In this document: positions 1-64,000 of the stretch, piece by piece
Layout of the letters: each line of letters opens with the position of its first letter
How positions within the stretch are numbered: the stretch's first letter is position 1
Source of the DNA: Candidatus Gastranaerophilales bacterium
GTDB taxonomy: Bacteria; Cyanobacteriota; Vampirovibrionia; Gastranaerophilales; Gastranaerophilaceae
Direction: 5' to 3'
Assembly (NCBI GenBank): GCA_944324305.1
Contig: CALUVV010000010.1
Coordinates: forward strand, 22,732-86,731
Length of the DNA: 64,000 bases
Translations under genes and position numbers: made by a program
Notes under the pieces: model-generated
Told to the model about the DNA's origin: nothing
What the model saw: the letters and a program-made list of their open reading frames with translations, nothing else
The model's database searches: none

Positions 1-2
1 TT

Positions 3-1454
3 CCTATTGACAGAAATGACAGACTAATGGACGGCAACAATTGCCCGATTGACTTCCAGTCAACAAACTCAATTGATGCAGTAAGAAAATCTTTCGTTCC
101 TTACGAAATTCCAAACCAAATTATGCAGACAACAGGTGCTGCAGCAAACCTCGGCGGATGTCAGTTTCCCGACGTCCCAAACGGTTTCTGGGCAGCATGC
201 GACATCGATAAACTAGCTATTAATGACGTAGTGGTAGGTTACCCTGACGGTTATTTCAAACCTAACAGAAATATTTCACGTGCAGAATTCGCAACTATAT
301 TAGTTAAAGGCTTCAACCTTGACCAGTGCGATATGCCGCGTGAAGGCTTATTCAAAGACGTTCCGAAAAGCAACTGGGCAAATGCCGCAATTGCTAAAGC
401 GGTTGATGAAGACCTGTTAAAAGGTTATCCCGACGGAAATTTCAAACCTAACCATCCTGTAACAAGGGTTGAAGCATTGACAACAATTGCTAAAGGTATG
501 ACTTGCGACATCGATGAATGCAAAGCAGACGAAATCTTAAGCAAATACGCAGACGGCTGCTCAATTCCTAACTGGGCAAAAATTCCGGTTGCAAAATCAC
601 TTGAAAGCGGTGCTTTAAAAGATATGCCTAATCCGAACATGATTATGCCTAACAAAGAAGCATCCCGTGCAGAAGTTGCATCAATGATGCAGACTGTACG
701 TGTAGCACTGGGCTACGACACAAACCCGAAAACAGCTAACAATATATGCCCTGCTTGTCCTGTAAACAAAAACGCTTTTGTAGAACAGGAAGAAATCGTT
801 AAAATTCCTACATTAAAAGTAAAAATGATTGACCAGTTAACAGCAAAATCATCTCACGTAGGACAATACTTCAGAGCTAACACTCTTGAAGACGTAACAA
901 TTAACGGTGTAACTTATCCATGCGGTTCTACCGTAACAGGTCAGGTTGTAGAAGTAATCAGACCTTCAGGCTGTGATAAAGGTGCTTTAAAATTGTCATT
1001 CACCGAAATCAAAAGCGGAAAATGCAAAACAAAATTACCGAAACAAATCTTGCAGGCACAGGTTAACAAATCAAAACAGGTTAACCCTGTAGCAAGACTG
1101 GTAGAAATGCCGTTTACACTTGCCGGTTCGCTAATCGGTGTAACAGGCAGAACAGTCGGCGGTATCATTACAAACGTCGGTAACGCCGCAGAAAACGTAT
1201 CTAACGATGCAGGTTATATGTTAGGGCACGCATTCCAGGGACAATTCGGTGCAGCTGCACGTAACCTCGGAGACGGCTTATGGGAAACTGTTAAGGCTCC
1301 TGTTGACGTAACAAGAACCGCATTATCAGGTACAATGGGCTTATTCCAAACTACAGGCGACGAATTTGCTTACCTTGTTGACCCGCGCGGATATAAGATA
1401 TCTGCTGTAAATCCAAGAGAACACATTACTATTGCGTTTGGCTGCAGCGAGTAA
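3..1454 (+). CDS. SLH-domain envelope protein, 5' end outside window
   Basis: The reading frame is open to the left edge, so the N-terminus is missing; the first Met in the window is at 27. Counting from that Met, two clear S-layer homology domains lie at about 47-98 and 107-155 (FPDVP..W, GYPDG.FKPN, then RAEF or RVEA), followed by a degenerate third at about 173-228. SLH domains anchor proteins to cell-wall polymers; in cyanobacteria and relatives they occur in outer-membrane porins. The C-terminal ~230 residues contain a beta-rich segment with paired cysteines (YPCGSTVTG, SGCDKG, GKCKT) and then a Gly/Ala-rich region that may be membrane-interacting. No porin barrel is recognisable here, so the function is a structural guess. 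It is followed by a bidirectional terminator. Confidence 0.8.
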   Translation, partial: PIDRNDRLMDGNNCPIDFQSTNSIDAVRKSFVPYEIPNQIMQTTGAAANLGGCQFPDVPNGFWAACDIDKLAINDVVVGYPDGYFKPNRNISRAEFATILVKGFNLDQCDMPREGLFKDVPKSNWANAAIAKAVDEDLLKGYPDGNFKPNHPVTRVEALTTIAKGMTCDIDECKADEILSKYADGCSIPNWAKIPVAKSLESGALKDMPNPNMIMPNKEASRAEVASMMQTVRVALGYDTNPKTANNICPACPVNKNAFVEQEEIVKIPTLKVKMIDQLTAKSSHVGQYFRANTLEDVTINGVTYPCGSTVTGQVVEVIRPSGCDKGALKLSFTEIKSGKCKTKLPKQILQAQVNKSKQVNPVARLVEMPFTLAGSLIGVTGRTVGGIITNVGNAAENVSNDAGYMLGHAFQGQFGAAARNLGDGLWETVKAPVDVTRTALSGTMGLFQTTGDEFAYLVDPRGYKISAVNPREHITIAFGCSE

Positions 1455-1510
1455 CCTCATAATCAGCTGAACACCATTAAAACAAACAGTAATTAATTTG
1501 TTCGAAGCCT

Positions 1511-1551
1511 GAGAAAACCGGTATCTGAATAAGATGCCGGTTTTCTGTTTT
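1511..1551. terminator. Bidirectional intrinsic terminator
   Basis: Stem of about 14 bp (AGAAAACCGGTATC with GATGCCGGTTTTCT, one wobble) and a 7-nt loop, with a T-run on the plus side and A-rich sequence on the other. It lies between the convergent SLH gene and the efflux operon and probably serves both. Confidence 0.85.
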
Positions 1552-1565
1552 TATTATATTCTTAA

Positions 1566-3116
1566 TTATGCTTTCTTCAGTTTCTTCATCAAAAGAAGCA
1601 GAGGGATTACCGCAAAGCACAAAGCACCGAATATTCTAAATGAATCTATAAATGCCCATAAAGTTGATTGCTTTATAAGCTGTCCGTAATACGAATATTG
1701 TGCCATATACTGCGCAACCGAATGTTCGGCATAACCTGCAAGAGCAGCCGCTGTCGATTGTACTCTTTCTATAAAAGCAGGATTTAACTCGCTTGTCTTG
1801 CCGACCATCATATACTGGTGAACCTGTGCAAATCTTGTCAGCATTGTTGCTACAAGTGATGTCCCGATTGCACTTCCGATATTTTTCAAAAGGTTTTGAA
1901 TACCTGTTGCGTTTGTCATCTGCTCGTTTCTCAATGTATCAACTGATAAATTCATAATCGGAACCATAGAAAGCCCCATACCGATACCCATTACAAAGTT
2001 AGGAATTGCAATATTCATATTTGAAATCTGTAAGTTTAATGAACCGAATATCAATGTTGAGCCGCCAAGTAAACTTAAACCTACAGCAACAAGAATTCTG
2101 TTATCAATTCTATTTGACAATGTTGCAGTCATAAGCATCGCTGTCATACTGCCTAAGCCTCTCGGCATCATTGTTGCACCGCTTAAAAATGCCGTATATC
2201 CGAGCATACTCTGCAAAAATTGTGGAAGAATTGCAAGAGATGCATATAATACAGCCTGAATTACAACGGAAATTATTGTTCCTGCCGAAAAGTTTCTGTC
2301 TTTGAATACTGATAAATCTATCAAAGAATGTTTATTGGTAATCTGTGAATGGAAAAACAAAACACAAGCAATGCAAGAAACAGCAAAAGTCCAGCAAATC
2401 CATGTTGCATTAAACCAATCCGCGTTGTTGCCTTTATCAAGAACGGTTTGAAGCGTCACAAGCCAGATTGTAAGAAAGAAAAAGCCTTTTCCGTCTATTT
2501 TAACATTTTTCTGTTTTTTCGCATACGGCGGATCTTCGACGAGTTTTTGGGAAAGCAAAGCAGCCAGACAGCCGAAAGGAACGTTTATATAAAAAATCCA
2601 CGGCCATGTCCAGTTATCCGTAATCCAGCCGCCTAAAACAGGACCGATAATAGGAGCAAGGATTACGCCCATACCGAAAACGGACATCGCAATTCCGCGC
2701 TTTTCTTTCGGAAAGCTTTCAATAATTATAGCCTGCGAAATAGGCAGGATTCCGCCGCCGCCAAACCCTTGCAGAACACGCGCGAATATCATAAATTCAA
2801 TATTTTTCGCCATACCGCAAAGCATTGACGCTATTGTAAATGTTAAAATACTTATTATAAAAAAGTTTTTACGTCCGAAAACTTTACTGAAAAAGTCAAC
2901 CGCAGGGATTACGATACCCGCGGCAATCAAATAGCTTGTTAAAATCCACATTGACTCGTCGCGCGTCGCAGAAAAGCTGCCCGCCATATGAGGCAATGCT
3001 ACGTTTCCGATTGTTCCGTCAAGTACATAAATGAATACCGAAAGCATTACGGGTATAATCATTATCCACGGATTGACTGATGGGGTCCATTGTTCTTTTA
3101 TTTCCTGATTTGACAT
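1566..3116 (-). CDS. DHA2-family multidrug MFS transporter (EmrB/QacA type), second copy
   Basis: Inner-membrane proton-driven drug exporter of the 14-TM DHA2 family, 516 residues, the usual length. Visible signatures: the family TM1 motif NVALPHMAGS at about 38-47, a Gly-rich motif-C-like segment (GFGGGGILPIS) and NVPFG after the fourth to sixth helices. It is the last gene of the marR-emrA-emrB-emrB operon, 6 bp downstream of a paralogue of nearly the same length. The paralogues share most family motifs but differ through the C-terminal half, so this is an old duplication and both are probably functional. Substrates cannot be read from sequence. Confidence 0.9.
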   Translation of the reverse strand: MSNQEIKEQWTPSVNPWIMIIPVMLSVFIYVLDGTIGNVALPHMAGSFSATRDESMWILTSYLIAAGIVIPAVDFFSKVFGRKNFFIISILTFTIASMLCGMAKNIEFMIFARVLQGFGGGGILPISQAIIIESFPKEKRGIAMSVFGMGVILAPIIGPVLGGWITDNWTWPWIFYINVPFGCLAALLSQKLVEDPPYAKKQKNVKIDGKGFFFLTIWLVTLQTVLDKGNNADWFNATWICWTFAVSCIACVLFFHSQITNKHSLIDLSVFKDRNFSAGTIISVVIQAVLYASLAILPQFLQSMLGYTAFLSGATMMPRGLGSMTAMLMTATLSNRIDNRILVAVGLSLLGGSTLIFGSLNLQISNMNIAIPNFVMGIGMGLSMVPIMNLSVDTLRNEQMTNATGIQNLLKNIGSAIGTSLVATMLTRFAQVHQYMMVGKTSELNPAFIERVQSTAAALAGYAEHSVAQYMAQYSYYGQLIKQSTLWAFIDSFRIFGALCFAVIPLLLLMKKLKKA

Positions 3117-3122
3117 ATATCT

Positions 3123-4682
3123 TTAATTCTCTGCTTTCCTCTCTCCTTTTAATAAAAACATAAAAGGAATTAAAATAAAACAAGCCAAAGCGAATACTTT
3201 AAAAGTAGTCATATAGGCACATAGGGTAGACTGCTGGATTAGCTCGTTATAAAGCATTTTACCTGCCATATAAGTTGCGTTCATCATATCACCTGCATGA
3301 TGAACAAATGAACCTGCATATGTACTTAATTTTTCCATAAATACGGAATTTGAAATACTTAAATTTTTTACAAGAGCGTTCTGGTGAATTTGTGAAAATC
3401 GCGAAATCATTGTTGCAACAAGAGAAGTCCCGATTGCTCCGCCGATTGTTTTTAAAAGGTTTTGCAAACCCGATGCGTTTGTCATCTGGTCATTTCTTAA
3501 TGTTATACAGGACAAGGTAGTTATAGGCATAAAAGAAAATACTAATCCCATACCAAAAATATAATTCGGAATAGCAATATTAAAAGGGTTAATTTCAAGG
3601 TTTAAAAGACCTAACATCCAGCCTCCTATCCCTAAAGCACACAACCCCATAATCCCGTATGTTTTGTAACTGATTTTTCCTCCGAGACCTCCGAAAATTA
3701 ATAATGCAGTAAGACACCCTAAACCTCGCGGCATTATTGCCAAACCGCTTAAAAAAGAATCATATCCGAGCATATATTGAAGCATCTGGGGTAAAATAGC
3801 AAGTGATGCAAGTAATACTGCATTAATTAAAATCAACATAACTGTGCCGAAAACATAATTTGAATCTTTTAGAACTTCAAGTTTCACAAGAGGATTTTTG
3901 CCCTTAACCTGTGAATAGAAAAACAATACAGCTCCACAAACTGCAACGGCACTTAACCAGCATATCCACGGTGCATTAAACCAGTCAGCATCATTACCCT
4001 TATCAAAAACTATTTGTAATGGAACAAGCCAAACACAAAGCCATAAAAATCCCCACTTATCCAAATGAATATTGTCTTGCTTTGAAGCATACGGAGGATC
4101 TTCAAGAAATCTTTTAGCAAGAGCAATACAGAAAAAACCAACAGGGACATTTATAAAAAAGATATAAGGCCACGACCAGTTTTCAGTAATATAACCGCCC
4201 ATAACAGGACCTAAAATAGGTGCAACAATAACAACAAGACCGAAAACAGCCATTGCCTTATTTCTTGCTTCTCCTGAAAAACATTCCATACAAACCGCCT
4301 GAGCCATTGGCATTAGACAGCCCCCGCCGAAACCTTGCATTGCACGTGCTAATACAATCATACCTATAGAATTTGAAATCCCGCATAAAAACGATGCTAT
4401 TGTAAATATAAAAACACCGAGCATGAAGAAATTTTTTCTTCCGAGAAATTTACAGAAAAAATCTATCATTGGAATTACTATGCTGCTCGCCATCAGGTAG
4501 CTTGTCAAAACCCAAATAGATTCCTGACTGCTGACGGAATATGAACCGGCAATATGCGGCAATGCAACGTTTGCAACTGTTTCATCCAATGCATACATAA
4601 ATGTTGCAAGCATTACGGGTAAAATTATTAACCATGGATTGGTTTTAGGTTTCCACTCCTGAACTTGTTCTTGTGTAGACAT
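3123..4682 (-). CDS. emrB: DHA2-family multidrug MFS transporter (EmrB type), first copy
   Basis: 519-residue, 14-TM proton antiporter that would pair with the adjacent EmrA adaptor and a TolC channel to move drugs across both membranes. The TM1 motif NVALPHIAGS and the motif-C-like GFGGGCLMPMAQ are intact. The start ATG at 4682 has GGGGAAGT just upstream. It sits 53 bp after emrA, separated by a strong hairpin at 4706-4730, and 6 bp before a second emrB-like gene. The symbol follows the family and its neighbours and does not imply a tested substrate. Confidence 0.9.
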   Translation of the reverse strand: MSTQEQVQEWKPKTNPWLIILPVMLATFMYALDETVANVALPHIAGSYSVSSQESIWVLTSYLMASSIVIPMIDFFCKFLGRKNFFMLGVFIFTIASFLCGISNSIGMIVLARAMQGFGGGCLMPMAQAVCMECFSGEARNKAMAVFGLVVIVAPILGPVMGGYITENWSWPYIFFINVPVGFFCIALAKRFLEDPPYASKQDNIHLDKWGFLWLCVWLVPLQIVFDKGNDADWFNAPWICWLSAVAVCGAVLFFYSQVKGKNPLVKLEVLKDSNYVFGTVMLILINAVLLASLAILPQMLQYMLGYDSFLSGLAIMPRGLGCLTALLIFGGLGGKISYKTYGIMGLCALGIGGWMLGLLNLEINPFNIAIPNYIFGMGLVFSFMPITTLSCITLRNDQMTNASGLQNLLKTIGGAIGTSLVATMISRFSQIHQNALVKNLSISNSVFMEKLSTYAGSFVHHAGDMMNATYMAGKMLYNELIQQSTLCAYMTTFKVFALACFILIPFMFLLKGERKAEN

Positions 4683-4705
4683 ACTTCCCCACGTTTTATA
4701 TTTGT

Positions 4706-4730
4706 AAGGAGCCTTTAATTAAGGCTCCTT
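4706..4730 (-). other. Intercistronic hairpin between emrA and emrB
   Basis: Perfect 8-bp stem AAGGAGCC/GGCTCCTT with a 9-nt AT-rich loop. In the direction of transcription there is no U-run after it (ACAAATA follows), so it is not a standard terminator. It may stabilise or process the polycistronic mRNA and set the EmrA:EmrB ratio (inference). Confidence 0.6.
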
Positions 4731-4735
4731 GTTTG

Positions 4736-5734
4736 CTATTTAACCCTTACTTTAGGAACAACTGACATGCCGGGAACGATATTATATTCATTCGGGTCAA
4801 TTTTTTCTGTAAATACGATTTTTACAGGTATTCTCTGTACAATCTTAACGAATGACCCTACAGCATTTTCTGGCGGGAATAAACTTGATTTTGCACCTGA
4901 TGCGCGCTGAATACTGTCAATTTTTCCTTTAAATACTTTATTCGGATATGTATCAACTTTAATATCAACTTCCTGACCCGGTTTCATGTGGCGGAGTTGA
5001 TTTTCTTTAAAGTTTGCGACTACCCATACATCTTCCGGAACAATTACGAAAAGTGGAGAACCTACATTTACGTACATACCTTTTTCAACACGTCTTGATG
5101 ATACTGTTCCTGTCTGAGGTGCATAAATGTTTGTATATCCGAGATTTAATTTTGCTTTATCTCTTAAAGCTTTAATTTCTTTTAAGTCAGCATCGGCAAC
5201 TTTGTTTCCGTTTTCCGAAAGCAAAGCTTCTTCGGATTGGGTTAAATTAGCCTGAGCGGAATCGTATTTTGCCTGTGCAGTGTCAAGTGTCTGCTTGGAA
5301 ACAGCACCTTGAGCATACAAATTTTTATATCTGTCCAAATCTTTTTTTGCAACATCAATATTTGTCTGCATTGCTTTAAAGTTAGCTTTTGCATTTTTCT
5401 GGTTTAACAGAGTTCTTTCATATTTAGCCTCTGCCTGTGCAAGAGCGACTTCATAGTCAGCAGGGTCGATTTTTGCAACAAGATCGCCTTCTTTAACCTT
5501 CTGGTTATCGGTAATATAAACATCGGTAATCTGGCCGCTTACACGCGGAGCAACCTGAACTGTTGTAGTTTCGACATAGGCGTCATCCGTTGACTGGTAC
5601 ATTAATGCATCATGAATTACAAAAGCACCCGCAATTGCAACCACAATCCCTACTCCCAATGCAATATATCTTTTAAACGGTTTGTGTTCTTTTTTAACTT
5701 CTTGTTCTTCTACATTTGTATTTTGTTCTTCCAT
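4736..5734 (-). CDS. emrA: EmrA/HlyD-family membrane fusion protein
   Basis: Periplasmic adaptor linking an inner-membrane DHA2 pump to an outer-membrane TolC channel. Of 332 residues, a charged cytoplasmic N-terminus is followed by one TM helix at about 26-45. Then come the lipoyl-like half-motif (VKEGDLVAKIDPADYE), a long alpha-hairpin with coiled-coil (about 95-190), the second lipoyl half (IYAPQTGTVSSRRVEKG) and a beta-barrel domain. Length and order fit EmrA. It lies between marR and emrB, all minus strand, with tolC divergent, making a complete tripartite system. Confidence 0.93.
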   Translation of the reverse strand: MEEQNTNVEEQEVKKEHKPFKRYIALGVGIVVAIAGAFVIHDALMYQSTDDAYVETTTVQVAPRVSGQITDVYITDNQKVKEGDLVAKIDPADYEVALAQAEAKYERTLLNQKNAKANFKAMQTNIDVAKKDLDRYKNLYAQGAVSKQTLDTAQAKYDSAQANLTQSEEALLSENGNKVADADLKEIKALRDKAKLNLGYTNIYAPQTGTVSSRRVEKGMYVNVGSPLFVIVPEDVWVVANFKENQLRHMKPGQEVDIKVDTYPNKVFKGKIDSIQRASGAKSSLFPPENAVGSFVKIVQRIPVKIVFTEKIDPNEYNIVPGMSVVPKVRVK

Positions 5735-5759
5735 TTTCTACCTCATGTTATCAATTATA

Positions 5760-6227
5760 TTATATGTTCATATTAACATTTTTTTCCAAATCGAGCCTAA
5801 ATTTTTTCAGAGCTTCATGAACCCTGTCTACTTCTTCGGTTGAAATCTTTTTGGTAATACCGTCAAAGTATCTTTTAATTTTTTTATTAATTGAACCGAG
5901 TTCTCTCAAGCCTGCTTCGGTAATGCCCATTTTTTTTACAAGTCTGTTGTTTTTCGTGTCAATAAATCGTGTAATAAATCCTTTTTCTTCCAGAGAATTT
6001 AAAATTCTGCCGGTATTTGCTCTATCTTTCAAAAGTAATTTTGCAAGATCTCTCTGACATATCCCTGCATTAATCGACACTGTATCAAGTGCAAAATATT
6101 CATCGGGGGATATGGAAATCTCAAGTTTTTCAAACAGCTGGAGCGTAAGTATACGCATTAATCTTGCAGTCTGTTCAAGTTCATAATGTATGCTGTCTGT
6201 ATAATGTTGTAATTTTGAATCCGTCAT
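5760..6227 (-). CDS. MarR-family transcriptional regulator of the efflux operon
   Basis: 155-residue winged-helix protein. Helices around LLKDRANTGRILNSLEEKGF form the recognition region and the wing carries DTKNNRLVKK, as in MarR. It is first in the operon with emrA and two emrB genes and divergent from tolC, so it most likely represses both and is released by a small ligand. A -10 box (TATAAT, 6234-6239) lies 6 nt before the ATG, so its mRNA is probably leaderless. A palindromic site in the 95-bp divergent gap is the likely operator. Confidence 0.9.
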   Translation of the reverse strand: MTDSKLQHYTDSIHYELEQTARLMRILTLQLFEKLEISISPDEYFALDTVSINAGICQRDLAKLLLKDRANTGRILNSLEEKGFITRFIDTKNNRLVKKMGITEAGLRELGSINKKIKRYFDGITKKISTEEVDRVHEALKKFRLDLEKNVNMNI

Positions 6228-6262
6228 AAGTTTATTATAATTTAAATTATTATTTTAATATA

Positions 6263-6294
6263 TGTTGTAAAAAAAATATGTTGCATTTACAACA
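6263..6294. promoter_or_regulatory. Probable MarR operator in marR-tolC divergent region
   Basis: A 16-bp palindrome TGTTGCATTTACAACA (6279-6294; arms TGTTG/CAACA, 6-nt spacer) and an upstream half-site TGTTGTAAA (6263-6271) that is an exact inverted match to TTTACAACA. Size and shape fit MarR-family operators, and the site lies between the two divergent starts. Binding by this MarR is inference. Confidence 0.65.
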
Positions 6295-6355
6295 GTATTA
6301 TGCTAACATATGATTATTAAAAATGCAAGCATTAAATATAGAGGAATATAATAAA

Positions 6356-7771
6356 GTGAGAAAGATTATATCAATAGCATTACTGGCAAGTTTTATGAGC
6401 ATGAATATCATGCCTGTATTTGCGCTTGAAAACAGCAACAGCGCATCTACAGCAACACCGAAACAATTTAAAAGCATGGTGAAGAAAAATAAAAAAACAT
6501 CAGATGATTATAAATTCGCTTATGTAAATATGAACTGGTGGGATAACTTTAACGATGATATTTTAACATCATATATTCAAAAAGCTATATTAAATAATTA
6601 CGATTTAAAAATGGCTTCCTTAAACGTTCAGGAATATTACCAGAATGTTAAAATTCAGTTTGCAAATGAATTGCCTCAGGCAGGCGTCGGATTTTCCCCA
6701 GCTTACATTAAAGGACTTAATACCACAAGCACTGATTGGTCGTTCATTGCTCCAGCTATGATTAACTATGAAGTTGATATTTTTCTGAAAAACAGAGATA
6801 AAACAAAAGCGGTTAAGAAACTTTATGAAGGTTCTAAACTTGATGAAAGAGCCGCATATATCTCGATTGCGTCAGCTGTCGGAACAACATATTTAAATAT
6901 TGTTAAACTTGACAAAACAATTGAACTTCAGGAACAAATTGTTAAGCAAAGACAAGATATTTATAATCTTATGCTTGCAAGAAACAAAGAAGGTTTAACA
7001 TCAACCGCAGACACAGTAAAAGCTAATAAAGCACTGGTTCAAGGCCAAACCGATTTAATTGAGTTAAAGAAACAGAGAGAGAAATTATTGCATCAATTCT
7101 GCGTGCTTATCGGCGAAAGCCCCGAAAATGCAAATTCTATTGAAAGAACTTCATTAGATCAGCTTGTATATGATTTAAATATTCCAGCAAGCATTCCGTC
7201 AGAAATCATCATGCAGAGACCTGACTACATGAGAGCGGAATTAATGGTTGAAAAAGCAGGACTTGATGTAAGAGTTGCTAAAAAAGAACTCCTTCCGACA
7301 ATTAATATTTCGGGATTTGCATTGTTTAATGCAGGCGATTTGGGAAGCATTTTGACAACCAAAAACGCATTAATGGGACTTGCGGGTGGTGCAATATTAC
7401 CTTTGTTTACGGGCGGAAGAAGACTTGCAAACATCAGATTGAAAAAAGCAGCTTATGAAAGAATTTTGCAAGACTATTACAAAACAAATTTGACAGCTAT
7501 TCAGGAAGTTAACGATGCACTTGTGGCTTCGAGAATGGACAAAGAGAAAATGAATCAAACATTAACTCAGTCAAATTTGGAAAAAGCGGATTACAAATAC
7601 AACGAACATAAATTCAACGAAGGAACGATTTCCAAACTTGATTTAATTCAATATCATGAAAATCTGCTAACTATAGACAAACTCGTTGCCCAGCAAAAAG
7701 TTGAATGTATGGTAGATGCAATCGGACTTTACAAAGCAACGGGAAGCAAACCTTATGACTATGTAAATTAA
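6356..7771 (+). CDS. TolC/NodT-type outer-membrane efflux protein
   Basis: Outer-membrane channel of the RND/EmrAB type. I chose GTG at 6356 over the in-frame ATG at 6323: GAGGA lies 10 nt upstream and translation then begins directly with a signal peptide (positive start, hydrophobic ISIALLASFM, cleavage near VFA). About 471 residues. The NodT-family motif RPDYMRAELMVEKAGLDVRVAKKE is visible as the short stretch RPDYMRAE..A..DVRVAKKE. Two repeats of alpha-helical barrel and beta segments fit the family. Divergent from marR-emrA-emrB-emrB, so it is presumably their exit duct. Confidence 0.9.
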   Translation: MRKIISIALLASFMSMNIMPVFALENSNSASTATPKQFKSMVKKNKKTSDDYKFAYVNMNWWDNFNDDILTSYIQKAILNNYDLKMASLNVQEYYQNVKIQFANELPQAGVGFSPAYIKGLNTTSTDWSFIAPAMINYEVDIFLKNRDKTKAVKKLYEGSKLDERAAYISIASAVGTTYLNIVKLDKTIELQEQIVKQRQDIYNLMLARNKEGLTSTADTVKANKALVQGQTDLIELKKQREKLLHQFCVLIGESPENANSIERTSLDQLVYDLNIPASIPSEIIMQRPDYMRAELMVEKAGLDVRVAKKELLPTINISGFALFNAGDLGSILTTKNALMGLAGGAILPLFTGGRRLANIRLKKAAYERILQDYYKTNLTAIQEVNDALVASRMDKEKMNQTLTQSNLEKADYKYNEHKFNEGTISKLDLIQYHENLLTIDKLVAQQKVECMVDAIGLYKATGSKPYDYVN

Positions 7772-7818
7772 ATTCACATATAATCATCACCTCTTTACTT
7801 TAATCCAATTAAAGTAAT

Positions 7819-7853
7819 GTGCCGGCAAGCCTCACTATTGCCGGCATTTCTTT
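7819..7853 (+). terminator. Intrinsic terminator after tolC
   Basis: Stem GCCGGCAA (7821-7828) with TTGCCGGC (7838-7845) and a T-rich tail. Its distal end touches the stop codon of the small minus-strand gene at 7852. Confidence 0.8.
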
Positions 7854-7971
7854 ATTGTAACGTGCCTGGTTCAAATTCAATATTATTATATAATTCTTTT
7901 GTTCTTAATCTTTTTCCTATATTATTTATTTTTTGAGCTGTTTCGTAATCTAACTTACAAGAACTATTCAT
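7852..7971 (-). CDS. Small 39-residue protein, unknown
   Basis: ATG at 7971 with an AGGAG Shine-Dalgarno at 7980-7984 (8-nt spacing), running to TAA at 7852-7854. The product begins MNSSCKLDYETAQKINNIG and is charged, without a membrane segment. It is divergent from the Xre gene at 8075, and the promoter region between them carries repeated GTCAA motifs. It may be a partner or target of that regulator, for example an antitoxin-like or accessory peptide (inference). Confidence rests on the strong ribosome site and tight fit between neighbours. Confidence 0.5.
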   Translation of the reverse strand: MNSSCKLDYETAQKINNIGKRLRTKELYNNIEFEPGTLQ

Positions 7972-7999
7972 TATTTTGTCTCCTTGTTTATAAAATTTA

Positions 8000-8067
8000 G
8001 TCAAATATAGTTGTTTATTAGTCAACTATATAATATTGAATATATACTGTCAATAGTCTAATATAAT
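8000..8067. promoter_or_regulatory. Xre operator/promoter region with repeated GTCAA motifs
   Basis: Three similar elements: TAGTCAAATATAG (from 7999), TAGTCAACTATA (from 8019) and TGTCAATAGTC (from 8049). ATAGTTG at 8007-8013 and CAACTAT at 8023-8029 form a perfect inverted pair. The -10 box TATAAT is at 8062-8067, 7 nt before the ATG at 8075, so the transcript would be leaderless and the third motif overlaps the promoter. This suggests autoregulation. Confidence 0.5.
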
Positions 8068-8074
8068 TGGTATT

Positions 8075-8311
8075 ATGACAAATACAGATAATAATTTACG
8101 TATTAAAATTGGCCTTAAAATCAGAATTGAAAGAACTAAAAGAAAACTTTCTCAAGAAAAATTGAGCGAATTATCAGACATAAGCAAAACCTATATCGGC
8201 TCTATTGAACGCGGAGAAAGTGTTCCTACAATTGATATATTAAACAAAATTGCAATTGCATTTGAGATGGAATTAAAAGAACTTGTTGATGTTTCAAAGG
8301 TTGATTTATAA
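8075..8311 (+). CDS. Xre-family helix-turn-helix regulator
   Basis: 78 residues, almost entirely one HTH_3 domain (RTKRKLSQEKLSELSDISKTY, then IERGESVPTIDILNKIA). Single-domain regulators of this size commonly control themselves and a neighbour. Here the neighbour is the divergent 39-residue gene. No ligand domain is present. Two other small Xre proteins occur in this window (30716 and 38740); the one at 38740 has a similar GTCAAnnTAGTTG motif in its promoter. Confidence 0.85.
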   Translation: MTNTDNNLRIKIGLKIRIERTKRKLSQEKLSELSDISKTYIGSIERGESVPTIDILNKIAIAFEMELKELVDVSKVDL

Positions 8312-8314
8312 CAA

Positions 8315-9151
8315 TTATATATTCTTTCCTGTTATAACCCTGTCAATTCCCGCAAGGTCTTTTATGATTTCAATCTCTTTAAATCCGTTTTGCTGCATTA
8401 TTGATTTTACGTCCTGTGATTGACCTATACCGAGTTCAAACATTAAATATCCGCCTTTGTTTAATACTTTATGAGCATCGACTGTTATTTTTTCGTAAAA
8501 CTCAAGGCCTTTTTCATCTTTTGTAAAAAGTGCCTGTTCAGGGTCAAACTTAACCTCAATTTGAATATTTTCTTTTTCAAATGGCGGTATATAAGGCGGG
8601 TTTGAAATAATAATATCAAAGCTTTCACCCGGTTTAACGTTTGAAAAAACATCGGATTTTCTGAAAATAGCCTTATTAAATAAATTCAGCCTTGAAGCGT
8701 TATCAAGGGCAGTATTTAATGCATCCGTCGAAATATCAAGCCCGATAATTTGGCATTCGGTGTGTTTTGCAATCATGCAGGCAATACAGCCCGAACCTGT
8801 TCCCACATCAAGAGCTGTTTTAAAATTATTTTTATTAATTGTTTCAATAGCTTTTCTTACAAGAATTTCAGTTTCATCGCGGGGAATTAAAACAGACGGG
8901 TTTACGATAAACTTTTCTCCCATAAAATCGGCAAATCCTATTATATGCTGAACAGGCTGCCTTGTTTTTGCACGAAGTTCAGCTTTTTCTTTGACTAATT
9001 CAAGTTTTTCGGCCGTAAGTTTATTTCCCGCAATTATATCTTTTACTCCGTAATCAGCAAAATGCTCGAGCAGCATCTTGACTTCAACATTTGCTTCATT
9101 AGGTTCTATTCCGCTATCTGTCAATATTTTCAAAATCTCTTGAATACTCAT
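8315..9151 (-). CDS. prmC: Peptide chain release factor N5-glutamine methyltransferase
   Basis: Methylates the Gln of the GGQ motif in release factors RF1/RF2 using S-adenosylmethionine. 278 residues, the standard length. SAM-binding DVGTGSG at 115-121 and the catalytic NPPY at 184-187 are intact, and the N-terminal helical RF-binding domain is present. prfA is not next to it, unlike in many bacteria. Its start overlaps the end of the upstream gene by 38 nt, so translation is probably coupled. Confidence 0.93.
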   Translation of the reverse strand: MSIQEILKILTDSGIEPNEANVEVKMLLEHFADYGVKDIIAGNKLTAEKLELVKEKAELRAKTRQPVQHIIGFADFMGEKFIVNPSVLIPRDETEILVRKAIETINKNNFKTALDVGTGSGCIACMIAKHTECQIIGLDISTDALNTALDNASRLNLFNKAIFRKSDVFSNVKPGESFDIIISNPPYIPPFEKENIQIEVKFDPEQALFTKDEKGLEFYEKITVDAHKVLNKGGYLMFELGIGQSQDVKSIMQQNGFKEIEIIKDLAGIDRVITGKNI

Positions 9152-9617
9152 TTAATATACTTTCTATTTCGTTTCTAGCCTCTAATTTTGAGGTTAAATC
9201 TTTTTTCTTTATATTATATTTTTTGCACAAACGGTCGTAATAATAAAGCTGTTTTTTTGTGGGAGTTTCCTTTGACATTTTAACTTCTTTGAGGAAGTTC
9301 CGTTTTTTCTTTTCAAACTCTTTCTGCGCCTGAATTAAAGGTTCCTGCTTTTTCTTATAATCATAATATTTTCGGCACTCTTTTAAATAAAGAAGTGTTT
9401 CTTCGGTAAATTTAGGGTTATCCAAATAATTTTCCAGAAATTCAAAATGCGGATTGTTAATCTCAAAATAATATCTTTCATCATCAAGAAATTTTTCAAG
9501 AATATCTTCCGCACACAATTCGGGAGATTTTTTAACAAGAGCGCGCAAAAAATTACACAGAGCGGATTTCTGTGTTTTTGTCATATCCTTGTAAATTTGA
9601 TTTTTAATAAGGTACAT
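9114..9617 (-). CDS. Conserved-looking hypothetical protein, 167 residues
   Basis: Not recognised. It is Lys/Glu-rich with a long predicted helix in the middle (about 95-115). A compact C-terminal module (TPTKKQLYYYDRLCKKYNI, then KLEARNEIESIL) resembles the short helical segments found at the ends of some helicases and nucleases. Its start codon overlaps the stop of the 53-residue gene upstream (TAATG), and its end overlaps prmC by 38 nt, so three genes form one translationally coupled unit. Confidence 0.7.
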   Translation of the reverse strand: MYLIKNQIYKDMTKTQKSALCNFLRALVKKSPELCAEDILEKFLDDERYYFEINNPHFEFLENYLDNPKFTEETLLYLKECRKYYDYKKKQEPLIQAQKEFEKKKRNFLKEVKMSKETPTKKQLYYYDRLCKKYNIKKKDLTSKLEARNEIESILNEYSRDFENIDR

Positions 9618-9778
9618 TATTTCTTAAAAAGATCTTTTACGCTGAATTTACCGATATTTTCCTGATGAAACTCTGCAAATTTTTTAACAATAGGATTTGT
9701 TTGAAGAACGGTTTTCTTTTGAACCTTTTCTTCTGTTTTAGTTTCATTTTCAATTACGGTAAACTCTCTGTTATCCAT
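9617..9778 (-). CDS. Small 53-residue protein, unknown
   Basis: Begins MDNREFTVIENETKTEEKVQ and ends FSVKDLFKK; charged and soluble. GAGG lies 12 nt upstream of the ATG at 9778. Its TAA overlaps the ATG of the next gene. The coupling and position at the head of a small operon with prmC support a real gene. Function unknown. Confidence 0.6.
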   Translation of the reverse strand: MDNREFTVIENETKTEEKVQKKTVLQTNPIVKKFAEFHQENIGKFSVKDLFKK

Positions 9779-9884
9779 AAAATAATTATACCTCTTTATA
9801 TATGTATAAAAAAGTTTGTTAAGAAAAAATTGACTTTTTCTTATATAAAAAGTATATAATGTTACAATTTGTAACTACATGGAA

Positions 9885-10643
9885 CTATGCAGCCGTTACC
9901 GAATTTTTCTTATCGACAAGTGCGGCGAGCTGTTTTTCAAGCTCATTTGTATTCTTTCCGAAACGTTTAGTACCTGCAATTCGTCTTTCAAGATTTTTAA
10001 TAGAACCTTCAAGCGAAGCTATTTCCTGCTCTTTCTGAGAGGGCGAAAATTCAATCTTTCTTCCTTTTCGGGTAATTTCATCCAAATTTGCTTCAACAGA
10101 ATTTTTAAGCTCACGTTCAGCTTTATTGTTCATTTGTAATTCAGCCAGTTTATTTTTTTGCTGTGTATTTAAAGGCTGGTATGAAATGCTTCTGTCGTAA
10201 GCTGTCTGATGTTCGGGCGTAACTATATTTTGTGAAGAATTTTCAACTAATCTTCTGCTTTTTGCGTCAACATGTTGAGTATTTAAATTTTGAATTATTT
10301 GAGCTTCACGTTCGTTTGATACAGGTTTTGGGTTGCAATTAGCAGAAGTATTTTTTATCCTTTTCTTTTTGGAAACGGATGGAATATCCCAATTTTTATC
10401 TTTTGCTTTATCCAAAGCGGATTTAGTCTGAGAAACAACTTCTTGTGCAGTTTCTTTAACGGGTTTAGAATTTTTTCTAAGCAGCATATAAGCACCAATT
10501 CCTGCCAGAGCTGTTAATGAACCCCATAAAATATATTCATATCCCTTATCAACTTTTTCCTTTTGTTTTTTATCCGAAATATTTTGATTTTTTATATCGG
10601 CCGAAACAGCTGTATTAGAGGTAAATGCTACTTTTTCTATCAT
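9885..10643 (-). CDS. Single-pass membrane protein with coiled coil, unknown
   Basis: 252 residues. A Ser/Asn-rich N-terminus of about 35 residues is followed by one TM helix (YILWGSLTALAGIGAYMLL, about 36-54). A basic, disordered middle leads to a C-terminal coiled coil (about 165-250, with repeated leucines and KNLERRIAG). The same plan (short polar N-terminus, one TM near an end, charged helices) recurs in several unknown proteins of this window (24102, 25127, 34985). No catalytic motif seen. Confidence 0.65.
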   Translation of the reverse strand: MIEKVAFTSNTAVSADIKNQNISDKKQKEKVDKGYEYILWGSLTALAGIGAYMLLRKNSKPVKETAQEVVSQTKSALDKAKDKNWDIPSVSKKKRIKNTSANCNPKPVSNEREAQIIQNLNTQHVDAKSRRLVENSSQNIVTPEHQTAYDRSISYQPLNTQQKNKLAELQMNNKAERELKNSVEANLDEITRKGRKIEFSPSQKEQEIASLEGSIKNLERRIAGTKRFGKNTNELEKQLAALVDKKNSVTAA

Positions 10644-10786
10644 TTTTAAAATTAACCTTTCACTTTAACACACATTATAATAAAAACGTGTAAATTTAAT
10701 TTTTTGCCTTAAAACACACTTATTGCATGCTTTTTAAAGTATTATAACCGCGCAGATACTTAATTAAAAGCATTTTTAATAAATTG

Positions 10787-11500
10787 TTACAATTGTAGTT
10801 TTGCAATCGGAACATCAAAAACAGCTTCTATGTCAACACCGTTTAATATTTCCGTAATAAGGTCATTCGGATTTAAATTTCTGTCAAACGAAGGAAGAAT
10901 TCCCAGTATTTTAACATCGGTATATTCTTCAATAAGCCTCGGCATTAATTTAATATTCGCATCATCGGTATTTTCGGGGTAATTTCCGAGGATTACTCCG
11001 CGGAATTTTATATTTTTTTCTTTTGCATGATTTATTGATAAAATTACATTATTTATCGCGGACGTATTAGCGGAAACTACCATTAATAATGGTAAGTCAA
11101 GCATTTTTATCATATCTTCTTCAAGAAAATTTTTACTCAAGGGAGTAGCAACACCGGACACGCCGTCTACAATTAAGCACTCATTAATATCCTGAATTCG
11201 TTGAAAATCCTGTAAAATTGTATTTTTCTCAATAATCAGATTTTCAGCGGCCGCGGCTATTAAAGGTGCAGAATTTTGTTTCAAAAGATATGAGTAATAA
11301 GTTTTAATATACGGATCAATGAATTTTATAAAAGCTATATCATGTGATTGTACAAACCCGTTAATCTTTACCGCACCGACTTCCACAGGCTTGTACACAC
11401 CAGTGGAATATCCCAAACTTTGCATTGTTGCCGTAAGTCCCGCTGTAACGAAAATTTTATCCGAATTATTGTCTGCACCTGTAATAAATAGCTCGAGCAT
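10787..11500 (-). CDS. BioD-like (dethiobiotin synthetase fold) protein with degenerate P-loop
   Basis: 237 residues align in order with BioD: N-terminal LFITGAD, YKPVE, a central CLIVDGVSG (BioD: VEGAGG) and TPLS. LLMVVSANTSAINNVILS and GVILGNYP follow later. The Walker A of BioD, GTDTxVGKT, is replaced by GADNNSDKIF, lacking the Gly-Lys-Thr that binds ATP phosphate. It may therefore be a non-catalytic or altered family member (similar to the BioD-like domain of Pta). No biotin genes are adjacent. Confidence 0.7.
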   Translation of the reverse strand: MLELFITGADNNSDKIFVTAGLTATMQSLGYSTGVYKPVEVGAVKINGFVQSHDIAFIKFIDPYIKTYYSYLLKQNSAPLIAAAAENLIIEKNTILQDFQRIQDINECLIVDGVSGVATPLSKNFLEEDMIKMLDLPLLMVVSANTSAINNVILSINHAKEKNIKFRGVILGNYPENTDDANIKLMPRLIEEYTDVKILGILPSFDRNLNPNDLITEILNGVDIEAVFDVPIAKLQL

Positions 11501-11542
11501 AGACTAATACTAACACGCGGGAATTATAATTGTAAAGAAAAA

Positions 11543-12598
11543 TCAAAATCTGTTCTTAATTTCTTTTAAACTGTCGCCGCCGAATTTTAGAAGGAATTCA
11601 TCAACAAGCACACATGCAATTCTGCTTTCTGCAACAACCGCACACGCCTCAACCGCACAGGTATCGGAGCGTTCAAAATGTGCTTCGGTTTCGCTCAAAT
11701 CTTTTAAATCAACGGTATTCAATGGTTTACGCAATGTGGGAATAGGCTTCATAACCGCAGTAACAACAATCGGTTCTCCGTTTGACATTCCGCCTTCAAT
11801 CCCGCCTGCATTATTTGTTTTTCTCACGATTTTTCCGTCCCCAAGATACATTTGATCGTGAAATTCACTGCCGAACATTTTATATGCATGATGATTTCCG
11901 ATAGAAACGGATTTTATGGCAGGAATACTCATTACGGCCTGAGCAATTTTACCGTCAAGCATTCTGTCCCAGTGAACATGAGAGCCTAAACCTACAGGAA
12001 GATTTTCAAACACAACTTCAAATTTTCCGCCGAGAGTGTCGCCTGCTTCTTTTGCTTTATCAATTTCCGCATGAAATTCTTCTTCTGTTTTTCCATGCCC
12101 TATCTGAATAATTCTTGAACTGCATTTTACATCAAATTGTGAAAGAATTTGTTTTGCCACGGCACCGACAGCAACTTCTATTGCAGTTTTGCGCGCGCTT
12201 GAACGTTCAAGAATATTTCTTAAATCAGTTTGATTATATTTTACGCTTCCTGCATAATCCGCATGACCGGGGCGGTATTTTGAAAAAGATTTTTCATCGG
12301 TAAAATCTTCGGGATTTATGCTCATAATCTTCTGCCAGTTTTGAAAATCCCTGTTTTGAATTACCAGTGTAACAGGTGAACCGAGAGTTTTGCCGAAACG
12401 CACGCCCGATGTAATTTCAACGGTATCTGTTTCAATTTTCATTCTTCCGCCGCGTCCGTAACCGCCCTGACGGCGTTTTAATTCCGCATTGATAAAGTCA
12501 GGGTTTATTTCAAACCCTGACGGAATTCCTTCTATTATTGCGGTTAAGCACTTTCCGTGGCTTTCACCTGCTGTTAAAAATCTGAATTTATCGAGCAT
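11543..12598 (-). CDS. aroC: Chorismate synthase
   Basis: Last step of the shikimate pathway: EPSP to chorismate, needing reduced FMN. 351 residues with the family signatures GESHGKCL near the N-terminus, RPGHADYAG and ERSSARKTA in the middle, and SNGEPI later. GGGGA precedes the ATG at 12598 and the gene lies 6 bp after a secreted-protein gene, so they are probably co-transcribed. aroB and aroK lie in a separate cluster at 35401-36967. Confidence 0.96.
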   Translation of the reverse strand: MLDKFRFLTAGESHGKCLTAIIEGIPSGFEINPDFINAELKRRQGGYGRGGRMKIETDTVEITSGVRFGKTLGSPVTLVIQNRDFQNWQKIMSINPEDFTDEKSFSKYRPGHADYAGSVKYNQTDLRNILERSSARKTAIEVAVGAVAKQILSQFDVKCSSRIIQIGHGKTEEEFHAEIDKAKEAGDTLGGKFEVVFENLPVGLGSHVHWDRMLDGKIAQAVMSIPAIKSVSIGNHHAYKMFGSEFHDQMYLGDGKIVRKTNNAGGIEGGMSNGEPIVVTAVMKPIPTLRKPLNTVDLKDLSETEAHFERSDTCAVEACAVVAESRIACVLVDEFLLKFGGDSLKEIKNRF

Positions 12599-12604
12599 AA
12601 TCCC

Positions 12605-13087
12605 CTATTTTTTGTTTGCATATTTAAGGAAAGTTTGAACCTTAGTCTGCATCATTTCTTCTGTAATCTTCCAGCTGCCGTTTTGTTTTTTTACAATCAT
12701 ATATGTTTTTAATTTATAGTTTTCTCCTGTGGGCTGTCTTAAAGAACTTACCTTATAAGCTCCGTTTCCGAGAGAAGCTACGGAAACATTAGTATAATTA
12801 TTTTTGTATCCTCTTAATTTTGCGCCTGCCTGACCGAGTTTCATTTGTCTTATATAAGTTGCAGTGTCTGTTGTAACATCAACAAGTTTACCGTCAGGTT
12901 TTACGACCTGTCTTATGATTTTGGCATTCGGGGCATACATTGACGCAACAGCAGGACTATATGAATTTGCAGCTGCAACGTAGCTGTTGAAAAATTTCAA
13001 AGCTTCCTGAGCGTCATCGGCAAATGCTTTCAAACCTGCAGCCATAAACATTGTAAATACCATTAATATTGATAATAATTTTTTCAT
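12605..13087 (-). CDS. Secreted NTF2/SnoaL-like protein
   Basis: 160 residues with a clear signal peptide (MKKLLSILMVFTMFMAAGLKAFA). The mature part resembles small NTF2-like folds: an early helix EALKFFNSYVAAANS, then VASMYAPNAKIIRQV and a final antiparallel sheet with KITEEMMQTKVQ. Such domains bind small molecules or act as dimeric scaffolds. A SD-like GGAGAAAAAA precedes the ATG. Upstream of aroC by 6 bp, with no obvious link in function. Confidence 0.65.
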   Translation of the reverse strand: MKKLLSILMVFTMFMAAGLKAFADDAQEALKFFNSYVAAANSYSPAVASMYAPNAKIIRQVVKPDGKLVDVTTDTATYIRQMKLGQAGAKLRGYKNNYTNVSVASLGNGAYKVSSLRQPTGENYKLKTYMIVKKQNGSWKITEEMMQTKVQTFLKYANKK

Positions 13088-13200
13088 TCTTTTTTCTCCT
13101 TCTACGTTTATACAACGACAAAAGTCAAATTTTTGTTCATTTTAATTATATCATATAAACGTTGAATGTCATTAAACTAAATATGTAGTATAAATTGTTT

Positions 13201-14058
13201 ATGAATATGCAAATTTTATCGGAATATTTGGATTTTCTGGAAATTGAAAAAGGGCTTGCGGAAAATACTCTCGAAGCTTACAGGAGAGATTTAAGCGATT
13301 TCTTTAATTTCTGCGGTGATATTGAGGTAAACGACATACAGAGAACAAAAATTAATTCATATGTCAGAAATCTGCATGAAATGAAGTTTTCAGCAACAAG
13401 CATAATGAGAAAAATTGCATCGCTGCGCGGTTTCTTCAAATGGACCTGCGTAAACGAAATTACGAGGACAAATCCCGCTCTTACACTCGAACAGCCGAAA
13501 GTCCCTCAAAAACTTCCGAAAGTTCTTACGGTTGAAGAAATTAATAATCTGTTAAATCAGGATTTAACAAAGCTTCACAGGGTTATAGCAGAACTTTTAT
13601 ACGGCTGCGGGCTGCGTGTTTCCGAACTTGTTAATCTTAAAGTCAACGATTACGATTTGAAAAGCAAATTCCTCGAATGCACAGGAAAAGGCTCAAAAGA
13701 CAGAATTGTTCCGCTCGGAAAAAAGGCTATTCAGGCTATTAAAAATTTTCTTCCGGAAAGAGATTATTTGTTGAAAAAATTTAATTTACATACAAAATTT
13801 CTTTTGATTAACGATAAAGGAAAAAGAGTAACACGTCAGGAAGTTTATACATTTATTCATGAGCAGGGGAAAAAACTTCACAAATCTATTTCCCCGCATA
13901 CTTTAAGGCACAGCTTCGCAACGCATCTGCTTGAAAACGGTGCGGATTTAAGAGTTGTGCAGGAGCTTTTAGGGCACAGCAATGTATCCACAACACAGCT
14001 TTACACGCATATAAGCAAAAAGCGTCTTAAAGAAGTTTACTTTGCAATAAACGGTTAA
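13201..14058 (+). CDS. Tyrosine recombinase XerC/XerD
   Basis: Site-specific recombinase for chromosome dimer resolution at dif, about 285 residues. The N-terminal SAM-like domain is complete. The catalytic set is present: Arg in CGLRVSEL, Lys in GKGSKDRIVPL, HTLRHSFATH, LGHSN and the Tyr in TTQLYTH. I use ATG 13201, not the upstream TTG at 13195, because TATAAA (13189-13194) lies exactly 6 nt before it, implying a leaderless transcript. A second Xer gene at 49314-50228 provides the partner, so assigning C or D is not possible here. No dif site was identified. Confidence 0.9.
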   Translation: MNMQILSEYLDFLEIEKGLAENTLEAYRRDLSDFFNFCGDIEVNDIQRTKINSYVRNLHEMKFSATSIMRKIASLRGFFKWTCVNEITRTNPALTLEQPKVPQKLPKVLTVEEINNLLNQDLTKLHRVIAELLYGCGLRVSELVNLKVNDYDLKSKFLECTGKGSKDRIVPLGKKAIQAIKNFLPERDYLLKKFNLHTKFLLINDKGKRVTRQEVYTFIHEQGKKLHKSISPHTLRHSFATHLLENGADLRVVQELLGHSNVSTTQLYTHISKKRLKEVYFAING

Positions 14059-14065
14059 TGTTTTT

Positions 14066-15187
14066 TTATCTGATTTGTACAGGCATAATCAGGCAGACGT
14101 AATCTTCTTCGCTGTTAGGTTTGAACATTGTAGCCGAAAGCGGTGTATTTAATCCGATTTTAACCTCATCGGAATCAATATTTTTCAAAGCTTCCAATAC
14201 AAATTTATAATTAAATGCAATTGCAAGTTCTTCTCCTGCATAATCTATGTCTATATTTTCTTCAGACTTACCGGAATCAGGAGTATCAGCTGAAAGTTTT
14301 AAATTATTATGCGTGAATTCAAGTTTTACGATACTTGTTTTTTCGTTAACCATAATAGATACACGCTCAAGAGCCGATGTCATCTGTGAAACATTAACAA
14401 GAGCTTCTTTGGGGCTTTCTGCAGGAATTAACTGGTTGTATTTAGGGAACTGGCCTTCAAGAAGTCTTGAAATAGTCGTTGTTTTTTCCGATTTAATGAT
14501 TAATTTTGATTTTTCGGTGTAAATTTTTACAGCATCTTCATCAATAAAACTGCTCATTTTAATAAATTCATTCAATGTTTTTGAAGGAATAATTAATTGT
14601 TTTGAGTGATTGTCTTTATTATCAATATTTTCGCGGACTCTTGCAAGACGATTTCCGTCGGTTGATGCAATTTCCATAATATTTTGCGAAATATCGCAGA
14701 CAATACCTGATAAAAGATTGCTTGTTTCATAACTTGCGGCAGCAAAACCGGCTTGTCTTACAGCTTTTACAAAAGGTCTGATTTCAATTTCAAAACCTTC
14801 TTCTTCTTTCACATCGATTGATGCAAATTCGGGAGGAAATTCAGAGGCTGAAATACCGATTATGTCAAACTTTGAGTTCTGGCAGGTAATGTTTACAGAG
14901 GTCTCGCCTTCGTTCATTTCGAAAGTTATAAGTTTATCGCCGAGCTTTGAAACTATCTCATTGAGGGTCTTTGAAGGAAGTGTGATTTTTCCTTCTTCTT
15001 CAACCTGAGCATCAACTTCAGCTATTACCGTCAAATCCAAATCTGTTGCTACAAGTTTAATTGTACCTTTGTCAATAGTTTCAATTAAAATGTTTAAAAG
15101 AACAGGCTGTAAAGCTTTCATTGAAGTAGCTCTTTCAACTATTTTAATACCGTTATACAAATCTTCTTTTTTTACGACAAATTTCAT
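14066..15187 (-). CDS. dnaN: DNA polymerase III beta sliding clamp
   Basis: Ring clamp that tethers replicative polymerase. 373 residues, the standard length, with three repeated clamp domains and the typical start MKFVVKKEDL. The C-terminal MPVQIR corresponds to the MPMRL-like hydrophobic-pocket end. GGGAG precedes the ATG. Its promoter region is the putative origin, and no dnaA is adjacent; dnaN beside the origin without dnaA is seen in cyanobacteria. Confidence 0.96.
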   Translation of the reverse strand: MKFVVKKEDLYNGIKIVERATSMKALQPVLLNILIETIDKGTIKLVATDLDLTVIAEVDAQVEEEGKITLPSKTLNEIVSKLGDKLITFEMNEGETSVNITCQNSKFDIIGISASEFPPEFASIDVKEEEGFEIEIRPFVKAVRQAGFAAASYETSNLLSGIVCDISQNIMEIASTDGNRLARVRENIDNKDNHSKQLIIPSKTLNEFIKMSSFIDEDAVKIYTEKSKLIIKSEKTTTISRLLEGQFPKYNQLIPAESPKEALVNVSQMTSALERVSIMVNEKTSIVKLEFTHNNLKLSADTPDSGKSEENIDIDYAGEELAIAFNYKFVLEALKNIDSDEVKIGLNTPLSATMFKPNSEEDYVCLIMPVQIR

Positions 15188-15224
15188 AATATTTACTCCC
15201 GATTACTAATTCTATAATAAAATT

Positions 15225-15540
15225 ATATATGTTAAAAATTCAAATTAAATAAAATAATACAAAAAATTTACTTTTTAAGTTTTGAACAATCGAATTTATA
15301 TTATTTATTATATTAATAAATATAATAATATATTTAATAGTAATAATAAGCTGTCAATATTTGTAGAAAACTATGTGAAACTATGATTATTATTAGGTTT
15401 TGTATGTAGATAATTTTGTAGAAAATTTTATAATAATTATATTGTTTTTGTAGAAAACTTTATTTTCAATAATTTATTGTAGAAAACTCATGAATTTTCT
15501 ACAGTTCAACATGAAGTTTTCTACAATATTTGTTCAAACT
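15225..15540. other. Probable chromosomal replication origin (oriC)
   Basis: The 400-bp gap between dnaN and the next gene holds six exact copies of TTTTCTACA/TGTAGAAAA: 15362-15370, 15417-15425, 15449-15457 and 15478-15486 in one orientation, 15495-15503 and 15517-15525 in the other. One near copy is at 15405-15413. The 9-mer is one base from TTTTCCACA, a known cyanobacterial DnaA box. Five triplets TAA TAG TAA TAA TAA (15335-15349) stand beside the first box, like DnaA-trios. To their left is an almost pure A/T stretch (about 15225-15340) suitable for unwinding. Function is inferred from these features and from dnaN. Confidence 0.75.
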
Positions 15541-15589
15541 TGAAAAAATTTAAAAAATCGTTTATAATCATAAAAAAGGAGTGGAAGCA

Positions 15590-17805
15590 ATGAATAAGTT
15601 ATTAAGAGAAACAGATGCCCAATTATCGCAAGTTCAACCAGGCTTGTGTAGTGGTGTCTGCGCCCGTAATGTCGGGGGGGGGGCAATCTAAGCCGCTCCA
15701 ATCAACGTTTTTGGGGATTTACCCTTGCGGAAATGATGGTTGTAATGCTCATCATGAGCATAATTTTGGCTGCCATGGCGCCCGCCATGACAACTCGCAG
15801 CAGAGCAGACGGTTCGGTTAATTCTTCCCCGTGGCGCTATTCTCCCGAGAATTTATCCGATGCCTATTTTGGAGCAGGCCAAAGCCAGATAGCCATGATA
15901 GGTCAGCCCAATAAGCTTGAAACGGATGATGCAGCTCGGTTAATATTGAATGCTAGTGCTTCATTACCAATTCATTTGTCCTTTAAACGTGACAATACCA
16001 CTGTCGGGCGCTTACAGCTTGTCGATACTAACCTTGTTTTAGGCAGCGGGAGTATGGACCATTTAACAACGGGCGGCAGTAATAATATCAGTATCGGTCC
16101 TAATAATTTAACTCAAGTAACGAGCGGCAGCAGTAATATTGCCGTAGGTGATAATGCCCTAATATTAACCACAAGCGGCAATAATAATATCGGCATCGGT
16201 ACCGCACTTGCATCAAATGTCGACGGCAGTTATAATGTCGCCGTAGGTGATGATTCATTAACGAAAGCAAACAGCAGCTGGAACACCGCAGTCGGTCATA
16301 ATGCCTATCAGTTAGGCACCGGCGGGAGTAATACTATAGTCGGCGGCGATGCCATGTCTGAAGGCAGCGGAACAAATAACGTTGCCGTTGGCACCAATTC
16401 TTTATGGTACGGCAATGGTGACGGCAATGTAGCTGTGGGAGCCAATTCAAATTATAGAGATAAAACGTTAACCAATTTTACGAACACAACTGCCGTAGGT
16501 TTTTCTTCTTATGCAAGCGGTGATGGATCTGTTGCAATAGGTTATAATTCATATGCAAATAGCGGGTGTGCTATAGGTAATCAAGCTCAAGCAACGAACT
16601 CCGGTATGGCAATAGGAACCGAAGCTAATGCAAGCTCGACAGTTTCAATAGCAATCGGGCTTGGAGCAGAGGCAAGCGATTCGGTAGCACTCGCTATAGG
16701 ACGCGGCTCCGCGGCTAAGAGGCCGGAAACAGTTGCTATAGGCTCCGCTGCGTTAGCTGATGGAACTGCTTCAATTGCCATTGGGTTAAATTCAAGCTCT
16801 TCTAATAGCAGCTCTGTTGCTCTAGGTGACAGTGCTTATGTAATGCGTTCAGGAGGTATAGCAATAGGCAAAAATGCAAGAGTAGGTTCTTCCAATTCGA
16901 CTATGTATGGTGACAATAGTATTGCTATAGGTCAAGGTGCAAGTGCAGGGAGTGATTATAGTATATCAATAGGTTTAAATGCCGGTAATACTAATAAAGG
17001 TTCCGGTAATATCGCAATCGGTTCTTCGGCTTGCAGTAATGTAACCGGCAGTCATAAGGTTTGTATAGGTAATTATTCAGGACCTAAAAGCGGTGACAGC
17101 TGGGCAAGTGACAGTGAAGAACGTATATTTATCGGCGGACACTCTAAATTTAATGACGGTAATGCCGTTCTTGAAGTACACAATAAATCAGGTTATGAAG
17201 GAAGAATATTTGATGGTAAATATTTACCCGGCTCTGTCGTTGTTGTAAATGGCGCGTTATTGGTAAAAGGCGGTATTATAACATCAATGCCCTGGGCTGA
17301 TGACGGTCATTTTAAAGGTGACGGCGGTTTGAATATGGTAGGTCGTACAGGCGGCCAGCTGGAGCCGATTAATACGGAAGGCGGTACTGCTGAACTTGAT
17401 TTTCAAGAGATTTTTTCAACAAGTGAACGTGGGCAATTCCGCTCTCCAAATAACTACACAAACAAAAGTGTTTATAACGGATGGTCAGACTTTCGTTTAA
17501 AATATGTCGGTAAAGAGTTCAAGTCCGGCTTAGATAAAATTCGAGAATTAAAAGTATTTAATTATACCTTTAAAAAAGACGCAGCTAAAACACCTCATGT
17601 CGGTGTAATCGCTCAGGATTTGGAAAAAGTATTTCCGGAAGCAGTAAAAAAAGGAGCTGACGGTTTCCTGACAATTCGCATGGAAGACATGTTCTATGCC
17701 ATGATAAATGCAATCAAAGAACTTGATTTAAAATATCAAGCACAAGAAAAACGGATTAATGAACTTGAAGTCCGTATAGAAAAACTTGAAGCAAGATTAA
17801 AGTAA
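15590..17805 (+). CDS. Prepilin / YadA-like head / S74 chaperone fusion, out of frame at a G10 tract
   Basis: AAGGAGTGGAAGCA precedes ATG 15590. With the ten G's at 15674-15683 translation stops at TAA 15689 after 33 codons; with 11 (or 8) it continues as a ~738-residue protein. In that frame: a ~43-residue leader ends FWG, then FTLAEMMVVMLIMSII gives a type IV prepilin N-helix. Many short repeats of the Hep_Hag/YadA-head type follow (pattern xxAIGxxAxA, about 16070-17060). The C-terminus has a peptidase_S74 intramolecular chaperone with SDFRLK (Ser and Lys five apart, the self-cleaving dyad), GVIAQDLEKVFPE and a terminal coiled coil. The combination suggests a trimeric, self-maturing adhesin displayed by pilus-type export. 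It lies next to the putative origin. An ORF from ATG 15733 exists but lacks a ribosome site and the pilin leader. Confidence 0.8.
15674..15683 (+). repeat. G10 homopolymer in prepilin leader
   Basis: Ten consecutive G between codon 28 and the prepilin motif. At this length the frame reaches TAA 6 nt later; plus one base restores the prepilin frame. Typical of slipped-strand contingency loci. Confidence 0.85.
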
Positions 17806-17825
17806 ATTTTATACTGAAAAAAGAT

Positions 17826-17900
17826 AAGCCCAAAAATGGTGTGGTAAGACGCCGGGCTTACTTTCATTCCTTCTCCCGCTTAATTTGGGCGGGAGTTTTC
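17826..17900 (+). terminator. Two hairpins ending the pilin-fusion transcript
   Basis: The first pairs TAAGCCC with GGGCTTA about 30 nt apart. The second, CTCCCGC (17873) with GCGGGAG and a TTTTCC tail, is a good intrinsic terminator. Confidence 0.75.
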
Positions 17901-17930
17901 CTTATATAAAAAAAATATATTTATTACCTG

Positions 17931-18012
17931 TTGACAAATTATTTGTTTTGTGATATAAAGAATGTGGGGTAAATGTATATTTATAAGTCTTGTCAAACGA
18001 CGAGACTTTCTT
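17931..18012 (+). promoter_or_regulatory. Strong promoter followed at once by a terminator-like hairpin (yeiH leader)
   Basis: TTGACA (17931-17936), 17-bp spacer, TATAAA (17954-17959). About 25 nt after the expected start, AAGTCTTGTC pairs with GACGAGACTT around an AAAC loop and is followed by TTTCTTTTTC, so a transcript would end near 18012 at ~47 nt. Either an attenuated leader for yeiH or a short RNA. A weaker TATAAA near 18044 could serve yeiH separately. Confidence 0.6.
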
Positions 18013-18067
18013 TTTCGGGAAACCGTGTTTTTATGATATACTTATAAAACCAACTTACGGAGGAATT

Positions 18068-19063
18068 ATGATTAAGAAAATATATACAGGTGTACTGTTT
18101 TGCGCCTTATTTGCCCTGATTTGCTATTTTACTTGCAAATGTCATTTTTGCACTGCAATTAATTTAAATTCATTAACACTTGCAATAATTGTAGGCATGC
18201 TTATCGGAAATTTACTGCATAAATTTATTCCTGAAAATTTAAGGAACGGAATTGCTTTTGCTTCAAAAAAGATATTAAGATTTGCAATTGTTTTATACGG
18301 TTTCAGAATAACATTCCAACAAATATTTGCCGTAGGCTTGGACGGTTTATTTGCTGATATTGTAATGCTTACTACCACATATCTTTTCGGGTATTATCTC
18401 GGAACACGCGTGTTTAAATTGGATAAAGATTTGTGTATGCTGACTGCAATCGGTTCGTCAGTCTGCGGCGCTGCGGCTGTTTTGGGTACGGATGCGGTAT
18501 TAAAAGCAAAATCGCATAAAGTTTCTTTAGCTGTTGCAACTGTTGTGTTATTCGGAACAATTTCGATGTTTTTATACCCTTTCTTGTTTAAGCTCGGAAT
18601 TTTAAGTCCTGAATTCTTCGGGATATATATAGGTTCAACCGTTCACGAAGTTGCACAGGTTGTTGCGGCCGGAAGTGCTGTTTCTCCCGTAGCTATGGAT
18701 ACGGCTGTTATAGTAAAGCTTACAAGAGTAATGATGCTTGTACCTTATTTGTTCTTGCTTGGCATGTATTTATCCAGGAAATCAGGTACAAAGTGCGAAA
18801 AAATTCCTATGCCTTTGTTTGCAATATTTTTTGTAGCGGTTTGCGGTTTTAATTCTCTTAATATTGTGCCGCTTCCCGTAAAGTCATTTATAATAGAGTT
18901 TGATGTATTTTTACTTACAATGGCAATGTTTGCTCTGGGATTGGAAACTAATTTTGAAAAAATAAAGGGGCTTGGTTTAAAGCCTATATTGCTCGCAGGT
19001 TTGATGTTTATATGGCTTGTCGGCGGCGGAATGCTTGTTAACAAGGTTTTATATCTTTTGTAA
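18068..19063 (+). CDS. YeiH/UPF0324 family membrane transporter
   Basis: About 331 residues and ten or so TM helices. The family is described as putative sulfate exporters or anion carriers; no substrate is established for this member. Family marks: LAIIVGMLIGN near the N-terminus, SSVCGAAAVLG in the middle and HEVAQVVAAG. The ATG at 18068 follows GGAGGAATT and is preferred over an upstream TTG at 17990 that lies inside the leader hairpin. Not obviously in an operon. Confidence 0.85.
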   Translation: MIKKIYTGVLFCALFALICYFTCKCHFCTAINLNSLTLAIIVGMLIGNLLHKFIPENLRNGIAFASKKILRFAIVLYGFRITFQQIFAVGLDGLFADIVMLTTTYLFGYYLGTRVFKLDKDLCMLTAIGSSVCGAAAVLGTDAVLKAKSHKVSLAVATVVLFGTISMFLYPFLFKLGILSPEFFGIYIGSTVHEVAQVVAAGSAVSPVAMDTAVIVKLTRVMMLVPYLFLLGMYLSRKSGTKCEKIPMPLFAIFFVAVCGFNSLNIVPLPVKSFIIEFDVFLLTMAMFALGLETNFEKIKGLGLKPILLAGLMFIWLVGGGMLVNKVLYLL

Positions 19064-19164
19064 ACTTAATGTAACAAAACATTCTTTTTGTTAAAGATTT
19101 TTGAAAAAATTACCGAGATTAAATTTACGGACAGAGCAATATATAATTGGAGGTAAATTTTTAA

Positions 19165-19524
19165 ATGGAATCAAAAACTGAAAATGTTATGGTCATGGAC
19201 TGTAACACGGTTGCCAATGGCATTATGCGCGACATAACAGACATTGACGCAATGGAGAGAATGCTTAGCAGTGAATTGAGTTCCGAAGACTTATTCAAAA
19301 TTGATTGTGCTATTTTATCATCATTAAGAAATACTGCGGATTTTTCGCGTGATTTACTGCGCCAGCTTGAAGAAGGCAGATTTGAAACAGTTGCAGTCAA
19401 GCCGCAAAAATCACTTGACAGCGAACTTGCCGAAATTCAGCGTGAAACTATGGTGGATATTACATTACCCTTGCAGAATATGTTTGATGACATGATTAAT
19501 TATGTTTCGGAAGCATTTGTTTAA
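19165..19524 (+). CDS. Hypothetical acidic helical protein, 119 residues
   Basis: Not recognised. The ATG follows a GGAGG at good spacing. Mostly amphipathic helix, acidic, with no signal peptide or TM and no cysteine cluster apart from two scattered Cys. Single gene ended by a strong terminator shared with der on the other strand. Confidence 0.65.
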   Translation: MESKTENVMVMDCNTVANGIMRDITDIDAMERMLSSELSSEDLFKIDCAILSSLRNTADFSRDLLRQLEEGRFETVAVKPQKSLDSELAEIQRETMVDITLPLQNMFDDMINYVSEAFV

Positions 19525-19530
19525 GGTTTA

Positions 19531-19564
19531 AAAAAAAGAGAGAGGTTATACCTCTCTTTTTTAC
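19531..19564. terminator. Bidirectional intrinsic terminator
   Basis: AAAAAGAGAGAGG with CCTCTCTTTTTT around a short TTATA loop, symmetric A/T tails; serves the convergent 19165 gene and der. Confidence 0.85.
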
Positions 19565-20892
19565 TTTTTATCTTTTTCTGAGCGTTCTCTGACTGAAAGT
19601 TTAATCGGAGTACCGAAAAATCCGAAAGCTTCACGAAGTTTATTTTCAATATAGCGTTTATAATGGTCTTTCATTAAATCCGCGTTATTGGCAAAGATTA
19701 CAATATGCGGCGGCTGTACGCCCGTTTGTGTTACGTACATAATTTTGAGGCGTTTGCCTTTTGAAGATGCGGGAGGATTAAGCATATAGGCTTCTTTTAT
19801 AATTTTATTTAAAAGACCTGTTGAAATGCGTTTAGTACACTCTGCATAAACCTCTTCGGCTTCCGTAAAAATTTGATGTAATCTTTGTTTTGTAACTGCT
19901 GAAATATAAATTTTCGGTGCATATTCCAGAAACGGGATATCATTAGCGAGTCTTTTGTTGTACTGATTAATTGTGTTTGATTTTTTATCTTCAATCAAAT
20001 CCCATTTGTTGATTGCAATAATTAATCCCTTACCAGCTTCTGTTATAATAGATGCAATCTTTTTATCCTGATCGGAAATTCCCTGTGTTGCATCAATTAC
20101 AAGCAGTGCAACGTCGCAGTCTCTGATTGAGCGGATTGCTCTGTCTACTGCAAATTTTTCAACACCCCAGTCAACTTTTGATTTTTTTCTGATACCTGCA
20201 GTATCTACAATTATAAATTCTCTGTCTTTGTAAGTTATTGAGCTGTCGATGCTGTCGCGGGTTGTTCCCGAAATATCCGAAACTATTACTCTGTTTTCGT
20301 TTAAAAGGGCATTTACTATTGAAGATTTACCCGCATTCGGTCTGCCGACAATTGCAATTTTAATTGTATCATCATCTTCCTGTTCAATGTCCTGCGAAAA
20401 ATCTTCGGTAACTAAATCTAACAAGTCGCCAACACCGCCTGAACCATGTAGAGCTGATATTCCGATTGGTTCTCCTATTGCAAGAGAATAAAAATCATTT
20501 ACCATTAACAGGGATTCGGGATTGTCTGATTTATTAACGGCAAGAAAAACAGGTTTTCCCGATTGTCTGAGAATATTTGCAATATCGTAATCCACAGGGT
20601 TAACACCTTCTTTGCCGTCAACAATGAAAATAATTTTGTCGGCTTCTTCACAGGCAATTTTTGCCTGATCAAAAATAGAAAGCATAATTTCGTCTTCATC
20701 ACCCGGAATAATTCCGCCCGTGTCAATTACCGTAAAAATTTTGTTCTGCCATTCGACATCAAAATAAATTCTGTCGCGTGTAACCCCCGGCAAATCGTCA
20801 ACTATAGAATTTCTTGTTCCTATAAGACGGTTTACAAAGGTTGATTTGCCTACATTCGGGCGTCCTACTATTGCTACAATCGGTATTCTCAT
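19561..20892 (-). CDS. der: Ribosome assembly GTPase Der (EngA)
   Basis: Double-GTPase needed for 50S subunit assembly. 443 residues with two G domains: GRPNVGKST at 9-17 and GRPNAGKSS in the second, each with a DTAG/DTGG switch, NKSD and NKWD, then the C-terminal KH-like domain. The frame is open upstream for 41 more codons, but those fall in a duplicated non-coding element. TATAAT at 20899-20904 lies exactly 6 nt before ATG 20892 with an extended TGC, so the mRNA is probably leaderless and this is the start. Confidence 0.95.
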   Translation of the reverse strand: MRIPIVAIVGRPNVGKSTFVNRLIGTRNSIVDDLPGVTRDRIYFDVEWQNKIFTVIDTGGIIPGDEDEIMLSIFDQAKIACEEADKIIFIVDGKEGVNPVDYDIANILRQSGKPVFLAVNKSDNPESLLMVNDFYSLAIGEPIGISALHGSGGVGDLLDLVTEDFSQDIEQEDDDTIKIAIVGRPNAGKSSIVNALLNENRVIVSDISGTTRDSIDSSITYKDREFIIVDTAGIRKKSKVDWGVEKFAVDRAIRSIRDCDVALLVIDATQGISDQDKKIASIITEAGKGLIIAINKWDLIEDKKSNTINQYNKRLANDIPFLEYAPKIYISAVTKQRLHQIFTEAEEVYAECTKRISTGLLNKIIKEAYMLNPPASSKGKRLKIMYVTQTGVQPPHIVIFANNADLMKDHYKRYIENKLREAFGFFGTPIKLSVRERSEKDKK

Positions 20893-20898
20893 AAGGCT

Positions 20899-20907
20899 AT
20901 TATAGCA
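20899..20907 (-). promoter_or_regulatory. Extended -10 promoter of der (leaderless)
   Basis: Reads TGCTATAAT on the minus strand, ending 6 nt before the start codon. recJ has the matching arrangement TGCTATGAT at 23893-23901. Confidence 0.7.
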
Positions 20908-20941
20908 TAAATATTTTTTTAAGCCGTAAATTGTAATATGT

Positions 20942-21061
20942 GAAGTCAATCGGCATATGTTACAATATGTAAATATGAATTTTAATATGCCTGAAACCTG
21001 CTTATAATGCCTCATAGGATAGGATAGGATAGGATGGGGTGCGGGCGTGGCAACAATTTTT
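20942..21061. repeat. Duplicated intergenic element, copy A, with four AGGAT units
   Basis: About 120 bp matching 23924-24042 with few differences; the right-hand ~65 bp is nearly identical. It holds TTATAATGCCTCAT, then AGGAT four times, then GGGGTGCGGGCGTGGCAAC. It begins ~50 bp upstream of der and ends ~50 bp upstream of the plus-strand gene at 21108. TATAAT within it could be a plus-strand -10. Neither mobility genes nor target duplications are seen. Confidence 0.8.
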
Positions 21062-21107
21062 ATTTATATAGTTTGTCTTTGCTGTAATTAATAAAAGGAG
21101 ATAAATT

Positions 21108-21491
21108 ATGGACATCAATTGTAAAGTATTAACTTTAAAAGGAAAATTATTATTATGCCAAAAATTTGGGGATAAACTTTATCTGCGTGATGGGAGATTT
21201 CCCGATAAAATTCTGCAATCCAAAAGTTATGAATACGGCTATATTGTCCGTGAAGATTTTGTAAACAAACGTTCATCTTCGGTTCCTCATGCTTCTATAA
21301 AAGATGTCGGCGAGTTTAATGTAAAAGACGGAACAATGCGAATGGGGGGTACTCAAAAAAAACAGAATATTTTAAGTTTGGATATCTTCAACATACCTTC
21401 CGGCAAAAATTACGGCTCTGCTGAATTGGGACCTCTGGGTAAAAAGTATCTGGAGAAAGTAATTACTTATATAAAAAATAGTGTAAAATAA
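21108..21491 (+). CDS. Hypothetical protein, 127 residues
   Basis: Not recognised. AAAAGGAGATAAATT gives a strong ribosome site for ATG 21108. The beta-rich N-terminal half (CKVLTLKGKLLLCQKFGDKLYLRDG) might be a small barrel. A Gly-rich loop and a C-terminal helix follow. No signal peptide. A G6 run lies inside the gene in frame and is much shorter than the pilin tracts. The duplicated AGGAT element lies directly upstream. Confidence 0.65.
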   Translation: MDINCKVLTLKGKLLLCQKFGDKLYLRDGRFPDKILQSKSYEYGYIVREDFVNKRSSSVPHASIKDVGEFNVKDGTMRMGGTQKKQNILSLDIFNIPSGKNYGSAELGPLGKKYLEKVITYIKNSVK

Positions 21492-21508
21492 ATATTTTCC
21501 TACTTTTT

Positions 21509-21535
21509 AAACCCGTTTTTACGGGATTTTTTTTT
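21509..21535 (+). terminator. Intrinsic terminator
   Basis: AACCCGT/ACGGGATT stem with a four-base loop and a run of nine T's; ends the 21108 gene, and lies just beyond the end of recJ. Confidence 0.7.
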
Positions 21536-21543
21536 GAAAAAAT

Positions 21544-23886
21544 TTAAATCAGAAGTGAATAAACATCATCTTCCAGCAGGCTTTTTTGAAATTCTTCACA
21601 TTCATCAATCATATCAGTGAGAATTGCATATTTCGGTGAATGCAGCACCTGTGAAATATCAAAAGCCGCATTGTAATCAACTACATAATAATCTTTTGTG
21701 CGTTCTTTTATTGTAATCATTCCCATATCATCAAAAATTGAGAAAAGAAGCTCAAATACCTGATATGATTTCCCCAGAAAGCTTGCACAGCGGCGAAGTT
21801 CAACTTTTCCGCCGTTGTTGTGGCAGGCAAATTTAAGCATTCCGCAAACAGTTTTTAAAAATTCTTCTTCATCCATATATTTTATGTCATAGTTCATAAA
21901 ATGAATTGAAAGCGGATTTGTTTGGTTAAGAATTCTGTCAAAAGTTTCCTTATCCGCGGGGTAGTCAAAAAACATCAAAGCATCACAGGGACGTAAATTG
22001 TCACGGGTTATAATACGTGCATACAGCTCTGAAAAAGGTTTTAATTTATCCGATACTGATTTGCTCTCTGCAAAAATAAGAATATTTTGTTTTGAATTTT
22101 TAACATAGTCATTGACCTGCGGCAGAATATCCGTTTTTTTACGGTGGTCATAGAGTTTCTGCTGAGGAAGATTTTCTTCTTCTTTTAAAAATTCTGAATG
22201 AATATCATCAATAATAAGCTGAACGCTTGTAACCCCGTTATATTCATTGATTTGCGGGTGAAATGCAATGTCAAGCGTGTCGCCTTTTACAAGAGAAATA
22301 TCTCCGTCTTTCCAGCGTATACAGTTAAATTCGCCTGTTCCTGCCTGACAGGTAAGCCGTAAGTGGTTTTTATTTTCACCCATTAAGCGTTTTTCTTTAA
22401 TTTTAAGATTTTTTATGGCAAAAACAGGGCTCGGGTTATTTTGTCCGAAAGGTTCGAGCATAGATATTTGTTCAACTAAATCAACGTCAATATCATCGGG
22501 CATAAGCTCTAAATCAATATTGATAAACGGTTTTAAATCTTTACCCTGCGACATTTCTTTAACGGTTTTGCAAAGTGCGGATTTCACTTTATCAAAAGAT
22601 GCTTTTTCTTCACTGAAAGCAAGTCCCGCAGCCATAGCGTGGCCGCCGAAACCGTCCAAAAGTTCGGCATTCATTGAAATTGTTTCATAAAGGTTAATTC
22701 CCTCAACGCTTCTTGCAGAACATCTGAACTGTTTTGTTTCATCCGAATATGTCATTAAAAAAGTCGGTTTGTAATACTTTTCAACAAGCATAGAGGCAAC
22801 AATACCGATAATTCCTATATGCCATTCTTTATTAAATAATACTATTGCGGAATTTCTGTTCCCTTCGGCTTTAACCATTTCATCAGCTTCGGCAAAAATA
22901 TTCTGGCAGAGTTCCTGACGAACTTTGTTGAATTCGTTTAGGGTTTGAACAGACATTTCAATTTCCTGTTTGTTGTCGGAGATTAAAACCTTCAAAGCTG
23001 CATCAACCGTATCAAGTCGTCCCGATGCATTAATTCTCGGTGCAACGCCGAATGCAATTTGTTCGGACGTAATCTGGCCTTTATAGCCTGCGCTGTCTAA
23101 AAGTCTTGATAAACCGTAATGTTTTCCGTTAGAAATAAGTTCAAGACCCTTTGTAACGTAATATCTGTTTTCTCCGATTAAAGGAACCAGATCCGCAACG
23201 GTACCTACTGCAACGTAGGGTAAAATTTCCGGTATAAATTCAAGTTTGTTGTATTTTTCTAATAGTCCTTGTGCAACTTTAAACGCAACCCCGACACCTG
23301 CAAGAGAAGTAAGACTTTCAATTTGTCTTGCCGTTAAATTTTCATCCAGAGCATCAGGAGCTTTAGGGTTGATAATTCCGTATGCTTTAGGCAAGATTTC
23401 AGGCGCTTCGTGGTGGTCTGTTATTATTACGTCAATTTTAAAGCTGTTTAAAAAGTTAACGGCATCAACGTCTGAAATTCCGCAGTCACAGGAAATAATT
23501 ACTTTCGGCTTAACCTGTGTCATTAATTTTACAAGAGCTTTAGTGTCAAAGCCGTGTCCTTCTTTTTCTCTGTTCGGAATAAAGTAATGCACATCGGCGT
23601 TTAAGTATTTAAAAGTTCTGTAAAGCAGAGAAGTGGATGTAACACCGTCAGCATCGAAATCACCGTGAATAACTATTTTTTCGCCGTTATCAATTGCCGA
23701 TGCAAGCCTTTCAACACATTTTTCCATATCGGTGAAAGCTTTCGGGTGGGTTAATTTCATCTCAAGAGGGTGTATAAATTCGTAAATTTCCTCATCGGAT
23801 TTTATTCCTCTTGAATGTAAAAGTCTTTTTAAAAGTGATTTTTCTTGTCCGTCGTATTTATTAAATATCCACTCTTTCATTGCCAT
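21544..23886 (-). CDS. recJ: Single-stranded-DNA exonuclease RecJ
   Basis: 5'-3' ssDNA exonuclease of DHH type acting in recombination and mismatch repair. About 780 residues, at the long end for RecJ. Catalytic motifs present: HGDFDADGVTS, ISCDCGISD and ITDHHE (DHH), then NASGRLD and the DHHA1 GGHAMAAG; an OB fold and a C-terminal domain of about 200 residues follow. The start is ATG 23886 (next in-frame ATG 23880). TATGAT (23893-23898) lies 6 nt before it, so the mRNA is leaderless. Upstream codons of the open frame lie in duplicated element B and are rejected. Confidence 0.94.
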   Translation of the reverse strand: MAMKEWIFNKYDGQEKSLLKRLLHSRGIKSDEEIYEFIHPLEMKLTHPKAFTDMEKCVERLASAIDNGEKIVIHGDFDADGVTSTSLLYRTFKYLNADVHYFIPNREKEGHGFDTKALVKLMTQVKPKVIISCDCGISDVDAVNFLNSFKIDVIITDHHEAPEILPKAYGIINPKAPDALDENLTARQIESLTSLAGVGVAFKVAQGLLEKYNKLEFIPEILPYVAVGTVADLVPLIGENRYYVTKGLELISNGKHYGLSRLLDSAGYKGQITSEQIAFGVAPRINASGRLDTVDAALKVLISDNKQEIEMSVQTLNEFNKVRQELCQNIFAEADEMVKAEGNRNSAIVLFNKEWHIGIIGIVASMLVEKYYKPTFLMTYSDETKQFRCSARSVEGINLYETISMNAELLDGFGGHAMAAGLAFSEEKASFDKVKSALCKTVKEMSQGKDLKPFINIDLELMPDDIDVDLVEQISMLEPFGQNNPSPVFAIKNLKIKEKRLMGENKNHLRLTCQAGTGEFNCIRWKDGDISLVKGDTLDIAFHPQINEYNGVTSVQLIIDDIHSEFLKEEENLPQQKLYDHRKKTDILPQVNDYVKNSKQNILIFAESKSVSDKLKPFSELYARIITRDNLRPCDALMFFDYPADKETFDRILNQTNPLSIHFMNYDIKYMDEEEFLKTVCGMLKFACHNNGGKVELRRCASFLGKSYQVFELLFSIFDDMGMITIKERTKDYYVVDYNAAFDISQVLHSPKYAILTDMIDECEEFQKSLLEDDVYSLLI

Positions 23887-23923
23887 AATAAAATCATAGC
23901 ATAAAGTTTTAAGACCAAAAAGA

Positions 23924-24042
23924 GAAGTCAGGCATCTCAAGTTAAGATTTGTAAATATGAATTTAAAATAGCCTGAAATCCTCTTATAATGCCTCATAGG
24001 ATAGGATAGGATAGGATGGGGTGCGGGCGTGGCAACATTTTT
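23924..24042. repeat. Duplicated intergenic element, copy B, with four AGGAT units
   Basis: Second copy of the element at 20942-21061, at the same distance upstream of recJ as copy A is upstream of der, and likewise ahead of a plus-strand gene (24102). Same four AGGAT units and the same GGGGTGCGGGCGTGGCAAC segment. Confidence 0.8.
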
Positions 24043-24101
24043 CGTCTTATTGACTTTTCATGTGTATAACCGATTTATAAATAGAAAGGAAACAGGGAAA
24101 A

Positions 24102-25061
24102 ATGGTTGCAGCAGTTAATGTTAATACCGTTGTGAGCGGTTTTGTGCACGAATATTTAAAACATAACAAAAAAGCTACGGAACAGGATTGTCAGGCGGCA
24201 GTCCGCAGTCATCTTCAGGAATTAAAGAAAAACGGTGCAAAAATCAGCGACAAAAAAATAGTACAGGCAAGTGCTCAGGTGACAGAGCTTTATAAAGCAA
24301 ATTTCATGACACAGCCGACAAAAACCGCTGTAAAAGCAGTTCAATCACTTAACACATCACAGGCAGCTCATAATTATCCTAAATATAACGCTCACCTGGC
24401 TTCTGATTATCATTATGATGAATTTCATAAATTAGGGAAAAAAGCAAAAAAAAGATTACATCAGAAAAATATGAATGATGCAAAAGCTGCATTCAGTCAG
24501 TTGGAAGTTGAAAACTTGCCGCAAACTGAACCTTCAAACAATCAAAACAAAAAACTTATGCGCGAAAGCAAAGATGCTTATATCAGTTCAAAGAAACGCA
24601 AGCAGATGAAAAAAGAAGCGGAAGCGGCGTCACAGGCAGAACATAAAGCGCAAAGGCTTAGAAATAATTCGAAAGATAAGGCGCTAAGAAAAGCAAAAGG
24701 AAATGCCGAATACTGTACTTCACAGGGTATAATGACTAAAAATGCAAGAAAAATTTTCAAAAATATTTCTCAAAAGCTTGACAGAAAATTTGTTCTAACT
24801 GAAAAACCAAATCTTGAATTACAAGCATTAAATGATTATTATAGAAGTCTTGAAAGCATCTCTTCTCCCGTAACAATCGAAATACCTAAACCTAAGGCAA
24901 ATGTGCATGGGGCTGTTGAAACTGCAACAACAGCCGGCACAAAAGCCGCCAAAACGGGCGGTAAAACAGGCTGGCTGTTTGCTGGATTTGCGGCAATGAC
25001 AGCACTTGGTGCGGCTTTGATTTCTTCTGATAAAAAAGAACAACAGAAAAATATTGCATAA
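24102..25061 (+). CDS. Basic protein with C-terminal membrane anchor, unknown
   Basis: 319 residues; Lys/Ala-rich and largely helical, with a hydrophobic segment near the end (GWLFAGFAAMTALGAALIS, about 291-309) and a charged tail, so probably tail-anchored or single-pass. An AAGGAAA ribosome site lies upstream. It precedes the GHKL/HExxH gene by 65 bp on the same strand and may share a transcript. No enzymatic motif. Composition resembles the 9885 protein. Confidence 0.65.
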   Translation: MVAAVNVNTVVSGFVHEYLKHNKKATEQDCQAAVRSHLQELKKNGAKISDKKIVQASAQVTELYKANFMTQPTKTAVKAVQSLNTSQAAHNYPKYNAHLASDYHYDEFHKLGKKAKKRLHQKNMNDAKAAFSQLEVENLPQTEPSNNQNKKLMRESKDAYISSKKRKQMKKEAEAASQAEHKAQRLRNNSKDKALRKAKGNAEYCTSQGIMTKNARKIFKNISQKLDRKFVLTEKPNLELQALNDYYRSLESISSPVTIEIPKPKANVHGAVETATTAGTKAAKTGGKTGWLFAGFAAMTALGAALISSDKKEQQKNIA

Positions 25062-25126
25062 TTTTTGCAAAAATAGCAATAATTTATATTTTAATGTTTT
25101 AATAAAAATTAAGAAAGGTTAGATAA

Positions 25127-27283
25127 ATGAACGTAGCTCCGATTAGTGAAAAGAATATTAAACCTGATTTTCAGGCAAAGAAAAAGAAAGAACATGATTT
25201 TGATTCAGCTGTTGAAAATCAAGAAGAAACATACAGCAAAAGTAAAGTTAACGGAATGATTCTTGCAACTGCTTTGTCGGCGGCAGCACTCGGAGGAGCT
25301 GTAATGTACGGACACGGCAAGTGGAAAATAAGCAGTCTTAAAAACAAGGTTTCGGAACTTACAAGCGATAACGAAACAATAAAAAATACTTTGAAAACGG
25401 CTGAAGAAAAAGTTGATACTCTTTCAAGTATAAATAAGAGATTAAAGGAAGAAGCACAAAAAGCTAAAGACAGACTTACAGATATTTTTGAAGGTGATAT
25501 CGCCCCCAAAGATATGCGTGATAAGATTTTTAACGAATTAAAAACCAAAATAGAAAAAGGCGACTATGGTTATGATATTGCACAACCGCCTGTCACAGGT
25601 AAAGGCGGTGCGGAAGTTTATAATGACGCAATTCCATTGCCTTCATCTGTCGGAACTCAAAATCGTGCAGGCATAAGAGAATTACAAATTCCTGAAATTA
25701 CTTCTGACGGAAGATTTACTTATGAAATTCCTATGTCTGATGAGGTTAAAATCACACATATGCAATCTGTTGACTTTAAACCTGTAAAGTCACAACCTAC
25801 GAATATTTCTGAAAGTTATGCAGATTCTGTTAAGTGGGATAACGATAAAATTGCACGTGATGTTCTACAGAATTTCTATGACGGTCATGGCCAGACACTT
25901 GACGGTGTAAAATTACATTTCGAACCGACCGGAACAGGAAAATACAAGGTTAGAATTGAAGGTAAATCTACTTATACTCCGGATAAAGCGGTTTATATAG
26001 GTGAATCTACAAAACGAAATGATGCAAAAGCAGCCGGAAACTACGGCGAAGGGTTGAAAATGGCTACGCTTAAACTTTTAAAAGACTGCGGAGCACAGGA
26101 TGTAAAAATTGCATCAGATAACTGGAAAGTAGCATACAGCCTTGATAAGGGAAATCTTTCGGATAAACGGGTTTTATCATACTCTCTTGATAAAACTGAT
26201 AAATATAACGGAAATTATATTGAATTTGAAACTTCTGATAAGGAATTGCTTACATCATTAAGAAATTCATTAAACCGTTTCTATAGCTCAGGTAATACTC
26301 ATTTCAAATGTCCAGATTTTGAAAATGAAATAATTGGTATAAAAAATCTTCCGAAAGGTGAAAAAGGCGGAATTTATATAGCAGGTCAAAGGTTTGAATT
26401 TGACGGAAAATACGACGGACTTGATGATATTGTTATTTTCCTGAAAGAAAAACCTCCCGTTAAAATTCTTGATCCCTCACGTGACAGAACTTCTTTGAAT
26501 ACCGCAAATATTCAAGAAATCGCAAAATGGCTTGCGGAAGATGAACGAATGTCAAATGATGACAAAGTTAAATTGTTAAAATCTCTTGAAGGCTATTGGG
26601 ATATAAAAAATATATTGGAGAATAAGCATCCGATGTACAACTTTGTCGAAGGCTTTTTATCCTGGACTAATTGGAACAGCGGTAAAGCTAAGTTACATAT
26701 AAAATTCCCTGAAAAATATGTTGCATATTCATATGCAAGTCCGGATGTCATTGCAGATTTAACGATGAACGGATATAAAGTATGCCAATCAGGTTTTTCA
26801 AAACTTGGAATGCCGACAATCCGTGATATTTTAGGTGATGCAAGAGCACATGATGTTGTTATTCCAAACGATAATCAGAAAAAGAAAATTTTAATCCTCA
26901 AAGAAGCTTTGAACAAACTTTCACCGTCTTTGAAAGATAAACATTTTACTGCGGATGAACTTGATACGCACATTTATATGTTTGACAGAGCATCTGCAAA
27001 AGACAGTAAAATGTATTCGGATTGTAATGCAGAAGCTATTATAGATAAAGGGGTTTCAAAAGGTTTTTGGATTGATAAATCTTATCTGGATAGATCAAGT
27101 TTTTCAGATGTACTTGAAACTGCTCTGCATGAACTTTCACATAAAGCCGGAGGAGATGAATCTGCGGAATTTTCTTATAAGCTTACAAACGTAAATAAAG
27201 ATGCTATCGGTCAGCTTATTAATGATATTCAGGCAAGACATGAGATGCAGGCTTTGAATAATCTCTGGAACAGCTTAATATAA
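25127..27283 (+). CDS. Membrane-anchored GHKL-type ATPase fused to an HExxH metallopeptidase-like domain
   Basis: 718 residues. TM helix at about 43-62, then coiled coil to about 117. Residues ~235-375 show GHKL marks: an N-box-like ARDVLQNFYDG with the Asn and Asp, and a glycine box GNYGEGLKMATLKLL. Both are familiar from Hsp90/MutL/histidine-kinase ATPases. Near the C-terminus, ALHELSHKAGGDES contains HELSH at 668-672, a gluzincin-type zinc site, with an acidic residue shortly after as a possible third ligand. I know no standard protein with this order. A chaperone-like ATPase presenting substrates to a protease is an inference. AAAGG precedes the ATG. Confidence 0.7.
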   Translation: MNVAPISEKNIKPDFQAKKKKEHDFDSAVENQEETYSKSKVNGMILATALSAAALGGAVMYGHGKWKISSLKNKVSELTSDNETIKNTLKTAEEKVDTLSSINKRLKEEAQKAKDRLTDIFEGDIAPKDMRDKIFNELKTKIEKGDYGYDIAQPPVTGKGGAEVYNDAIPLPSSVGTQNRAGIRELQIPEITSDGRFTYEIPMSDEVKITHMQSVDFKPVKSQPTNISESYADSVKWDNDKIARDVLQNFYDGHGQTLDGVKLHFEPTGTGKYKVRIEGKSTYTPDKAVYIGESTKRNDAKAAGNYGEGLKMATLKLLKDCGAQDVKIASDNWKVAYSLDKGNLSDKRVLSYSLDKTDKYNGNYIEFETSDKELLTSLRNSLNRFYSSGNTHFKCPDFENEIIGIKNLPKGEKGGIYIAGQRFEFDGKYDGLDDIVIFLKEKPPVKILDPSRDRTSLNTANIQEIAKWLAEDERMSNDDKVKLLKSLEGYWDIKNILENKHPMYNFVEGFLSWTNWNSGKAKLHIKFPEKYVAYSYASPDVIADLTMNGYKVCQSGFSKLGMPTIRDILGDARAHDVVIPNDNQKKKILILKEALNKLSPSLKDKHFTADELDTHIYMFDRASAKDSKMYSDCNAEAIIDKGVSKGFWIDKSYLDRSSFSDVLETALHELSHKAGGDESAEFSYKLTNVNKDAIGQLINDIQARHEMQALNNLWNSLI

Positions 27284-27318
27284 TTTTTCATGATATAATC
27301 TTGTAAGGAGATGTGTGT

Positions 27319-27720
27319 ATGAAAGAAAAAGCTGTAGAATATTTTAAAAACGGTTATTCGTGTTCTGAAAGCGTAATTAAAGCGGCAGCCGAAGCGGGTT
27401 TGTGTCCGTCAGAATTACTGCCTCTTGCAACTGCCTTTTCGGGCGGAATGGCATCAGGATGCGCATGCGGAGCATTAACTGCAGCACAAATGATTAACGG
27501 TTACAACTTCGGGCGTGAAAATAGCTGCGTTAATGAAGCTTTAGCACGTCAAAACGCTAAAGAAATTGTTGATGAATTTAAAAACAGAAATAAAGTTACC
27601 TGCTGCCGTGTTTTATCGGGCGGTCTTGAGGGAGCCGCCAGAAAAGAACGCTGCTCAAAATATGTAGCGGATGCGTGCGAAATAATCGAAAAACTCTTAA
27701 AGGCGAAAGTTGATGCTTAA
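27319..27720 (+). CDS. C_GCAxxG_C_C family redox-type protein
   Basis: 133 residues with the family's spaced cysteines: YSCSES, then FSGGMASGCACGALTAA, then CCRVL and ERCSKYV. The family is thought to bind a metal or act in redox chemistry; its function is not established. ATG 27319 is chosen because AAGGAG (27305-27310) is 8 nt upstream; the GTG at 27313 is too close. Overlaps crcB by 8 nt, and crcB overlaps nfo, making a coupled three-gene operon. Confidence 0.85.
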   Translation: MKEKAVEYFKNGYSCSESVIKAAAEAGLCPSELLPLATAFSGGMASGCACGALTAAQMINGYNFGRENSCVNEALARQNAKEIVDEFKNRNKVTCCRVLSGGLEGAARKERCSKYVADACEIIEKLLKAKVDA

Positions 27721-28087
27721 TCTGATTGCAATATTTACAGGCGGCGGAATTGGTGCTGTCACAAGATATTTAATAAGTTTTAATATGGCAAAACATTTTG
27801 AAATAAATCTGCCGGCCGCGACTTTTGGCGTTAATATAATCGGAAGTTTTATAATAGGATTTTTGTACTTCCTGTTTATAGAAAAAGCGGATTTAAGTCC
27901 TGCATTGAAACTTGCTTTAACTGTTGGTTTCTGCGGCGGGCTTACCACATTCAGCACTTTTTCTCTTGAACTTTTTGAAATGATTGCAAATCATCAGTTT
28001 ATTCATGCATTTTCTTATGCTATACTGAGTGTTACGGTATGTTTATTAATGACAGCAACGGGAGCGTATTTTGCAAAACTTATTTAA
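27713..28087 (+). CDS. crcB: Fluoride channel Fluc/CrcB
   Basis: About 124 residues and four TM helices. Expels fluoride as a dual-topology dimer. Family motifs: GGGIGAVTRY near the N-terminus, TFGVNIIGSF with the key Asn, and GFCGGLTTFSTFSLE with the phenylalanine box. Starts inside the preceding gene (ATG 27713) and ends 17 nt inside nfo. No fluoride riboswitch was seen before the operon. Confidence 0.93.
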   Translation: MLNLIAIFTGGGIGAVTRYLISFNMAKHFEINLPAATFGVNIIGSFIIGFLYFLFIEKADLSPALKLALTVGFCGGLTTFSTFSLELFEMIANHQFIHAFSYAILSVTVCLLMTATGAYFAKLI

Positions 28088-28913
28088 ATTCGATAAATTA
28101 AATTTCATAACTGCCGGCATGCCTTTAAGAACCGGTAAAGGCAGTTACGTGTCAGCGTTTGGCGTTTTAGAGGAAATGAACCTTGACGGTATGGAACTTG
28201 AATTTGTCCATGGCGTTAGAATGAACAATGAGCACAGAACTTTTGTAAAAGAAAAGTCAAATAATTTTGTTATTACTGCTCATGGTCCGTTTTATATTAA
28301 TCTTAATTCAAAAGAAGAAGAAAAGATTGATGCAAGTGTGCAAAGAATTATTGATACAGCCTCTGTTGCATCTCAGGCAGGTGCTTTCAGCATAACTTAC
28401 CATGCGGCATTTTATATGGGAGCAGATAAAGAAACTGTTTACAATCAGGTTAAAAAACAGACCAAACGCATAATTGATGTTCTGGAACGCGAAAAAATAA
28501 AAGTCTGGGTCAGACCTGAAACTACAGGCAAAGCTACTCAATGGGGTGATGAGGATGAAATTATCAGACTTTCAAAAGAGTTTGAACAAGTTCTTCCTTG
28601 TATAGATTTTTCACACCTTCATGCAAGATCAGCAGGTGAATATAATACTTATGATGAATTTTCAAGAGTTCTGGAAAAATTAGGCAAAGAAGTCGGGCAA
28701 TACGCTCTTGATAATTTTCACGGGCATCTGGCAGGTATTGAATACACTGCAAAAGGTGAAAGACAGCATCTTAATCTCGAAGAATCCGATATGAATTATA
28801 AAGACCTTATAAAAGTTCTCAAAGAGTTTAATGTAAAAGGCGCGCTTGTCTGCGAAAGCCCGAACATTGAGGACGACTGCAAACTTTTAAAAGAATATTA
28901 TAATTCTATTTAG
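28071..28913 (+). CDS. nfo: Endonuclease IV-type AP endonuclease (TIM barrel)
   Basis: Cuts DNA 5' to abasic sites using three metal ions. 280 residues, and all expected metal ligands can be found in order: H in ITAHGPFY, H in ITYHAAFY, E in RPETTG, D and H in IDFSHLHAR, H in NFHGHLAG, H in ERQHLNL and E in LVCESP. The start is TTG 28071 with GGAG just upstream, overlapping crcB. Some TIM-barrel isomerases share the fold, but the full ligand set favours the nuclease. Confidence 0.87.
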   Translation: MQNLFKFDKLNFITAGMPLRTGKGSYVSAFGVLEEMNLDGMELEFVHGVRMNNEHRTFVKEKSNNFVITAHGPFYINLNSKEEEKIDASVQRIIDTASVASQAGAFSITYHAAFYMGADKETVYNQVKKQTKRIIDVLEREKIKVWVRPETTGKATQWGDEDEIIRLSKEFEQVLPCIDFSHLHARSAGEYNTYDEFSRVLEKLGKEVGQYALDNFHGHLAGIEYTAKGERQHLNLEESDMNYKDLIKVLKEFNVKGALVCESPNIEDDCKLLKEYYNSI

Positions 28914-28983
28914 TATAAACGTATGATTTAATTAAAGATTTTTTATAAACTGCCGATAAGTTATAAAAAATGAGGCATCCTAT

Positions 28984-29349
28984 ATGTTTAATAATGTGAA
29001 TAATCCCTTTAACAGGGCAATTTCATCTTCGACATCCTCTGACAGCAACGGCAGACGGCAGAAAGAGGACCCGAAAGAGGAATTAAAAAAATATATTGAT
29101 GAAGATGAGCCCGATGAGGTTTTAATCGGCGGCCAGCCTATTTTGAGTGAAGATGAAGTTCTTGCTATGACTAAACAGTATATTGCAAAGCTTAAAAATG
29201 AGCATGAAAATAACGAAAAAGTTCAAAAAAAACTTGATAAATATCTTGAAAACTTTGATGTTAAAAAATTCATGAAAAAAAATCCGAATATGACAAGCCC
29301 TGATTTTTACATGGTTATGTTTAACGAAACAGAAGGTTTGGTTAAGTAA
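28984..29349 (+). CDS. Small acidic protein, paralogue of the 29443 product
   Basis: 121 residues. Disordered Ser/Asn-rich N-terminus, acidic middle, then a C-terminal module of about 45 residues (KKLDKYLENFDVKKFMKK, then MYMVMF-like end and EGLVK). That module recurs in the next gene (LQNYLNTFDVAKFIKN... AGLIK). The pair are tandem paralogues of unknown function. No signal peptide or TM. Confidence 0.65.
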   Translation: MFNNVNNPFNRAISSSTSSDSNGRRQKEDPKEELKKYIDEDEPDEVLIGGQPILSEDEVLAMTKQYIAKLKNEHENNEKVQKKLDKYLENFDVKKFMKKNPNMTSPDFYMVMFNETEGLVK

Positions 29350-29442
29350 TTAATATCTCTTTACAAAATTTTAAAGTTTTCTTATTCGGTGTCCGATATA
29401 CGTACATGTAAAAGAGTAGTTTTTACAGAAAGGACAGGTATT

Positions 29443-29841
29443 ATGGAAATTTCAGGAGTATCATCAAAAGCTTACACATCAGCAGCAGCTGCGGTTGAAG
29501 AGGATGATGAATTAAAAGAAACGCAGGAAGAAAATGCAGCAGAAGAAGCAAAAGAATACGGCGTGGCTTCAAAAGAAATGCAAGAAAAGGATGTAACACA
29601 GTTTTCATCTTCCGAATACGATGAAGATGATGTGGAAGACAAAGCAAGAAATTACATTCAGAATATAATGTTTACAACAAACCTGACTGATAAATCATCT
29701 GCGGCTTTACAGAATTATTTGAACACATTTGATGTGGCAAAATTTATAAAAAACTATGGTCCGTTTACTTCATCAGCTGAAATTTCAGCTGCCATGTATG
29801 CGGCTACTGCCGGCCTGATTAAGCAGCAGCAGGATGAATAA
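29443..29841 (+). CDS. Small acidic protein, paralogue of the 28984 product
   Basis: 132 residues from ATG 29443, chosen because AAAGGACAGGTATT precedes it; the open frame continues upstream to 29389 without a ribosome site. Very acidic, Glu/Ala-rich N-terminal half. The C-terminal helical module shares the pattern L..YL..FDV.KF(I/M)K and ends in (T/E)(A/E)GL(I/V)K, as in its neighbour. Unknown function. Confidence 0.65.
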   Translation: MEISGVSSKAYTSAAAAVEEDDELKETQEENAAEEAKEYGVASKEMQEKDVTQFSSSEYDEDDVEDKARNYIQNIMFTTNLTDKSSAALQNYLNTFDVAKFIKNYGPFTSSAEISAAMYAATAGLIKQQQDE

Positions 29842-29846
29842 GTATT

Positions 29847-29879
29847 AAAAAGGCGGTTTTAAACAAAAACCGCCTTTTA
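29847..29879. terminator. Bidirectional intrinsic terminator
   Basis: AAAAAGGCGGTTTT/AAAAACCGCCTTTT around AAAC; serves the 29443 gene and the convergent prepilin gene. Confidence 0.9.
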
Positions 29880-29881
29880 TA

Positions 29882-30604
29882 TTAATAAGTCATTTCCCAA
29901 TTGTCGTTAAGAATTTTACCGAAACATCCCCACCATGAGGTTGTTGATGAGATACAATATTTTTCAAAATTATCCTCTCTGACATCTGTCGAACACGGGG
30001 CCTGAGCACAGTCATCATCAATTACACCGTTGCTAAAAAGATTAAGTGCAAAAGTATCTCTCCCTAAAATATTGGGTCCTTTTTTGCCGTTTATATCAAG
30101 ATGAATTTGTATTTGATATGTAGAAACAGCCCCCAAACTTATTAGTGAGCCGTTTGCAAGAATATAATGCTTAAAATCATATTTTTCATCATCAGTGAAA
30201 GGTTTACTGCTTGTTCCATCCATTTTTTTGTAATCTGTAGCGATACAATCTGCCGTATCTGTATTACAATCCTGAACAATTTTAAAATATTTTTTCATAA
30301 ACGCATCAATTGCATTACCGTCCATAAGTCCTGCCTCTGTTAGGTTTATTGCATTTTTATCAGTCATATATTGCAATGCAGCCTGAGAAAGTTCATTATA
30401 TACCTTATGTAATTGCGTAACATAAGTTTTGCGCTGATGATTTTGCATCAAAGAAGGAACGGTCATTGCGGAAACTACACCTATAATCCCTAAAGTTACC
30501 AAAACTTCTGCTAAGGTAAATGCAATTTTACGAACGTTGCTAAAGGTTCCTGCGTGTCTGGCATCTTTTGCCGGAATAAATCCGTTTATGCAAATCTTAT
30601 TCAT
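29882..30604 (-). CDS. Type IV prepilin/pseudopilin, in-frame copy without a homopolymer
   Basis: 240 residues. A 28-residue basic leader ends VRKIA, followed by FTLAEVLVTLGIIGVVSAM, the hydrophobic N-helix of type IV pilins and type II pseudopilins (Glu at +5). The C-terminal domain has paired cysteines (CNTDTADC, CAQAPC, CISSTTSWWGC) and a DINGKKGPN segment typical of this lineage's pseudopilins. It is a near-duplicate of 30932-31641; the two share the body up to about residue 120 almost exactly at DNA level. Unlike the four other prepilins here it has an uninterrupted reading frame. Confidence 0.88.
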   Translation of the reverse strand: MNKICINGFIPAKDARHAGTFSNVRKIAFTLAEVLVTLGIIGVVSAMTVPSLMQNHQRKTYVTQLHKVYNELSQAALQYMTDKNAINLTEAGLMDGNAIDAFMKKYFKIVQDCNTDTADCIATDYKKMDGTSSKPFTDDEKYDFKHYILANGSLISLGAVSTYQIQIHLDINGKKGPNILGRDTFALNLFSNGVIDDDCAQAPCSTDVREDNFEKYCISSTTSWWGCFGKILNDNWEMTY

Positions 30605-30638
30605 ATCTTACTCCTATAAATTAGTAATATATCTTATT

Positions 30639-30662
30639 TTATACTGAATATATTCAGTATAA
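30639..30662. promoter_or_regulatory. Perfect 24-bp palindrome, probable Xre operator
   Basis: Centred on GAATATATTC within TATACTGAATA/TATTCAGTATA, plus one more pair each side; a half-site ATACTGATT follows directly. It sits between the divergent prepilin (30604) and the Xre gene (30716). Confidence 0.7.
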
Positions 30663-30715
30663 TACTGATTATAACATATATAATATTAAAAAACAATATT
30701 ATAAAATTTTATTAT

Positions 30716-30931
30716 ATGGATATGTCGTATTACAATAATGAACTTGCAAAAAATATGCGTGTTGAGCGTGCGAAATTAAAAATTTCGCAGCTTAAACTTG
30801 CAGAAATGGCAGATGTTTCATTAGATACCATTAATATGATAGAAAGAGGTGCAGGCAATCCCAGGCTATGTACTATAATAGCAATAGCCAAAGCGTTGAA
30901 TGTTGATCTTAATACTCTTTTGCAATTGTAA
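30716..30931 (+). CDS. Xre-family helix-turn-helix regulator between two prepilins
   Basis: 71 residues, a single HTH_3 domain (ERAKLKISQLKLAEMADVSLDTI, then IERGAGNPRLCTIIAIAKAL). Possible starts are ATG 30716 or 30722. Its stop abuts the stop of the convergent prepilin. A 24-bp palindrome lies between it and the other prepilin. Position suggests it controls itself and one or both prepilins (inference). Confidence 0.8.
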   Translation: MDMSYYNNELAKNMRVERAKLKISQLKLAEMADVSLDTINMIERGAGNPRLCTIIAIAKALNVDLNTLLQL

Positions 30932-31641
30932 TCAGTAAGTCATTTCCCAGTTGTCGTTAAGAATTTTACCGAAACATCCCCACCATGAGGATGTTGTTGA
31001 TGAAATACAATATTTTTCAAAATAATTCTCTCTGGCATCTGTCGAACATGGAGGCTGAACACATTCATCATCAATTATACCGGTGCTATAAAGATTAAAA
31101 GCAAAAGTATCTCTCCCTATAATGTTCGGACCTTTTTTACCGTTTATATCAAGATGAACTTGTATTTTATTGTTAGAATAAGCACCTAAACTTATTAGTG
31201 AGCCGTTTGCAAGAACATAATGCCTAAAATCATATTTTTCATCATCAGAGAAAGGTTCAATGCCTGCCCCATCCATTTTTTTGTAATCTGTAGCGATACA
31301 ATCTGCCGTATCTGTATTACAATCCTGAACAATTTTAAAATATTTTTTCATAAACGCATCAATTGCATTACCGTCCATAAGTCCTGCCTCTGTTAGGTTT
31401 ATTGCATTTTTATCAGTCATATATTGCAATGCAGCCTGAGAAAGTTCATTATATACCTTATGTAATTGTGTAACATAAGTTTTTCTCTGGTGATTTTGCA
31501 TCAAAGAAGGAACGGTCATTGCGGAAACTACTCCGATAATTCCTAAAGTTACTAAAACTTCTGCTAAGGTAAACCCGGATCCCCTTGCTATACAATAACT
31601 ACAACGGGGGGGGGGCAGTTCAAAGCTTTTAATGTCAACAT
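30932..31641 (-). CDS. Type IV prepilin, out of frame at a C10 tract
   Basis: AGGAGG (31649-31654) lies 7 nt before ATG 31641. With ten C's (31606-31615) translation gives 17 residues and stops at TAG. With eleven it continues through RGSGFTLAEVLVTLGIIGV into the body shared with the 29882-30604 prepilin. The leader is unlike its sibling's and is Cys/Pro-rich (NCPPPRCSYC in the ON frame). The body ends with the same CISSTT...WWGCFGK segment. An internal ATG at 31519 gives only the headless body and has no ribosome site. Either phase-variable and OFF, or mis-called by one base. Confidence 0.8.
31606..31615 (-). repeat. C10 (coding strand) homopolymer in prepilin leader
   Basis: Ten C's on the coding strand, encoding Pro rather than Gly, in the same position relative to start and cleavage motif as the G10 tracts of three other prepilins. 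Length 11 or 8 would be in frame. Confidence 0.85.
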
Positions 31642-31690
31642 TTTTCTACCTCCTGTTTTTATTTATTATAAACTATTTATTAAAATTTTT

Positions 31691-33253
31691 CTAGCTTTTT
31701 TTTGCTGATTTATCGGCAAGCTCTGAATCAAGCCTTAAAAATACGGGTTTAATATCTTCTTTAGATATTAGTTTTCCGTATTTAATGTTGTCTGCTGTTA
31801 AATCATCCAGTTTAGTGCTTAAATCGAATGAAAGCTGTCTTGCCATATCACGCGCAATATTAGGGCAATACGGATAAATCAATGATGCGATTATACACAT
31901 AACGTCAAGCACGTTTACAAGTACCTGTCCGCATTCTGTCATTTTTTCTTCTTTAGCAAGCGTCCATGGTGCAGTGTCTTGAACATATTTGTTTGCCGCA
32001 TCAACCAATGATGTAATTTCAAGTCCTGCTTCGGCTATTTCAAAATTATCGAAGTGGTTTTTAACAATTTGAACTGTTCCTAATGCTTTTTTAGCTAAAG
32101 GATTTTCACCTTTAAATTCAGGTTTAACTTCTCCGTCAAAGTATTTAACGAGCATTGATAATGTTCTGTTTAAAAGGTTCCCCATGCTGTTGGCGAGGTG
32201 TGCGTTAACCTTTTCTTTAAAATCTTCATCCGAATAATTTCCGTCACGTCCGCAAGGAGCTGATGTTGCCATGTAATATCTGAAAGCATCGGGATGTTCA
32301 AGATTAAAGCTTTCAAGAACCGATGTCGGAGAAATTACATTTCCTAAAGATTTTGACATTTTTGATTCATCAATTGTAATCCAGCCGTGTGCCAAAATAT
32401 GTTTAGGCAAAGGCAAATTCAAAGCCATTAAAAACGCAGGCCAGTAAATACTGTGGAATTTAAGAATATCTTTACCTATTACCTGAACATCTGCAGGCCA
32501 GTATTTTTTGAAAGTTTCCGACGGATTTTCCGTATCGTAGCCGAGTGCCGTAATATAGTTTGAAAGTGCATCAATCCAGACATAAATTGATTGTTCTTCG
32601 TCTCCGAGAACATCAATACCCCACTGAACATTTGACTTAGCACGTGAAACAGAAATGTCTTGAATATCTTCGAGCTGATTGATAACTTCGTTTGCTCTGA
32701 ATTCGGGTACGATAAAATCCGGATGTTCTTTAATATATTTTATTATTGCGTCTTTGTATTTTGTAAGTTTGAAAAAGTAATTTTCTTCGCTGACAACTTC
32801 GGGCTTTTTCCGGTGGTCGGGGCAAAGTCCATCCTCTGTAAGGTCTTTAGGATTAAGGAAGCATTCGCACCCTGTGCAGTAAAGCCCTTCGTAAGAGTGT
32901 TTATATATATCGCCCTGTTCTAAAAGTTTATTGAAAATTTGCTGAACAATTTTTTCATGCTCTTCATCAGTTGTTCTGATAAATTTTGTATAATCAACAT
33001 CTAACGCTTTCCAGGCATCTTTAAACTTCTGTGCATTTTCGTCGCAGAGTTCTTTCGGTGTAATCCCTTTTTCTGCCGCTGTTTTTTGAATTTTTATACC
33101 GTGTTCGTCAGTTCCCGTCAGGAAAAACACATCATCGCATCGTTGTGTATAGTGTCTTGCGATTATATCAGTCAGAATTTTTTCGTAAGCGTGTCCGATA
33201 TGCGGTGCGCCGTTAACGTAGTCTATTGCAGTTGTTAAATAAAACTTTTCCAT
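31691..33253 (-). CDS. metG: Methionyl-tRNA synthetase
   Basis: Charges tRNA-Met. 520 residues: HIGH-type APHIGHAYE at about 16-24, a CP1 zinc knuckle (CTGCECFLNPKD...GLCPDH) and KMSKS at about 295-299 (DESKMSKSLGN). There is no C-terminal tRNA-binding (EMAP/Trbp111) domain, so this is the short form. GAGAGG precedes the ATG. A tRNA with a CAU anticodon lies far away at 63730. Confidence 0.95.
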   Translation of the reverse strand: MEKFYLTTAIDYVNGAPHIGHAYEKILTDIIARHYTQRCDDVFFLTGTDEHGIKIQKTAAEKGITPKELCDENAQKFKDAWKALDVDYTKFIRTTDEEHEKIVQQIFNKLLEQGDIYKHSYEGLYCTGCECFLNPKDLTEDGLCPDHRKKPEVVSEENYFFKLTKYKDAIIKYIKEHPDFIVPEFRANEVINQLEDIQDISVSRAKSNVQWGIDVLGDEEQSIYVWIDALSNYITALGYDTENPSETFKKYWPADVQVIGKDILKFHSIYWPAFLMALNLPLPKHILAHGWITIDESKMSKSLGNVISPTSVLESFNLEHPDAFRYYMATSAPCGRDGNYSDEDFKEKVNAHLANSMGNLLNRTLSMLVKYFDGEVKPEFKGENPLAKKALGTVQIVKNHFDNFEIAEAGLEITSLVDAANKYVQDTAPWTLAKEEKMTECGQVLVNVLDVMCIIASLIYPYCPNIARDMARQLSFDLSTKLDDLTADNIKYGKLISKEDIKPVFLRLDSELADKSAKKS

Positions 33254-33291
33254 TCTTTACCTCTCTTATAGGTTTAATTTTAGCATAAACA

Positions 33292-34893
33292 TTATTTGTG
33301 TTTAAAGATTATATATCTAAATCCTTCATTAATAACGGTTGCGGGGTTGTAATTTTCCTGTACAAACCCGCAGAATGAAAGAGCATAATCCTGACAAATG
33401 TAATTAAAATAATAATCTTTCATATTAAGGTTGTTAAAAATAATGTATTCGGGCATTGTTTTTTTGTAATGTTCTATAATTTTATTTTCTCCGAAACTTT
33501 CAATATACAGCGGCAGAAGCGAATTATAAAAATCATCGGATTTACGGTCTGCAAGAAAATTAATTGTCATTCCTTCAGGAAAAATTACAACTCTGTCTTT
33601 TTTATCTGTAGAATTTAAAAATTCTATAAGCTTATTTGTACTGTCTGATAAATTTTTTACTGTGTAAATCGTTCCTTTATTGGTTTGAATTTTTCCGTTC
33701 GTAAATGTTCTTAAATAAAAGTTCTGACACATTAAAATTACGGAAACAGTAATCAAACATATTCCCGCAGTTTTTTCTGGTTTTTCGGTAAGATATCTGA
33801 ACAGAAGTGCAAAAACGGCAATAAGAACAATTGAAACATAATAGTTTCCGTAACTTCCGAGAAGCAATACCCAGAATACTTTTGCACATGCGACAAGTGC
33901 GGAAATTATTAATATTGCAAGGCTTGAGTTAATCTTTTTATATCCTGCACAGGCAAATACAAGTAAAAACAACGGTAAAAAACCGAACATTGTTTTTGTA
34001 TTAAGAAGCAGTAAAAACAAAATACAGGAAATCACCGTAATAATTTTTTTGTTTTTGCTTACCCCGAAAAGTATTCCGCCGAAAGGAACTGCCGTTTTTA
34101 AAAAGATTATGAAATCCGTAAGCAGTGCTTTCGGGTGAAAATAAATACCGCTGTTCTGGTAAAAATAAGTTAAAGTTTTGCTTTTAGCCATTGATGCCGT
34201 AATCGCAAGCTGATTAATTAAATCTTCAACCCTCATTCCCTGAATAAACAATGCCCCGAAACTTAATATCGGCACAGAAATGAAGCTTAAAAAAGCTTTC
34301 AGGTCTTTTGCCTTAAATATAAAAAACAAAACAATAAACGCATACAGCAGAAAATCATATTTGCAGGCTGCGGAAATTCCTGCCAGAAACGAGCTTATGC
34401 AGAGAAAATAAGATTTTTTTTCCCCGTCATATTTTAGAAGAAAATACAATGAGAACAAAAAAGCATTCAACCCGTATAGCATTGCCCATGAATAAGGAAA
34501 ATGAAAGTTAAAAATATTTGTTGAAGTTACCCCAACAGCTATTGTAAAAAGGCCGATACAGAAACTTAAAAATTTACTCAAAAACCTTTTTGCAATAAGA
34601 TAAATTCCGCTCACAGTTAAGATTGAGCAAATGCAGCCCGGGCCGTAAAGCGTTGAAAGCTTTTCACCGAATATCTTATATAACACTGCATTAATTTGAT
34701 AAGACAGCGGTCCGTAAATATTAAACAAATCTTTGTATAATACTTTTCCGTTCAAAATCTGTTCGGGGTAGTAAACTTCGCGTCCGAAGTCAATTAAAAT
34801 TCCCGAATAATGACCGCAAAAAAATATTAATCCCGCAATACACAATATCCATAAAATAAGCAGATATTTGTTTTCTTTTAAAACCTCTTTCAT
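33292..34893 (-). CDS. Multi-pass membrane protein of the glycosyltransferase-39/PMT type
   Basis: 533 residues with about ten to twelve TM helices and a soluble C-terminal part with VIFPEGMTINFLADRKSDDFYN. An early periplasmic loop has DFGREVYYPEQILNGKVLYKDLF, where the Asp-Glu spacing resembles the catalytic loop of lipid-linked-sugar mannosyl/arabinosyl transferases. It would add sugars to protein or lipid A at the outer face of the inner membrane; the acceptor is unknown. A -10-like TAAATT lies 7 nt before the ATG. Confidence 0.7.
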   Translation of the reverse strand: MKEVLKENKYLLILWILCIAGLIFFCGHYSGILIDFGREVYYPEQILNGKVLYKDLFNIYGPLSYQINAVLYKIFGEKLSTLYGPGCICSILTVSGIYLIAKRFLSKFLSFCIGLFTIAVGVTSTNIFNFHFPYSWAMLYGLNAFLFSLYFLLKYDGEKKSYFLCISSFLAGISAACKYDFLLYAFIVLFFIFKAKDLKAFLSFISVPILSFGALFIQGMRVEDLINQLAITASMAKSKTLTYFYQNSGIYFHPKALLTDFIIFLKTAVPFGGILFGVSKNKKIITVISCILFLLLLNTKTMFGFLPLFLLVFACAGYKKINSSLAILIISALVACAKVFWVLLLGSYGNYYVSIVLIAVFALLFRYLTEKPEKTAGICLITVSVILMCQNFYLRTFTNGKIQTNKGTIYTVKNLSDSTNKLIEFLNSTDKKDRVVIFPEGMTINFLADRKSDDFYNSLLPLYIESFGENKIIEHYKKTMPEYIIFNNLNMKDYYFNYICQDYALSFCGFVQENYNPATVINEGFRYIIFKHK

Positions 34894-34984
34894 ATTACAA
34901 AATTTAACAAATAATTATGTAAAAAGCAATTTTTGCGGAAAAAAATATTTTATATACATGTGTACAAAGGTAAAAGGCGGTTTT

Positions 34985-35404
34985 ATGTCTCCGGCATGGG
35001 CAGATAATTTGGATATGTTAGCACAAAGCGGTGTATTGGATTTTGATGCACCCGCATACGTAACAGGCCAGGCTCCACGTTATGTCGGCGGACTTTCGGC
35101 TCCCCCGTCACCGTTTGACGGTCCTGCGCCTAAGGGTAAAAATCTTGCCCAGCCAAAGGTTGATGAATTCCAATATCAGAAAAGCGACAAAAAAGATATT
35201 GTATCAAATCCTTCGTGGAAAAAATGGGCATTCGGCTTAATCGCTGCGGGCGGGTTAATCTTTGGCGGCTTGAAGTTTAAATCAAAAATTATACCAAAAC
35301 TTAAAAATCTTCCTAAAACTTTAAAATTAGATAAAGCTGCTGATTTCTTTAAAAAGGGCTGGCAAAAATTTACGGGAATTTTCAAAAGCAAGAAAACTTC
35401 TTAA
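34985..35404 (+). CDS. Small membrane-associated protein, unknown
   Basis: 139 residues from ATG 34985; the open frame extends to 34868 but that overlaps the divergent gene's start. The first 70 residues are Pro/Gly-rich and disordered. One hydrophobic segment (WAFGLIAAGGLIFGGL, about 75-92) and a very basic C-terminal tail follow. The stop overlaps that of aroB by 3 nt, convergent. Same general plan as the 9885 and 24102 proteins. Confidence 0.6.
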   Translation: MSPAWADNLDMLAQSGVLDFDAPAYVTGQAPRYVGGLSAPPSPFDGPAPKGKNLAQPKVDEFQYQKSDKKDIVSNPSWKKWAFGLIAAGGLIFGGLKFKSKIIPKLKNLPKTLKLDKAADFFKKGWQKFTGIFKSKKTS

Positions 35405-36465
35405 AAAATTTCATCCGCTTTCAGTTCAAAAGCTTCCGCAGCCGAGTAGTCAGTAGGCAATATAAATACAATGCTGTTTTGTGTTGCTTTTTTATCCATC
35501 TGCATTAATTCAATCATTTTTTCAGGATTAAATTGCGGAATTTCACGGAAATTATATTTTTTCATTACGTCTTCTGCAAGAAACTTATAGTTTTTATCTA
35601 TGAGATTTCTTTTGACGGCAAGGTTAAATGCAAATTTCATCCCCTCAACTATTGCTTCGCCATGGGTGTATTTTTTGTATTTTGTAATTTTTTCTATTGC
35701 ATGGCCGTATGTGTGGCCGAAGTTTAGTATCCTTCTTAAGCCGTTTTCCTTTTCGTCTTTTTCAACAACGGAAATCTTTAGTTTTACACAGATTTCAATG
35801 AGTTTTGACAGGGTTTTTTCATTACGGCTTAATATTTCTTCTGATTTTTCACTGAGAAAATTTGTGAGATTTAATTCCTCTTCACACCTGCAGCTTTTTT
35901 CAATAAAAGAATATTTTACAACTTCGCCTAAACCTGTTTTAAACTGTCTTTCATCCAGTGTTTTTAAAAATTTGGGGTTAATGAAAACGATTTTGGGCTG
36001 ATAAAAAGCCCCGACAAGGTTTTTTCCGTAATCCGTGTCAATTGCGACTTTTCCACCGACTGAACTGTCAACGCATGCCAGTAAAGTTGTCGGAACCTGT
36101 ATGAAATCAATTCCTCTCATATAAGTTGATGCAACAAAACCCGCTAAATCCCCTGCAACTCCTCCGCCTATTGCCAGTATTGCATCCTGCCTTGTAAGTT
36201 TCATTTTCAGGGCGCGGTCTGTTATTTTTTTGAAATTTTTAAAATTCTTTTCTTTTTCCCCGTCCTTAAGTATAAACTTATTCTCTTTGGGGATGTTAAG
36301 TGCTTTCCCGTATAATTTTTCTACCTTTTCGGAAATTACGGCAAGATAATTTTTTCCCTTTAAAAAGGTCAGAATTTCCTCTGCCAAATCCGTAATTTCT
36401 TCATTTTTTATTATAATAGGATAACTTTTCTCATCCTGTTTTATTTTTACGGATAAATCAGCCAT
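35401..36465 (-). CDS. aroB: 3-dehydroquinate synthase
   Basis: Second step of the shikimate pathway: DAHP to 3-dehydroquinate, NAD- and metal-dependent. 354 residues. Family motifs: IGGGVAGDLAGFVASTYMRG, PTTLLACVDSSVGGKVAID, and metal ligands in NFGHTYGHAIE and YTHGEAIVEG. The start overlaps the end of aroK by 8 nt. Confidence 0.96.
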   Translation of the reverse strand: MADLSVKIKQDEKSYPIIIKNEEITDLAEEILTFLKGKNYLAVISEKVEKLYGKALNIPKENKFILKDGEKEKNFKNFKKITDRALKMKLTRQDAILAIGGGVAGDLAGFVASTYMRGIDFIQVPTTLLACVDSSVGGKVAIDTDYGKNLVGAFYQPKIVFINPKFLKTLDERQFKTGLGEVVKYSFIEKSCRCEEELNLTNFLSEKSEEILSRNEKTLSKLIEICVKLKISVVEKDEKENGLRRILNFGHTYGHAIEKITKYKKYTHGEAIVEGMKFAFNLAVKRNLIDKNYKFLAEDVMKKYNFREIPQFNPEKMIELMQMDKKATQNSIVFILPTDYSAAEAFELKADEIF

Positions 36466-36967
36466 TCAGCACCCCTAAAATTTCTTTTACAATATCGTAA
36501 GGCTTTTTGCCTGTTGTGTCAATTGTAAAATGCGCTTTTTGATAATTTTTTTCACGAAGCTGCATTATGGAAGCGATTTTTTCTACGGAAAAATTTTTCT
36601 TTAAAAGCGGCCGATGGTTTTCTTGTTTTATTCTCTCGTAAATTTCCTGCGGTGTTGCCTTCAGGTAGATTACGTCGGCATTTTCAAGCATGATTTGACG
36701 GTTTTCTACGCTTTCAAAAGCTCCGCCGCCGGCTGAAATTATGTAATTTTTCTCTTTGCAGAATTTTTTTATCTTTTCGGTTTCAAGCATTCTGAAAAAG
36801 GGTTCTCCGTGTTTGAGGAAAATTTCGGAGATTTTTTTCTGCGTGCTTTTTTCTATCTCCGCGTCTATGTCGGTATAAAGATAATCAGGAAGTTCCCTGC
36901 TTAATTCTGCTCCCACAGTCGTTTTCCCGCTGCCCATCATGCCGATTAATACAATATTGTTCTTCAT
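36458..36967 (-). CDS. aroK: Shikimate kinase
   Basis: Phosphorylates shikimate. 169 residues, with P-loop GMMGSGKTTVG at about 8-18, DIDAEIE (Mg and shikimate), ISAGGGAF and HRPLL. First gene of the aroK-aroB unit. The -10-like TAAAAT (36975-36980) is 7 nt before the ATG, so it may be leaderless. Confidence 0.95.
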   Translation of the reverse strand: MKNNIVLIGMMGSGKTTVGAELSRELPDYLYTDIDAEIEKSTQKKISEIFLKHGEPFFRMLETEKIKKFCKEKNYIISAGGGAFESVENRQIMLENADVIYLKATPQEIYERIKQENHRPLLKKNFSVEKIASIMQLREKNYQKAHFTIDTTGKKPYDIVKEILGVLNG

Positions 36968-36984
36968 AACTCATATTTTACAAT

Positions 36985-37020
36985 AAAAAAAGACTTGCTT
37001 ATACAACAGCAAGTCTTTTT
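36985..37020. terminator. Intrinsic terminator after ctpA
   Basis: AAAAAGACTTGCT/AGCAAGTCTTTTT with a short loop and T-rich tail on the minus strand; sits between ctpA and aroK, same direction. Confidence 0.85.
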
Positions 37021-37034
37021 CTTATTTCTTTTAT

Positions 37035-38255
37035 TTATTGAGCTGCTATTTCCTGTCCGTTTGTCATTTTTGTAAGAACTTCGATAGCTTTTTTCAATTG
37101 TAAGTCATTTTTGTTTTTAACGTCGTCTTCCGTTAATTTTACCTCAATATCGGGTGTAATCCCTTTTTTGTTAATATCTGTTCCGTTAGGTGTGAGATAT
37201 TTTTGGATTGTGATATTAATGCCTGATTCGTACGGAAGTTTGTTAATTTCCTGTACCAAGCCTTTACCGAAAGACTGTTCTCCGATAATAACTGCTCTGT
37301 GGTTGTCTTTCATTGCTCCCGAGAAAATTTCTGAAGCTGATGCGGAACCTTTGTTGATAAGTACTACAACAGGTTTTTTTGTATAAACTCCTGCGGAAGC
37401 TCTCTGTGTTTCTTTGTAACCGTCCCTGTCAACCGTGCTTACGATTGTACCGCCGTCAAGAAACATGTCCGAAATATAGATTGCGTTTGTCAAAAGCCCG
37501 CCCGGGTTTGAGCGAAGGTCAATGATAAACCCTTTTTTATCTCTGTTGTTATTTAAAATCGTACCGAATTCCGTTGCAGCATTTCTGCTTATGAACGAGC
37601 TTAATCTTATGTAGCAGAAATCTTCGGGAAGTTTTACGTCTGTCGGAAGTTTCTGTGAGATAGATTTAACTTCTATTTCTGCACGTGTAATTACGTATTT
37701 TTTAGGAGCTGTATCTTTGCGTTTAACAAGCAAAGTAACCTGTGTTCCTTCTTTACCTCTGATTTTGTCGGCAGCTTTGTCAACCGTAATACCTTTGGTG
37801 CTCATGCCGTCAATTTCAAGAATTTCGTCATCGGCCTGCAATCCTGCCTTTTCTGCGGGAGTATCTTCAATCGGAGCAATTACCGTCAGTTTTCCGTCTT
37901 TAACGGCGATTTGAATACCGATACCCTTTAAAGAACCTTTAATCGAACTTGTTTCGTCTGCAAATTCTTTGGGATCCAAAAATTTTGTGTAAGGGTCGTT
38001 TAAACTTGCAACCATAGTGTTTATGGCAACGTAAGCATCTTCGTTTGTGTGAATTTTGCTGTCATATTTGTGCCGCCATTTAGCCCAATCCTGCCGGTTG
38101 TTTGACTGGTCTACAAATTTGTTGTTGATTAATCTCCAGACATTGTCGTATAAATCCGTCGGGCTGTAAGCAAATACATTATCTCTGATTACCCAGCCTG
38201 AGAGGAACAAAAATGCCCCCAAAAATATAATGCTTTTTTTCATAATGTTTCTCAT
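37035..38255 (-). CDS. ctpA: Carboxy-terminal processing protease (S41)
   Basis: Periplasmic serine protease. 406 residues: signal peptide, PDZ domain (about 110-195, GIGIQIAVKDGKL to KAADKIRGKEG) and the S41 core with catalytic Ser in NKGSASASEIFSGA and Lys in SFGKGLVQ. CtpA in cyanobacteria trims D1; in non-photosynthetic bacteria relatives act on envelope proteins. GGAGGG lies upstream of ATG 38255; a second in-frame Met four codons on also fits the signal peptide. Confidence 0.93.
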   Translation of the reverse strand: MRNIMKKSIIFLGAFLFLSGWVIRDNVFAYSPTDLYDNVWRLINNKFVDQSNNRQDWAKWRHKYDSKIHTNEDAYVAINTMVASLNDPYTKFLDPKEFADETSSIKGSLKGIGIQIAVKDGKLTVIAPIEDTPAEKAGLQADDEILEIDGMSTKGITVDKAADKIRGKEGTQVTLLVKRKDTAPKKYVITRAEIEVKSISQKLPTDVKLPEDFCYIRLSSFISRNAATEFGTILNNNRDKKGFIIDLRSNPGGLLTNAIYISDMFLDGGTIVSTVDRDGYKETQRASAGVYTKKPVVVLINKGSASASEIFSGAMKDNHRAVIIGEQSFGKGLVQEINKLPYESGINITIQKYLTPNGTDINKKGITPDIEVKLTEDDVKNKNDLQLKKAIEVLTKMTNGQEIAAQ

Positions 38256-38424
38256 TCTTTAACTGTTTCCCTCCAAATACTCTTAACCTTTTTGTGCACA
38301 ACTTAATTATTAAGATGTAAATTTAATAAAAAAGTTTCCTGAGTGACGGCAAGAATTAAAAGTGTTTTTTATTACATAATATCATAATTTTTTCAAAATA
38401 GGAAATTTTCATTACACTTTAAAA

Positions 38425-38583
38425 CTATTTTTTATCCTCGCACAGGAGCAAATAGGTTAACATTTCAAGCCGTGAGAGAATTTCAATGTAGCATTCCAAA
38501 GTAATGTCAAGATTGTTTTTTGCAGCTTCTTTGCTGATTTCGATTGTTTTCAAGATTTCTTTTTTCAAGTTTTGGTTCATCAT
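38425..38583 (-). CDS. Small 52-residue helical protein
   Basis: ATG 38583 with GAGGA 7 nt upstream (38591-38595); stop TAG at 38425-38427. Mostly helix (NLKKEILKTIEISKEA, then CYIEILSRLEMLTYLLL). Unknown. It is divergent from the Xre gene at 38740 and may be regulated by it, the same layout as 7852/8075. Confidence 0.55.
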   Translation of the reverse strand: MMNQNLKKEILKTIEISKEAAKNNLDITLECYIEILSRLEMLTYLLLCEDKK

Positions 38584-38689
38584 ATTTTATTCCTCATTTT
38601 TTCTAACAAAAGTATTATATAACGCAACAAAAAATAAATCAAGAAAAAACGGAAATAAAATTAAAATAATTAAATTTAAAGCAGAAAAA

Positions 38690-38733
38690 TGTCAATATGG
38701 CTGATTTTCAGAAGTGTCAATATAGTTGATAAT
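38690..38733. promoter_or_regulatory. Repeated TGTCAATAT sites and -10 box before Xre gene
   Basis: TGTCAATAT occurs at 38690-38698 and 38715-38723. The second extends to TCAATATAGTTGA, an inverted repeat overlapping the -10 GATAAT (38728-38733), which lies 6 nt before ATG 38740. Resembles the motifs before the Xre gene at 8075. Confidence 0.5.
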
Positions 38734-38739
38734 AAGGGC

Positions 38740-38955
38740 ATGGATAATGAATATCTGAAGAAATTTGCACAGCATTTAAAAAAAATCAGGAAAGAGAAAA
38801 ATATTAAGCAGGATGACTTTTTAGATGTAAACGGAATTTCGAGATCAACCATTGCTATGGTTGAAACTGCCAAGACGGATATCACTCTCTCAAAATTAAA
38901 AATTATAGCAGATGTACTGGGTGTAAACCTGAAAGAATTGCTTGATTTTGACTAA
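38740..38955 (+). CDS. Xre-family helix-turn-helix regulator
   Basis: 71 residues from ATG 38740 (the frame is open to 38689, but the upstream part is operator sequence). HTH_3: KEKNIKQDDFLDVNGISRSTI, then VETAKTDITLSKLKIIADVL. Probably autoregulatory. Its stop overlaps the end of the convergent metallophosphoesterase gene by 4 nt. Confidence 0.8.
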   Translation: MDNEYLKKFAQHLKKIRKEKNIKQDDFLDVNGISRSTIAMVETAKTDITLSKLKIIADVLGVNLKELLDFD

Positions 38956-39716
38956 TCAAAGGTTATTACGGTTATTTCCGGCGGACAATTAAATCTTACG
39001 GGCAGAATACTTGTTCCCAGACCATATGTTGTATATATTTTCTTACCGTTATCATCCAAAAAGCCGTCAGAGTATTTTTTTCCGAATTTAGACGGCACAA
39101 TTAAAGCGTTTTTAAGTCTTATCTGGCCGCCATGAAGATGTCCTGCCAGTGTTAGATTTACGCTGTAAGGTACATCAGGCATTATGTCAGGTGTATGACT
39201 TAGCAATATAACGGGTTTTCCGTTTAATGGCAGTGCTTTTTTTACATCAGGATTTCCCGTCTGCAAATCGTCAACACCGGCTATGCAGAAATAATCAAAA
39301 CATACATTACTGTTTAATAAAACTTTTATTTTATTTTTTTCAAGTTCCGTAATAACTTCTTCTTTTCCCTGCCACCCGTCGTGATTGCCTATAACTGCGT
39401 ATGTTCCGTACTTTGAGTGTATGTTTGAGAATTCTTTTGCAATTTTGTCAATTGTCATTGACATTCCTTTTTTGTGGCCGTTTACGTAATCTCCGCCCAA
39501 TAGCACAATATCTGGGTTCTGTTCGTTTATTGCTCTTATAACTCTTTTAAGCCTGAACATTTCATACGGTTTTATGTGAAAATCACTCGCAAAAACTACT
39601 TTGAGGCCTTTAAGATTTTTGTCATTGATTTTTATATGTTTGACGGTTAAAATATTGGGTTCGATAAAAACCGCCCAAACACTAATACAAATTAAAATTA
39701 AAATAATAAATTTCAT
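38952..39716 (-). CDS. Calcineurin-like metallophosphoesterase, membrane anchored
   Basis: 254 residues. N-terminal hydrophobic segment (FIILILICISVWAVFI), then the phosphoesterase signature: VFASDFHIKP, DIVLLGGDYVNG, VIGNHDGW, LLSHTPD and LAGHLHGGQ. All five metal-binding motifs are intact. It resembles the YkuE/YpbG-type cell-envelope enzymes, some of which act on lipid A or lipid pyrophosphates; substrate unknown. An extended -10 (TGTTATAAT, 39724-39732) lies 7 nt before the ATG. Confidence 0.87.
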   Translation of the reverse strand: MKFIILILICISVWAVFIEPNILTVKHIKINDKNLKGLKVVFASDFHIKPYEMFRLKRVIRAINEQNPDIVLLGGDYVNGHKKGMSMTIDKIAKEFSNIHSKYGTYAVIGNHDGWQGKEEVITELEKNKIKVLLNSNVCFDYFCIAGVDDLQTGNPDVKKALPLNGKPVILLSHTPDIMPDVPYSVNLTLAGHLHGGQIRLKNALIVPSKFGKKYSDGFLDDNGKKIYTTYGLGTSILPVRFNCPPEITVITFD

Positions 39717-39746
39717 AATATTTATTATAACATATAGGATTATAAT

Positions 39747-39762
39747 ATACCCGAACGGGTAT
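39747..39762. promoter_or_regulatory. Palindrome at the -35 position of the metallophosphoesterase promoter
   Basis: ATACCCGAACGGGTAT, 7-bp arms, about 18 bp upstream of the -10 at 39724-39729. Further TACGGG and TTCGGG half-sites lie to the right. Likely a regulator site; the regulator is not known. Confidence 0.45.
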
Positions 39763-39826
39763 TTTAATAAATACGGGAAATATAATTAATTATATTCGGG
39801 CAAATATATAATATACATATAATATA

Positions 39827-39851
39827 AAAAAACTCCCTTTTGGGAGTTTTT
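39827..39851 (-). terminator. Intrinsic terminator after rpoD
   Basis: AAAAACTCCC/GGGAGTTTTT with a TTTT loop, just after the rpoD stop; symmetric. Confidence 0.85.
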
Positions 39852-39855
39852 ATGT

Positions 39856-40956
39856 TTAAGATTCAACGTATTCTCTTAAGCGCTTGCTTCTGTTCGGGTG
39901 GCGTAATTTTCTCAGAGCCTTTGCCTCAATTTGTCTGATACGTTCACGGGTTACACCGAACAATTGCCCGACTTCTTCAAGAGTTCTCTGGCGGCCGTCG
40001 TCCATGCCGAAACGAAGTCTTAATACATCACGTTCTCTCGGTGAGAGTGTGCAGAGTACTTCTGCCAAATCTTCCCTTAAAAGTTCGGAAGCTACCGTTT
40101 TGATAGGCGCATCGGCTTCTTTGTCTTCGATAAAATCACCTAAGCGTGAATCTTCTTCTTTACCGATAGGAGTTTCCAATGATAAAGGTTCTTGTGCAAT
40201 TTTGATGATTTCGCGGAGTTTCGGGATTGAAACATTCATTTCAATAGCAAGTTCGTCTTCTGTCGGTTTTCTTGAAAGTTCCTGAGCAAGACGTCTGGTA
40301 ACTTTTTTCAATTTATTAATTGTTTCAACCATGTGAACAGGAATACGGATAGTTCTTGCCTGATCCGCGATTGCTCTTGTAATTGCCTGTCTAATCCACC
40401 AGGTTGCGTATGTTGAGAATTTAAAACCTCTTTCGTGGTCAAATTTTTCTGCGGCGCGGATAAGACCTAAGTTACCTTCCTGAATAAGGTCTAAGAAAAG
40501 CATGCCGCGTCCGACATATTTTTTAGCAATGCTTACAACCAAACGAAGGTTAGCCTGAACGAGTTTTCTTTTGGCGATAGCACCGGGGGTTCCGCCTTCA
40601 AGAATTTTTCTGGCAAGTTCGATTTCTTCGTTTGCCGATAAAAGTTTAATTCTTCCGATTTCTCTTAAATATAATCTTACGGGGTCGTCAACAGCAATTC
40701 CTTTGGGTACTTCAAAATCGGATTCCGAGCCTTCCTCATGGCTGTTCATCATATATATATCGTCTAAATTGACTTTGCTTTCCATTTTTTCGGTAACGAT
40801 ATCTTCGATGTTATCGGTGCTTATGTCCATGTTCATGTAGTTAACACCGTCGGCATCGCCTGATAGGGCGCCGTCTTCATCTATTTCATGCAAGTCAAGA
40901 TTATCTTCATCCATAATGCTTACGATAGAGGAGCTGCTTTGTCTTTTTTTACTCAT
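39856..40956 (-). CDS. rpoD: Primary sigma factor RpoD/SigA
   Basis: Housekeeping sigma-70 of RNA polymerase. 366 residues: short acidic N-terminus instead of a long region 1.1, region 1.2 ([18 protein letters not shown]), and regions 2.1-2.4 with [18 protein letters not shown]. Region 3 and a complete 4.2 ([30 protein letters not shown]) follow. Overlaps the end of dnaG by 8 nt, the classic dnaG-rpoD order, without rpsU. Confidence 0.96.
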
Positions 40957-42829
40957 TCATTTTCTCCAATTTTAATCTGTTATTTATCTTATCTCTTAGC
41001 TGCATTTGAATTTTCAGGGCTTCTGTTTCGTTATCATTTGCGCTTTTATATAAATTACGTATTTGTTCTTGTTCTTGTTTTACCTGACATTCTTTGATTT
41101 TGTTAATATTCTCTTTGATTGCCGTTGCAAAATCATTATCTTCAAGGTTTTGGAAAGTTTCGGAAATACTTATCAAATCCGTTATAATTTTTTGTGTTTC
41201 CGGTTCATTAACGAAGGCTGTGTAGAGCTTTTCGATTAATTCTTTCACATTATTTACGGTACATGTTAATTTGTCAATTGTAGATTTTACATTTATTAAC
41301 GTTTCGTCCGTAAACGGGGTATCGCCTATCATTTGCCTGATTTGTTCAAATGAGAAATGATTGCCGGTTACAAGAAAAACGCTCAATAAATTTTTTTGCG
41401 CTTTTTCTGAGATTGATATATTTTTCTTAACAATTTTTTCAACGCTTTTGTAAGGCGATGATGAACTGCTTTGTGATTTTTTTATTTCCCGCATAAGCGC
41501 GTTTTCGTCAATATTAAGTGTATTTGCAATCATTCTTACATATTCTGATTGAACGATTTCGTTGTTAATTTCCTGCAAAAGCGGGATAATTTCTTTTACG
41601 GTTTTTGTTTTTTCAATAGGTGTTTTGGGCTTATCTTTCATTATGCTGTTAAGCTGAAAATCAAGCAAAAGAGGGGCATGTGCCATATACTCTTTGTAGC
41701 TTTCGGCACCGACAGAGCGTATAAATTCGTCGGGGTCTTTGCCTTCCGGTGGTGCTATTACTCTTATTTCGCATGAATATTTATCATTAGAAGTTGATAT
41801 GTAGCTTTCGTCAAACTGTTTAATATTACCCAGTCCCGTAAAAGCTTCTTTAATAAGTTCCGCATTTCTGTTTGTTGCTTTTTGTCCTGCCGCGTCTGTA
41901 TCAAAAGAAAGATAAATTCTTCTTGAAGGAGTGTATCTGGAAAGCAGCTTGATATGGTCTGCCGTTAACGATGTTCCGCAGGAAGCGACTGCATTTTCAA
42001 TTCCGTGCGCCTGAGCCGAGATTACGTCAAAATAGCCTTCCATTAAAACAACGCTGTCATCATTTTTAATAGCATCCTTTGCCGTATAAAGCCCGTATAA
42101 CAGTTTGCTTTTATTATATATTAATGAATCCGAAGAATTTAAATACTTGGGCTGCTGGTCTTTTTCAATTGCTCTTGCTCCGAATGCGACGAATTCTCCG
42201 AATTCATTCTGAATAGGGATAATAATACGGTTACGGAACCTGTCTATGTATTCGCCTTCACGTGTTTTAATTATCAGGCCGGCTTTTTCCATAACGTCTT
42301 CGGAAAATTCGTTTCTGAATTTTTTATAAAACATTGCAAATGCTTTTGGAGCCAGACCGAGATTAAACTTTTGAATAATTTCTTTTGTTATTCCCCGTCC
42401 CGTTAGATAATCCATAACTTCTGTTGTTTCGGGTTCTTTGTCTTTTAAAAGTCTGAGATTATAAAATTCAACGGCTTTGGTGCAGGCCTTAATCATTTCT
42501 TCTTTAAGCCCTTTGGGTTCGGATTTATTGAAGTTTTTTGGCATGTCAAGGCCGTATTTCTGTGCAAGCTCTCTTAAAACTTCGATGAATTCTTTGTTTT
42601 GTGTTTTCATCATAAATGTGAGAGCATCTCCGCCTTCTCCGCAGCCGAAGCATTTGTAAATTCCCAAATTCGGATTTACGGAAAAAGAAGGGGTTTTTTC
42701 TTTGTGAAAAGGGCATAATCCCCAGTAATGACCGCCGTTTTTCTTTAGTATAACCTGTTCGGAAACGACTTCAACAATATCAAGACGGTCTTTAATTTGT
42801 GATACTAATTCTTCGATAGTGTTAGCCAT
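40949..42829 (-). CDS. dnaG: DNA primase
   Basis: Makes RNA primers at the fork. 626 residues: CHC2 zinc finger (CPFH...CFGC, about 39-63), catalytic core with [14 protein letters not shown] (TOPRIM) and DTDAAGQKA, then the helical C-terminal helicase-binding domain. Promoter: TTGATT, 17-nt spacer, TAAACT (42836-42841), 6 nt before the ATG, so leaderless. Operon with rpoD. Confidence 0.95.
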
Positions 42830-42901
42830 AATTCCAGTTTACCATTAACATAAACATAAATCAAAAATATACCTATTAGGGTAATTGATTATGAAAATTC
42901 C

Positions 42902-44344
42902 ATGACTATCATTAATTTTGTTATGAAAAATCTGTTATCCTCGGCAGAAAATAAAGATATTATTTATGTAGATAACGTTAAAGAGCTTAAAAATATTAAA
43001 GGTCTTATAAATAAAAGACTTTGTATAATTAAAACAGATTTTAAAGATATAGACAAGATAAAAAAATTTTGCAAATCCTTCCCCAAACTCGAAATATGGC
43101 TTGCGACAAGGAATATGTCAAGGCATAATATTTTAACGGCAAACTCCTGCGGTGTTAAAAATGTCATTGAGTATCCGATTAAAAAAGAAGTTTTAAAAGA
43201 TTTGCTAAAAGATAACAGCCAAAAAAATTTTGGGCGAAATTCCGAAAAAGACGAAAAAAAATTTGCCTGCTTAAACGGTCAGAAAGTAATGATTGTTGAC
43301 GATAATCCTTTTAATATCGAACTTTTGGAAGAAACTTTAAAAACATTAAATCTTAATTTGACTTCCTGCCAAAAACCTAAAGATGCTGCAAAAATTGTTG
43401 ACAATGAAAAATTTGACCTGTTTTTGCTTGACATTATGATGCCTGAATTGTCAGGGTTTGAGCTTGCCGAAAAAATTCAAAGTACAAAATTAAATTCGGA
43501 AACTCCTATTGTATTTATTTCGGCTCTGTCGGATGCGGAAAATAAAGTTAAAAGTTTTGATTTAGGCTCTTATGCATATATTGAAAAACCGTTTAATATT
43601 AAAGTTGTTAAATCACAAATATGTAATCTTTTAAAAACAACCTGCGAGAGAGAAAATCATACAAAACAGCAGGATTCATACTGGGCAATGGTTACCCACG
43701 ATATGAAAGGACCCGTGCAGGCTGAACTTTCAGCTTTAAATATTTTGCTTAAAAATAATGAAGGTAATTTTAATGAATGGCAGATTGAAATCCTTAATGA
43801 TATGGTCAGTTCCGCAAAATATCTGCAAACTCTTATTGCAAATGTTTTACAGAAATTTAAGTGTGACAACGGGACTGTAGTTATTACCAAACAGCCGAAT
43901 TCATTTAAAAAACTTATAACTGAATGCTGCGACGAGCTTCAATATATTGCTTCGGAAAGAGATATAATAATAAAAGCATTTTACGACAGCGGAATTGATG
44001 AATTTTTGTTTGACTATGACGAGATAAAGCGTGTTTTGCATAACCTTTTGACAAATGCATTAAAATACAGCTATAAACACAGAGAAATTTTAATTACGGT
44101 TAAAGATGACAAAAATAATATTATAGTATCAATTAAGAATTACGGTATGGGTATAGACCTTGAAAATCCTGACGATGTTTTTGACAAATTTACATCTTAC
44201 TGCGAAAAATATAAAAGTATAAGTACAGGTTTGGGGTTGTATATTGCAAAAGAAATAGTTTCCGCTCACGGAGGGGGTATACATTTTAAAAGTTCTTTGA
44301 ATGACAAAACTATAGTTACTTTTAATTTGCCAGTAAAAGCATAA
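42902..44344 (+). CDS. Hybrid histidine kinase with tandem N-terminal receivers
   Basis: 480 residues, cytoplasmic. Residues ~1-105 look like a degenerate receiver ([17 protein letters not shown] matches the alpha4-beta5-alpha5 end, but no phospho-Asp). Residues ~125-240 are an intact receiver: [14 protein letters not shown] with the phospho-Asp, SALSD and EKPFN. Then HisKA with H in VTHDMKGP, and HATPase with [10 protein letters not shown] and [12 protein letters not shown]. Receiver-first kinases usually relay or time responses. No output regulator is adjacent. Start assigned to ATG 42902; 42923 is also possible. Confidence 0.88.
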
Positions 44345-44346
44345 AC

Positions 44347-44374
44347 TTGATGTTATCCTTTTTTCTCATATAAT
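44347..44374 (+). promoter_or_regulatory. lepA promoter (leaderless)
   Basis: TTGATG (44347-44352), 16-bp spacer, TATAAT (44369-44374), then 7 nt to the ATG at 44382. The T-rich spacer leaves no room for a ribosome site. Confidence 0.7.
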
Positions 44375-44381
44375 AATAATT

Positions 44382-46184
44382 ATGAAGTATAAAGATAATG
44401 TAAGAAATTTTTGTATAATTGCCCACATTGACCACGGAAAATCAACGCTTGCAGACCGCCTGCTTGAAAAAACAGGTACCGTTGCCCAGCGTGATATGCA
44501 GAATCAAATTATGGATTCAATGGATATCGAAAGAGAACGCGGTATTACCATTAAGCTTAATTCCGCAAGAATGAATTATAAGGCTAAAGACGGAAAAGAT
44601 TATATTTTAAATCTTATTGATACTCCCGGCCATGTTGATTTTTCTTATGAAGTTTCACGCTCTCTTGCGGCCTGCGAAGGTGCTTTGCTTATTGTTGACG
44701 CAACACAGGGAGTTGAAGCACAGACACTTGCAAATGTGTATCTTGCAATTGAACAAAATCTTGAAATTATCCCCGTAATTAATAAAATCGATTTGCCTTC
44801 TGCAGATGTGGAAAGAGTTAAGGAAGAAATCGAAGAAGTTTTAGGAATTGATGCATCTCTTGCAATTCCCGTCAGTGCTAAAGCGGGAATTGGGATTGAA
44901 GAAGTTTTGGAAGCCGTTGTTGAATTAATTCCCCCGCCCGTTGACAATTCCGACAAACCCTTAAGAGCTCTTGTTTTTGACAGTGCTTATGATCAGTATC
45001 TCGGGACGCTTTGCTTTTTCAAAATTATGGACGGGAAAATTAAACTGGGCGATAAAGTTAAATTTATGGCGTCAGGCAAAGAATATGATGTTGTTGAACT
45101 CGGTTACCAAACACCTTCAAGAGTTCAGGTGCCCGAACTTGTATGCGGGGATGTAGGATATTTTGCGGGTTCGATTAAAGAATTGACAAGGTTTGTCGGC
45201 GATACGCTTACTAATGTCGAAACTCCTGCAAAAGAACCGCTGCCCGGTTATAAAGAAGCTTTACCTATGGTATTTTCAGGTATGTACCCTGTTGATAATG
45301 ACGAATACGGCGATTTGAAAGAAGCTCTGGAAAAACTTAAACTCAATGACAGCAGTATTACGTTTGAACCTGAAACATCTACTGCTTTAGGTTTCGGTTT
45401 CAGATGCGGATTTTTGGGAATGCTTCATATGGAAATTGCGCAGGAACGTTTGGAGCGTGAATACGGGCTTTCAATCGTAACCACGGCACCTTCGGTAGTT
45501 TATCATGTTTATAAAACTAACGGAGAAATGGTTGAGATTGACAACCCTGCTAATCTTCCGCCCGCACAGCTCAGAGATTATATTGAAGAACCTTATGTAA
45601 AAGTTCAGATTATCGCGCCGAACGATTATGTCGGAACATTAATGGATCTGGCGCAGACAAAGCGCGGTATATTCAAAAATATGTCTTATATTGACAAAGT
45701 ACGCGCAAGCCTTGAATATGAAATACCTTTGAGTGAAGTTATTACAGACTTTTATGACCAGCTTAAATCACGTACAAAGGGTTATGCAAGCATGGATTAC
45801 GAATTTAAAGACTATAAGCGTTCCAAACTTGTCAAACTCGATATTATGCTTGCGGGCGAAGTCGTAGATGCACTTTCTGTTATCTGCCACGAGGACAGTG
45901 CATTTTATATCGGCCAGAAATTAACCGCTAAATTAAAAGATATTATTCCGCGCCAGCTTTTTGAAGTTCCTATTCAGGCCGCTGTCGGCGGACGTGTTAT
46001 CGCAAGAACAAATATCAAGGCAATGCGTAAAAACGTGCTGGATAAGTGTTACGGCGGTGACATTTCGCGTAAGCGAAAGCTTTTGGAAAAACAAAAGAAG
46101 GGCAAAAAACGCATGAAATCTGTCGGACGTGTTGAAGTTCCGCAAGAAGCCTTTATGGCTGTTCTGAGTCTTGAGGAGGAATAA
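44382..46184 (+). CDS. lepA: Elongation factor 4 (LepA)
   Basis: Ribosomal GTPase implicated in back-translocation or initiation. 600 residues, standard length. G1 AHIDHGKST at 13-21, RGITIK, DTPGH, NKIDLP, then domains II, III and V and the LepA-specific C-terminal domain ([27 protein letters not shown]). Its 3' end overlaps the convergent LuxR-type gene by 32 nt. Confidence 0.97.
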
Positions 46185-46383
46185 TCCTTTTTAAGATAGC
46201 TATTCTAGTGGCTTCTGTTCTGTTTTTTACCCCCAATTTTTCAAAAATGCCCGTAAGATGTGCTTTTACTGTAGAATTACAGATGCAGAGTTTTTCACTT
46301 ATATCCTTATTACTTTTGCCAAGTACCATTAATTTTAAAACATCCATCTGTCTTTCAGTAAAACCTGGTTTTTTCTTTTTCAT
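46153..46383 (-). CDS. Stand-alone LuxR/GerE-type HTH protein
   Basis: 76 residues: essentially only the GerE DNA-binding domain ([21 protein letters not shown], then [16 protein letters not shown] and [10 protein letters not shown]). There is no receiver or ligand domain, so activity may depend on dimerisation or abundance. Its C-terminal tail is encoded within the end of lepA on the other strand. A 17/18 inverted repeat upstream may be its site. Confidence 0.85.
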
Positions 46384-46434
46384 ATTTTTCTTCTCTTCTT
46401 GATTCCATATAAATCTTTTTACTTTATTACAATA

Positions 46435-46538
46435 TTAACAAAACTAAATATTATTACTATTAGCCAAAAGTATATATTTCAGTCATACTGCATAAATCCG
46501 CGATATTGGTTAAATTTTCAAATATTAAGTTTTGTTAA
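46435..46538. promoter_or_regulatory. Divergent region with long inverted repeat, 46384-46672
   Basis: TTAACAAAACTAAATATT at 46435-46452 and its near-complement AATATTAAGTTTTGTTAA at 46521-46538 (17 of 18 match), about 68 bp apart, between the LuxR-type gene and the 46673 gene. They could be paired operator sites or a hairpin. The rest of this 289-bp gap is AT-rich with no gene seen. Confidence 0.5.
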
Positions 46539-46643
46539 AACTTATGTATATAATATATACCATGTACGCAATTTTTAAATACCAAATTACTTTATATAAA
46601 TATGGAAATCAATTAAATAGGATTAAGCAATCTATTAAGAGAA

Positions 46644-46655
46644 TGTGAGTAAAAA
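46644..46655 (+). repeat. 5' flanking element complementary to the gene's own 3' flank (pair 1)
   Basis: TGTGAGTAAAAA upstream of the 46673 gene; exact reverse complement TTTTTACTCACA at 47128-47139, just before its terminator. Confidence 0.65.
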
Positions 46656-46672
46656 AAACGGAGAATGGAATT

Positions 46673-47110
46673 ATGACAAGTATCGGTAAAAATTTCGGAT
46701 TATTTGGCAACCAAGGTATTGGCGGAGTAAATCCTAAAAAGACAAAGGATGTTAAAGCAGATGTACCTGTTGCTAAACCTCAAGTTACGGAACATAAAGA
46801 ACTCGGTGATGAATTATTAACAGCAAACACTTTTTATCCGGGTGTAAGCCTGGGTAAAACCAAACATACTGCCGCACAAACTGCAGATTTGGACGATTTG
46901 ACCGCAGCAGTACAAAATTTAAATCTTTCAAATGTAAGCAGAGCAGATAAAAAGGAAGCGTTTAATGCGGTGCAGGATCCGTTAGTAAAAGCATATATGT
47001 ACGGCAATATTAATAACAGCACCATGAATGCTCTTGCAAATCTGGACGGATTAGGCAGTTTTACCGAATACATGGCTGACGATTTACTGGCTGATGTTGA
47101 AATAGGTTAA
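46673..47110 (+). CDS. Hypothetical 145-residue protein, tandem paralogue 1
   Basis: CGGAGAATGGAATT precedes ATG 46673. Gly-rich start, disordered linker, then a C-terminal helical module (about 80-140: LVKAYMYGNINNSTMNALAN, then LGSFTEYMADDLL). No signal peptide or TM. The next gene also encodes exactly 145 residues with the same plan (a Gly/Asn-rich start and a C-terminal helical module). Each gene has its own ribosome site, terminator and complementary flanks. Confidence 0.65.
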   Translation: MTSIGKNFGLFGNQGIGGVNPKKTKDVKADVPVAKPQVTEHKELGDELLTANTFYPGVSLGKTKHTAAQTADLDDLTAAVQNLNLSNVSRADKKEAFNAVQDPLVKAYMYGNINNSTMNALANLDGLGSFTEYMADDLLADVEIG

Positions 47111-47147
47111 AGTTTATATAATTTTGATTTTTACTCACAAAGTCTGA

Positions 47148-47177
47148 AGAACCGATATTTAAATCGGTTCTTTTTTT
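47148..47177 (+). terminator. Intrinsic terminator
   Basis: GAACCGAT/ATCGGTTC with a TTTAA-type loop and seven T's. Confidence 0.85.
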
Positions 47178-47245
47178 ATGTTAAAAATTGTTACAAACAA
47201 TGATTTTTTATCAAAGATTATTAAAAAATATGCCGTCATACATTC

Positions 47246-47256
47246 TGTGAGTAAAT
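47246..47256 (+). repeat. 5' flanking element complementary to the gene's own 3' flank (pair 2)
   Basis: TGTGAGTAAAT upstream of the 47289 gene; exact reverse complement ATTTACTCACA at 47742-47752. The eleventh base differs from pair 1 and is compensated. Confidence 0.65.
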
Positions 47257-47288
47257 AAACCGATTTGCGGTTAAAAGGAGAAACGGAA

Positions 47289-47726
47289 ATGACTAAAGTT
47301 AACGGAAATGGCGGAAATAACCAAAATTTGGAAGCCTTAAAAGCTTATTATGAAGCTTTAAACACAAAGAAAGCCGATAAAGAAACAAAAGCAGCCGAAA
47401 CAAAAGCAGCAGGTGCTAAAGCTCCTCAAGAGGTTCAGGCAAGTGCACTTGACGCGGCAGCAGCTCAAATCTGGGGTATTCAATTAACAAAAGGTGTTGA
47501 TAAATCAGAAGCTGCTACGGCTAAAAGATTGGAACAGGCTTTTGCAAGTTCGTCTTTTATGGCTTCACTAAATGACCTCCAGGGTGTAGAAGAGGATTTT
47601 ACGGCTTATGCTATGGCTAATATTAAAGGCGTTGACCGCGAAAAGCTTGCAAAGTATATGTCTAAGCCTTTGAGTGCCGAAACAGCGGCAGGAGTCTGCG
47701 AGCTTGCTGATAAATTAACTGTTTAA
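47289..47726 (+). CDS. Hypothetical 145-residue protein, tandem paralogue 2
   Basis: ATG 47289 is chosen because AAAAGGAGAAACGG lies just upstream; the open frame reaches 47265. N-terminus Gly/Asn-rich, then Lys/Ala-rich repeats (ETKAAETKAAG), then a C-terminal helical module (ASSSFMASLNDLQGVEEDFT). Same length and layout as the upstream gene. Unknown function. Confidence 0.65.
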   Translation: MTKVNGNGGNNQNLEALKAYYEALNTKKADKETKAAETKAAGAKAPQEVQASALDAAAAQIWGIQLTKGVDKSEAATAKRLEQAFASSSFMASLNDLQGVEEDFTAYAMANIKGVDREKLAKYMSKPLSAETAAGVCELADKLTV

Positions 47727-47760
47727 CTTATAAATATACACATTTACTCACACAAATTTA

Positions 47761-47785
47761 AAGACCGATTGAAAATCGGTCTTTT
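47761..47785. terminator. Bidirectional intrinsic terminator
   Basis: AAGACCGATT/AATCGGTCTT with a GAA loop and T-rich tail; ends the 47289 gene and the convergent tdk. Confidence 0.85.
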
Positions 47786-47789
47786 ATTT

Positions 47790-48437
47790 TTATTTTCCTA
47801 CAAAATTTAAAACTTTAAATCCTCGTTTTTTCTTTTCGAGTTCGACATCCGGAAGCTCGTAACATTTTATGCATCGTGCTTCGTAGGTTTCGTCGCCGCC
47901 TATCATAATCAGCGGGGAATTTTTATCCGCGGGTTTGCCGTCAATAAGTCTTTGCGTGCGTGTTGCGTTTTCACAGCCGCACTTCATGCATACCGCATGG
48001 AGTTTATGGACTTCTGTTGCAATACACATTAATTCAGGCATGCTTCCGAACGGTTCGGCCTTAAAGTCAAGTTCCAAACCTGTTCCGATAACTTTTTTGC
48101 CTTCATCCATAAGTTTGGAAATAACTTTAACAATGTTGCTGTCAAAGAATTGAAGTTCATCAATTGCAACAACTTCGTCTTCAGGTTTGACAACGCTCAT
48201 AATCTGAACGGCATGCTTAACTTTTATTGCGTCAAGCCACAATCCGTTTCTTGATTCGATGTAATCCCCTTTTGCGCGTGTGTCTATATCGGGGGAAATA
48301 ACTTTAACTTTTCTTTTTGCAATAATAGAACGTCTTACACGTCTTAAAAGTTCTTCCGTTTTGCCGCAGCTCATCGGACCCGTAATTAATTCAAAACTAT
48401 ACCCGTACATTTCTTTTCCCAAAATCTCTTTTAACAT
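47790..48437 (-). CDS. tdk: Thymidine kinase
   Basis: Salvage of thymidine to dTMP. 215 residues, type II TK: P-loop ITGPMSCGKTEEL at about 19-31, DELQFF, and a zinc site CMKCGC ... CIKC. ATG 48437 lies 5 nt after TATAAT (48443-48448), suggesting a leaderless mRNA. An in-frame ATG nine codons on would fit the usual N-terminus but lacks a better signal. Confidence 0.94.
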   Translation of the reverse strand: MLKEILGKEMYGYSFELITGPMSCGKTEELLRRVRRSIIAKRKVKVISPDIDTRAKGDYIESRNGLWLDAIKVKHAVQIMSVVKPEDEVVAIDELQFFDSNIVKVISKLMDEGKKVIGTGLELDFKAEPFGSMPELMCIATEVHKLHAVCMKCGCENATRTQRLIDGKPADKNSPLIMIGGDETYEARCIKCYELPDVELEKKKRGFKVLNFVGK

Positions 48438-48476
48438 GTTAAATTATACATCCCGAAAAACCATTTGAAAAGTAAA

Positions 48477-49274
48477 TTAATGTAAAATTTTGTCGCGCAG
48501 TTTTTTCAGCCCCGCACCGTAAAAGTAGCGTAACTGTTCCGGGAAATTATCTTCAATATCAATCATATACATATCATGGACAGTAAACGCTTTTATAAGA
48601 AATACGATTTCGGTATTTTTTGTCCAAATAACTTCGGGAATACCGTTTTTTGCGGGCTGTGTCATCCCGAATAAGCCTTCATTGTTATCTGCCGCGAGGA
48701 AAACAAATTTTCCGTTAAAATAATGTTCAAGCATAGGAATTCCCGAATGTTGAAAGGATTTTCCGAAATTGCAGATAAAATTGTCATATTTAACGATTTT
48801 TACGTCAAGACCTCTGTTATATGCGTCAAGCAGATGCGTTTCAAGATATTTGTAGTCTTGTGAATACAGTGCAATAAATATTGTTTTTTGTGCATTTTTT
48901 ATAATTTCCGTTATTTTGTCGATGATTTTTGTTCTGCCTGAAACGGAAAGTATAGGTTCTGTATAATTATCTTCTTTTATATCGGGTAATTTTTTTTCAA
49001 GGAAGTTAATTGTCGAATCAATTTTTCTTTTGTAGCGTTTGGTAAGTTCTTTTGGTTTTATCGGCGTGTAAGTAACGGGCTTTGTATTGGAAGGGATTGC
49101 TATATGCAAGTTTTCCAATGTTTTGAGAGTGTCATAAGTCCTTGACTGGGGAATATTTGCAAGTTTGCTGATTTCGTAGCCTGTTGCGGGGAACTTTTTT
49201 AAAAGCGCAATATAAACTTTCGACTGATATTCGTTCAGCCCGATTTCTTTTAATTTTTCTACAATTTCATCCAT
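48477..49274 (-). CDS. TrmB-like transcriptional regulator
   Basis: 265 residues: N-terminal winged helix (IGLNEYQSKVYIALLKKFPA, then SRTYDTLKTLENLHIA) and a C-terminal PLD-like sensor region (KTIFIALYSQDYKYLETHL, ending in an aromatic-rich tail). TrmB proteins are best known as archaeal sugar sensors; bacterial members exist. Promoter TGCTAAACT ends 6 nt before the ATG. Target unknown; the neighbour upstream is xer. Confidence 0.8.
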   Translation of the reverse strand: MDEIVEKLKEIGLNEYQSKVYIALLKKFPATGYEISKLANIPQSRTYDTLKTLENLHIAIPSNTKPVTYTPIKPKELTKRYKRKIDSTINFLEKKLPDIKEDNYTEPILSVSGRTKIIDKITEIIKNAQKTIFIALYSQDYKYLETHLLDAYNRGLDVKIVKYDNFICNFGKSFQHSGIPMLEHYFNGKFVFLAADNNEGLFGMTQPAKNGIPEVIWTKNTEIVFLIKAFTVHDMYMIDIEDNFPEQLRYFYGAGLKKLRDKILH

Positions 49275-49313
49275 AAATTGAGTTTAGCAGAATTTTTAAA
49301 CAGTGGCAATAAA

Positions 49314-50228
49314 TTACGCTCTCGGGTGCGCTTCATTATAAACATCTTTTAAGTGCTGTGTTGAAACGTGAGTGTAAATTTGTGTATTTGATATGCTTGC
49401 ATGACCCAGAAGCTCTTGAACAACCCTTAAATCCGCACCGTTTTCAATCAAATGTGTGGCAAAGCTGTGGCGGAAAACGTGAGGCGTAACATGTTTCGGC
49501 AGATTAATTTTTTCAACAACATCATTTATAACATTTCTCACGGTTTTTGTCTGGAGCCTGTAGCCCGTGTTATTTATAAAAACGGGTGAATTTTCGCTTT
49601 TATCGGGAACGGGAAAACCTTTCGGAATTAAAGCTCGTGCACTTTCAATGTAGCGTTCGAGGAAATTTTTTGCCCTGTCGGTTACAAGAATAATTCTTTC
49701 TTTTGAGCCCTTTCCGAAAACTCTTATTTCGTTATGTTCAAGATTTAAATCTCCGAAGTTTAAGCCCGAAAGCTCGGAAATTCTCATCCCCGTAGCCCAG
49801 AGAAGTTCCAGAATAGTTCTGTTTCTGTATCCCGCAGGAGTTTCGATTTTTGTGTTGTTTAAAATCTGTTCGACCTCATCAGGGGTTAAAAATTTCGGCA
49901 AGGATTTCGGGCGCTTGGGATTTGTAAGGTTCATCGCCGGATTTGAATCAACTTTACGCTCCCTGTAAAGATATTTGTAAAAAGTTCTTAATGAAGCAAT
50001 TTTACGCGCTATTGTTGATTTTTTGTAATTGAATTTCTGTATGAAATGAAGGTATTCGCGAACTTTTGAAAAGTTTACATCTTCGCACGACTGCTCGTCC
50101 ATCCAGACAAGAAAACTTAAAATGTCCGAACAATAAGCCTTTGCAGTATGTGAAGAAAAATTCTTTTCCGCAATTATGTAAGATCTAAAATCGTCCAAAT
50201 CCTGTTTTGAATTCGTATTTATGCTCAT
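49314..50228 (-). CDS. Tyrosine recombinase XerC/XerD (second)
   Basis: 304 residues with the full catalytic set: ATGMRISELSG (Arg), FGKGSKERII (Lys), PHVFRHSFATH, LGHASI and TQIYTHV (Tyr). Paralogue of 13201-14058; two such genes form the XerC/XerD pair, with this one slightly longer in its N-terminal domain. No mobile-element genes nearby, so a housekeeping role is likely. Confidence 0.9.
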   Translation of the reverse strand: MSINTNSKQDLDDFRSYIIAEKNFSSHTAKAYCSDILSFLVWMDEQSCEDVNFSKVREYLHFIQKFNYKKSTIARKIASLRTFYKYLYRERKVDSNPAMNLTNPKRPKSLPKFLTPDEVEQILNNTKIETPAGYRNRTILELLWATGMRISELSGLNFGDLNLEHNEIRVFGKGSKERIILVTDRAKNFLERYIESARALIPKGFPVPDKSENSPVFINNTGYRLQTKTVRNVINDVVEKINLPKHVTPHVFRHSFATHLIENGADLRVVQELLGHASISNTQIYTHVSTQHLKDVYNEAHPRA

Positions 50229-50314
50229 CTTTCTACTTCGTTTATATTATTGCTTTTTTATACAGACTATTATACAATATTTTTAGAAGAATTTAAATAC
50301 CTGCAGGAGATAAC

Positions 50315-52174
50315 ATGAATTATAAAAAATTGTTAATATCATCTATTGTCGTTATGGCTGCACTGTCAACACAGGTTTACGCTAAGGAGTTGCAGGCACA
50401 GGTTCAGAAAAATACGGCTAATGCGAACAAAGCCGTTAAAACCGCTCCGGTTCAAGCTCCTTCCGCTACTCAGGCTTATCCTGAAATATCAAGGCTTATT
50501 GAATATAACCATTGCGCGGAAGCTGATGTTAAAATCAGACAGCTGTTGAATATGAAGCCTAATGATATTAATCTTTTGGCTTTAAGAGCTGTTTCTCTTG
50601 CCAAACAATTTAAATTAGACCCTGCACAAAAAGAATTGGATAAACTGTTAAAACAATATCCTAAAAATCCCACACTTCACTATGCACAAGGGCTTGTATA
50701 TCTGCAGAGAACAACATCATCGGATGTTGATTACATCAAAAATACAAGAGGGTTGATTAATAACGCTATTAAAGAATTTGTTACCGCAGTTACACTAAAT
50801 ACAAAATATTACGAAGCTTACAATGCAATGGGTGTTGCAACTTTAAAACTCGGCAACAGAAACGATGCAATGGATTTATTTAATACCGCAATTAAAGTTA
50901 ACCCTTCATTTGCAACTTCGTACGATAACATCGGCGTTGTTCAAATGATGAACGGAAACCTTGATTCTGCGGAAAGCTATTTTATGAAAGCTATGAAGTA
51001 TAATACTCACAACCCGACGGCTTGGTATCACATGGCACAGGTTGAAACACGCAGAGGAAATTACTCTAAAGCTTTAACATGGGTTAACCACTCGGTTCAC
51101 GTAAATCCTAATTCTGCTCCCGCATTGACTTTGCAGGGTGAATTATATTTGAAACAGGGCAATCAGGCTGCGGCAATTAATTCTTTCAAAAAAGCACAGG
51201 TTGTTAAACCCGAAAACTCAAGAGCTTATTTGAACCTTGCGGCAATTTACGAAAATCGTGCCGATGAAGAATTTGCAATGGAACAGCTGAAAACAGCTCT
51301 TGCCATTAACCCTAACTATCAGGAAGGCAAATTGAGAATTGCAAACATGGCTTTGCATACAAGAAAATACGATCAGGCTCTTGATTATTATTCAAAGCTT
51401 ATCGGTGACGAAAATTATAATGAAGACGCCATAATCGGTCTTGCTAATACATACTATGAAATGGCAAAAGACCGCGGCAATAAAGAAGGTATAACTACAA
51501 ATAAAGAAGTTTATCTTGCATACGACTATATAAATAAAGCAATTGAAAAATGCCCCGAAGATTTGGAACTTCACCTTGCAAAATTGAAACTTGCAAGACT
51601 TGTTCATCAGGAGCCGTTGTCACAGGACAGCTTGAATTACATTGTTCAGGCTGCAGGCAACAACCTTATGGATACTGTTATAAAGGGTGAAGCTTTTCTT
51701 GCTCTCGGCAGAGAAAAAGATGCGGTTTACACTTTCGAAAATGCTGTAAACTTCTCGAATTCTGTTGACGATGACTTGTATCTGGCTGAAATTCTTGTTC
51801 ATAATAAGCAGTTCAGAACAGCAAGACTTGCACTCCAGAAAGCTTTAACAAAAGATCCTGATAATGTTATCGCTAAAAACGGTATTGAATACATTAATCT
51901 TTGCGAAACAAAATCAAATGAATTCTTTGATATTGCTCAAAGAGAATATCAGCAGGAAAATTACGCAACCGCAATCGAATACTGCAACCGCGCAATCGAT
52001 TTCTATCACAACAGTGCGCAAATTGCGAAGTTAAAAGCAATGTCTTATGAAAAAGAATTGAACTACAGAGGCGCGATAAAATACTACCAGCAGTATCTTG
52101 CCTTGAACCCGAATGCGGCAGACAAAACGCAGGTAACTAAAAAAATAGAAAAATTCAAAAACAAAGCTAAATAA
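50315..52174 (+). CDS. Secreted/periplasmic TPR-repeat protein
   Basis: 619 residues. Signal peptide (KLLISSIVVMAALSTQVYA), short linker rich in Ala/Lys/Gln, then about 14 tetratricopeptide repeats from residue 55 to the end. Examples are YEAYNAMGVATLKLGNRNDA, TSYDNIGVVQMMNGNLDSA and KAMSYEKELNYRGA. TPR superhelices bind peptides and scaffold complexes, here probably in the envelope. GCAGGAGA precedes the ATG. Followed 12 bp later by the 85-residue gene and engB. Confidence 0.88.
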   Translation: MNYKKLLISSIVVMAALSTQVYAKELQAQVQKNTANANKAVKTAPVQAPSATQAYPEISRLIEYNHCAEADVKIRQLLNMKPNDINLLALRAVSLAKQFKLDPAQKELDKLLKQYPKNPTLHYAQGLVYLQRTTSSDVDYIKNTRGLINNAIKEFVTAVTLNTKYYEAYNAMGVATLKLGNRNDAMDLFNTAIKVNPSFATSYDNIGVVQMMNGNLDSAESYFMKAMKYNTHNPTAWYHMAQVETRRGNYSKALTWVNHSVHVNPNSAPALTLQGELYLKQGNQAAAINSFKKAQVVKPENSRAYLNLAAIYENRADEEFAMEQLKTALAINPNYQEGKLRIANMALHTRKYDQALDYYSKLIGDENYNEDAIIGLANTYYEMAKDRGNKEGITTNKEVYLAYDYINKAIEKCPEDLELHLAKLKLARLVHQEPLSQDSLNYIVQAAGNNLMDTVIKGEAFLALGREKDAVYTFENAVNFSNSVDDDLYLAEILVHNKQFRTARLALQKALTKDPDNVIAKNGIEYINLCETKSNEFFDIAQREYQQENYATAIEYCNRAIDFYHNSAQIAKLKAMSYEKELNYRGAIKYYQQYLALNPNAADKTQVTKKIEKFKNKAK

Positions 52175-52186
52175 TAAAAACCGGAC

Positions 52187-52444
52187 ATGAAAAAGAAATT
52201 CGATATTCGAAAGTCATTTGAAATATTTTTGAGAGAGCCCATCAGTGTATTAACTGAGGGGCTGTTTCAACTTGTGAATATCGAAAATAATATTTTCAGC
52301 CAAAAGCCTTACGTTAATGTTGACTTTGTGAATAAAAAAACGCAAATTACCGTCGTAAACAGCGACAAAATGTATAATCTTTTTCAAAAAGTTCTTTTTA
52401 AACAGAAGCTCAAAGAACAGAAAGAAAAGGTATTGTCTAAATGA
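52187..52444 (+). CDS. Hypothetical protein, 85 residues
   Basis: Not recognised. No signal peptide; mixed helix and strand with a basic C-terminal helix (LFKQKLKEQKEKVLSK). Located 12 bp after the TPR gene and overlapping the engB start by 4 nt (ATGA), so it is translated in a chain with both. Confidence 0.7.
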   Translation: MKKKFDIRKSFEIFLREPISVLTEGLFQLVNIENNIFSQKPYVNVDFVNKKTQITVVNSDKMYNLFQKVLFKQKLKEQKEKVLSK

Positions 52445-53040
52445 TAAAATATATGCAGGCAAAATTTTTAATAAGTGCGGAAAAATTATCGCAGTGCCCG
52501 CCTTACACATTGCCCGAATTCCCGCTTCTCGGGCGTTCTAACGTCGGTAAATCTTCGTTTATAAACGGACTTGCCAATCAGAAAAAACTCGCAAAAACTT
52601 CCAACACCCCCGGAAAGACAAGATTAATAAACTTTTTTCAGTTTTCCGATAAATTCATGATAGCTGATTTGCCCGGTTACGGCTATGCTAAAGTTTCAAA
52701 AGAGGCGCAAAACAGATGGCAGAAGTATCTGGAAGAATATCTGCTTAAACGAGAACAGATTACGTCGCTTGTGCAGCTTGTTGACGGCAGGCATGATATT
52801 CAAAAAAATGATTTTCAAATGAGGGAATGGGTTGAGGCATATAATCTTCCGATTTTTACGGTTGTGACTAAAATGGATTACGTGCCGAAATCAAAGACTT
52901 TGAATGTTATAAAAAATGTTGAAAAACAATTTGGCGGAGTTGTCCTGCCTTTCAGTGCGGTTGATAACAGATATAACGAGAAGATTTTCGAGCATATTTT
53001 GAGTTTTAAATCCAGTCAGGATAATAATTTATCTCTATGA
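52441..53040 (+). CDS. engB: Ribosome biogenesis GTPase EngB/YsxC
   Basis: 199 residues. GTPase for 50S maturation. G1 GRSNVGKSSFING at about 32-44, then TPGKTR, DLPGYGYAKV, TKMDYV and FSAVD. Last gene of a three-gene unit; its 3' end overlaps the convergent 53006 gene by 35 nt. Confidence 0.95.
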   Translation: MIKYMQAKFLISAEKLSQCPPYTLPEFPLLGRSNVGKSSFINGLANQKKLAKTSNTPGKTRLINFFQFSDKFMIADLPGYGYAKVSKEAQNRWQKYLEEYLLKREQITSLVQLVDGRHDIQKNDFQMREWVEAYNLPIFTVVTKMDYVPKSKTLNVIKNVEKQFGGVVLPFSAVDNRYNEKIFEHILSFKSSQDNNLSL

Positions 53041-53536
53041 TTTTGTTTGTTTTTAATCCGGCATGACCGCCTTTTATAAAATTGGTCAAAGAACCTGTCG
53101 GCGGCAGAATTGTAAGCGCCCATTTCAAAGGAAATACCCACAGACTTCTGTCCTGGCCGAAACGCTCATATGTGTAGTCAATTTTATTTGCGTCAATATT
53201 TTCAAATTCAAAGCTGCCGAAAATTATGCTTGCGGGAATTCCGTTCATCCCGCTTGTTATTACTGTTTCAACCTTAGCGGGTACAATTGTTCCCTGTTTA
53301 ATAACCACTTCTCCGTTATAAAAAACATCTCTGACGACACGAAAAGTTACGGGCTGACCTTCATAAACGCAGCTTTCGTCCTTAATATTTTCCGTAATCT
53401 GCATTTTTATAGGGATTTTTGTCGTGCTTTCGTAGTTGTAATTTAAGTGAGCTTCGGGTTTTTCGGTAGGAATGTCCGCAAAACATGGAGCTGAGATTAA
53501 AAATAGAACAATAAAAGCAAAAATAATTCTATTCAT
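53006..53536 (-). CDS. Secreted protein of unknown function
   Basis: 176 residues with a signal peptide (RIIFAFIVLFLISAPCFA). The mature part looks like all-beta (FRVVRDVFYNGEVVIKQGTI resembles SH3- or SpoIIQ-like beta units). Overlaps the end of the 53529 gene by 8 nt and the end of engB on the other strand by 35 nt. Confidence 0.65.
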   Translation of the reverse strand: MNRIIFAFIVLFLISAPCFADIPTEKPEAHLNYNYESTTKIPIKMQITENIKDESCVYEGQPVTFRVVRDVFYNGEVVIKQGTIVPAKVETVITSGMNGIPASIIFGSFEFENIDANKIDYTYERFGQDRSLWVFPLKWALTILPPTGSLTNFIKGGHAGLKTNKIIEINYYPDWI

Positions 53537-54224
53537 ATTTTAGTTTTTCCTTTGAACCGCTTTTAATTTTTTCTTCCAGTAATCTTCTGTTTTCTGCTGA
53601 GTTTAGCAGAAAGTTTTGATAATAGGGGTTTTGTAAATACTCGTTATTGTCGAGAAAATACGGATATTTTGTATAAATATATTCGTAAATATGTGCAAGC
53701 CTTTTAGATGTCAGGTTTTTATTTGAGATTAAATCCTGATAGTGCTGCGGGAAGGCTTTGTTAATGAAGGTTATAAGTGCAAGCGGGTTGTAGCCTGCTT
53801 TTACCATATAATCGACCGCTCTTTTATCTGCTACCATTTCGAACTTTTTCGGTGCTGCTTTAATTTGAACCGCTGTCAGCCAGCCGTTTCCCATTCCGTC
53901 AAAAGTTCTTTGCGCATTGGAAATTTCTCTTGCAAGATATGCGGCAAGCTCATTGTCATCGGCTATAAATTTATAATACTGTCTGAACATTACAATCTGT
54001 CTGCTTGAAACGGTTGTGTCCATTTTTAAAAGCGTATCTTTTGCTTCTTTGTCATAAACAAAAATAATTCTTCCGTCAATTTTATTTGCGTTTAGAATTT
54101 GTGTTCCGATACCGTTAATCCTGTTTTGAATACTCTGTTCTTTCAGGATTTCTTCATCGGTAACGGCAAAAGACGATAATGCCGCAAAAAACAGGCACAA
54201 AAAAGTTATTATAAATTTTTTCAT
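53529..54224 (-). CDS. Secreted M48-like protein with a lost zinc site
   Basis: 231 residues with a signal peptide (KKFIITFLCLFFAALSSFA). The region ELAAYLAREISNAQR lines up with the M48 signature ELAAVLAHEIxHxxxxH, but His-Glu is Arg-Glu and the second His is Asn, so zinc cannot be bound in the usual way. The downstream E..AD.RAVDYMVKAGYNP of M48 is kept. Likely a non-catalytic relative. Co-transcribed with the 53006 gene. Confidence 0.65.
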   Translation of the reverse strand: MKKFIITFLCLFFAALSSFAVTDEEILKEQSIQNRINGIGTQILNANKIDGRIIFVYDKEAKDTLLKMDTTVSSRQIVMFRQYYKFIADDNELAAYLAREISNAQRTFDGMGNGWLTAVQIKAAPKKFEMVADKRAVDYMVKAGYNPLALITFINKAFPQHYQDLISNKNLTSKRLAHIYEYIYTKYPYFLDNNEYLQNPYYQNFLLNSAENRRLLEEKIKSGSKEKLKYE

Positions 54225-54350
54225 ACTTAACTCCGACTTGTTTAACTTAATAATATATTAACCTAAAAAATACATTAAATAAAGGATTAAATAGGTACTC
54301 ATACGGGTTAAAATATAAACGGGTTAAGTAATATCTTTAGGAGCGGCTTT

Positions 54351-54557
54351 ATGGAGGAAGTTTTTTATCCCCAGAATAACGGGGAAATTTCAGGTTCAAT
54401 TACGCAGAGTTGGACGGAGCAGGCGTTAGAGTGTTATTCGATTAATTGTGACTGTTCAAAGTGTTCTTTGAAAAACGGCAATTATTCGTTTAAGTGCCAG
54501 ATGCCGAAAGTTATTGATATATTAATTAACGTTGCAGGGCGTCCGCAGACAATTTAA
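54351..54557 (+). CDS. Small Cys-rich protein, 68 residues
   Basis: AGGAGCGGC lies upstream of ATG 54351. Five cysteines in the pattern CYSINCDCSKC and FKCQM (residues ~27-50), plausibly binding a metal, in a short soluble protein. Unknown role. It is 25 nt upstream of the TolC-like gene but that gene has its own promoter. Confidence 0.65.
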   Translation: MEEVFYPQNNGEISGSITQSWTEQALECYSINCDCSKCSLKNGNYSFKCQMPKVIDILINVAGRPQTI

Positions 54558-54582
54558 GAATTTTTATAGTATAATATCAGTG

Positions 54583-55848
54583 ATGAAAAAGATTTTAGTT
54601 CTTTTAATTACTTTAATAATTACAGTTTTACCCTCAAATGCCGAAATTGAAAAGATTTCCGCGTACGATGCCGTTCGTCTTGCGCTCCGGCATAACCTTG
54701 CTTTGCAGGCAAAACGTAAAGAAATTGAGGTTTTGCGTCAGGAAGTCAAAATGGCAAATGCGCTTAAAAATCCTCAAATTCAATCGACTATTCTGATGGG
54801 TCCTATCGGAAGATCTAATGCAAGTCAGGCAGGGCTTGCCGTTCCTGTTGAAATTGCAAAAAGAGGGGTTCGGAAAAAAGCCGCAATCGCTAATATGAAA
54901 CTTCTTGAAAATCAAATAAGACAGGAAGAATTAAATTTAAAGCTCGAAGTTATGAGCGCTTATTTTGATGTTGTTTACATGAAGTCGGTTGTTGCGATTT
55001 TGCAGGAAAGAGAAGAACTTTTTAAAAATATGAAGCTGCTTGCGGAAAGCAAACCAAAAAATTCTCAAAATTATGAAATTGAAAAGCTTCAATCTGATAT
55101 TAAGCATAAAAAACAGATTATATTATTAAATAAAGCAAAAGCAGATCTTTTATATGCCCAGTTTCATTTCAATAAAATTCTTAACCTGAAAGATACCGAC
55201 ACAATGTATGATACGCGTGAAAGTTCATTGTTTCAGGAGCATATTTCTCTGCTGGATATTCAGCTTCCCGAGTACAATACGATTGAAGAAGTTGCAATGA
55301 AATACAGCTACTCAATCAGAATTGCATACGATTACATTGATAAATCAGAACGGGAACTTGCTGTTGCAAAACATAAAGTTATTCCCGATTTGACGGTAAT
55401 CGGCGGTTATGCTTTTTCGGGCGACGGGCAGGCACATGGCGGTTATGCCGGCGGATATCTTGATTTGCCTGTTTTCTATACTTACAGACCTGAAGTTACG
55501 AGAGCAAAAGTTATTCTTGAAAGGGCAAAAATAGATGCAGTATCGTTTGAAAATAAGTTAAAGTTTGCATTAAAAGAAGATTACAACCGCTTTAAATATG
55601 CAAAAGAGAATATGGCTTACTATAAGGATATTTTGAAAGAGTCCGAAAATATCGTTAAGATGTCCGAAAAAAGTTATGCGGATAACAAAACTTCTTTATT
55701 AAATATGTTTATCATAGAAAACGCCTATCAGGAAACTTTAAACGAATACATAAGCGCAATGCAGGTTTATTATAATGCATACCTTGATTTGATGCATAAT
55801 ATGGGGCACGATATTCTGCTTGATGAAAATGCGCTTGATGATTTATAA
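54583..55848 (+). CDS. TolC-family outer-membrane efflux protein (second)
   Basis: 421 residues; signal peptide from ATG 54583 (KKILVLLITLIITVLPSNA). Typical start ISAYDAVRLALRHNLALQAKRKEIEV, central PEVTRAKVILERAKIDAV and long helices, as in CzcC/CusC-type outer-membrane factors. No pump or adaptor is adjacent. TATAAT (54570-54575) is 7 nt before the ATG, so leaderless; the frame extends to 54532 but that lies in the previous gene. Confidence 0.85.
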   Translation: MKKILVLLITLIITVLPSNAEIEKISAYDAVRLALRHNLALQAKRKEIEVLRQEVKMANALKNPQIQSTILMGPIGRSNASQAGLAVPVEIAKRGVRKKAAIANMKLLENQIRQEELNLKLEVMSAYFDVVYMKSVVAILQEREELFKNMKLLAESKPKNSQNYEIEKLQSDIKHKKQIILLNKAKADLLYAQFHFNKILNLKDTDTMYDTRESSLFQEHISLLDIQLPEYNTIEEVAMKYSYSIRIAYDYIDKSERELAVAKHKVIPDLTVIGGYAFSGDGQAHGGYAGGYLDLPVFYTYRPEVTRAKVILERAKIDAVSFENKLKFALKEDYNRFKYAKENMAYYKDILKESENIVKMSEKSYADNKTSLLNMFIIENAYQETLNEYISAMQVYYNAYLDLMHNMGHDILLDENALDDL

Positions 55849-55956
55849 TTTACGCACAAAAAAAATCGCTGAATTATGTTCAACGATAATTTATGTATTG
55901 TTAAATTTTGCTATCCCAAATCTCGGCAGCTGTTCTTAACAGCTTGGGGCTGCTTT

Positions 55957-56169
55957 TTATCGGGCGAAGCCCTCTTTGTGAAATTTCACAAGTTTTGCAA
56001 GATGCCATTCTCTTGCGCTTATGTCATCTATTTTGTTTTTAATATCTTCAAGTTCGGCAAGCAGCGTTTGCAAGTCTTTTCTCTGCGGTACCTGCTGTTC
56101 GAAATTTTCTTCGTCTTCCAGCCAGAAAAGCGGAAAACAATTGTTTTCAAAAAGTTCTTTGTCGTTCAT
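55957..56169 (-). CDS. Hypothetical protein, 70 residues
   Basis: Not recognised. Acidic, with a helical coil (LQTLLAELEDIKNKIDDISA). GGTGTGGTGTT lies upstream of the ATG, a weak ribosome site. Follows the 56192 gene by 22 bp on the same strand; both may form a small operon. Confidence 0.55.
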   Translation of the reverse strand: MNDKELFENNCFPLFWLEDEENFEQQVPQRKDLQTLLAELEDIKNKIDDISAREWHLAKLVKFHKEGFAR

Positions 56170-56191
56170 AACACCACACCCCGTATAAGTT

Positions 56192-56419
56192 TTATGTAGT
56201 TTCTTTTTTCTGATACTGAGTAATAAATGCGTGAATCATATCCACTAAATCAAAGTTGCCGTATTTAAACGGATAAGGCTGATTTGAATATTCGCTGTCT
56301 GTTACCCTTTGAAGCTCTCTGACCTGCTTATAATCCAATGAATCAAAATCAAAACTTGTCATTTCACCGTAATCAAGCATTAAATCTTCCATATCCGTAA
56401 CTTTTTTTTCTTCATTCAT
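56192..56419 (-). CDS. Hypothetical protein, 75 residues
   Basis: ATG 56419 with AAGGAG upstream (the frame is open two codons further). Acidic and soluble, aromatic-rich (YSNQPYPFKYGNFDLVDMIH). Unknown. Divergent from the EF-hand gene. Confidence 0.6.
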   Translation of the reverse strand: MNEEKKVTDMEDLMLDYGEMTSFDFDSLDYKQVRELQRVTDSEYSNQPYPFKYGNFDLVDMIHAFITQYQKKETT

Positions 56420-56596
56420 GAGCACACACTCCTTATAAAATCTATCAACAAAATCTTTATCGGATATGAGCCTTCAAAACTTTAAAGTTTTAAATAAGTT
56501 TGTTACATATTTTTACAATATCATCTGTTTAGAGGTTTGACTTTTGCATAAATATCATTAACATGTGTTTGAGAAGTTAGTAACCGAGGTTGTAGT

Positions 56597-57145
56597 ATGG
56601 CTAATAATAACGGAATACTTTCCGGTGTATATGCCGGTTTAACAAATACATATTCTTATCTTGCGTCGCAGTATCCTAACGGGCTTACGCTTGAAAATCT
56701 GACCGAAGCAAGGACAAAAACAACTAATTTAGGCGTTTTAAATCAAACTTTTGCATCTTACCTGCAAAATAATTTCGGTATGATTGATAAAGACGGCGAC
56801 GGAATAATTACGGCAGACGAAATGAATACGCTTTCTAACCGCATTTCAATGCAGGGCTTGACGAAAGCGGAACTTACACAGCTTTATGCATCAGGTGCAA
56901 GCGGACTTTCCGAAAGCACCATGTCAAAAATTTTGGAACACTTTGATGAAATGGACACAAACCATGACGGAAGAATTACGAGCGCGGAAATTGCCGCTTA
57001 TGATGTAAACTGCGCAAGAATGGAAGTTGAAGATAATTTTAATAACCGCCGTGCAACGGATATGTCAGTATTTTACGGTGACAGTTCGGCATCATCCGAT
57101 ACATACAGCCTGCTGAGCTACAAGTACAAATCAAACAACGACTAA
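56597..57145 (+). CDS. EF-hand calcium-binding protein
   Basis: 182 residues with two canonical EF-hand loops: DKDGDGIITADE at about 63-74 and DTNHDGRITSAE at about 118-129, all with Asp/Asn at positions 1, 3 and 5, Gly at 6 and Glu at 12. No signal peptide. Such proteins buffer or sense calcium; here probably cytoplasmic or exported by an unknown route. A TTGACT -35-like box lies about 60 bp upstream. Confidence 0.8.
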   Translation: MANNNGILSGVYAGLTNTYSYLASQYPNGLTLENLTEARTKTTNLGVLNQTFASYLQNNFGMIDKDGDGIITADEMNTLSNRISMQGLTKAELTQLYASGASGLSESTMSKILEHFDEMDTNHDGRITSAEIAAYDVNCARMEVEDNFNNRRATDMSVFYGDSSASSDTYSLLSYKYKSNND

Positions 57146-57196
57146 CCGATTTTACACACACACTAAACTTAGTAACGATACATTCGGAAAGGAAAC

Positions 57197-57232
57197 AACA
57201 GCTCGCATTAAATGGAGAGCTGTTTATTTTTT
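57197..57232 (+). terminator. Intrinsic terminator
   Basis: AACAGCTC/GAGCTGTT with a 12-nt loop and TATTTTTT tail. Confidence 0.75.
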
Positions 57233-57300
57233 AATATTGAAAACCGCACAAATATATGTTAAATTAATAGAGTAGCATTTTTAGTTAAGGAGCTTAAAAC

Positions 57301-58142
57301 ATGAGAATTAACGAACTTATTAAAGCCGGAGTGTCGGGGGGGGGGCGGATTTAGGCGCTCCTGCTAAATTTTTTAAATTTTTGTGCAATCCCTTTGTATC
57401 GGGTCAAGCGGCACGCTTGGCGTTTACTCTTGCCGAGGTGCTTATAACTTTAGGAATAATCGGAGTTGTAGCATCTTTAACGATGCCTTCATTAATTCAG
57501 AAACATAAAGAAAAAGAACTTATAACCCGTACAAAACGAGTTTATTCTGTAATTCAGAATGCTGTTCTTATGGCGCAGAAGGAAAACGATACTGTCGGGG
57601 ATAATACTTTTTTATTTGATACAAGTAAAACAAGCGCCGAAGTTGCTTCAAACTTCGCGAAATATTTTAACGGAGCAAAGGTTTGTGTTTCTGCCAGTAA
57701 AGACTGTACAAATTATTATTACAGTGTCAAATTCGCAACCAGAAGGAAAGATGATTCAAGCGATGTTACAATTGGTACAAACCTGCCTACGGCACGTATA
57801 ATTACAAATGACGGTGCAATAATAGCTATTGGGCAGCTGTCTTCATGTGAGAGGACATCAATCGATTGCGAAAGAGATGCTGATTATAACTGTATAAAAG
57901 ACGAAAACGGAAATACAACCGATGTTATGAAAACAAGTTATAATTGTGCTTTTATTGATTTTGATGTAAACGGACCAAAACCTCCTAACCAGTTTGGCCA
58001 GGACGTATATGAACTTTCTGTCAATGTTGATAAAATTGTTCCTAATCTTTCAAACCTGCCCGGAGGTAAAAGTTTTAAAAATATTTTGACCGGTGTTGAT
58101 AAATTAGAGTATACAAAATACAATGTAGGTGAAAGTGACTAA
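57301..58142 (+). CDS. Type IV prepilin, out of frame at a G10 tract
   Basis: AAGGAGCTTAAAAC precedes ATG 57301. Ten G's (57336-57345) give 17 residues and a TAG; eleven (or eight) restore a ~280-residue prepilin. In the ON frame a long leader ends ARLA, followed by FTLAEVLITLGIIGVVASL and the pilin body with Cys pairs (CVSASKDC, CERTSIDC). An internal ATG at 57381 gives the frame from NPFVSGQAARLA onward but no ribosome site. The flank after the tract (CGGATTTAGGCGCTCC) resembles that of two other tracts. Confidence 0.82.
57336..57345 (+). repeat. G10 homopolymer in prepilin leader
   Basis: Ten G after GTGTC; at this length TAG follows within 9 nt. Eleven or eight G would be in frame. Confidence 0.85.
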
Positions 58143-58144
58143 TT

Positions 58145-58177
58145 AAAAAAGCTCCGATAATTTCGGAGCTTTTTTAT
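58145..58177. terminator. Bidirectional intrinsic terminator
   Basis: AAAAAGCTCCGATA/TTTCGGAGCTTTTTT; shared by the prepilin and the convergent eno. Confidence 0.9.
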
Positions 58178-58182
58178 TTTAT

Positions 58183-59538
<1,356 letters not shown>

Positions 59539-59592
59539 TTATTGGTCTAAATATATGATGTATTGTATTTGAAAAATATATATAATTTTTTA

Positions 59593-60714
59593 ATGGATAA
59601 AAATCAATTACATCAAAAATTTGAAGAATTATATACTAAAAAATTAGAACCTAAAATTATCCCTCTTGAGCAAGAAAGAATATCCGTTGCAAAAGTATCA
59701 AATATTAATTTGTTAATTGCTGTACTTTGTCTTATTGGCTCTATCGGCGGTTTTTTGCTGTTATCAAAAGCATATATACTACTGTTGTCAATCCCTGCTG
59801 TAATAATATTTGTTATTGTAAGCAAAAGACAGCGTAAATTTAGATTAAAAATAAAGCAGCAGCTTTTGATGGAACTCTTTTCGTTATTTGGAAAGTTTAA
59901 GTATTGCCCTGATAAGGAACTTATAACAAGGAATGAAATATATAAAACAGGGTTATTTCCTAAATTCTCTCGTAAAAGAGATGATGACAGAATTATCGGT
60001 AATTACAAGGGGCTGGATATTATTATTGTTGAAACAGAGCTAACCCATACCGAAAGCGGAGGAGAGAAGAATTCAGACAATACTGTAACGGATTTTAACG
60101 GTTTAATTATAAAAACTACTCTAAATAAGCCTTACAAAGGAAAAACTCTTTTATATCAAAAAGCAATCGGTCAAAAAGGACAAAAGCAGGCAATTAAATC
60201 ACTTTTGTCAGATAGCCTGGGAGATGAACAAGCTGATAAAATAGCAAATTCAGATGTCGTTAATGCTGTAACAGGCGTACTGGCTTTTGCTGAAAAACTT
60301 CCGTTAAAGCATTTGAACTTATCTGAAGATGGCGTATCTGTATCTCTTAATAATAAAAATAGAGAAATCAGAGTTGCCGGTAATTTACAAAAAGTTACTC
60401 TGGAAGATTCGGAGTTTAATCAAATGTATGATATATATTCTGACGATCAGGTTGAAGCAAGATATATTTTGACACCGACTTTTATGGAAAGACTTAAAAA
60501 TGTCAGAGAAGTTATTGGCGGATTTGATGTTCATTGTCTGGTAGAGAACAAATATATTACTTTATTTATTCAAACTCCTAATGATTTCTTTGAAATCGGA
60601 AATATGTCAAATCCTATTAACAATAAAAAGAATTATGAATATATATTTGTTCAGTTAATTAATATATTTAATCTTATTCACTATTTTAAATTTGATAAAA
60701 AATTGGGCTTATAG
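59593..60714 (+). CDS. DUF3137 membrane protein, partner of LemA
   Basis: 373 residues from ATG 59593, which lies 6 nt after TATAAT (59581-59586), so leaderless. Two hydrophobic helices at about 40-85 (NLLIAVLCLIGSIGGFLLLS, then ILLLSIPAVIIFVIV) separated by a short polar stretch. A long soluble domain follows. DUF3137 proteins commonly stand next to lemA, as here (18 bp apart), and their function is unknown. Confidence 0.8.
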   Translation: MDKNQLHQKFEELYTKKLEPKIIPLEQERISVAKVSNINLLIAVLCLIGSIGGFLLLSKAYILLLSIPAVIIFVIVSKRQRKFRLKIKQQLLMELFSLFGKFKYCPDKELITRNEIYKTGLFPKFSRKRDDDRIIGNYKGLDIIIVETELTHTESGGEKNSDNTVTDFNGLIIKTTLNKPYKGKTLLYQKAIGQKGQKQAIKSLLSDSLGDEQADKIANSDVVNAVTGVLAFAEKLPLKHLNLSEDGVSVSLNNKNREIRVAGNLQKVTLEDSEFNQMYDIYSDDQVEARYILTPTFMERLKNVREVIGGFDVHCLVENKYITLFIQTPNDFFEIGNMSNPINNKKNYEYIFVQLINIFNLIHYFKFDKKLGL

Positions 60715-60732
60715 TAAAGAAAGGAATTTGAT

Positions 60733-61281
60733 ATGGAAATTTTACTTGTTGTCGCTGCTATTGCTGTTATTGGACCTTATTTCATTTATGTGCAGCTTAT
60801 TCAAAAGAAAAACAAGGTGAAAGAAGCTGAAGGCAGTGTTGATGTTCAACTTAAAAAACGTTACGATTTAATCCCTAATATTTTGACAATTGCCAAAAAG
60901 TTTATGGAACATGAAAGATCTTTAATTGAAGATATTACAAAACTTAGAACGCAAGCTGCAAAAGCAAATGAAATGTCCGAAAAAATAAAATTGGATAATG
61001 CAATTAAAGGCAAAATGGAACAGCTGATGATAAATGTTGAAAATTATCCGCAGTTAAAATCAGATGCAGCTATGGTTCAAGCAATGCAGACTTATGCCGA
61101 AGTTGAAGAGCATATTGCTGCTGCCAGAAGATTTTATAACAGTGCGGTAAATGAATTAAATAACGCTGTTGAAATTTTTCCCTCATCTGTTATTGCAGGT
61201 ATGTTGAATATTAAAGCCAAACCGTTTTTTGAAGTTCAGGAAAGCGAAAGACGTCCTGTTAATGCATCAGATATTTTGTAA
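60733..61281 (+). CDS. lemA: LemA family protein
   Basis: 182 residues. N-terminal TM (ILLVVAAIAVIGPYFIYVQ), then a long helical bundle with the LemA signature KRYDLIPNILTIAKKFMEHE, and FYNSAVNELNNAVEIFPSSVIA near the end. Family role is unclear. AAAGGAATTTG upstream; operon with DUF3137. Confidence 0.9.
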   Translation: MEILLVVAAIAVIGPYFIYVQLIQKKNKVKEAEGSVDVQLKKRYDLIPNILTIAKKFMEHERSLIEDITKLRTQAAKANEMSEKIKLDNAIKGKMEQLMINVENYPQLKSDAAMVQAMQTYAEVEEHIAAARRFYNSAVNELNNAVEIFPSSVIAGMLNIKAKPFFEVQESERRPVNASDIL

Positions 61282-61305
61282 TTAAATAAAATATTATAAA
61301 ATGAC

Positions 61306-61338
61306 AACATCCCTTCTGTTTATATGGAAGGGATGTTT
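61306..61338. terminator. Bidirectional intrinsic terminator
   Basis: AACATCCCTT/AAGGGATGTTT with a 12-nt loop; between lemA and the convergent MATE gene. Confidence 0.75.
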
Positions 61339-62719
61339 AGTTATCAGATAAACAGCTGTGAAGTTTATTTTTAACTTTATAAATAATATGTTTAATGCTG
61401 TATAAATACCCGAAAAATAATATTGTTGATGCGCTTACCCATGCAATCGGACCCGAGTAAAATATTCCGATATAACCGAATTTTAATGCCAGATAAACAG
61501 CCGCAAAAGATCTCATTACAAGTTCCGCGATACAGGCAAGCAGAGGAAATAAGGTTTCCCCCATACCCTGTAATGCATTTCTGTATATAAAAATTTGACC
61601 AAGAAAGAAGTAAAATATTGTGCTTATCAGCAGGTAATTGTGCGCAATATCTATAATTTCTTTTGTTGCGGTACCGATAAAAGCCCCGATAATATCAGTA
61701 CCCCATATTCGCATTACAAAAGCCATTACTATACTTAAAATAATATTTATAGTTGAAGTTTTTATAACTCCCAGACGAATTCTTTTGAATTTCTTTGCTC
61801 CGAAGTTCTGTGCAACGTAAGCCGCAAGCGCAACACCGAATGACATCATCGGCAGCGTTGCAATTTGTTCAATTCTTAAAGCGGCGGTTAATGCTGCAAT
61901 TACATTAGCTCCGAACGTGTTGCAGACACTTTGAATAATTATAATTCCTATACCTATAATTGAAAATTGTATTGCCATAGGTATTCCGACACGCAAGTGT
62001 TCGTATGCGGAATTGTAGAAATGCCTGTCAAATTTAATCAGCCATTCGCCTCTTCGTATATGCAATATAGGAAGCCTGTATTTAATGAAAAACAAACACA
62101 ATATAACTGAAATTGCCTGTGATAAAATTACGGCAAAAGCAGAACCCGGAACTCCCATGTTAAAAATCTGAATAAAAATCAGTGCAAGAATTATATTTAT
62201 AACAGAAGCTATAATCAGAAAATATAAAGGTGTTTTACTGTCACCCAGAGCCCTTATTATACTCGCAAGCATATTATACATTGTTGTGGAAATTAATCCT
62301 ATAACAATAATTTCCACATACCAGTAAGCGTTATGATAAATATTTGCGGGAACATTCATCCAATGCAGTATATGGTTCATAAACACAGTACATACAATTG
62401 AAAATAAAAGTGTCACAATTGTGCTTAATACAGTTGATACAACAACCGAATTTCTTACACCGGGAATATCTTTTGCTCCGTATCTCTGCCCTGTGACAAC
62501 CGCAAAACCGTTTGTTAACCCGACAATAACAAACATTATAAGAAAAAATAACGGTGCCACCGCACCTACTGCCGCAAATGGTTCTACCCCGAGAGTTCTG
62601 CCCACAATTACCAGATCGGCAATATTATATAGCTGCTGAAAAATATTCCCTATTAACAGCGGAACTGAAAATAAAAGTATATGTTTTAAGGGACTTCCCT
62701 TGGTCATGTCGGTAATCAT
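61337..62719 (-). CDS. MATE-family multidrug/cation antiporter
   Basis: About 460 residues and 12 TM helices. Na+ or H+ driven exporter. Two homologous halves; N-lobe marks LLIGNIFQQLYNIADLVIVG and C-lobe QNFGAKKFKRI. ATG 62719 is chosen because AAAGG lies ~9 nt upstream; the frame extends to 62740. Single gene; substrate unknown. Third drug-export system in the window. Confidence 0.88.
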   Translation of the reverse strand: MITDMTKGSPLKHILLFSVPLLIGNIFQQLYNIADLVIVGRTLGVEPFAAVGAVAPLFFLIMFVIVGLTNGFAVVTGQRYGAKDIPGVRNSVVVSTVLSTIVTLLFSIVCTVFMNHILHWMNVPANIYHNAYWYVEIIVIGLISTTMYNMLASIIRALGDSKTPLYFLIIASVINIILALIFIQIFNMGVPGSAFAVILSQAISVILCLFFIKYRLPILHIRRGEWLIKFDRHFYNSAYEHLRVGIPMAIQFSIIGIGIIIIQSVCNTFGANVIAALTAALRIEQIATLPMMSFGVALAAYVAQNFGAKKFKRIRLGVIKTSTINIILSIVMAFVMRIWGTDIIGAFIGTATKEIIDIAHNYLLISTIFYFFLGQIFIYRNALQGMGETLFPLLACIAELVMRSFAAVYLALKFGYIGIFYSGPIAWVSASTILFFGYLYSIKHIIYKVKNKLHSCLSDN

Positions 62720-62853
62720 GAGCTTAACCTTTATAAACAATTTTTCTCTCTGTATTTTATTATAAACTAAAAAGATAATTAATTTGAATATTGCAGCAGA
62801 CTGATTAATATGTTATACTTTATAATGTTGAAATTATTTAAAGGAGCATTATT

Positions 62854-63662
62854 ATGAAAAGATTGAAATTTAATCCCGTATCGGGGGGGGGGCAGTTCTA
62901 GGCTCCTTTCAAGGTTTTACTCTTGCCGAAGTTCTTGTAACTCTGGGCATAATAGGAGTTATATCCGCATTAACCGTGCCTTCATTAATACAAAATAATG
63001 CGGAAAAACAGTATGTAGCACGTTTGAACAAATTTTATAGCCTGATGAATCAAGCTATTGCTTCAGCAAGATTAGAAAAAGGAGACATAAATTACTGGGG
63101 ATTAACCCTTGCAGGCAATACTACAGAGGATAATTTGACGGATGAACAAATTGCTGCAGGTAAAACAACAGTTGACCGATTTTGGAATATAATGTCAAAT
63201 TATTTGAAAATAATTAAGCATTGCAAGTCCGATGAAAATTGCGAAACATATGAACGTTATTCATTAGACGGGACGCGTTTTGGTACGTTTAAAAATAACG
63301 TAACACTCGCGGACGGTACGAGTATTGTAGGTACTACAGTACTTTATCCTAAGTGTGACGGTGTTCGTGGTAACACTAACATGCTTCGGGATATTTGCGG
63401 AGAAATTTTTGTTGATGTAAACGGTTCTAACCCGCCAAATAAAACTGGCGTTGATGTATTTATATTTTATTACGGCAATCAGGGAGTAATTCCTGCCGGT
63501 ACTTATAATGATACCGCCTTTTCATTTACTTCTCACTGCAATTATTCAAAAGCCGGAAATTTAAATGGTTACGGTTGTGCAGGCTGGGTGCTTCAAAAAG
63601 AAAATTTGGATTATTTATATTGTAATGACTTAAGCTGGTCAGGAAAATCGGAATGTAAATAA
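62854..63662 (+). CDS. Type IV prepilin, out of frame at a G10 tract
   Basis: AAAGGAGCATTATT precedes ATG 62854. Ten G's (62883-62892) give 15 residues and a TAG; eleven (or eight) restore a ~269-residue prepilin. ON frame: leader ends GSFQG, then FTLAEVLVTLGIIGVISAL and a body with paired cysteines (CKSDENC, CDGVRG...C) and the DVNGSNPPNKTG segment typical of this lineage's pseudopilins. An internal ATG at 62976 starts beyond the prepilin motif and lacks a ribosome site. Confidence 0.82.
62883..62892 (+). repeat. G10 homopolymer in prepilin leader
   Basis: Ten G after GTATC; TAG follows 6 nt later at this length. Flanks (TCGGG..., TTCTAGGCTCC) match those of the 57301 and 15590 genes. Confidence 0.85.
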
Positions 63663-63700
63663 TAAAAAAAAGCTTGATATTTAATTTTGTTTATGCGATT

Positions 63701-63729
63701 ATAAGTCTTGTCAATAAAATAAGACTTAT
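63701..63729 (+). other. Hairpin abutting the tRNA 5' end
   Basis: ATAAGTCTT (63701-63709) pairs with AAGACTTAT (63721-63729), directly before tRNA base 1. TTGATA at 63674 and ATTATA near 63698 could be its promoter. The hairpin may guide 5' processing. Its first 14 nt, with two before, also occur at 17981-17996. Confidence 0.45.
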
Positions 63730-63803
63730 GGCAAGGTAGCTCAGTTGGTGAGAGCGCACGGCTCATACCCGTGAGGTCGAGAGTTCGAATCTCTCCCTTG
63801 CTA
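63730..63803 (+). tRNA. tRNA-Met (CAU anticodon), probably elongator
   Basis: Full cloverleaf of 74 nt: acceptor GGCAAGG/CCTTGCT (G-U at 1-72), D stem GCTC/GAGC, anticodon stem CACGG/CCGTG with loop CTCATAC, T stem GAGAG/CTCTC with TTCGAAT. CCA is not encoded; discriminator is A. The lack of three G-C pairs in the anticodon stem argues against initiator tRNA. A tRNA-Ile with lysidine-modified CAU cannot be fully excluded. Confidence 0.93.
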
Positions 63804-63806
63804 AAT

Positions 63807-63840
63807 AAAGAAGGATCGAATTTATTTTCGGTCCTTCTTT
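63807..63840 (+). terminator. Intrinsic terminator after tRNA
   Basis: AAAGAAGGATCGAA/TTCGGTCCTTCTTT (one wobble) with a TTTATT loop and T-rich tail. Confidence 0.85.
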
Positions 63841-63884
63841 ATTTATGTTAGGGGTATGGAAGAGAACTCAATGTATTTTAATGT

Positions 63885-63962
63885 TGTATTTTAACGGGAC
63901 ATTTTGTCTGAACGAATAAAAGGTGTATTTTAACGGGACATTTTGTCTGAACGAATAAAAGG
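63885..63962. repeat. Perfect 39-bp tandem duplication at right edge
   Basis: Two identical 39-bp units, 63885-63923 and 63924-63962, each starting TGTATTTTAACGGGACATTT and ending AATAAAAGG; a partial copy of the first ten bases (TGTATTTTAA) stands at 63872. 39 bp is a multiple of three, but no convincing ORF crosses it in the window. Repeated units starting TG with GGGACA resemble transposase-binding ends of IS21/Tn7-like elements. The continuation is outside the window. Confidence 0.75.
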
Positions 63963-64000
63963 ATTATTCGGCAAGGTTGGCTTTGTGTTTGAATTATAGA

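What the first reader, a model, noticed from the sequence alone, without database searches (positions are those of the whole stretch)
15590..63662. Four prepilin genes share a 10-nt G/C homopolymer that puts the prepilin motif out of frame: a candidate phase-variable pilin repertoire
At 15674-15683, 31606-31615 (minus), 57336-57345 and 62883-62892, a good Shine-Dalgarno and ATG lead within 9-28 codons into exactly ten G or C, followed by a stop and then, one frame away, by an (A/G)-FTLAE(V/M) prepilin N-helix. The same arrangement at four separate loci, together with one intact prepilin (30604) lacking a tract, argues for contingency loci that switch individual surface pilins on and off. Phase-variable poly-G is well known in Neisseria and Campylobacter; I know of no description for this lineage.
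Basis: partly seen in the sequence, partly recalled or inferred. Interest (0 to 1): 0.93.

Follow-up and report, generated by a model that had tools for sequence, protein, structure and literature searches.

The report
Default-off pilin genes with ten-G switches
In a gut bacterium from a non-photosynthetic branch of the cyanobacteria, dozens of pilus-protein genes (probably more than a hundred in the genome) begin with a run of usually ten G or C that leaves them one base out of frame, so that a small change in the run's length would likely switch each surface protein on.

Summary
The four tracts are real and not chance (0.006 expected in the window). The organism is a Candidatus Gastranaerophilales gut bacterium (Cyanobacteriota), in the genus that holds "Fusobacterium sp. 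CAG:439". The window shows a small part of a genus-wide system. The own genome has 169 runs of exactly ten G, six of eleven and none of nine; 17 of 18 same-genus genomes carry 8-126 ten-G runs, and 4 of 11 genomes from other families have one to three. In 404 kb read, 43 of 53 prepilin N-helices follow such a tract. Across seven species, 112 of 120 scorable tract prepilins need a length of 8, 11 or 14, whichever strand codes; the usual length is 10, so 112 of 120 are off as assembled and 8 are on. Off genes are under purifying selection (close pairs, dN/dS 0.09-0.22). One allele (99.3% identical between two species) carries 8 G (on) in one and 10 (off) in the other; two eleven-G on-genes have ten-G counterparts. 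I read this as poly-G phase variation with a default-off register. Recoding at a fixed run is the main rival. Switching inside a population is not shown; reads are needed.

The parts
15590..15691 (+). Locus A: ATG (SD AGGAG 15577-15581) to the stop reached at ten G; 33-residue off-frame peptide
15674..15683 (+). Locus A: G10 tract in the leader
15718..17805 (+). Locus A: prepilin N-helix (FTLAEMM...) and body with YadA_head repeats and a Peptidase_S74 chaperone domain; natural ORF 15733-17805
31588..31641 (-). Locus B: ATG at 31641 to the stop reached at ten C; 17-residue off-frame peptide
31606..31615 (-). Locus B: C10 on the coding strand (G10 on +)
30932..31573 (-). Locus B: prepilin N-helix (FTLAEVL...) and body; natural ORF 30932-31519
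57301..57354 (+). Locus C: ATG to the stop reached at ten G; 17-residue off-frame peptide
57336..57345 (+). Locus C: G10 tract
57423..58142 (+). Locus C: prepilin N-helix (FTLAEVL...) and body; dN/dS 0.15 against the CAG:439 counterpart (whose tract lies outside the locus held)
62854..62901 (+). Locus D: ATG to the stop reached at ten G; 15-residue off-frame peptide
62883..62892 (+). Locus D: G10 tract; also ten in the CAG:439 counterpart
62916..63662 (+). Locus D: prepilin N-helix (FTLAEVL...) and body; dN/dS 0.09; homologues carry PF20318 (precomputed), while the ORF itself matched no Pfam family
29882..30604 (-). Tractless prepilin, in frame as assembled

Best explanation
Prepilin genes in this genus carry a run of usually ten G or C in the leader, one base short of the reading frame, and they most likely form a default-off phase-variable repertoire in which slippage of the run during replication switches single pilins on and off. 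SHOWN: tract, register, conservation across species, and length differences at matching loci. INFERRED: the run sits mostly at ten, so most tract pilins are off; a step to eleven (or a loss of two) would fuse the start codon to the N-helix and give a processable prepilin; because each tract would slip on its own, each cell would show a small, changing subset of the pilins. The leader is a natural place for such a switch because prepilin peptidase cuts it off, so its sequence is free to vary (general knowledge of prepilins; a single Peptidase_A24 gene is present). UNTESTED: switching within a clone, surface display, and what holds the run at ten and keeps the G on one strand along most contigs.
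For: (1) Register: in stretches of seven species, 112 of 120 tract prepilins with a unique SD-ATG class need length 2 mod 3, 85 sense and 27 antisense; at ten bases 105 of 106 are off; five of seven 11-G, the one scorable 8-G and the one 12-G are on. (2) Same locus, different length: one near-identical allele (99.3% over about 1.9 kb, collinear neighbours) has 8 G (on) in the own genome and 10 (off) in the CAG:439 genome, the only indel in about 1.1 kb aligned. Two 11-G on-genes have 10-G counterparts. (3) A protein 100% identical to the 11-G on-gene of L186 over 220 aa is recorded starting inside the N-helix, as expected of an out-of-frame copy; its source is not shown and its contig is 2.3 kb, so this is a hint only. 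(4) Off genes are conserved: dN/dS 0.09, 0.15, 0.22 for close pairs with ten in both species, 0.03 for an 11/10 pair. (5) The homopolymer is maintained: 20 of 20 matched tracts are pure at 84-99% identity. (6) Leaders with GGG or PPP read in frame occur in public proteins (20 of 116; 47 of 240 fetched; a plain string test that also catches unrelated leaders).
Against: No reads, so no length mixture in a population was seen. The usual length is far sharper (own genome 0 of nine, 169 of ten, 6 of eleven) than in Campylobacter (9: 53%, 10: 26%; PMC6321876, passages). Sixteen of 20 matched tracts have the same length; 4 of 20 G/C tracts carry an indel against 2 of 15 A/T runs of 8 or more, 2 of 42 of seven and 7 of 138 of six, so hypermutability is not shown by this test. 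Ten-G off loci need +1 (101) far more than +2 (4), although nines and elevens are about equally common over 12 genomes (62 and 60); simple slippage does not predict that. MutS is present. Eleven of 137 tract prepilins have an internal SD start, including two of the on-cases. Few tracts lie clear of any ORF, so length cannot be shown to be independent of coding.
Confidence: 0.6

Rival explanations
1. The tract is fixed at ten and the genes are expressed by recoding: a -1 ribosomal frameshift or +1 transcriptional slippage on G10/C10 yields a fraction of full-length prepilin in every cell.
For: Off loci need +1 in 101 of 105 ten-G cases, both with G10 and with C10, as a -1 shift would predict. 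Length and purity are strongly conserved. Off genes are under strong purifying selection.
Against: Variants of 8, 9, 11, 12 and 13 exist and some are in frame as DNA. The same length occurs in non-pilin genes that are in frame at ten (5 of 9 non-pilin tracts of the own-genome stretches) and in at least one tract clear of any ORF, ten in both species (C1_30k:160471). Recoding does not predict a single G strand along a contig whatever the gene direction. No conserved element is seen 3' of the tract beyond about 16 nt, apart from N-helix codons, in 71 sense tracts; no RNA fold was run.
Confidence: 0.22
2. Sequencing or assembly undercalls a true run of eleven, and the pilins are simply in frame.
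For: The register is nearly uniformly one short, and homopolymers are hard to call; PMC9187656 (passages) warns that database G-tract lengths can be wrong.
Against: The same peak at ten appears in assemblies that by their record titles come from different assemblers and projects, while 11, 12 and 13 are also called. In-gene tracts such as that of the family 2 glycosyltransferase are in frame at ten in the own genome and in its sister. A constitutive gene needs no pure homopolymer, yet 20 of 20 matched tracts are pure.
Confidence: 0.07
3. The G10 element is primarily a DNA signal tied to replication or recombination (oriented site, hot spot for shuffling pilin leaders), and the effect on frame is secondary.
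For: One strand per contig, C at both flanks and a weak TTTAAGCT-like flank in sense, antisense and non-pilin tracts; some alignments between species end at a tract or leader (window loci C and D), and leader modules are shared between paralogues.
Against: At least 20 alignments run straight through tracts. It does not explain why 112 of 120 prepilins share one register or why 43 of 52 tracts sit before a prepilin N-helix.
Confidence: 0.08

Closest known systems
Neisseria pilC phase variation (homopolymer in the reading frame; G 9-20 in PMC5953494, passages read)
   Same: Homopolymer inside the frame of a pilus gene; a unit change shifts the frame.
   Different: Two pilC genes per genome against dozens of prepilins here; gonococcal maximum 54 and meningococcal 47 phase-variable loci, N. 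lactamica 36-82 (PMC5953494, passages) against 175 runs of ten or eleven G here.
Bifidobacterium breve sortase-pilus G-tracts (PMC9187656, passages read)
   Same: Gut commensal; a G10/G11 tract in the first pilus gene sets ON/OFF; slippage was measured by maximum-depth sequencing; a G10 locus was 93.4% G10.
   Different: Sortase pili, two loci in the strain studied; not a type IV prepilin leader and not a large repertoire.
Campylobacter poly-G phasome (PMC6321876, passages read)
   Same: Poly-G as main contingency sequence, mostly inside ORFs.
   Different: [quoted passage not shown] here a sharp peak at 10 and 35 of 137 tract prepilins with poly-C coding.
Neisseria pilE/pilS antigenic variation (mostly recalled; one passage of PMC5953494 mentions it)
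   Same: Large pilin repertoire; exchange between copies is suspected here too.
   Different: There one expression locus and silent cassettes; here 121 of 137 tract copies have their own SD and ATG that reach the pilin frame at some length.

Membership tests
Simple-sequence-repeat phase variation (contingency loci) | Repeat tract far beyond chance | tested here: met
   0.006 expected against 4 in the window; 169 exact ten-G runs genome-wide
Simple-sequence-repeat phase variation (contingency loci) | Unit gain or loss moves the ORF in or out of frame | tested here: met
   112 of 120 tract prepilins in one register; 8 on and 112 off as assembled
Simple-sequence-repeat phase variation (contingency loci) | Length differs between matching alleles of related genomes | tested here: met
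   4 of 20 matched tract pairs differ, one at 99.3% identity
Simple-sequence-repeat phase variation (contingency loci) | Reversible length mixture within one population | not testable with these tools
   no reads available
Simple-sequence-repeat phase variation (contingency loci) | Tract mutates faster than other sequence | tested here: inconclusive
   4 of 20 G/C tracts against 2 of 15 A/T runs of 8+ with an indel
Type IV prepilins (N_methyl, PF07963) | Leader ending in G/A, then F-T-L-A-E-V and a hydrophobic helix | tested here: met
   all four loci and 53 N-helices in 404 kb, found by a motif with some variation allowed
Type IV prepilins (N_methyl, PF07963) | Pfam N_methyl above curated cut-off for the window genes as assembled | tested here: not met
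   window C 16.3 bits and the intact gene 18.7 against 21.2; the natural ORFs of A, B and D start inside or after the motif and give no N_methyl match. The own genome has 146 N_methyl matches at E<=0.001, with only 150 of 211 candidates scored
Type IV prepilins (N_methyl, PF07963) | Prepilin peptidase in the genome | tested here: met
   one Peptidase_A24 match in the own genome
Neisseria-type pilE/pilS antigenic variation | Single expression locus, silent cassettes without their own start | tested here: not met
   121 of 137 tract prepilins have their own SD-ATG; promoters not tested
Programmed recoding at a slippery run | Full-length product from a fixed out-of-frame template | not testable with these tools
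   needs transcripts or protein

The most novel reading that the evidence does not exclude
A surface-protein lottery by length homeostasis: a DNA-level process keeps poly-G runs at exactly ten, on one strand of each replication arm, and well over a hundred prepilins in one genome have evolved to be readable only at the neighbouring length, so each cell displays a handful of pilins drawn by chance from the set.
Probability: 0.32. Interest if true: 0.9.

Novelty: new variant of a known kind. Interest (0 to 1): 0.8.

Why it matters
If right, a gut lineage related to cyanobacteria (to my knowledge barely cultured) runs a larger poly-G repertoire than those I read about (up to 81 phase-variable genes in Campylobacter, 82 in N. 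lactamica), aimed mostly at type IV prepilins. It offers a clean test of how run length is held at one value and how a register is selected so that the usual state is off. It also warns that dozens of pilins per genome are likely mis-annotated as truncated.

Tried and rejected
Chance: rejected. Pilin-only system: rejected, 9 of 52 tracts in the own-genome stretches are not at a prepilin by my motif test. All non-pilin genes in frame at ten: my early idea, rejected; 5 of 9 are in the own genome, and in the sister genome several are not. Non-coding tracts as proof that length is set without regard to frame: I first counted seven, but a wider ORF check puts two of them in genes and another lies by a pilin helix (flank), so only a few remain and I dropped this as a main argument; for that I lowered the best explanation from 0.63 to 0.60 and raised recoding from 0.20 to 0.22. 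Loss of mismatch repair as cause: not supported, MutS_I is found in the own genome and 17 of 18 same-genus genomes; MutL was not searched. G strand = leading strand: GC skew agrees at 144 of 173 tracts, but long-ORF direction shows no consistent bias, so I keep it as likely only. Viral contigs: no relative of gene D and no match to the motif. An internal start behind the tract that would make the tract irrelevant: found with an SD in 11 of 137; 85 of 137 have no internal start codon at all.
Full report
OBSERVATION. The window holds exactly four G/C runs of seven or more, all ten long, at the stated places. Each lies between a Shine-Dalgarno/ATG and a prepilin N-helix; at ten bases translation stops after 15-33 residues, and the pilin frame is one base away. 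About 0.006 such runs are expected.

SCALE. The window lies in a 2.2-Mb, 16-contig genome, 99.98% complete. That genome has 169 runs of exactly ten G, 6 of eleven and none of nine. Of 18 same-genus genomes, 17 have 8-126 ten-G runs and one (G013) has none; of 11 genomes from other families of the order, 4 have one to three. Eleven other same-genus genomes were also scored for 9 and 11: ten is the usual length in ten of them; in G002 eleven is (15 v 12).

WHERE THE TRACTS ARE. I read 404 kb of the own genome (window included; C1 30-250 kb, plus six stretches chosen because they hold an eleven-G run). Of 52 tracts, 43 stand before a prepilin N-helix. Of 53 N-helices found, 43 have a tract within 260 nt and 10 do not. 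N_methyl matches: own genome 146 (150 of 211 candidates scored), same-genus genomes 16-144, 10 of 11 other genomes 7-36; G022, another family, has 88 with no ten-G run. One Peptidase_A24 is present. Of the nine non-pilin tracts in the own stretches, five lie in an ORF that is in frame at ten; carriers include a family 2 glycosyltransferase, and one gene next to a tract has a hit below cut-off to Peptidase_M91.

REGISTER. In stretches of seven species (G000, G001, G004, G007, G010, G012, G015) there are 137 tract prepilins, 102 sense and 35 antisense; 120 have one unambiguous SD-ATG class, 16 have no scorable ATG and one has two possible registers. Of the 120, 112 need a tract length of 2 mod 3 (85 with G, 27 with C on the coding strand). 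By length: ten, 105 off and 1 on; eleven, 5 on and 2 off; nine, 4 off; eight, 1 on; twelve, 1 on; thirteen, 1 off. In all 112 are off and 8 on. The start-to-tract distance falls in all three phases, so the register is not simply copied with one leader, though many leaders are related. Of the 105 off ten-runs, 101 need +1 and 4 need +2. Off peptides are 11-83 residues, median 15.

LENGTH CHANGE AND SELECTION. Against CAG:439, 20 tracts could be aligned with their best match (mostly collinear; one or two may be paralogues): 16 equal length, all ten, and 4 that differ (8/10, 11/10, 11/10, 10/11), all 20 pure. A fifth difference (10/11 at C1_30k:156529) is listed but was scored equal by the aligner, and three of the counterparts carry a second tract of another length nearby. 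The 8/10 pair lies in a stretch 99.3% identical over about 1.9 kb with no other indel in about 1.1 kb aligned; most other matched loci are 84-96% alike and one more is at 98.8%. This is the strongest sign of switching: one allele, on in one genome and off in the other; an internal SD start is also present in that gene. Close pairs with ten in both species have dN/dS 0.09, 0.15 and 0.22, an 11/10 pair 0.03; locus C gives 0.15, but its partner's tract lies outside the locus I hold. More distant pairs in the same list (60-76% protein identity, dS 1 or more) gave 0.09-0.21, one not computable, and are too saturated to use. A public protein 100% identical to the on-gene of L186 over 220 aa begins inside the N-helix (44 member sequences), as an off copy would; its source is not shown and the contig is 2.3 kb, so an end effect is possible.

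ELEMENT. On the G strand the flanks are mostly TC before and CA/CG after, with a weaker TTTAAGCT-like stretch 6-14 nt on, seen in sense, antisense and non-pilin tracts (71, 26 and 20 tracts). Along a contig the G is mostly on one strand whatever the gene direction: 35 of 35 on C1 30-250 kb. In G004, 18 of 19 contigs with two or more listed ten-runs are uniform and C52 changes once (counted by eye, which lists 100 of 126). Two fetched pieces are mixed, C62 of G004 and C1 of G015, each through a single 8-base run. GC skew agrees with G on the leading strand at 144 of 173 tracts, gene direction does not help. In two Helicobacter genomes (11 and 12 ten-runs) flanks are mixed, while the four contigs with several tracts are also uniform, so one-strandedness may not be special to this genus.

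MECHANISM. Committed reading: replication slippage at a run whose usual length is ten; register selected so that ten is off; eleven or eight is on. Shown: tract, register, conservation, length differences, selection. Inferred: slippage as the cause, rare on-states, surface effect. Not explained: why eleven rather than nine is the on-length, and why nines are absent here. Recoding at a fixed G10/C10 explains the +1 bias better, but not the on-alleles at 8 and 11 or the one-strand rule.

LITERATURE. Full-text searches: Gastranaerophilales + phase variation (0 papers), Melainabacteria + pilin (6, listing), poly-G tract + phase variation + four more terms (6, listing), Gastranaerophilales + prepilin (1; passages read mention type IV pilus genes only), homopolymeric tract + phase variation + gut microbiome + metagenome (1, listing), phase variation + pilin + poly-G + two more terms (8, listing), poly-G tract with leading and lagging strand (0). 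None of what I saw describes this system. Passages read: PMC9187656, PMC6321876, PMC5953494, PMC5877343. The library holds openly licensed papers only.

Noticed in passing
window 15718-17805 (+): Locus A joins a prepilin N-helix to YadA_head repeats and a C-terminal Peptidase_S74 (endosialidase chaperone) domain: a pilin-anchored trimeric-fibre-like architecture that I do not recall from the literature (not searched in papers).
   Followed up: partly
L174-L184, L185, L189, L190 and proteins P0001-P0356: Prepilin leaders carry shared modules (CYNSD with a TATAAT-like promoter, VSGQAARL, PRPFGERVRERG, duplicated FTLAE) in this genus and in other homologues, as if the cleaved leader were a tolerant landing place for repeats.
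   Followed up: partly
C1_30k:140823 (L181) against G004 C65:374 (L235): A pilin stretch is 99.3% identical between two genomes that are mostly 84-96% alike at matched tract loci, which suggests recent exchange between species.
   Followed up: partly
G013 (same genus): The only same-genus genome without ten-G runs is also the only one without a MutS_I match (92% complete, so absence is uncertain) and has 16 N_methyl matches, the fewest.
   Followed up: no
G022 (other family of the order): 88 N_methyl matches but no ten-G run: a pilin expansion without the tract system.
   Followed up: no
G004 C70 near 15737/15763, C76 near 19260/19295, C64 near 12023/12051, C79 near 145/182: Two tracts 26-37 nt apart; at C70 visibly duplicated with their flanks.
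   Followed up: no
C1_30k:160471 and its counterpart G004 C79:18291: A ten-G tract clear of any ORF, ten in both species, about 58 nt upstream of an ATG with an SD; it may change promoter or leader spacing.
   Followed up: partly
C1_30k:183505, 203711; L188:10002: Gap sizes suggest that whole tract pilins are present or absent between otherwise collinear neighbours in related genomes, like cassettes; junctions not inspected.
   Followed up: no
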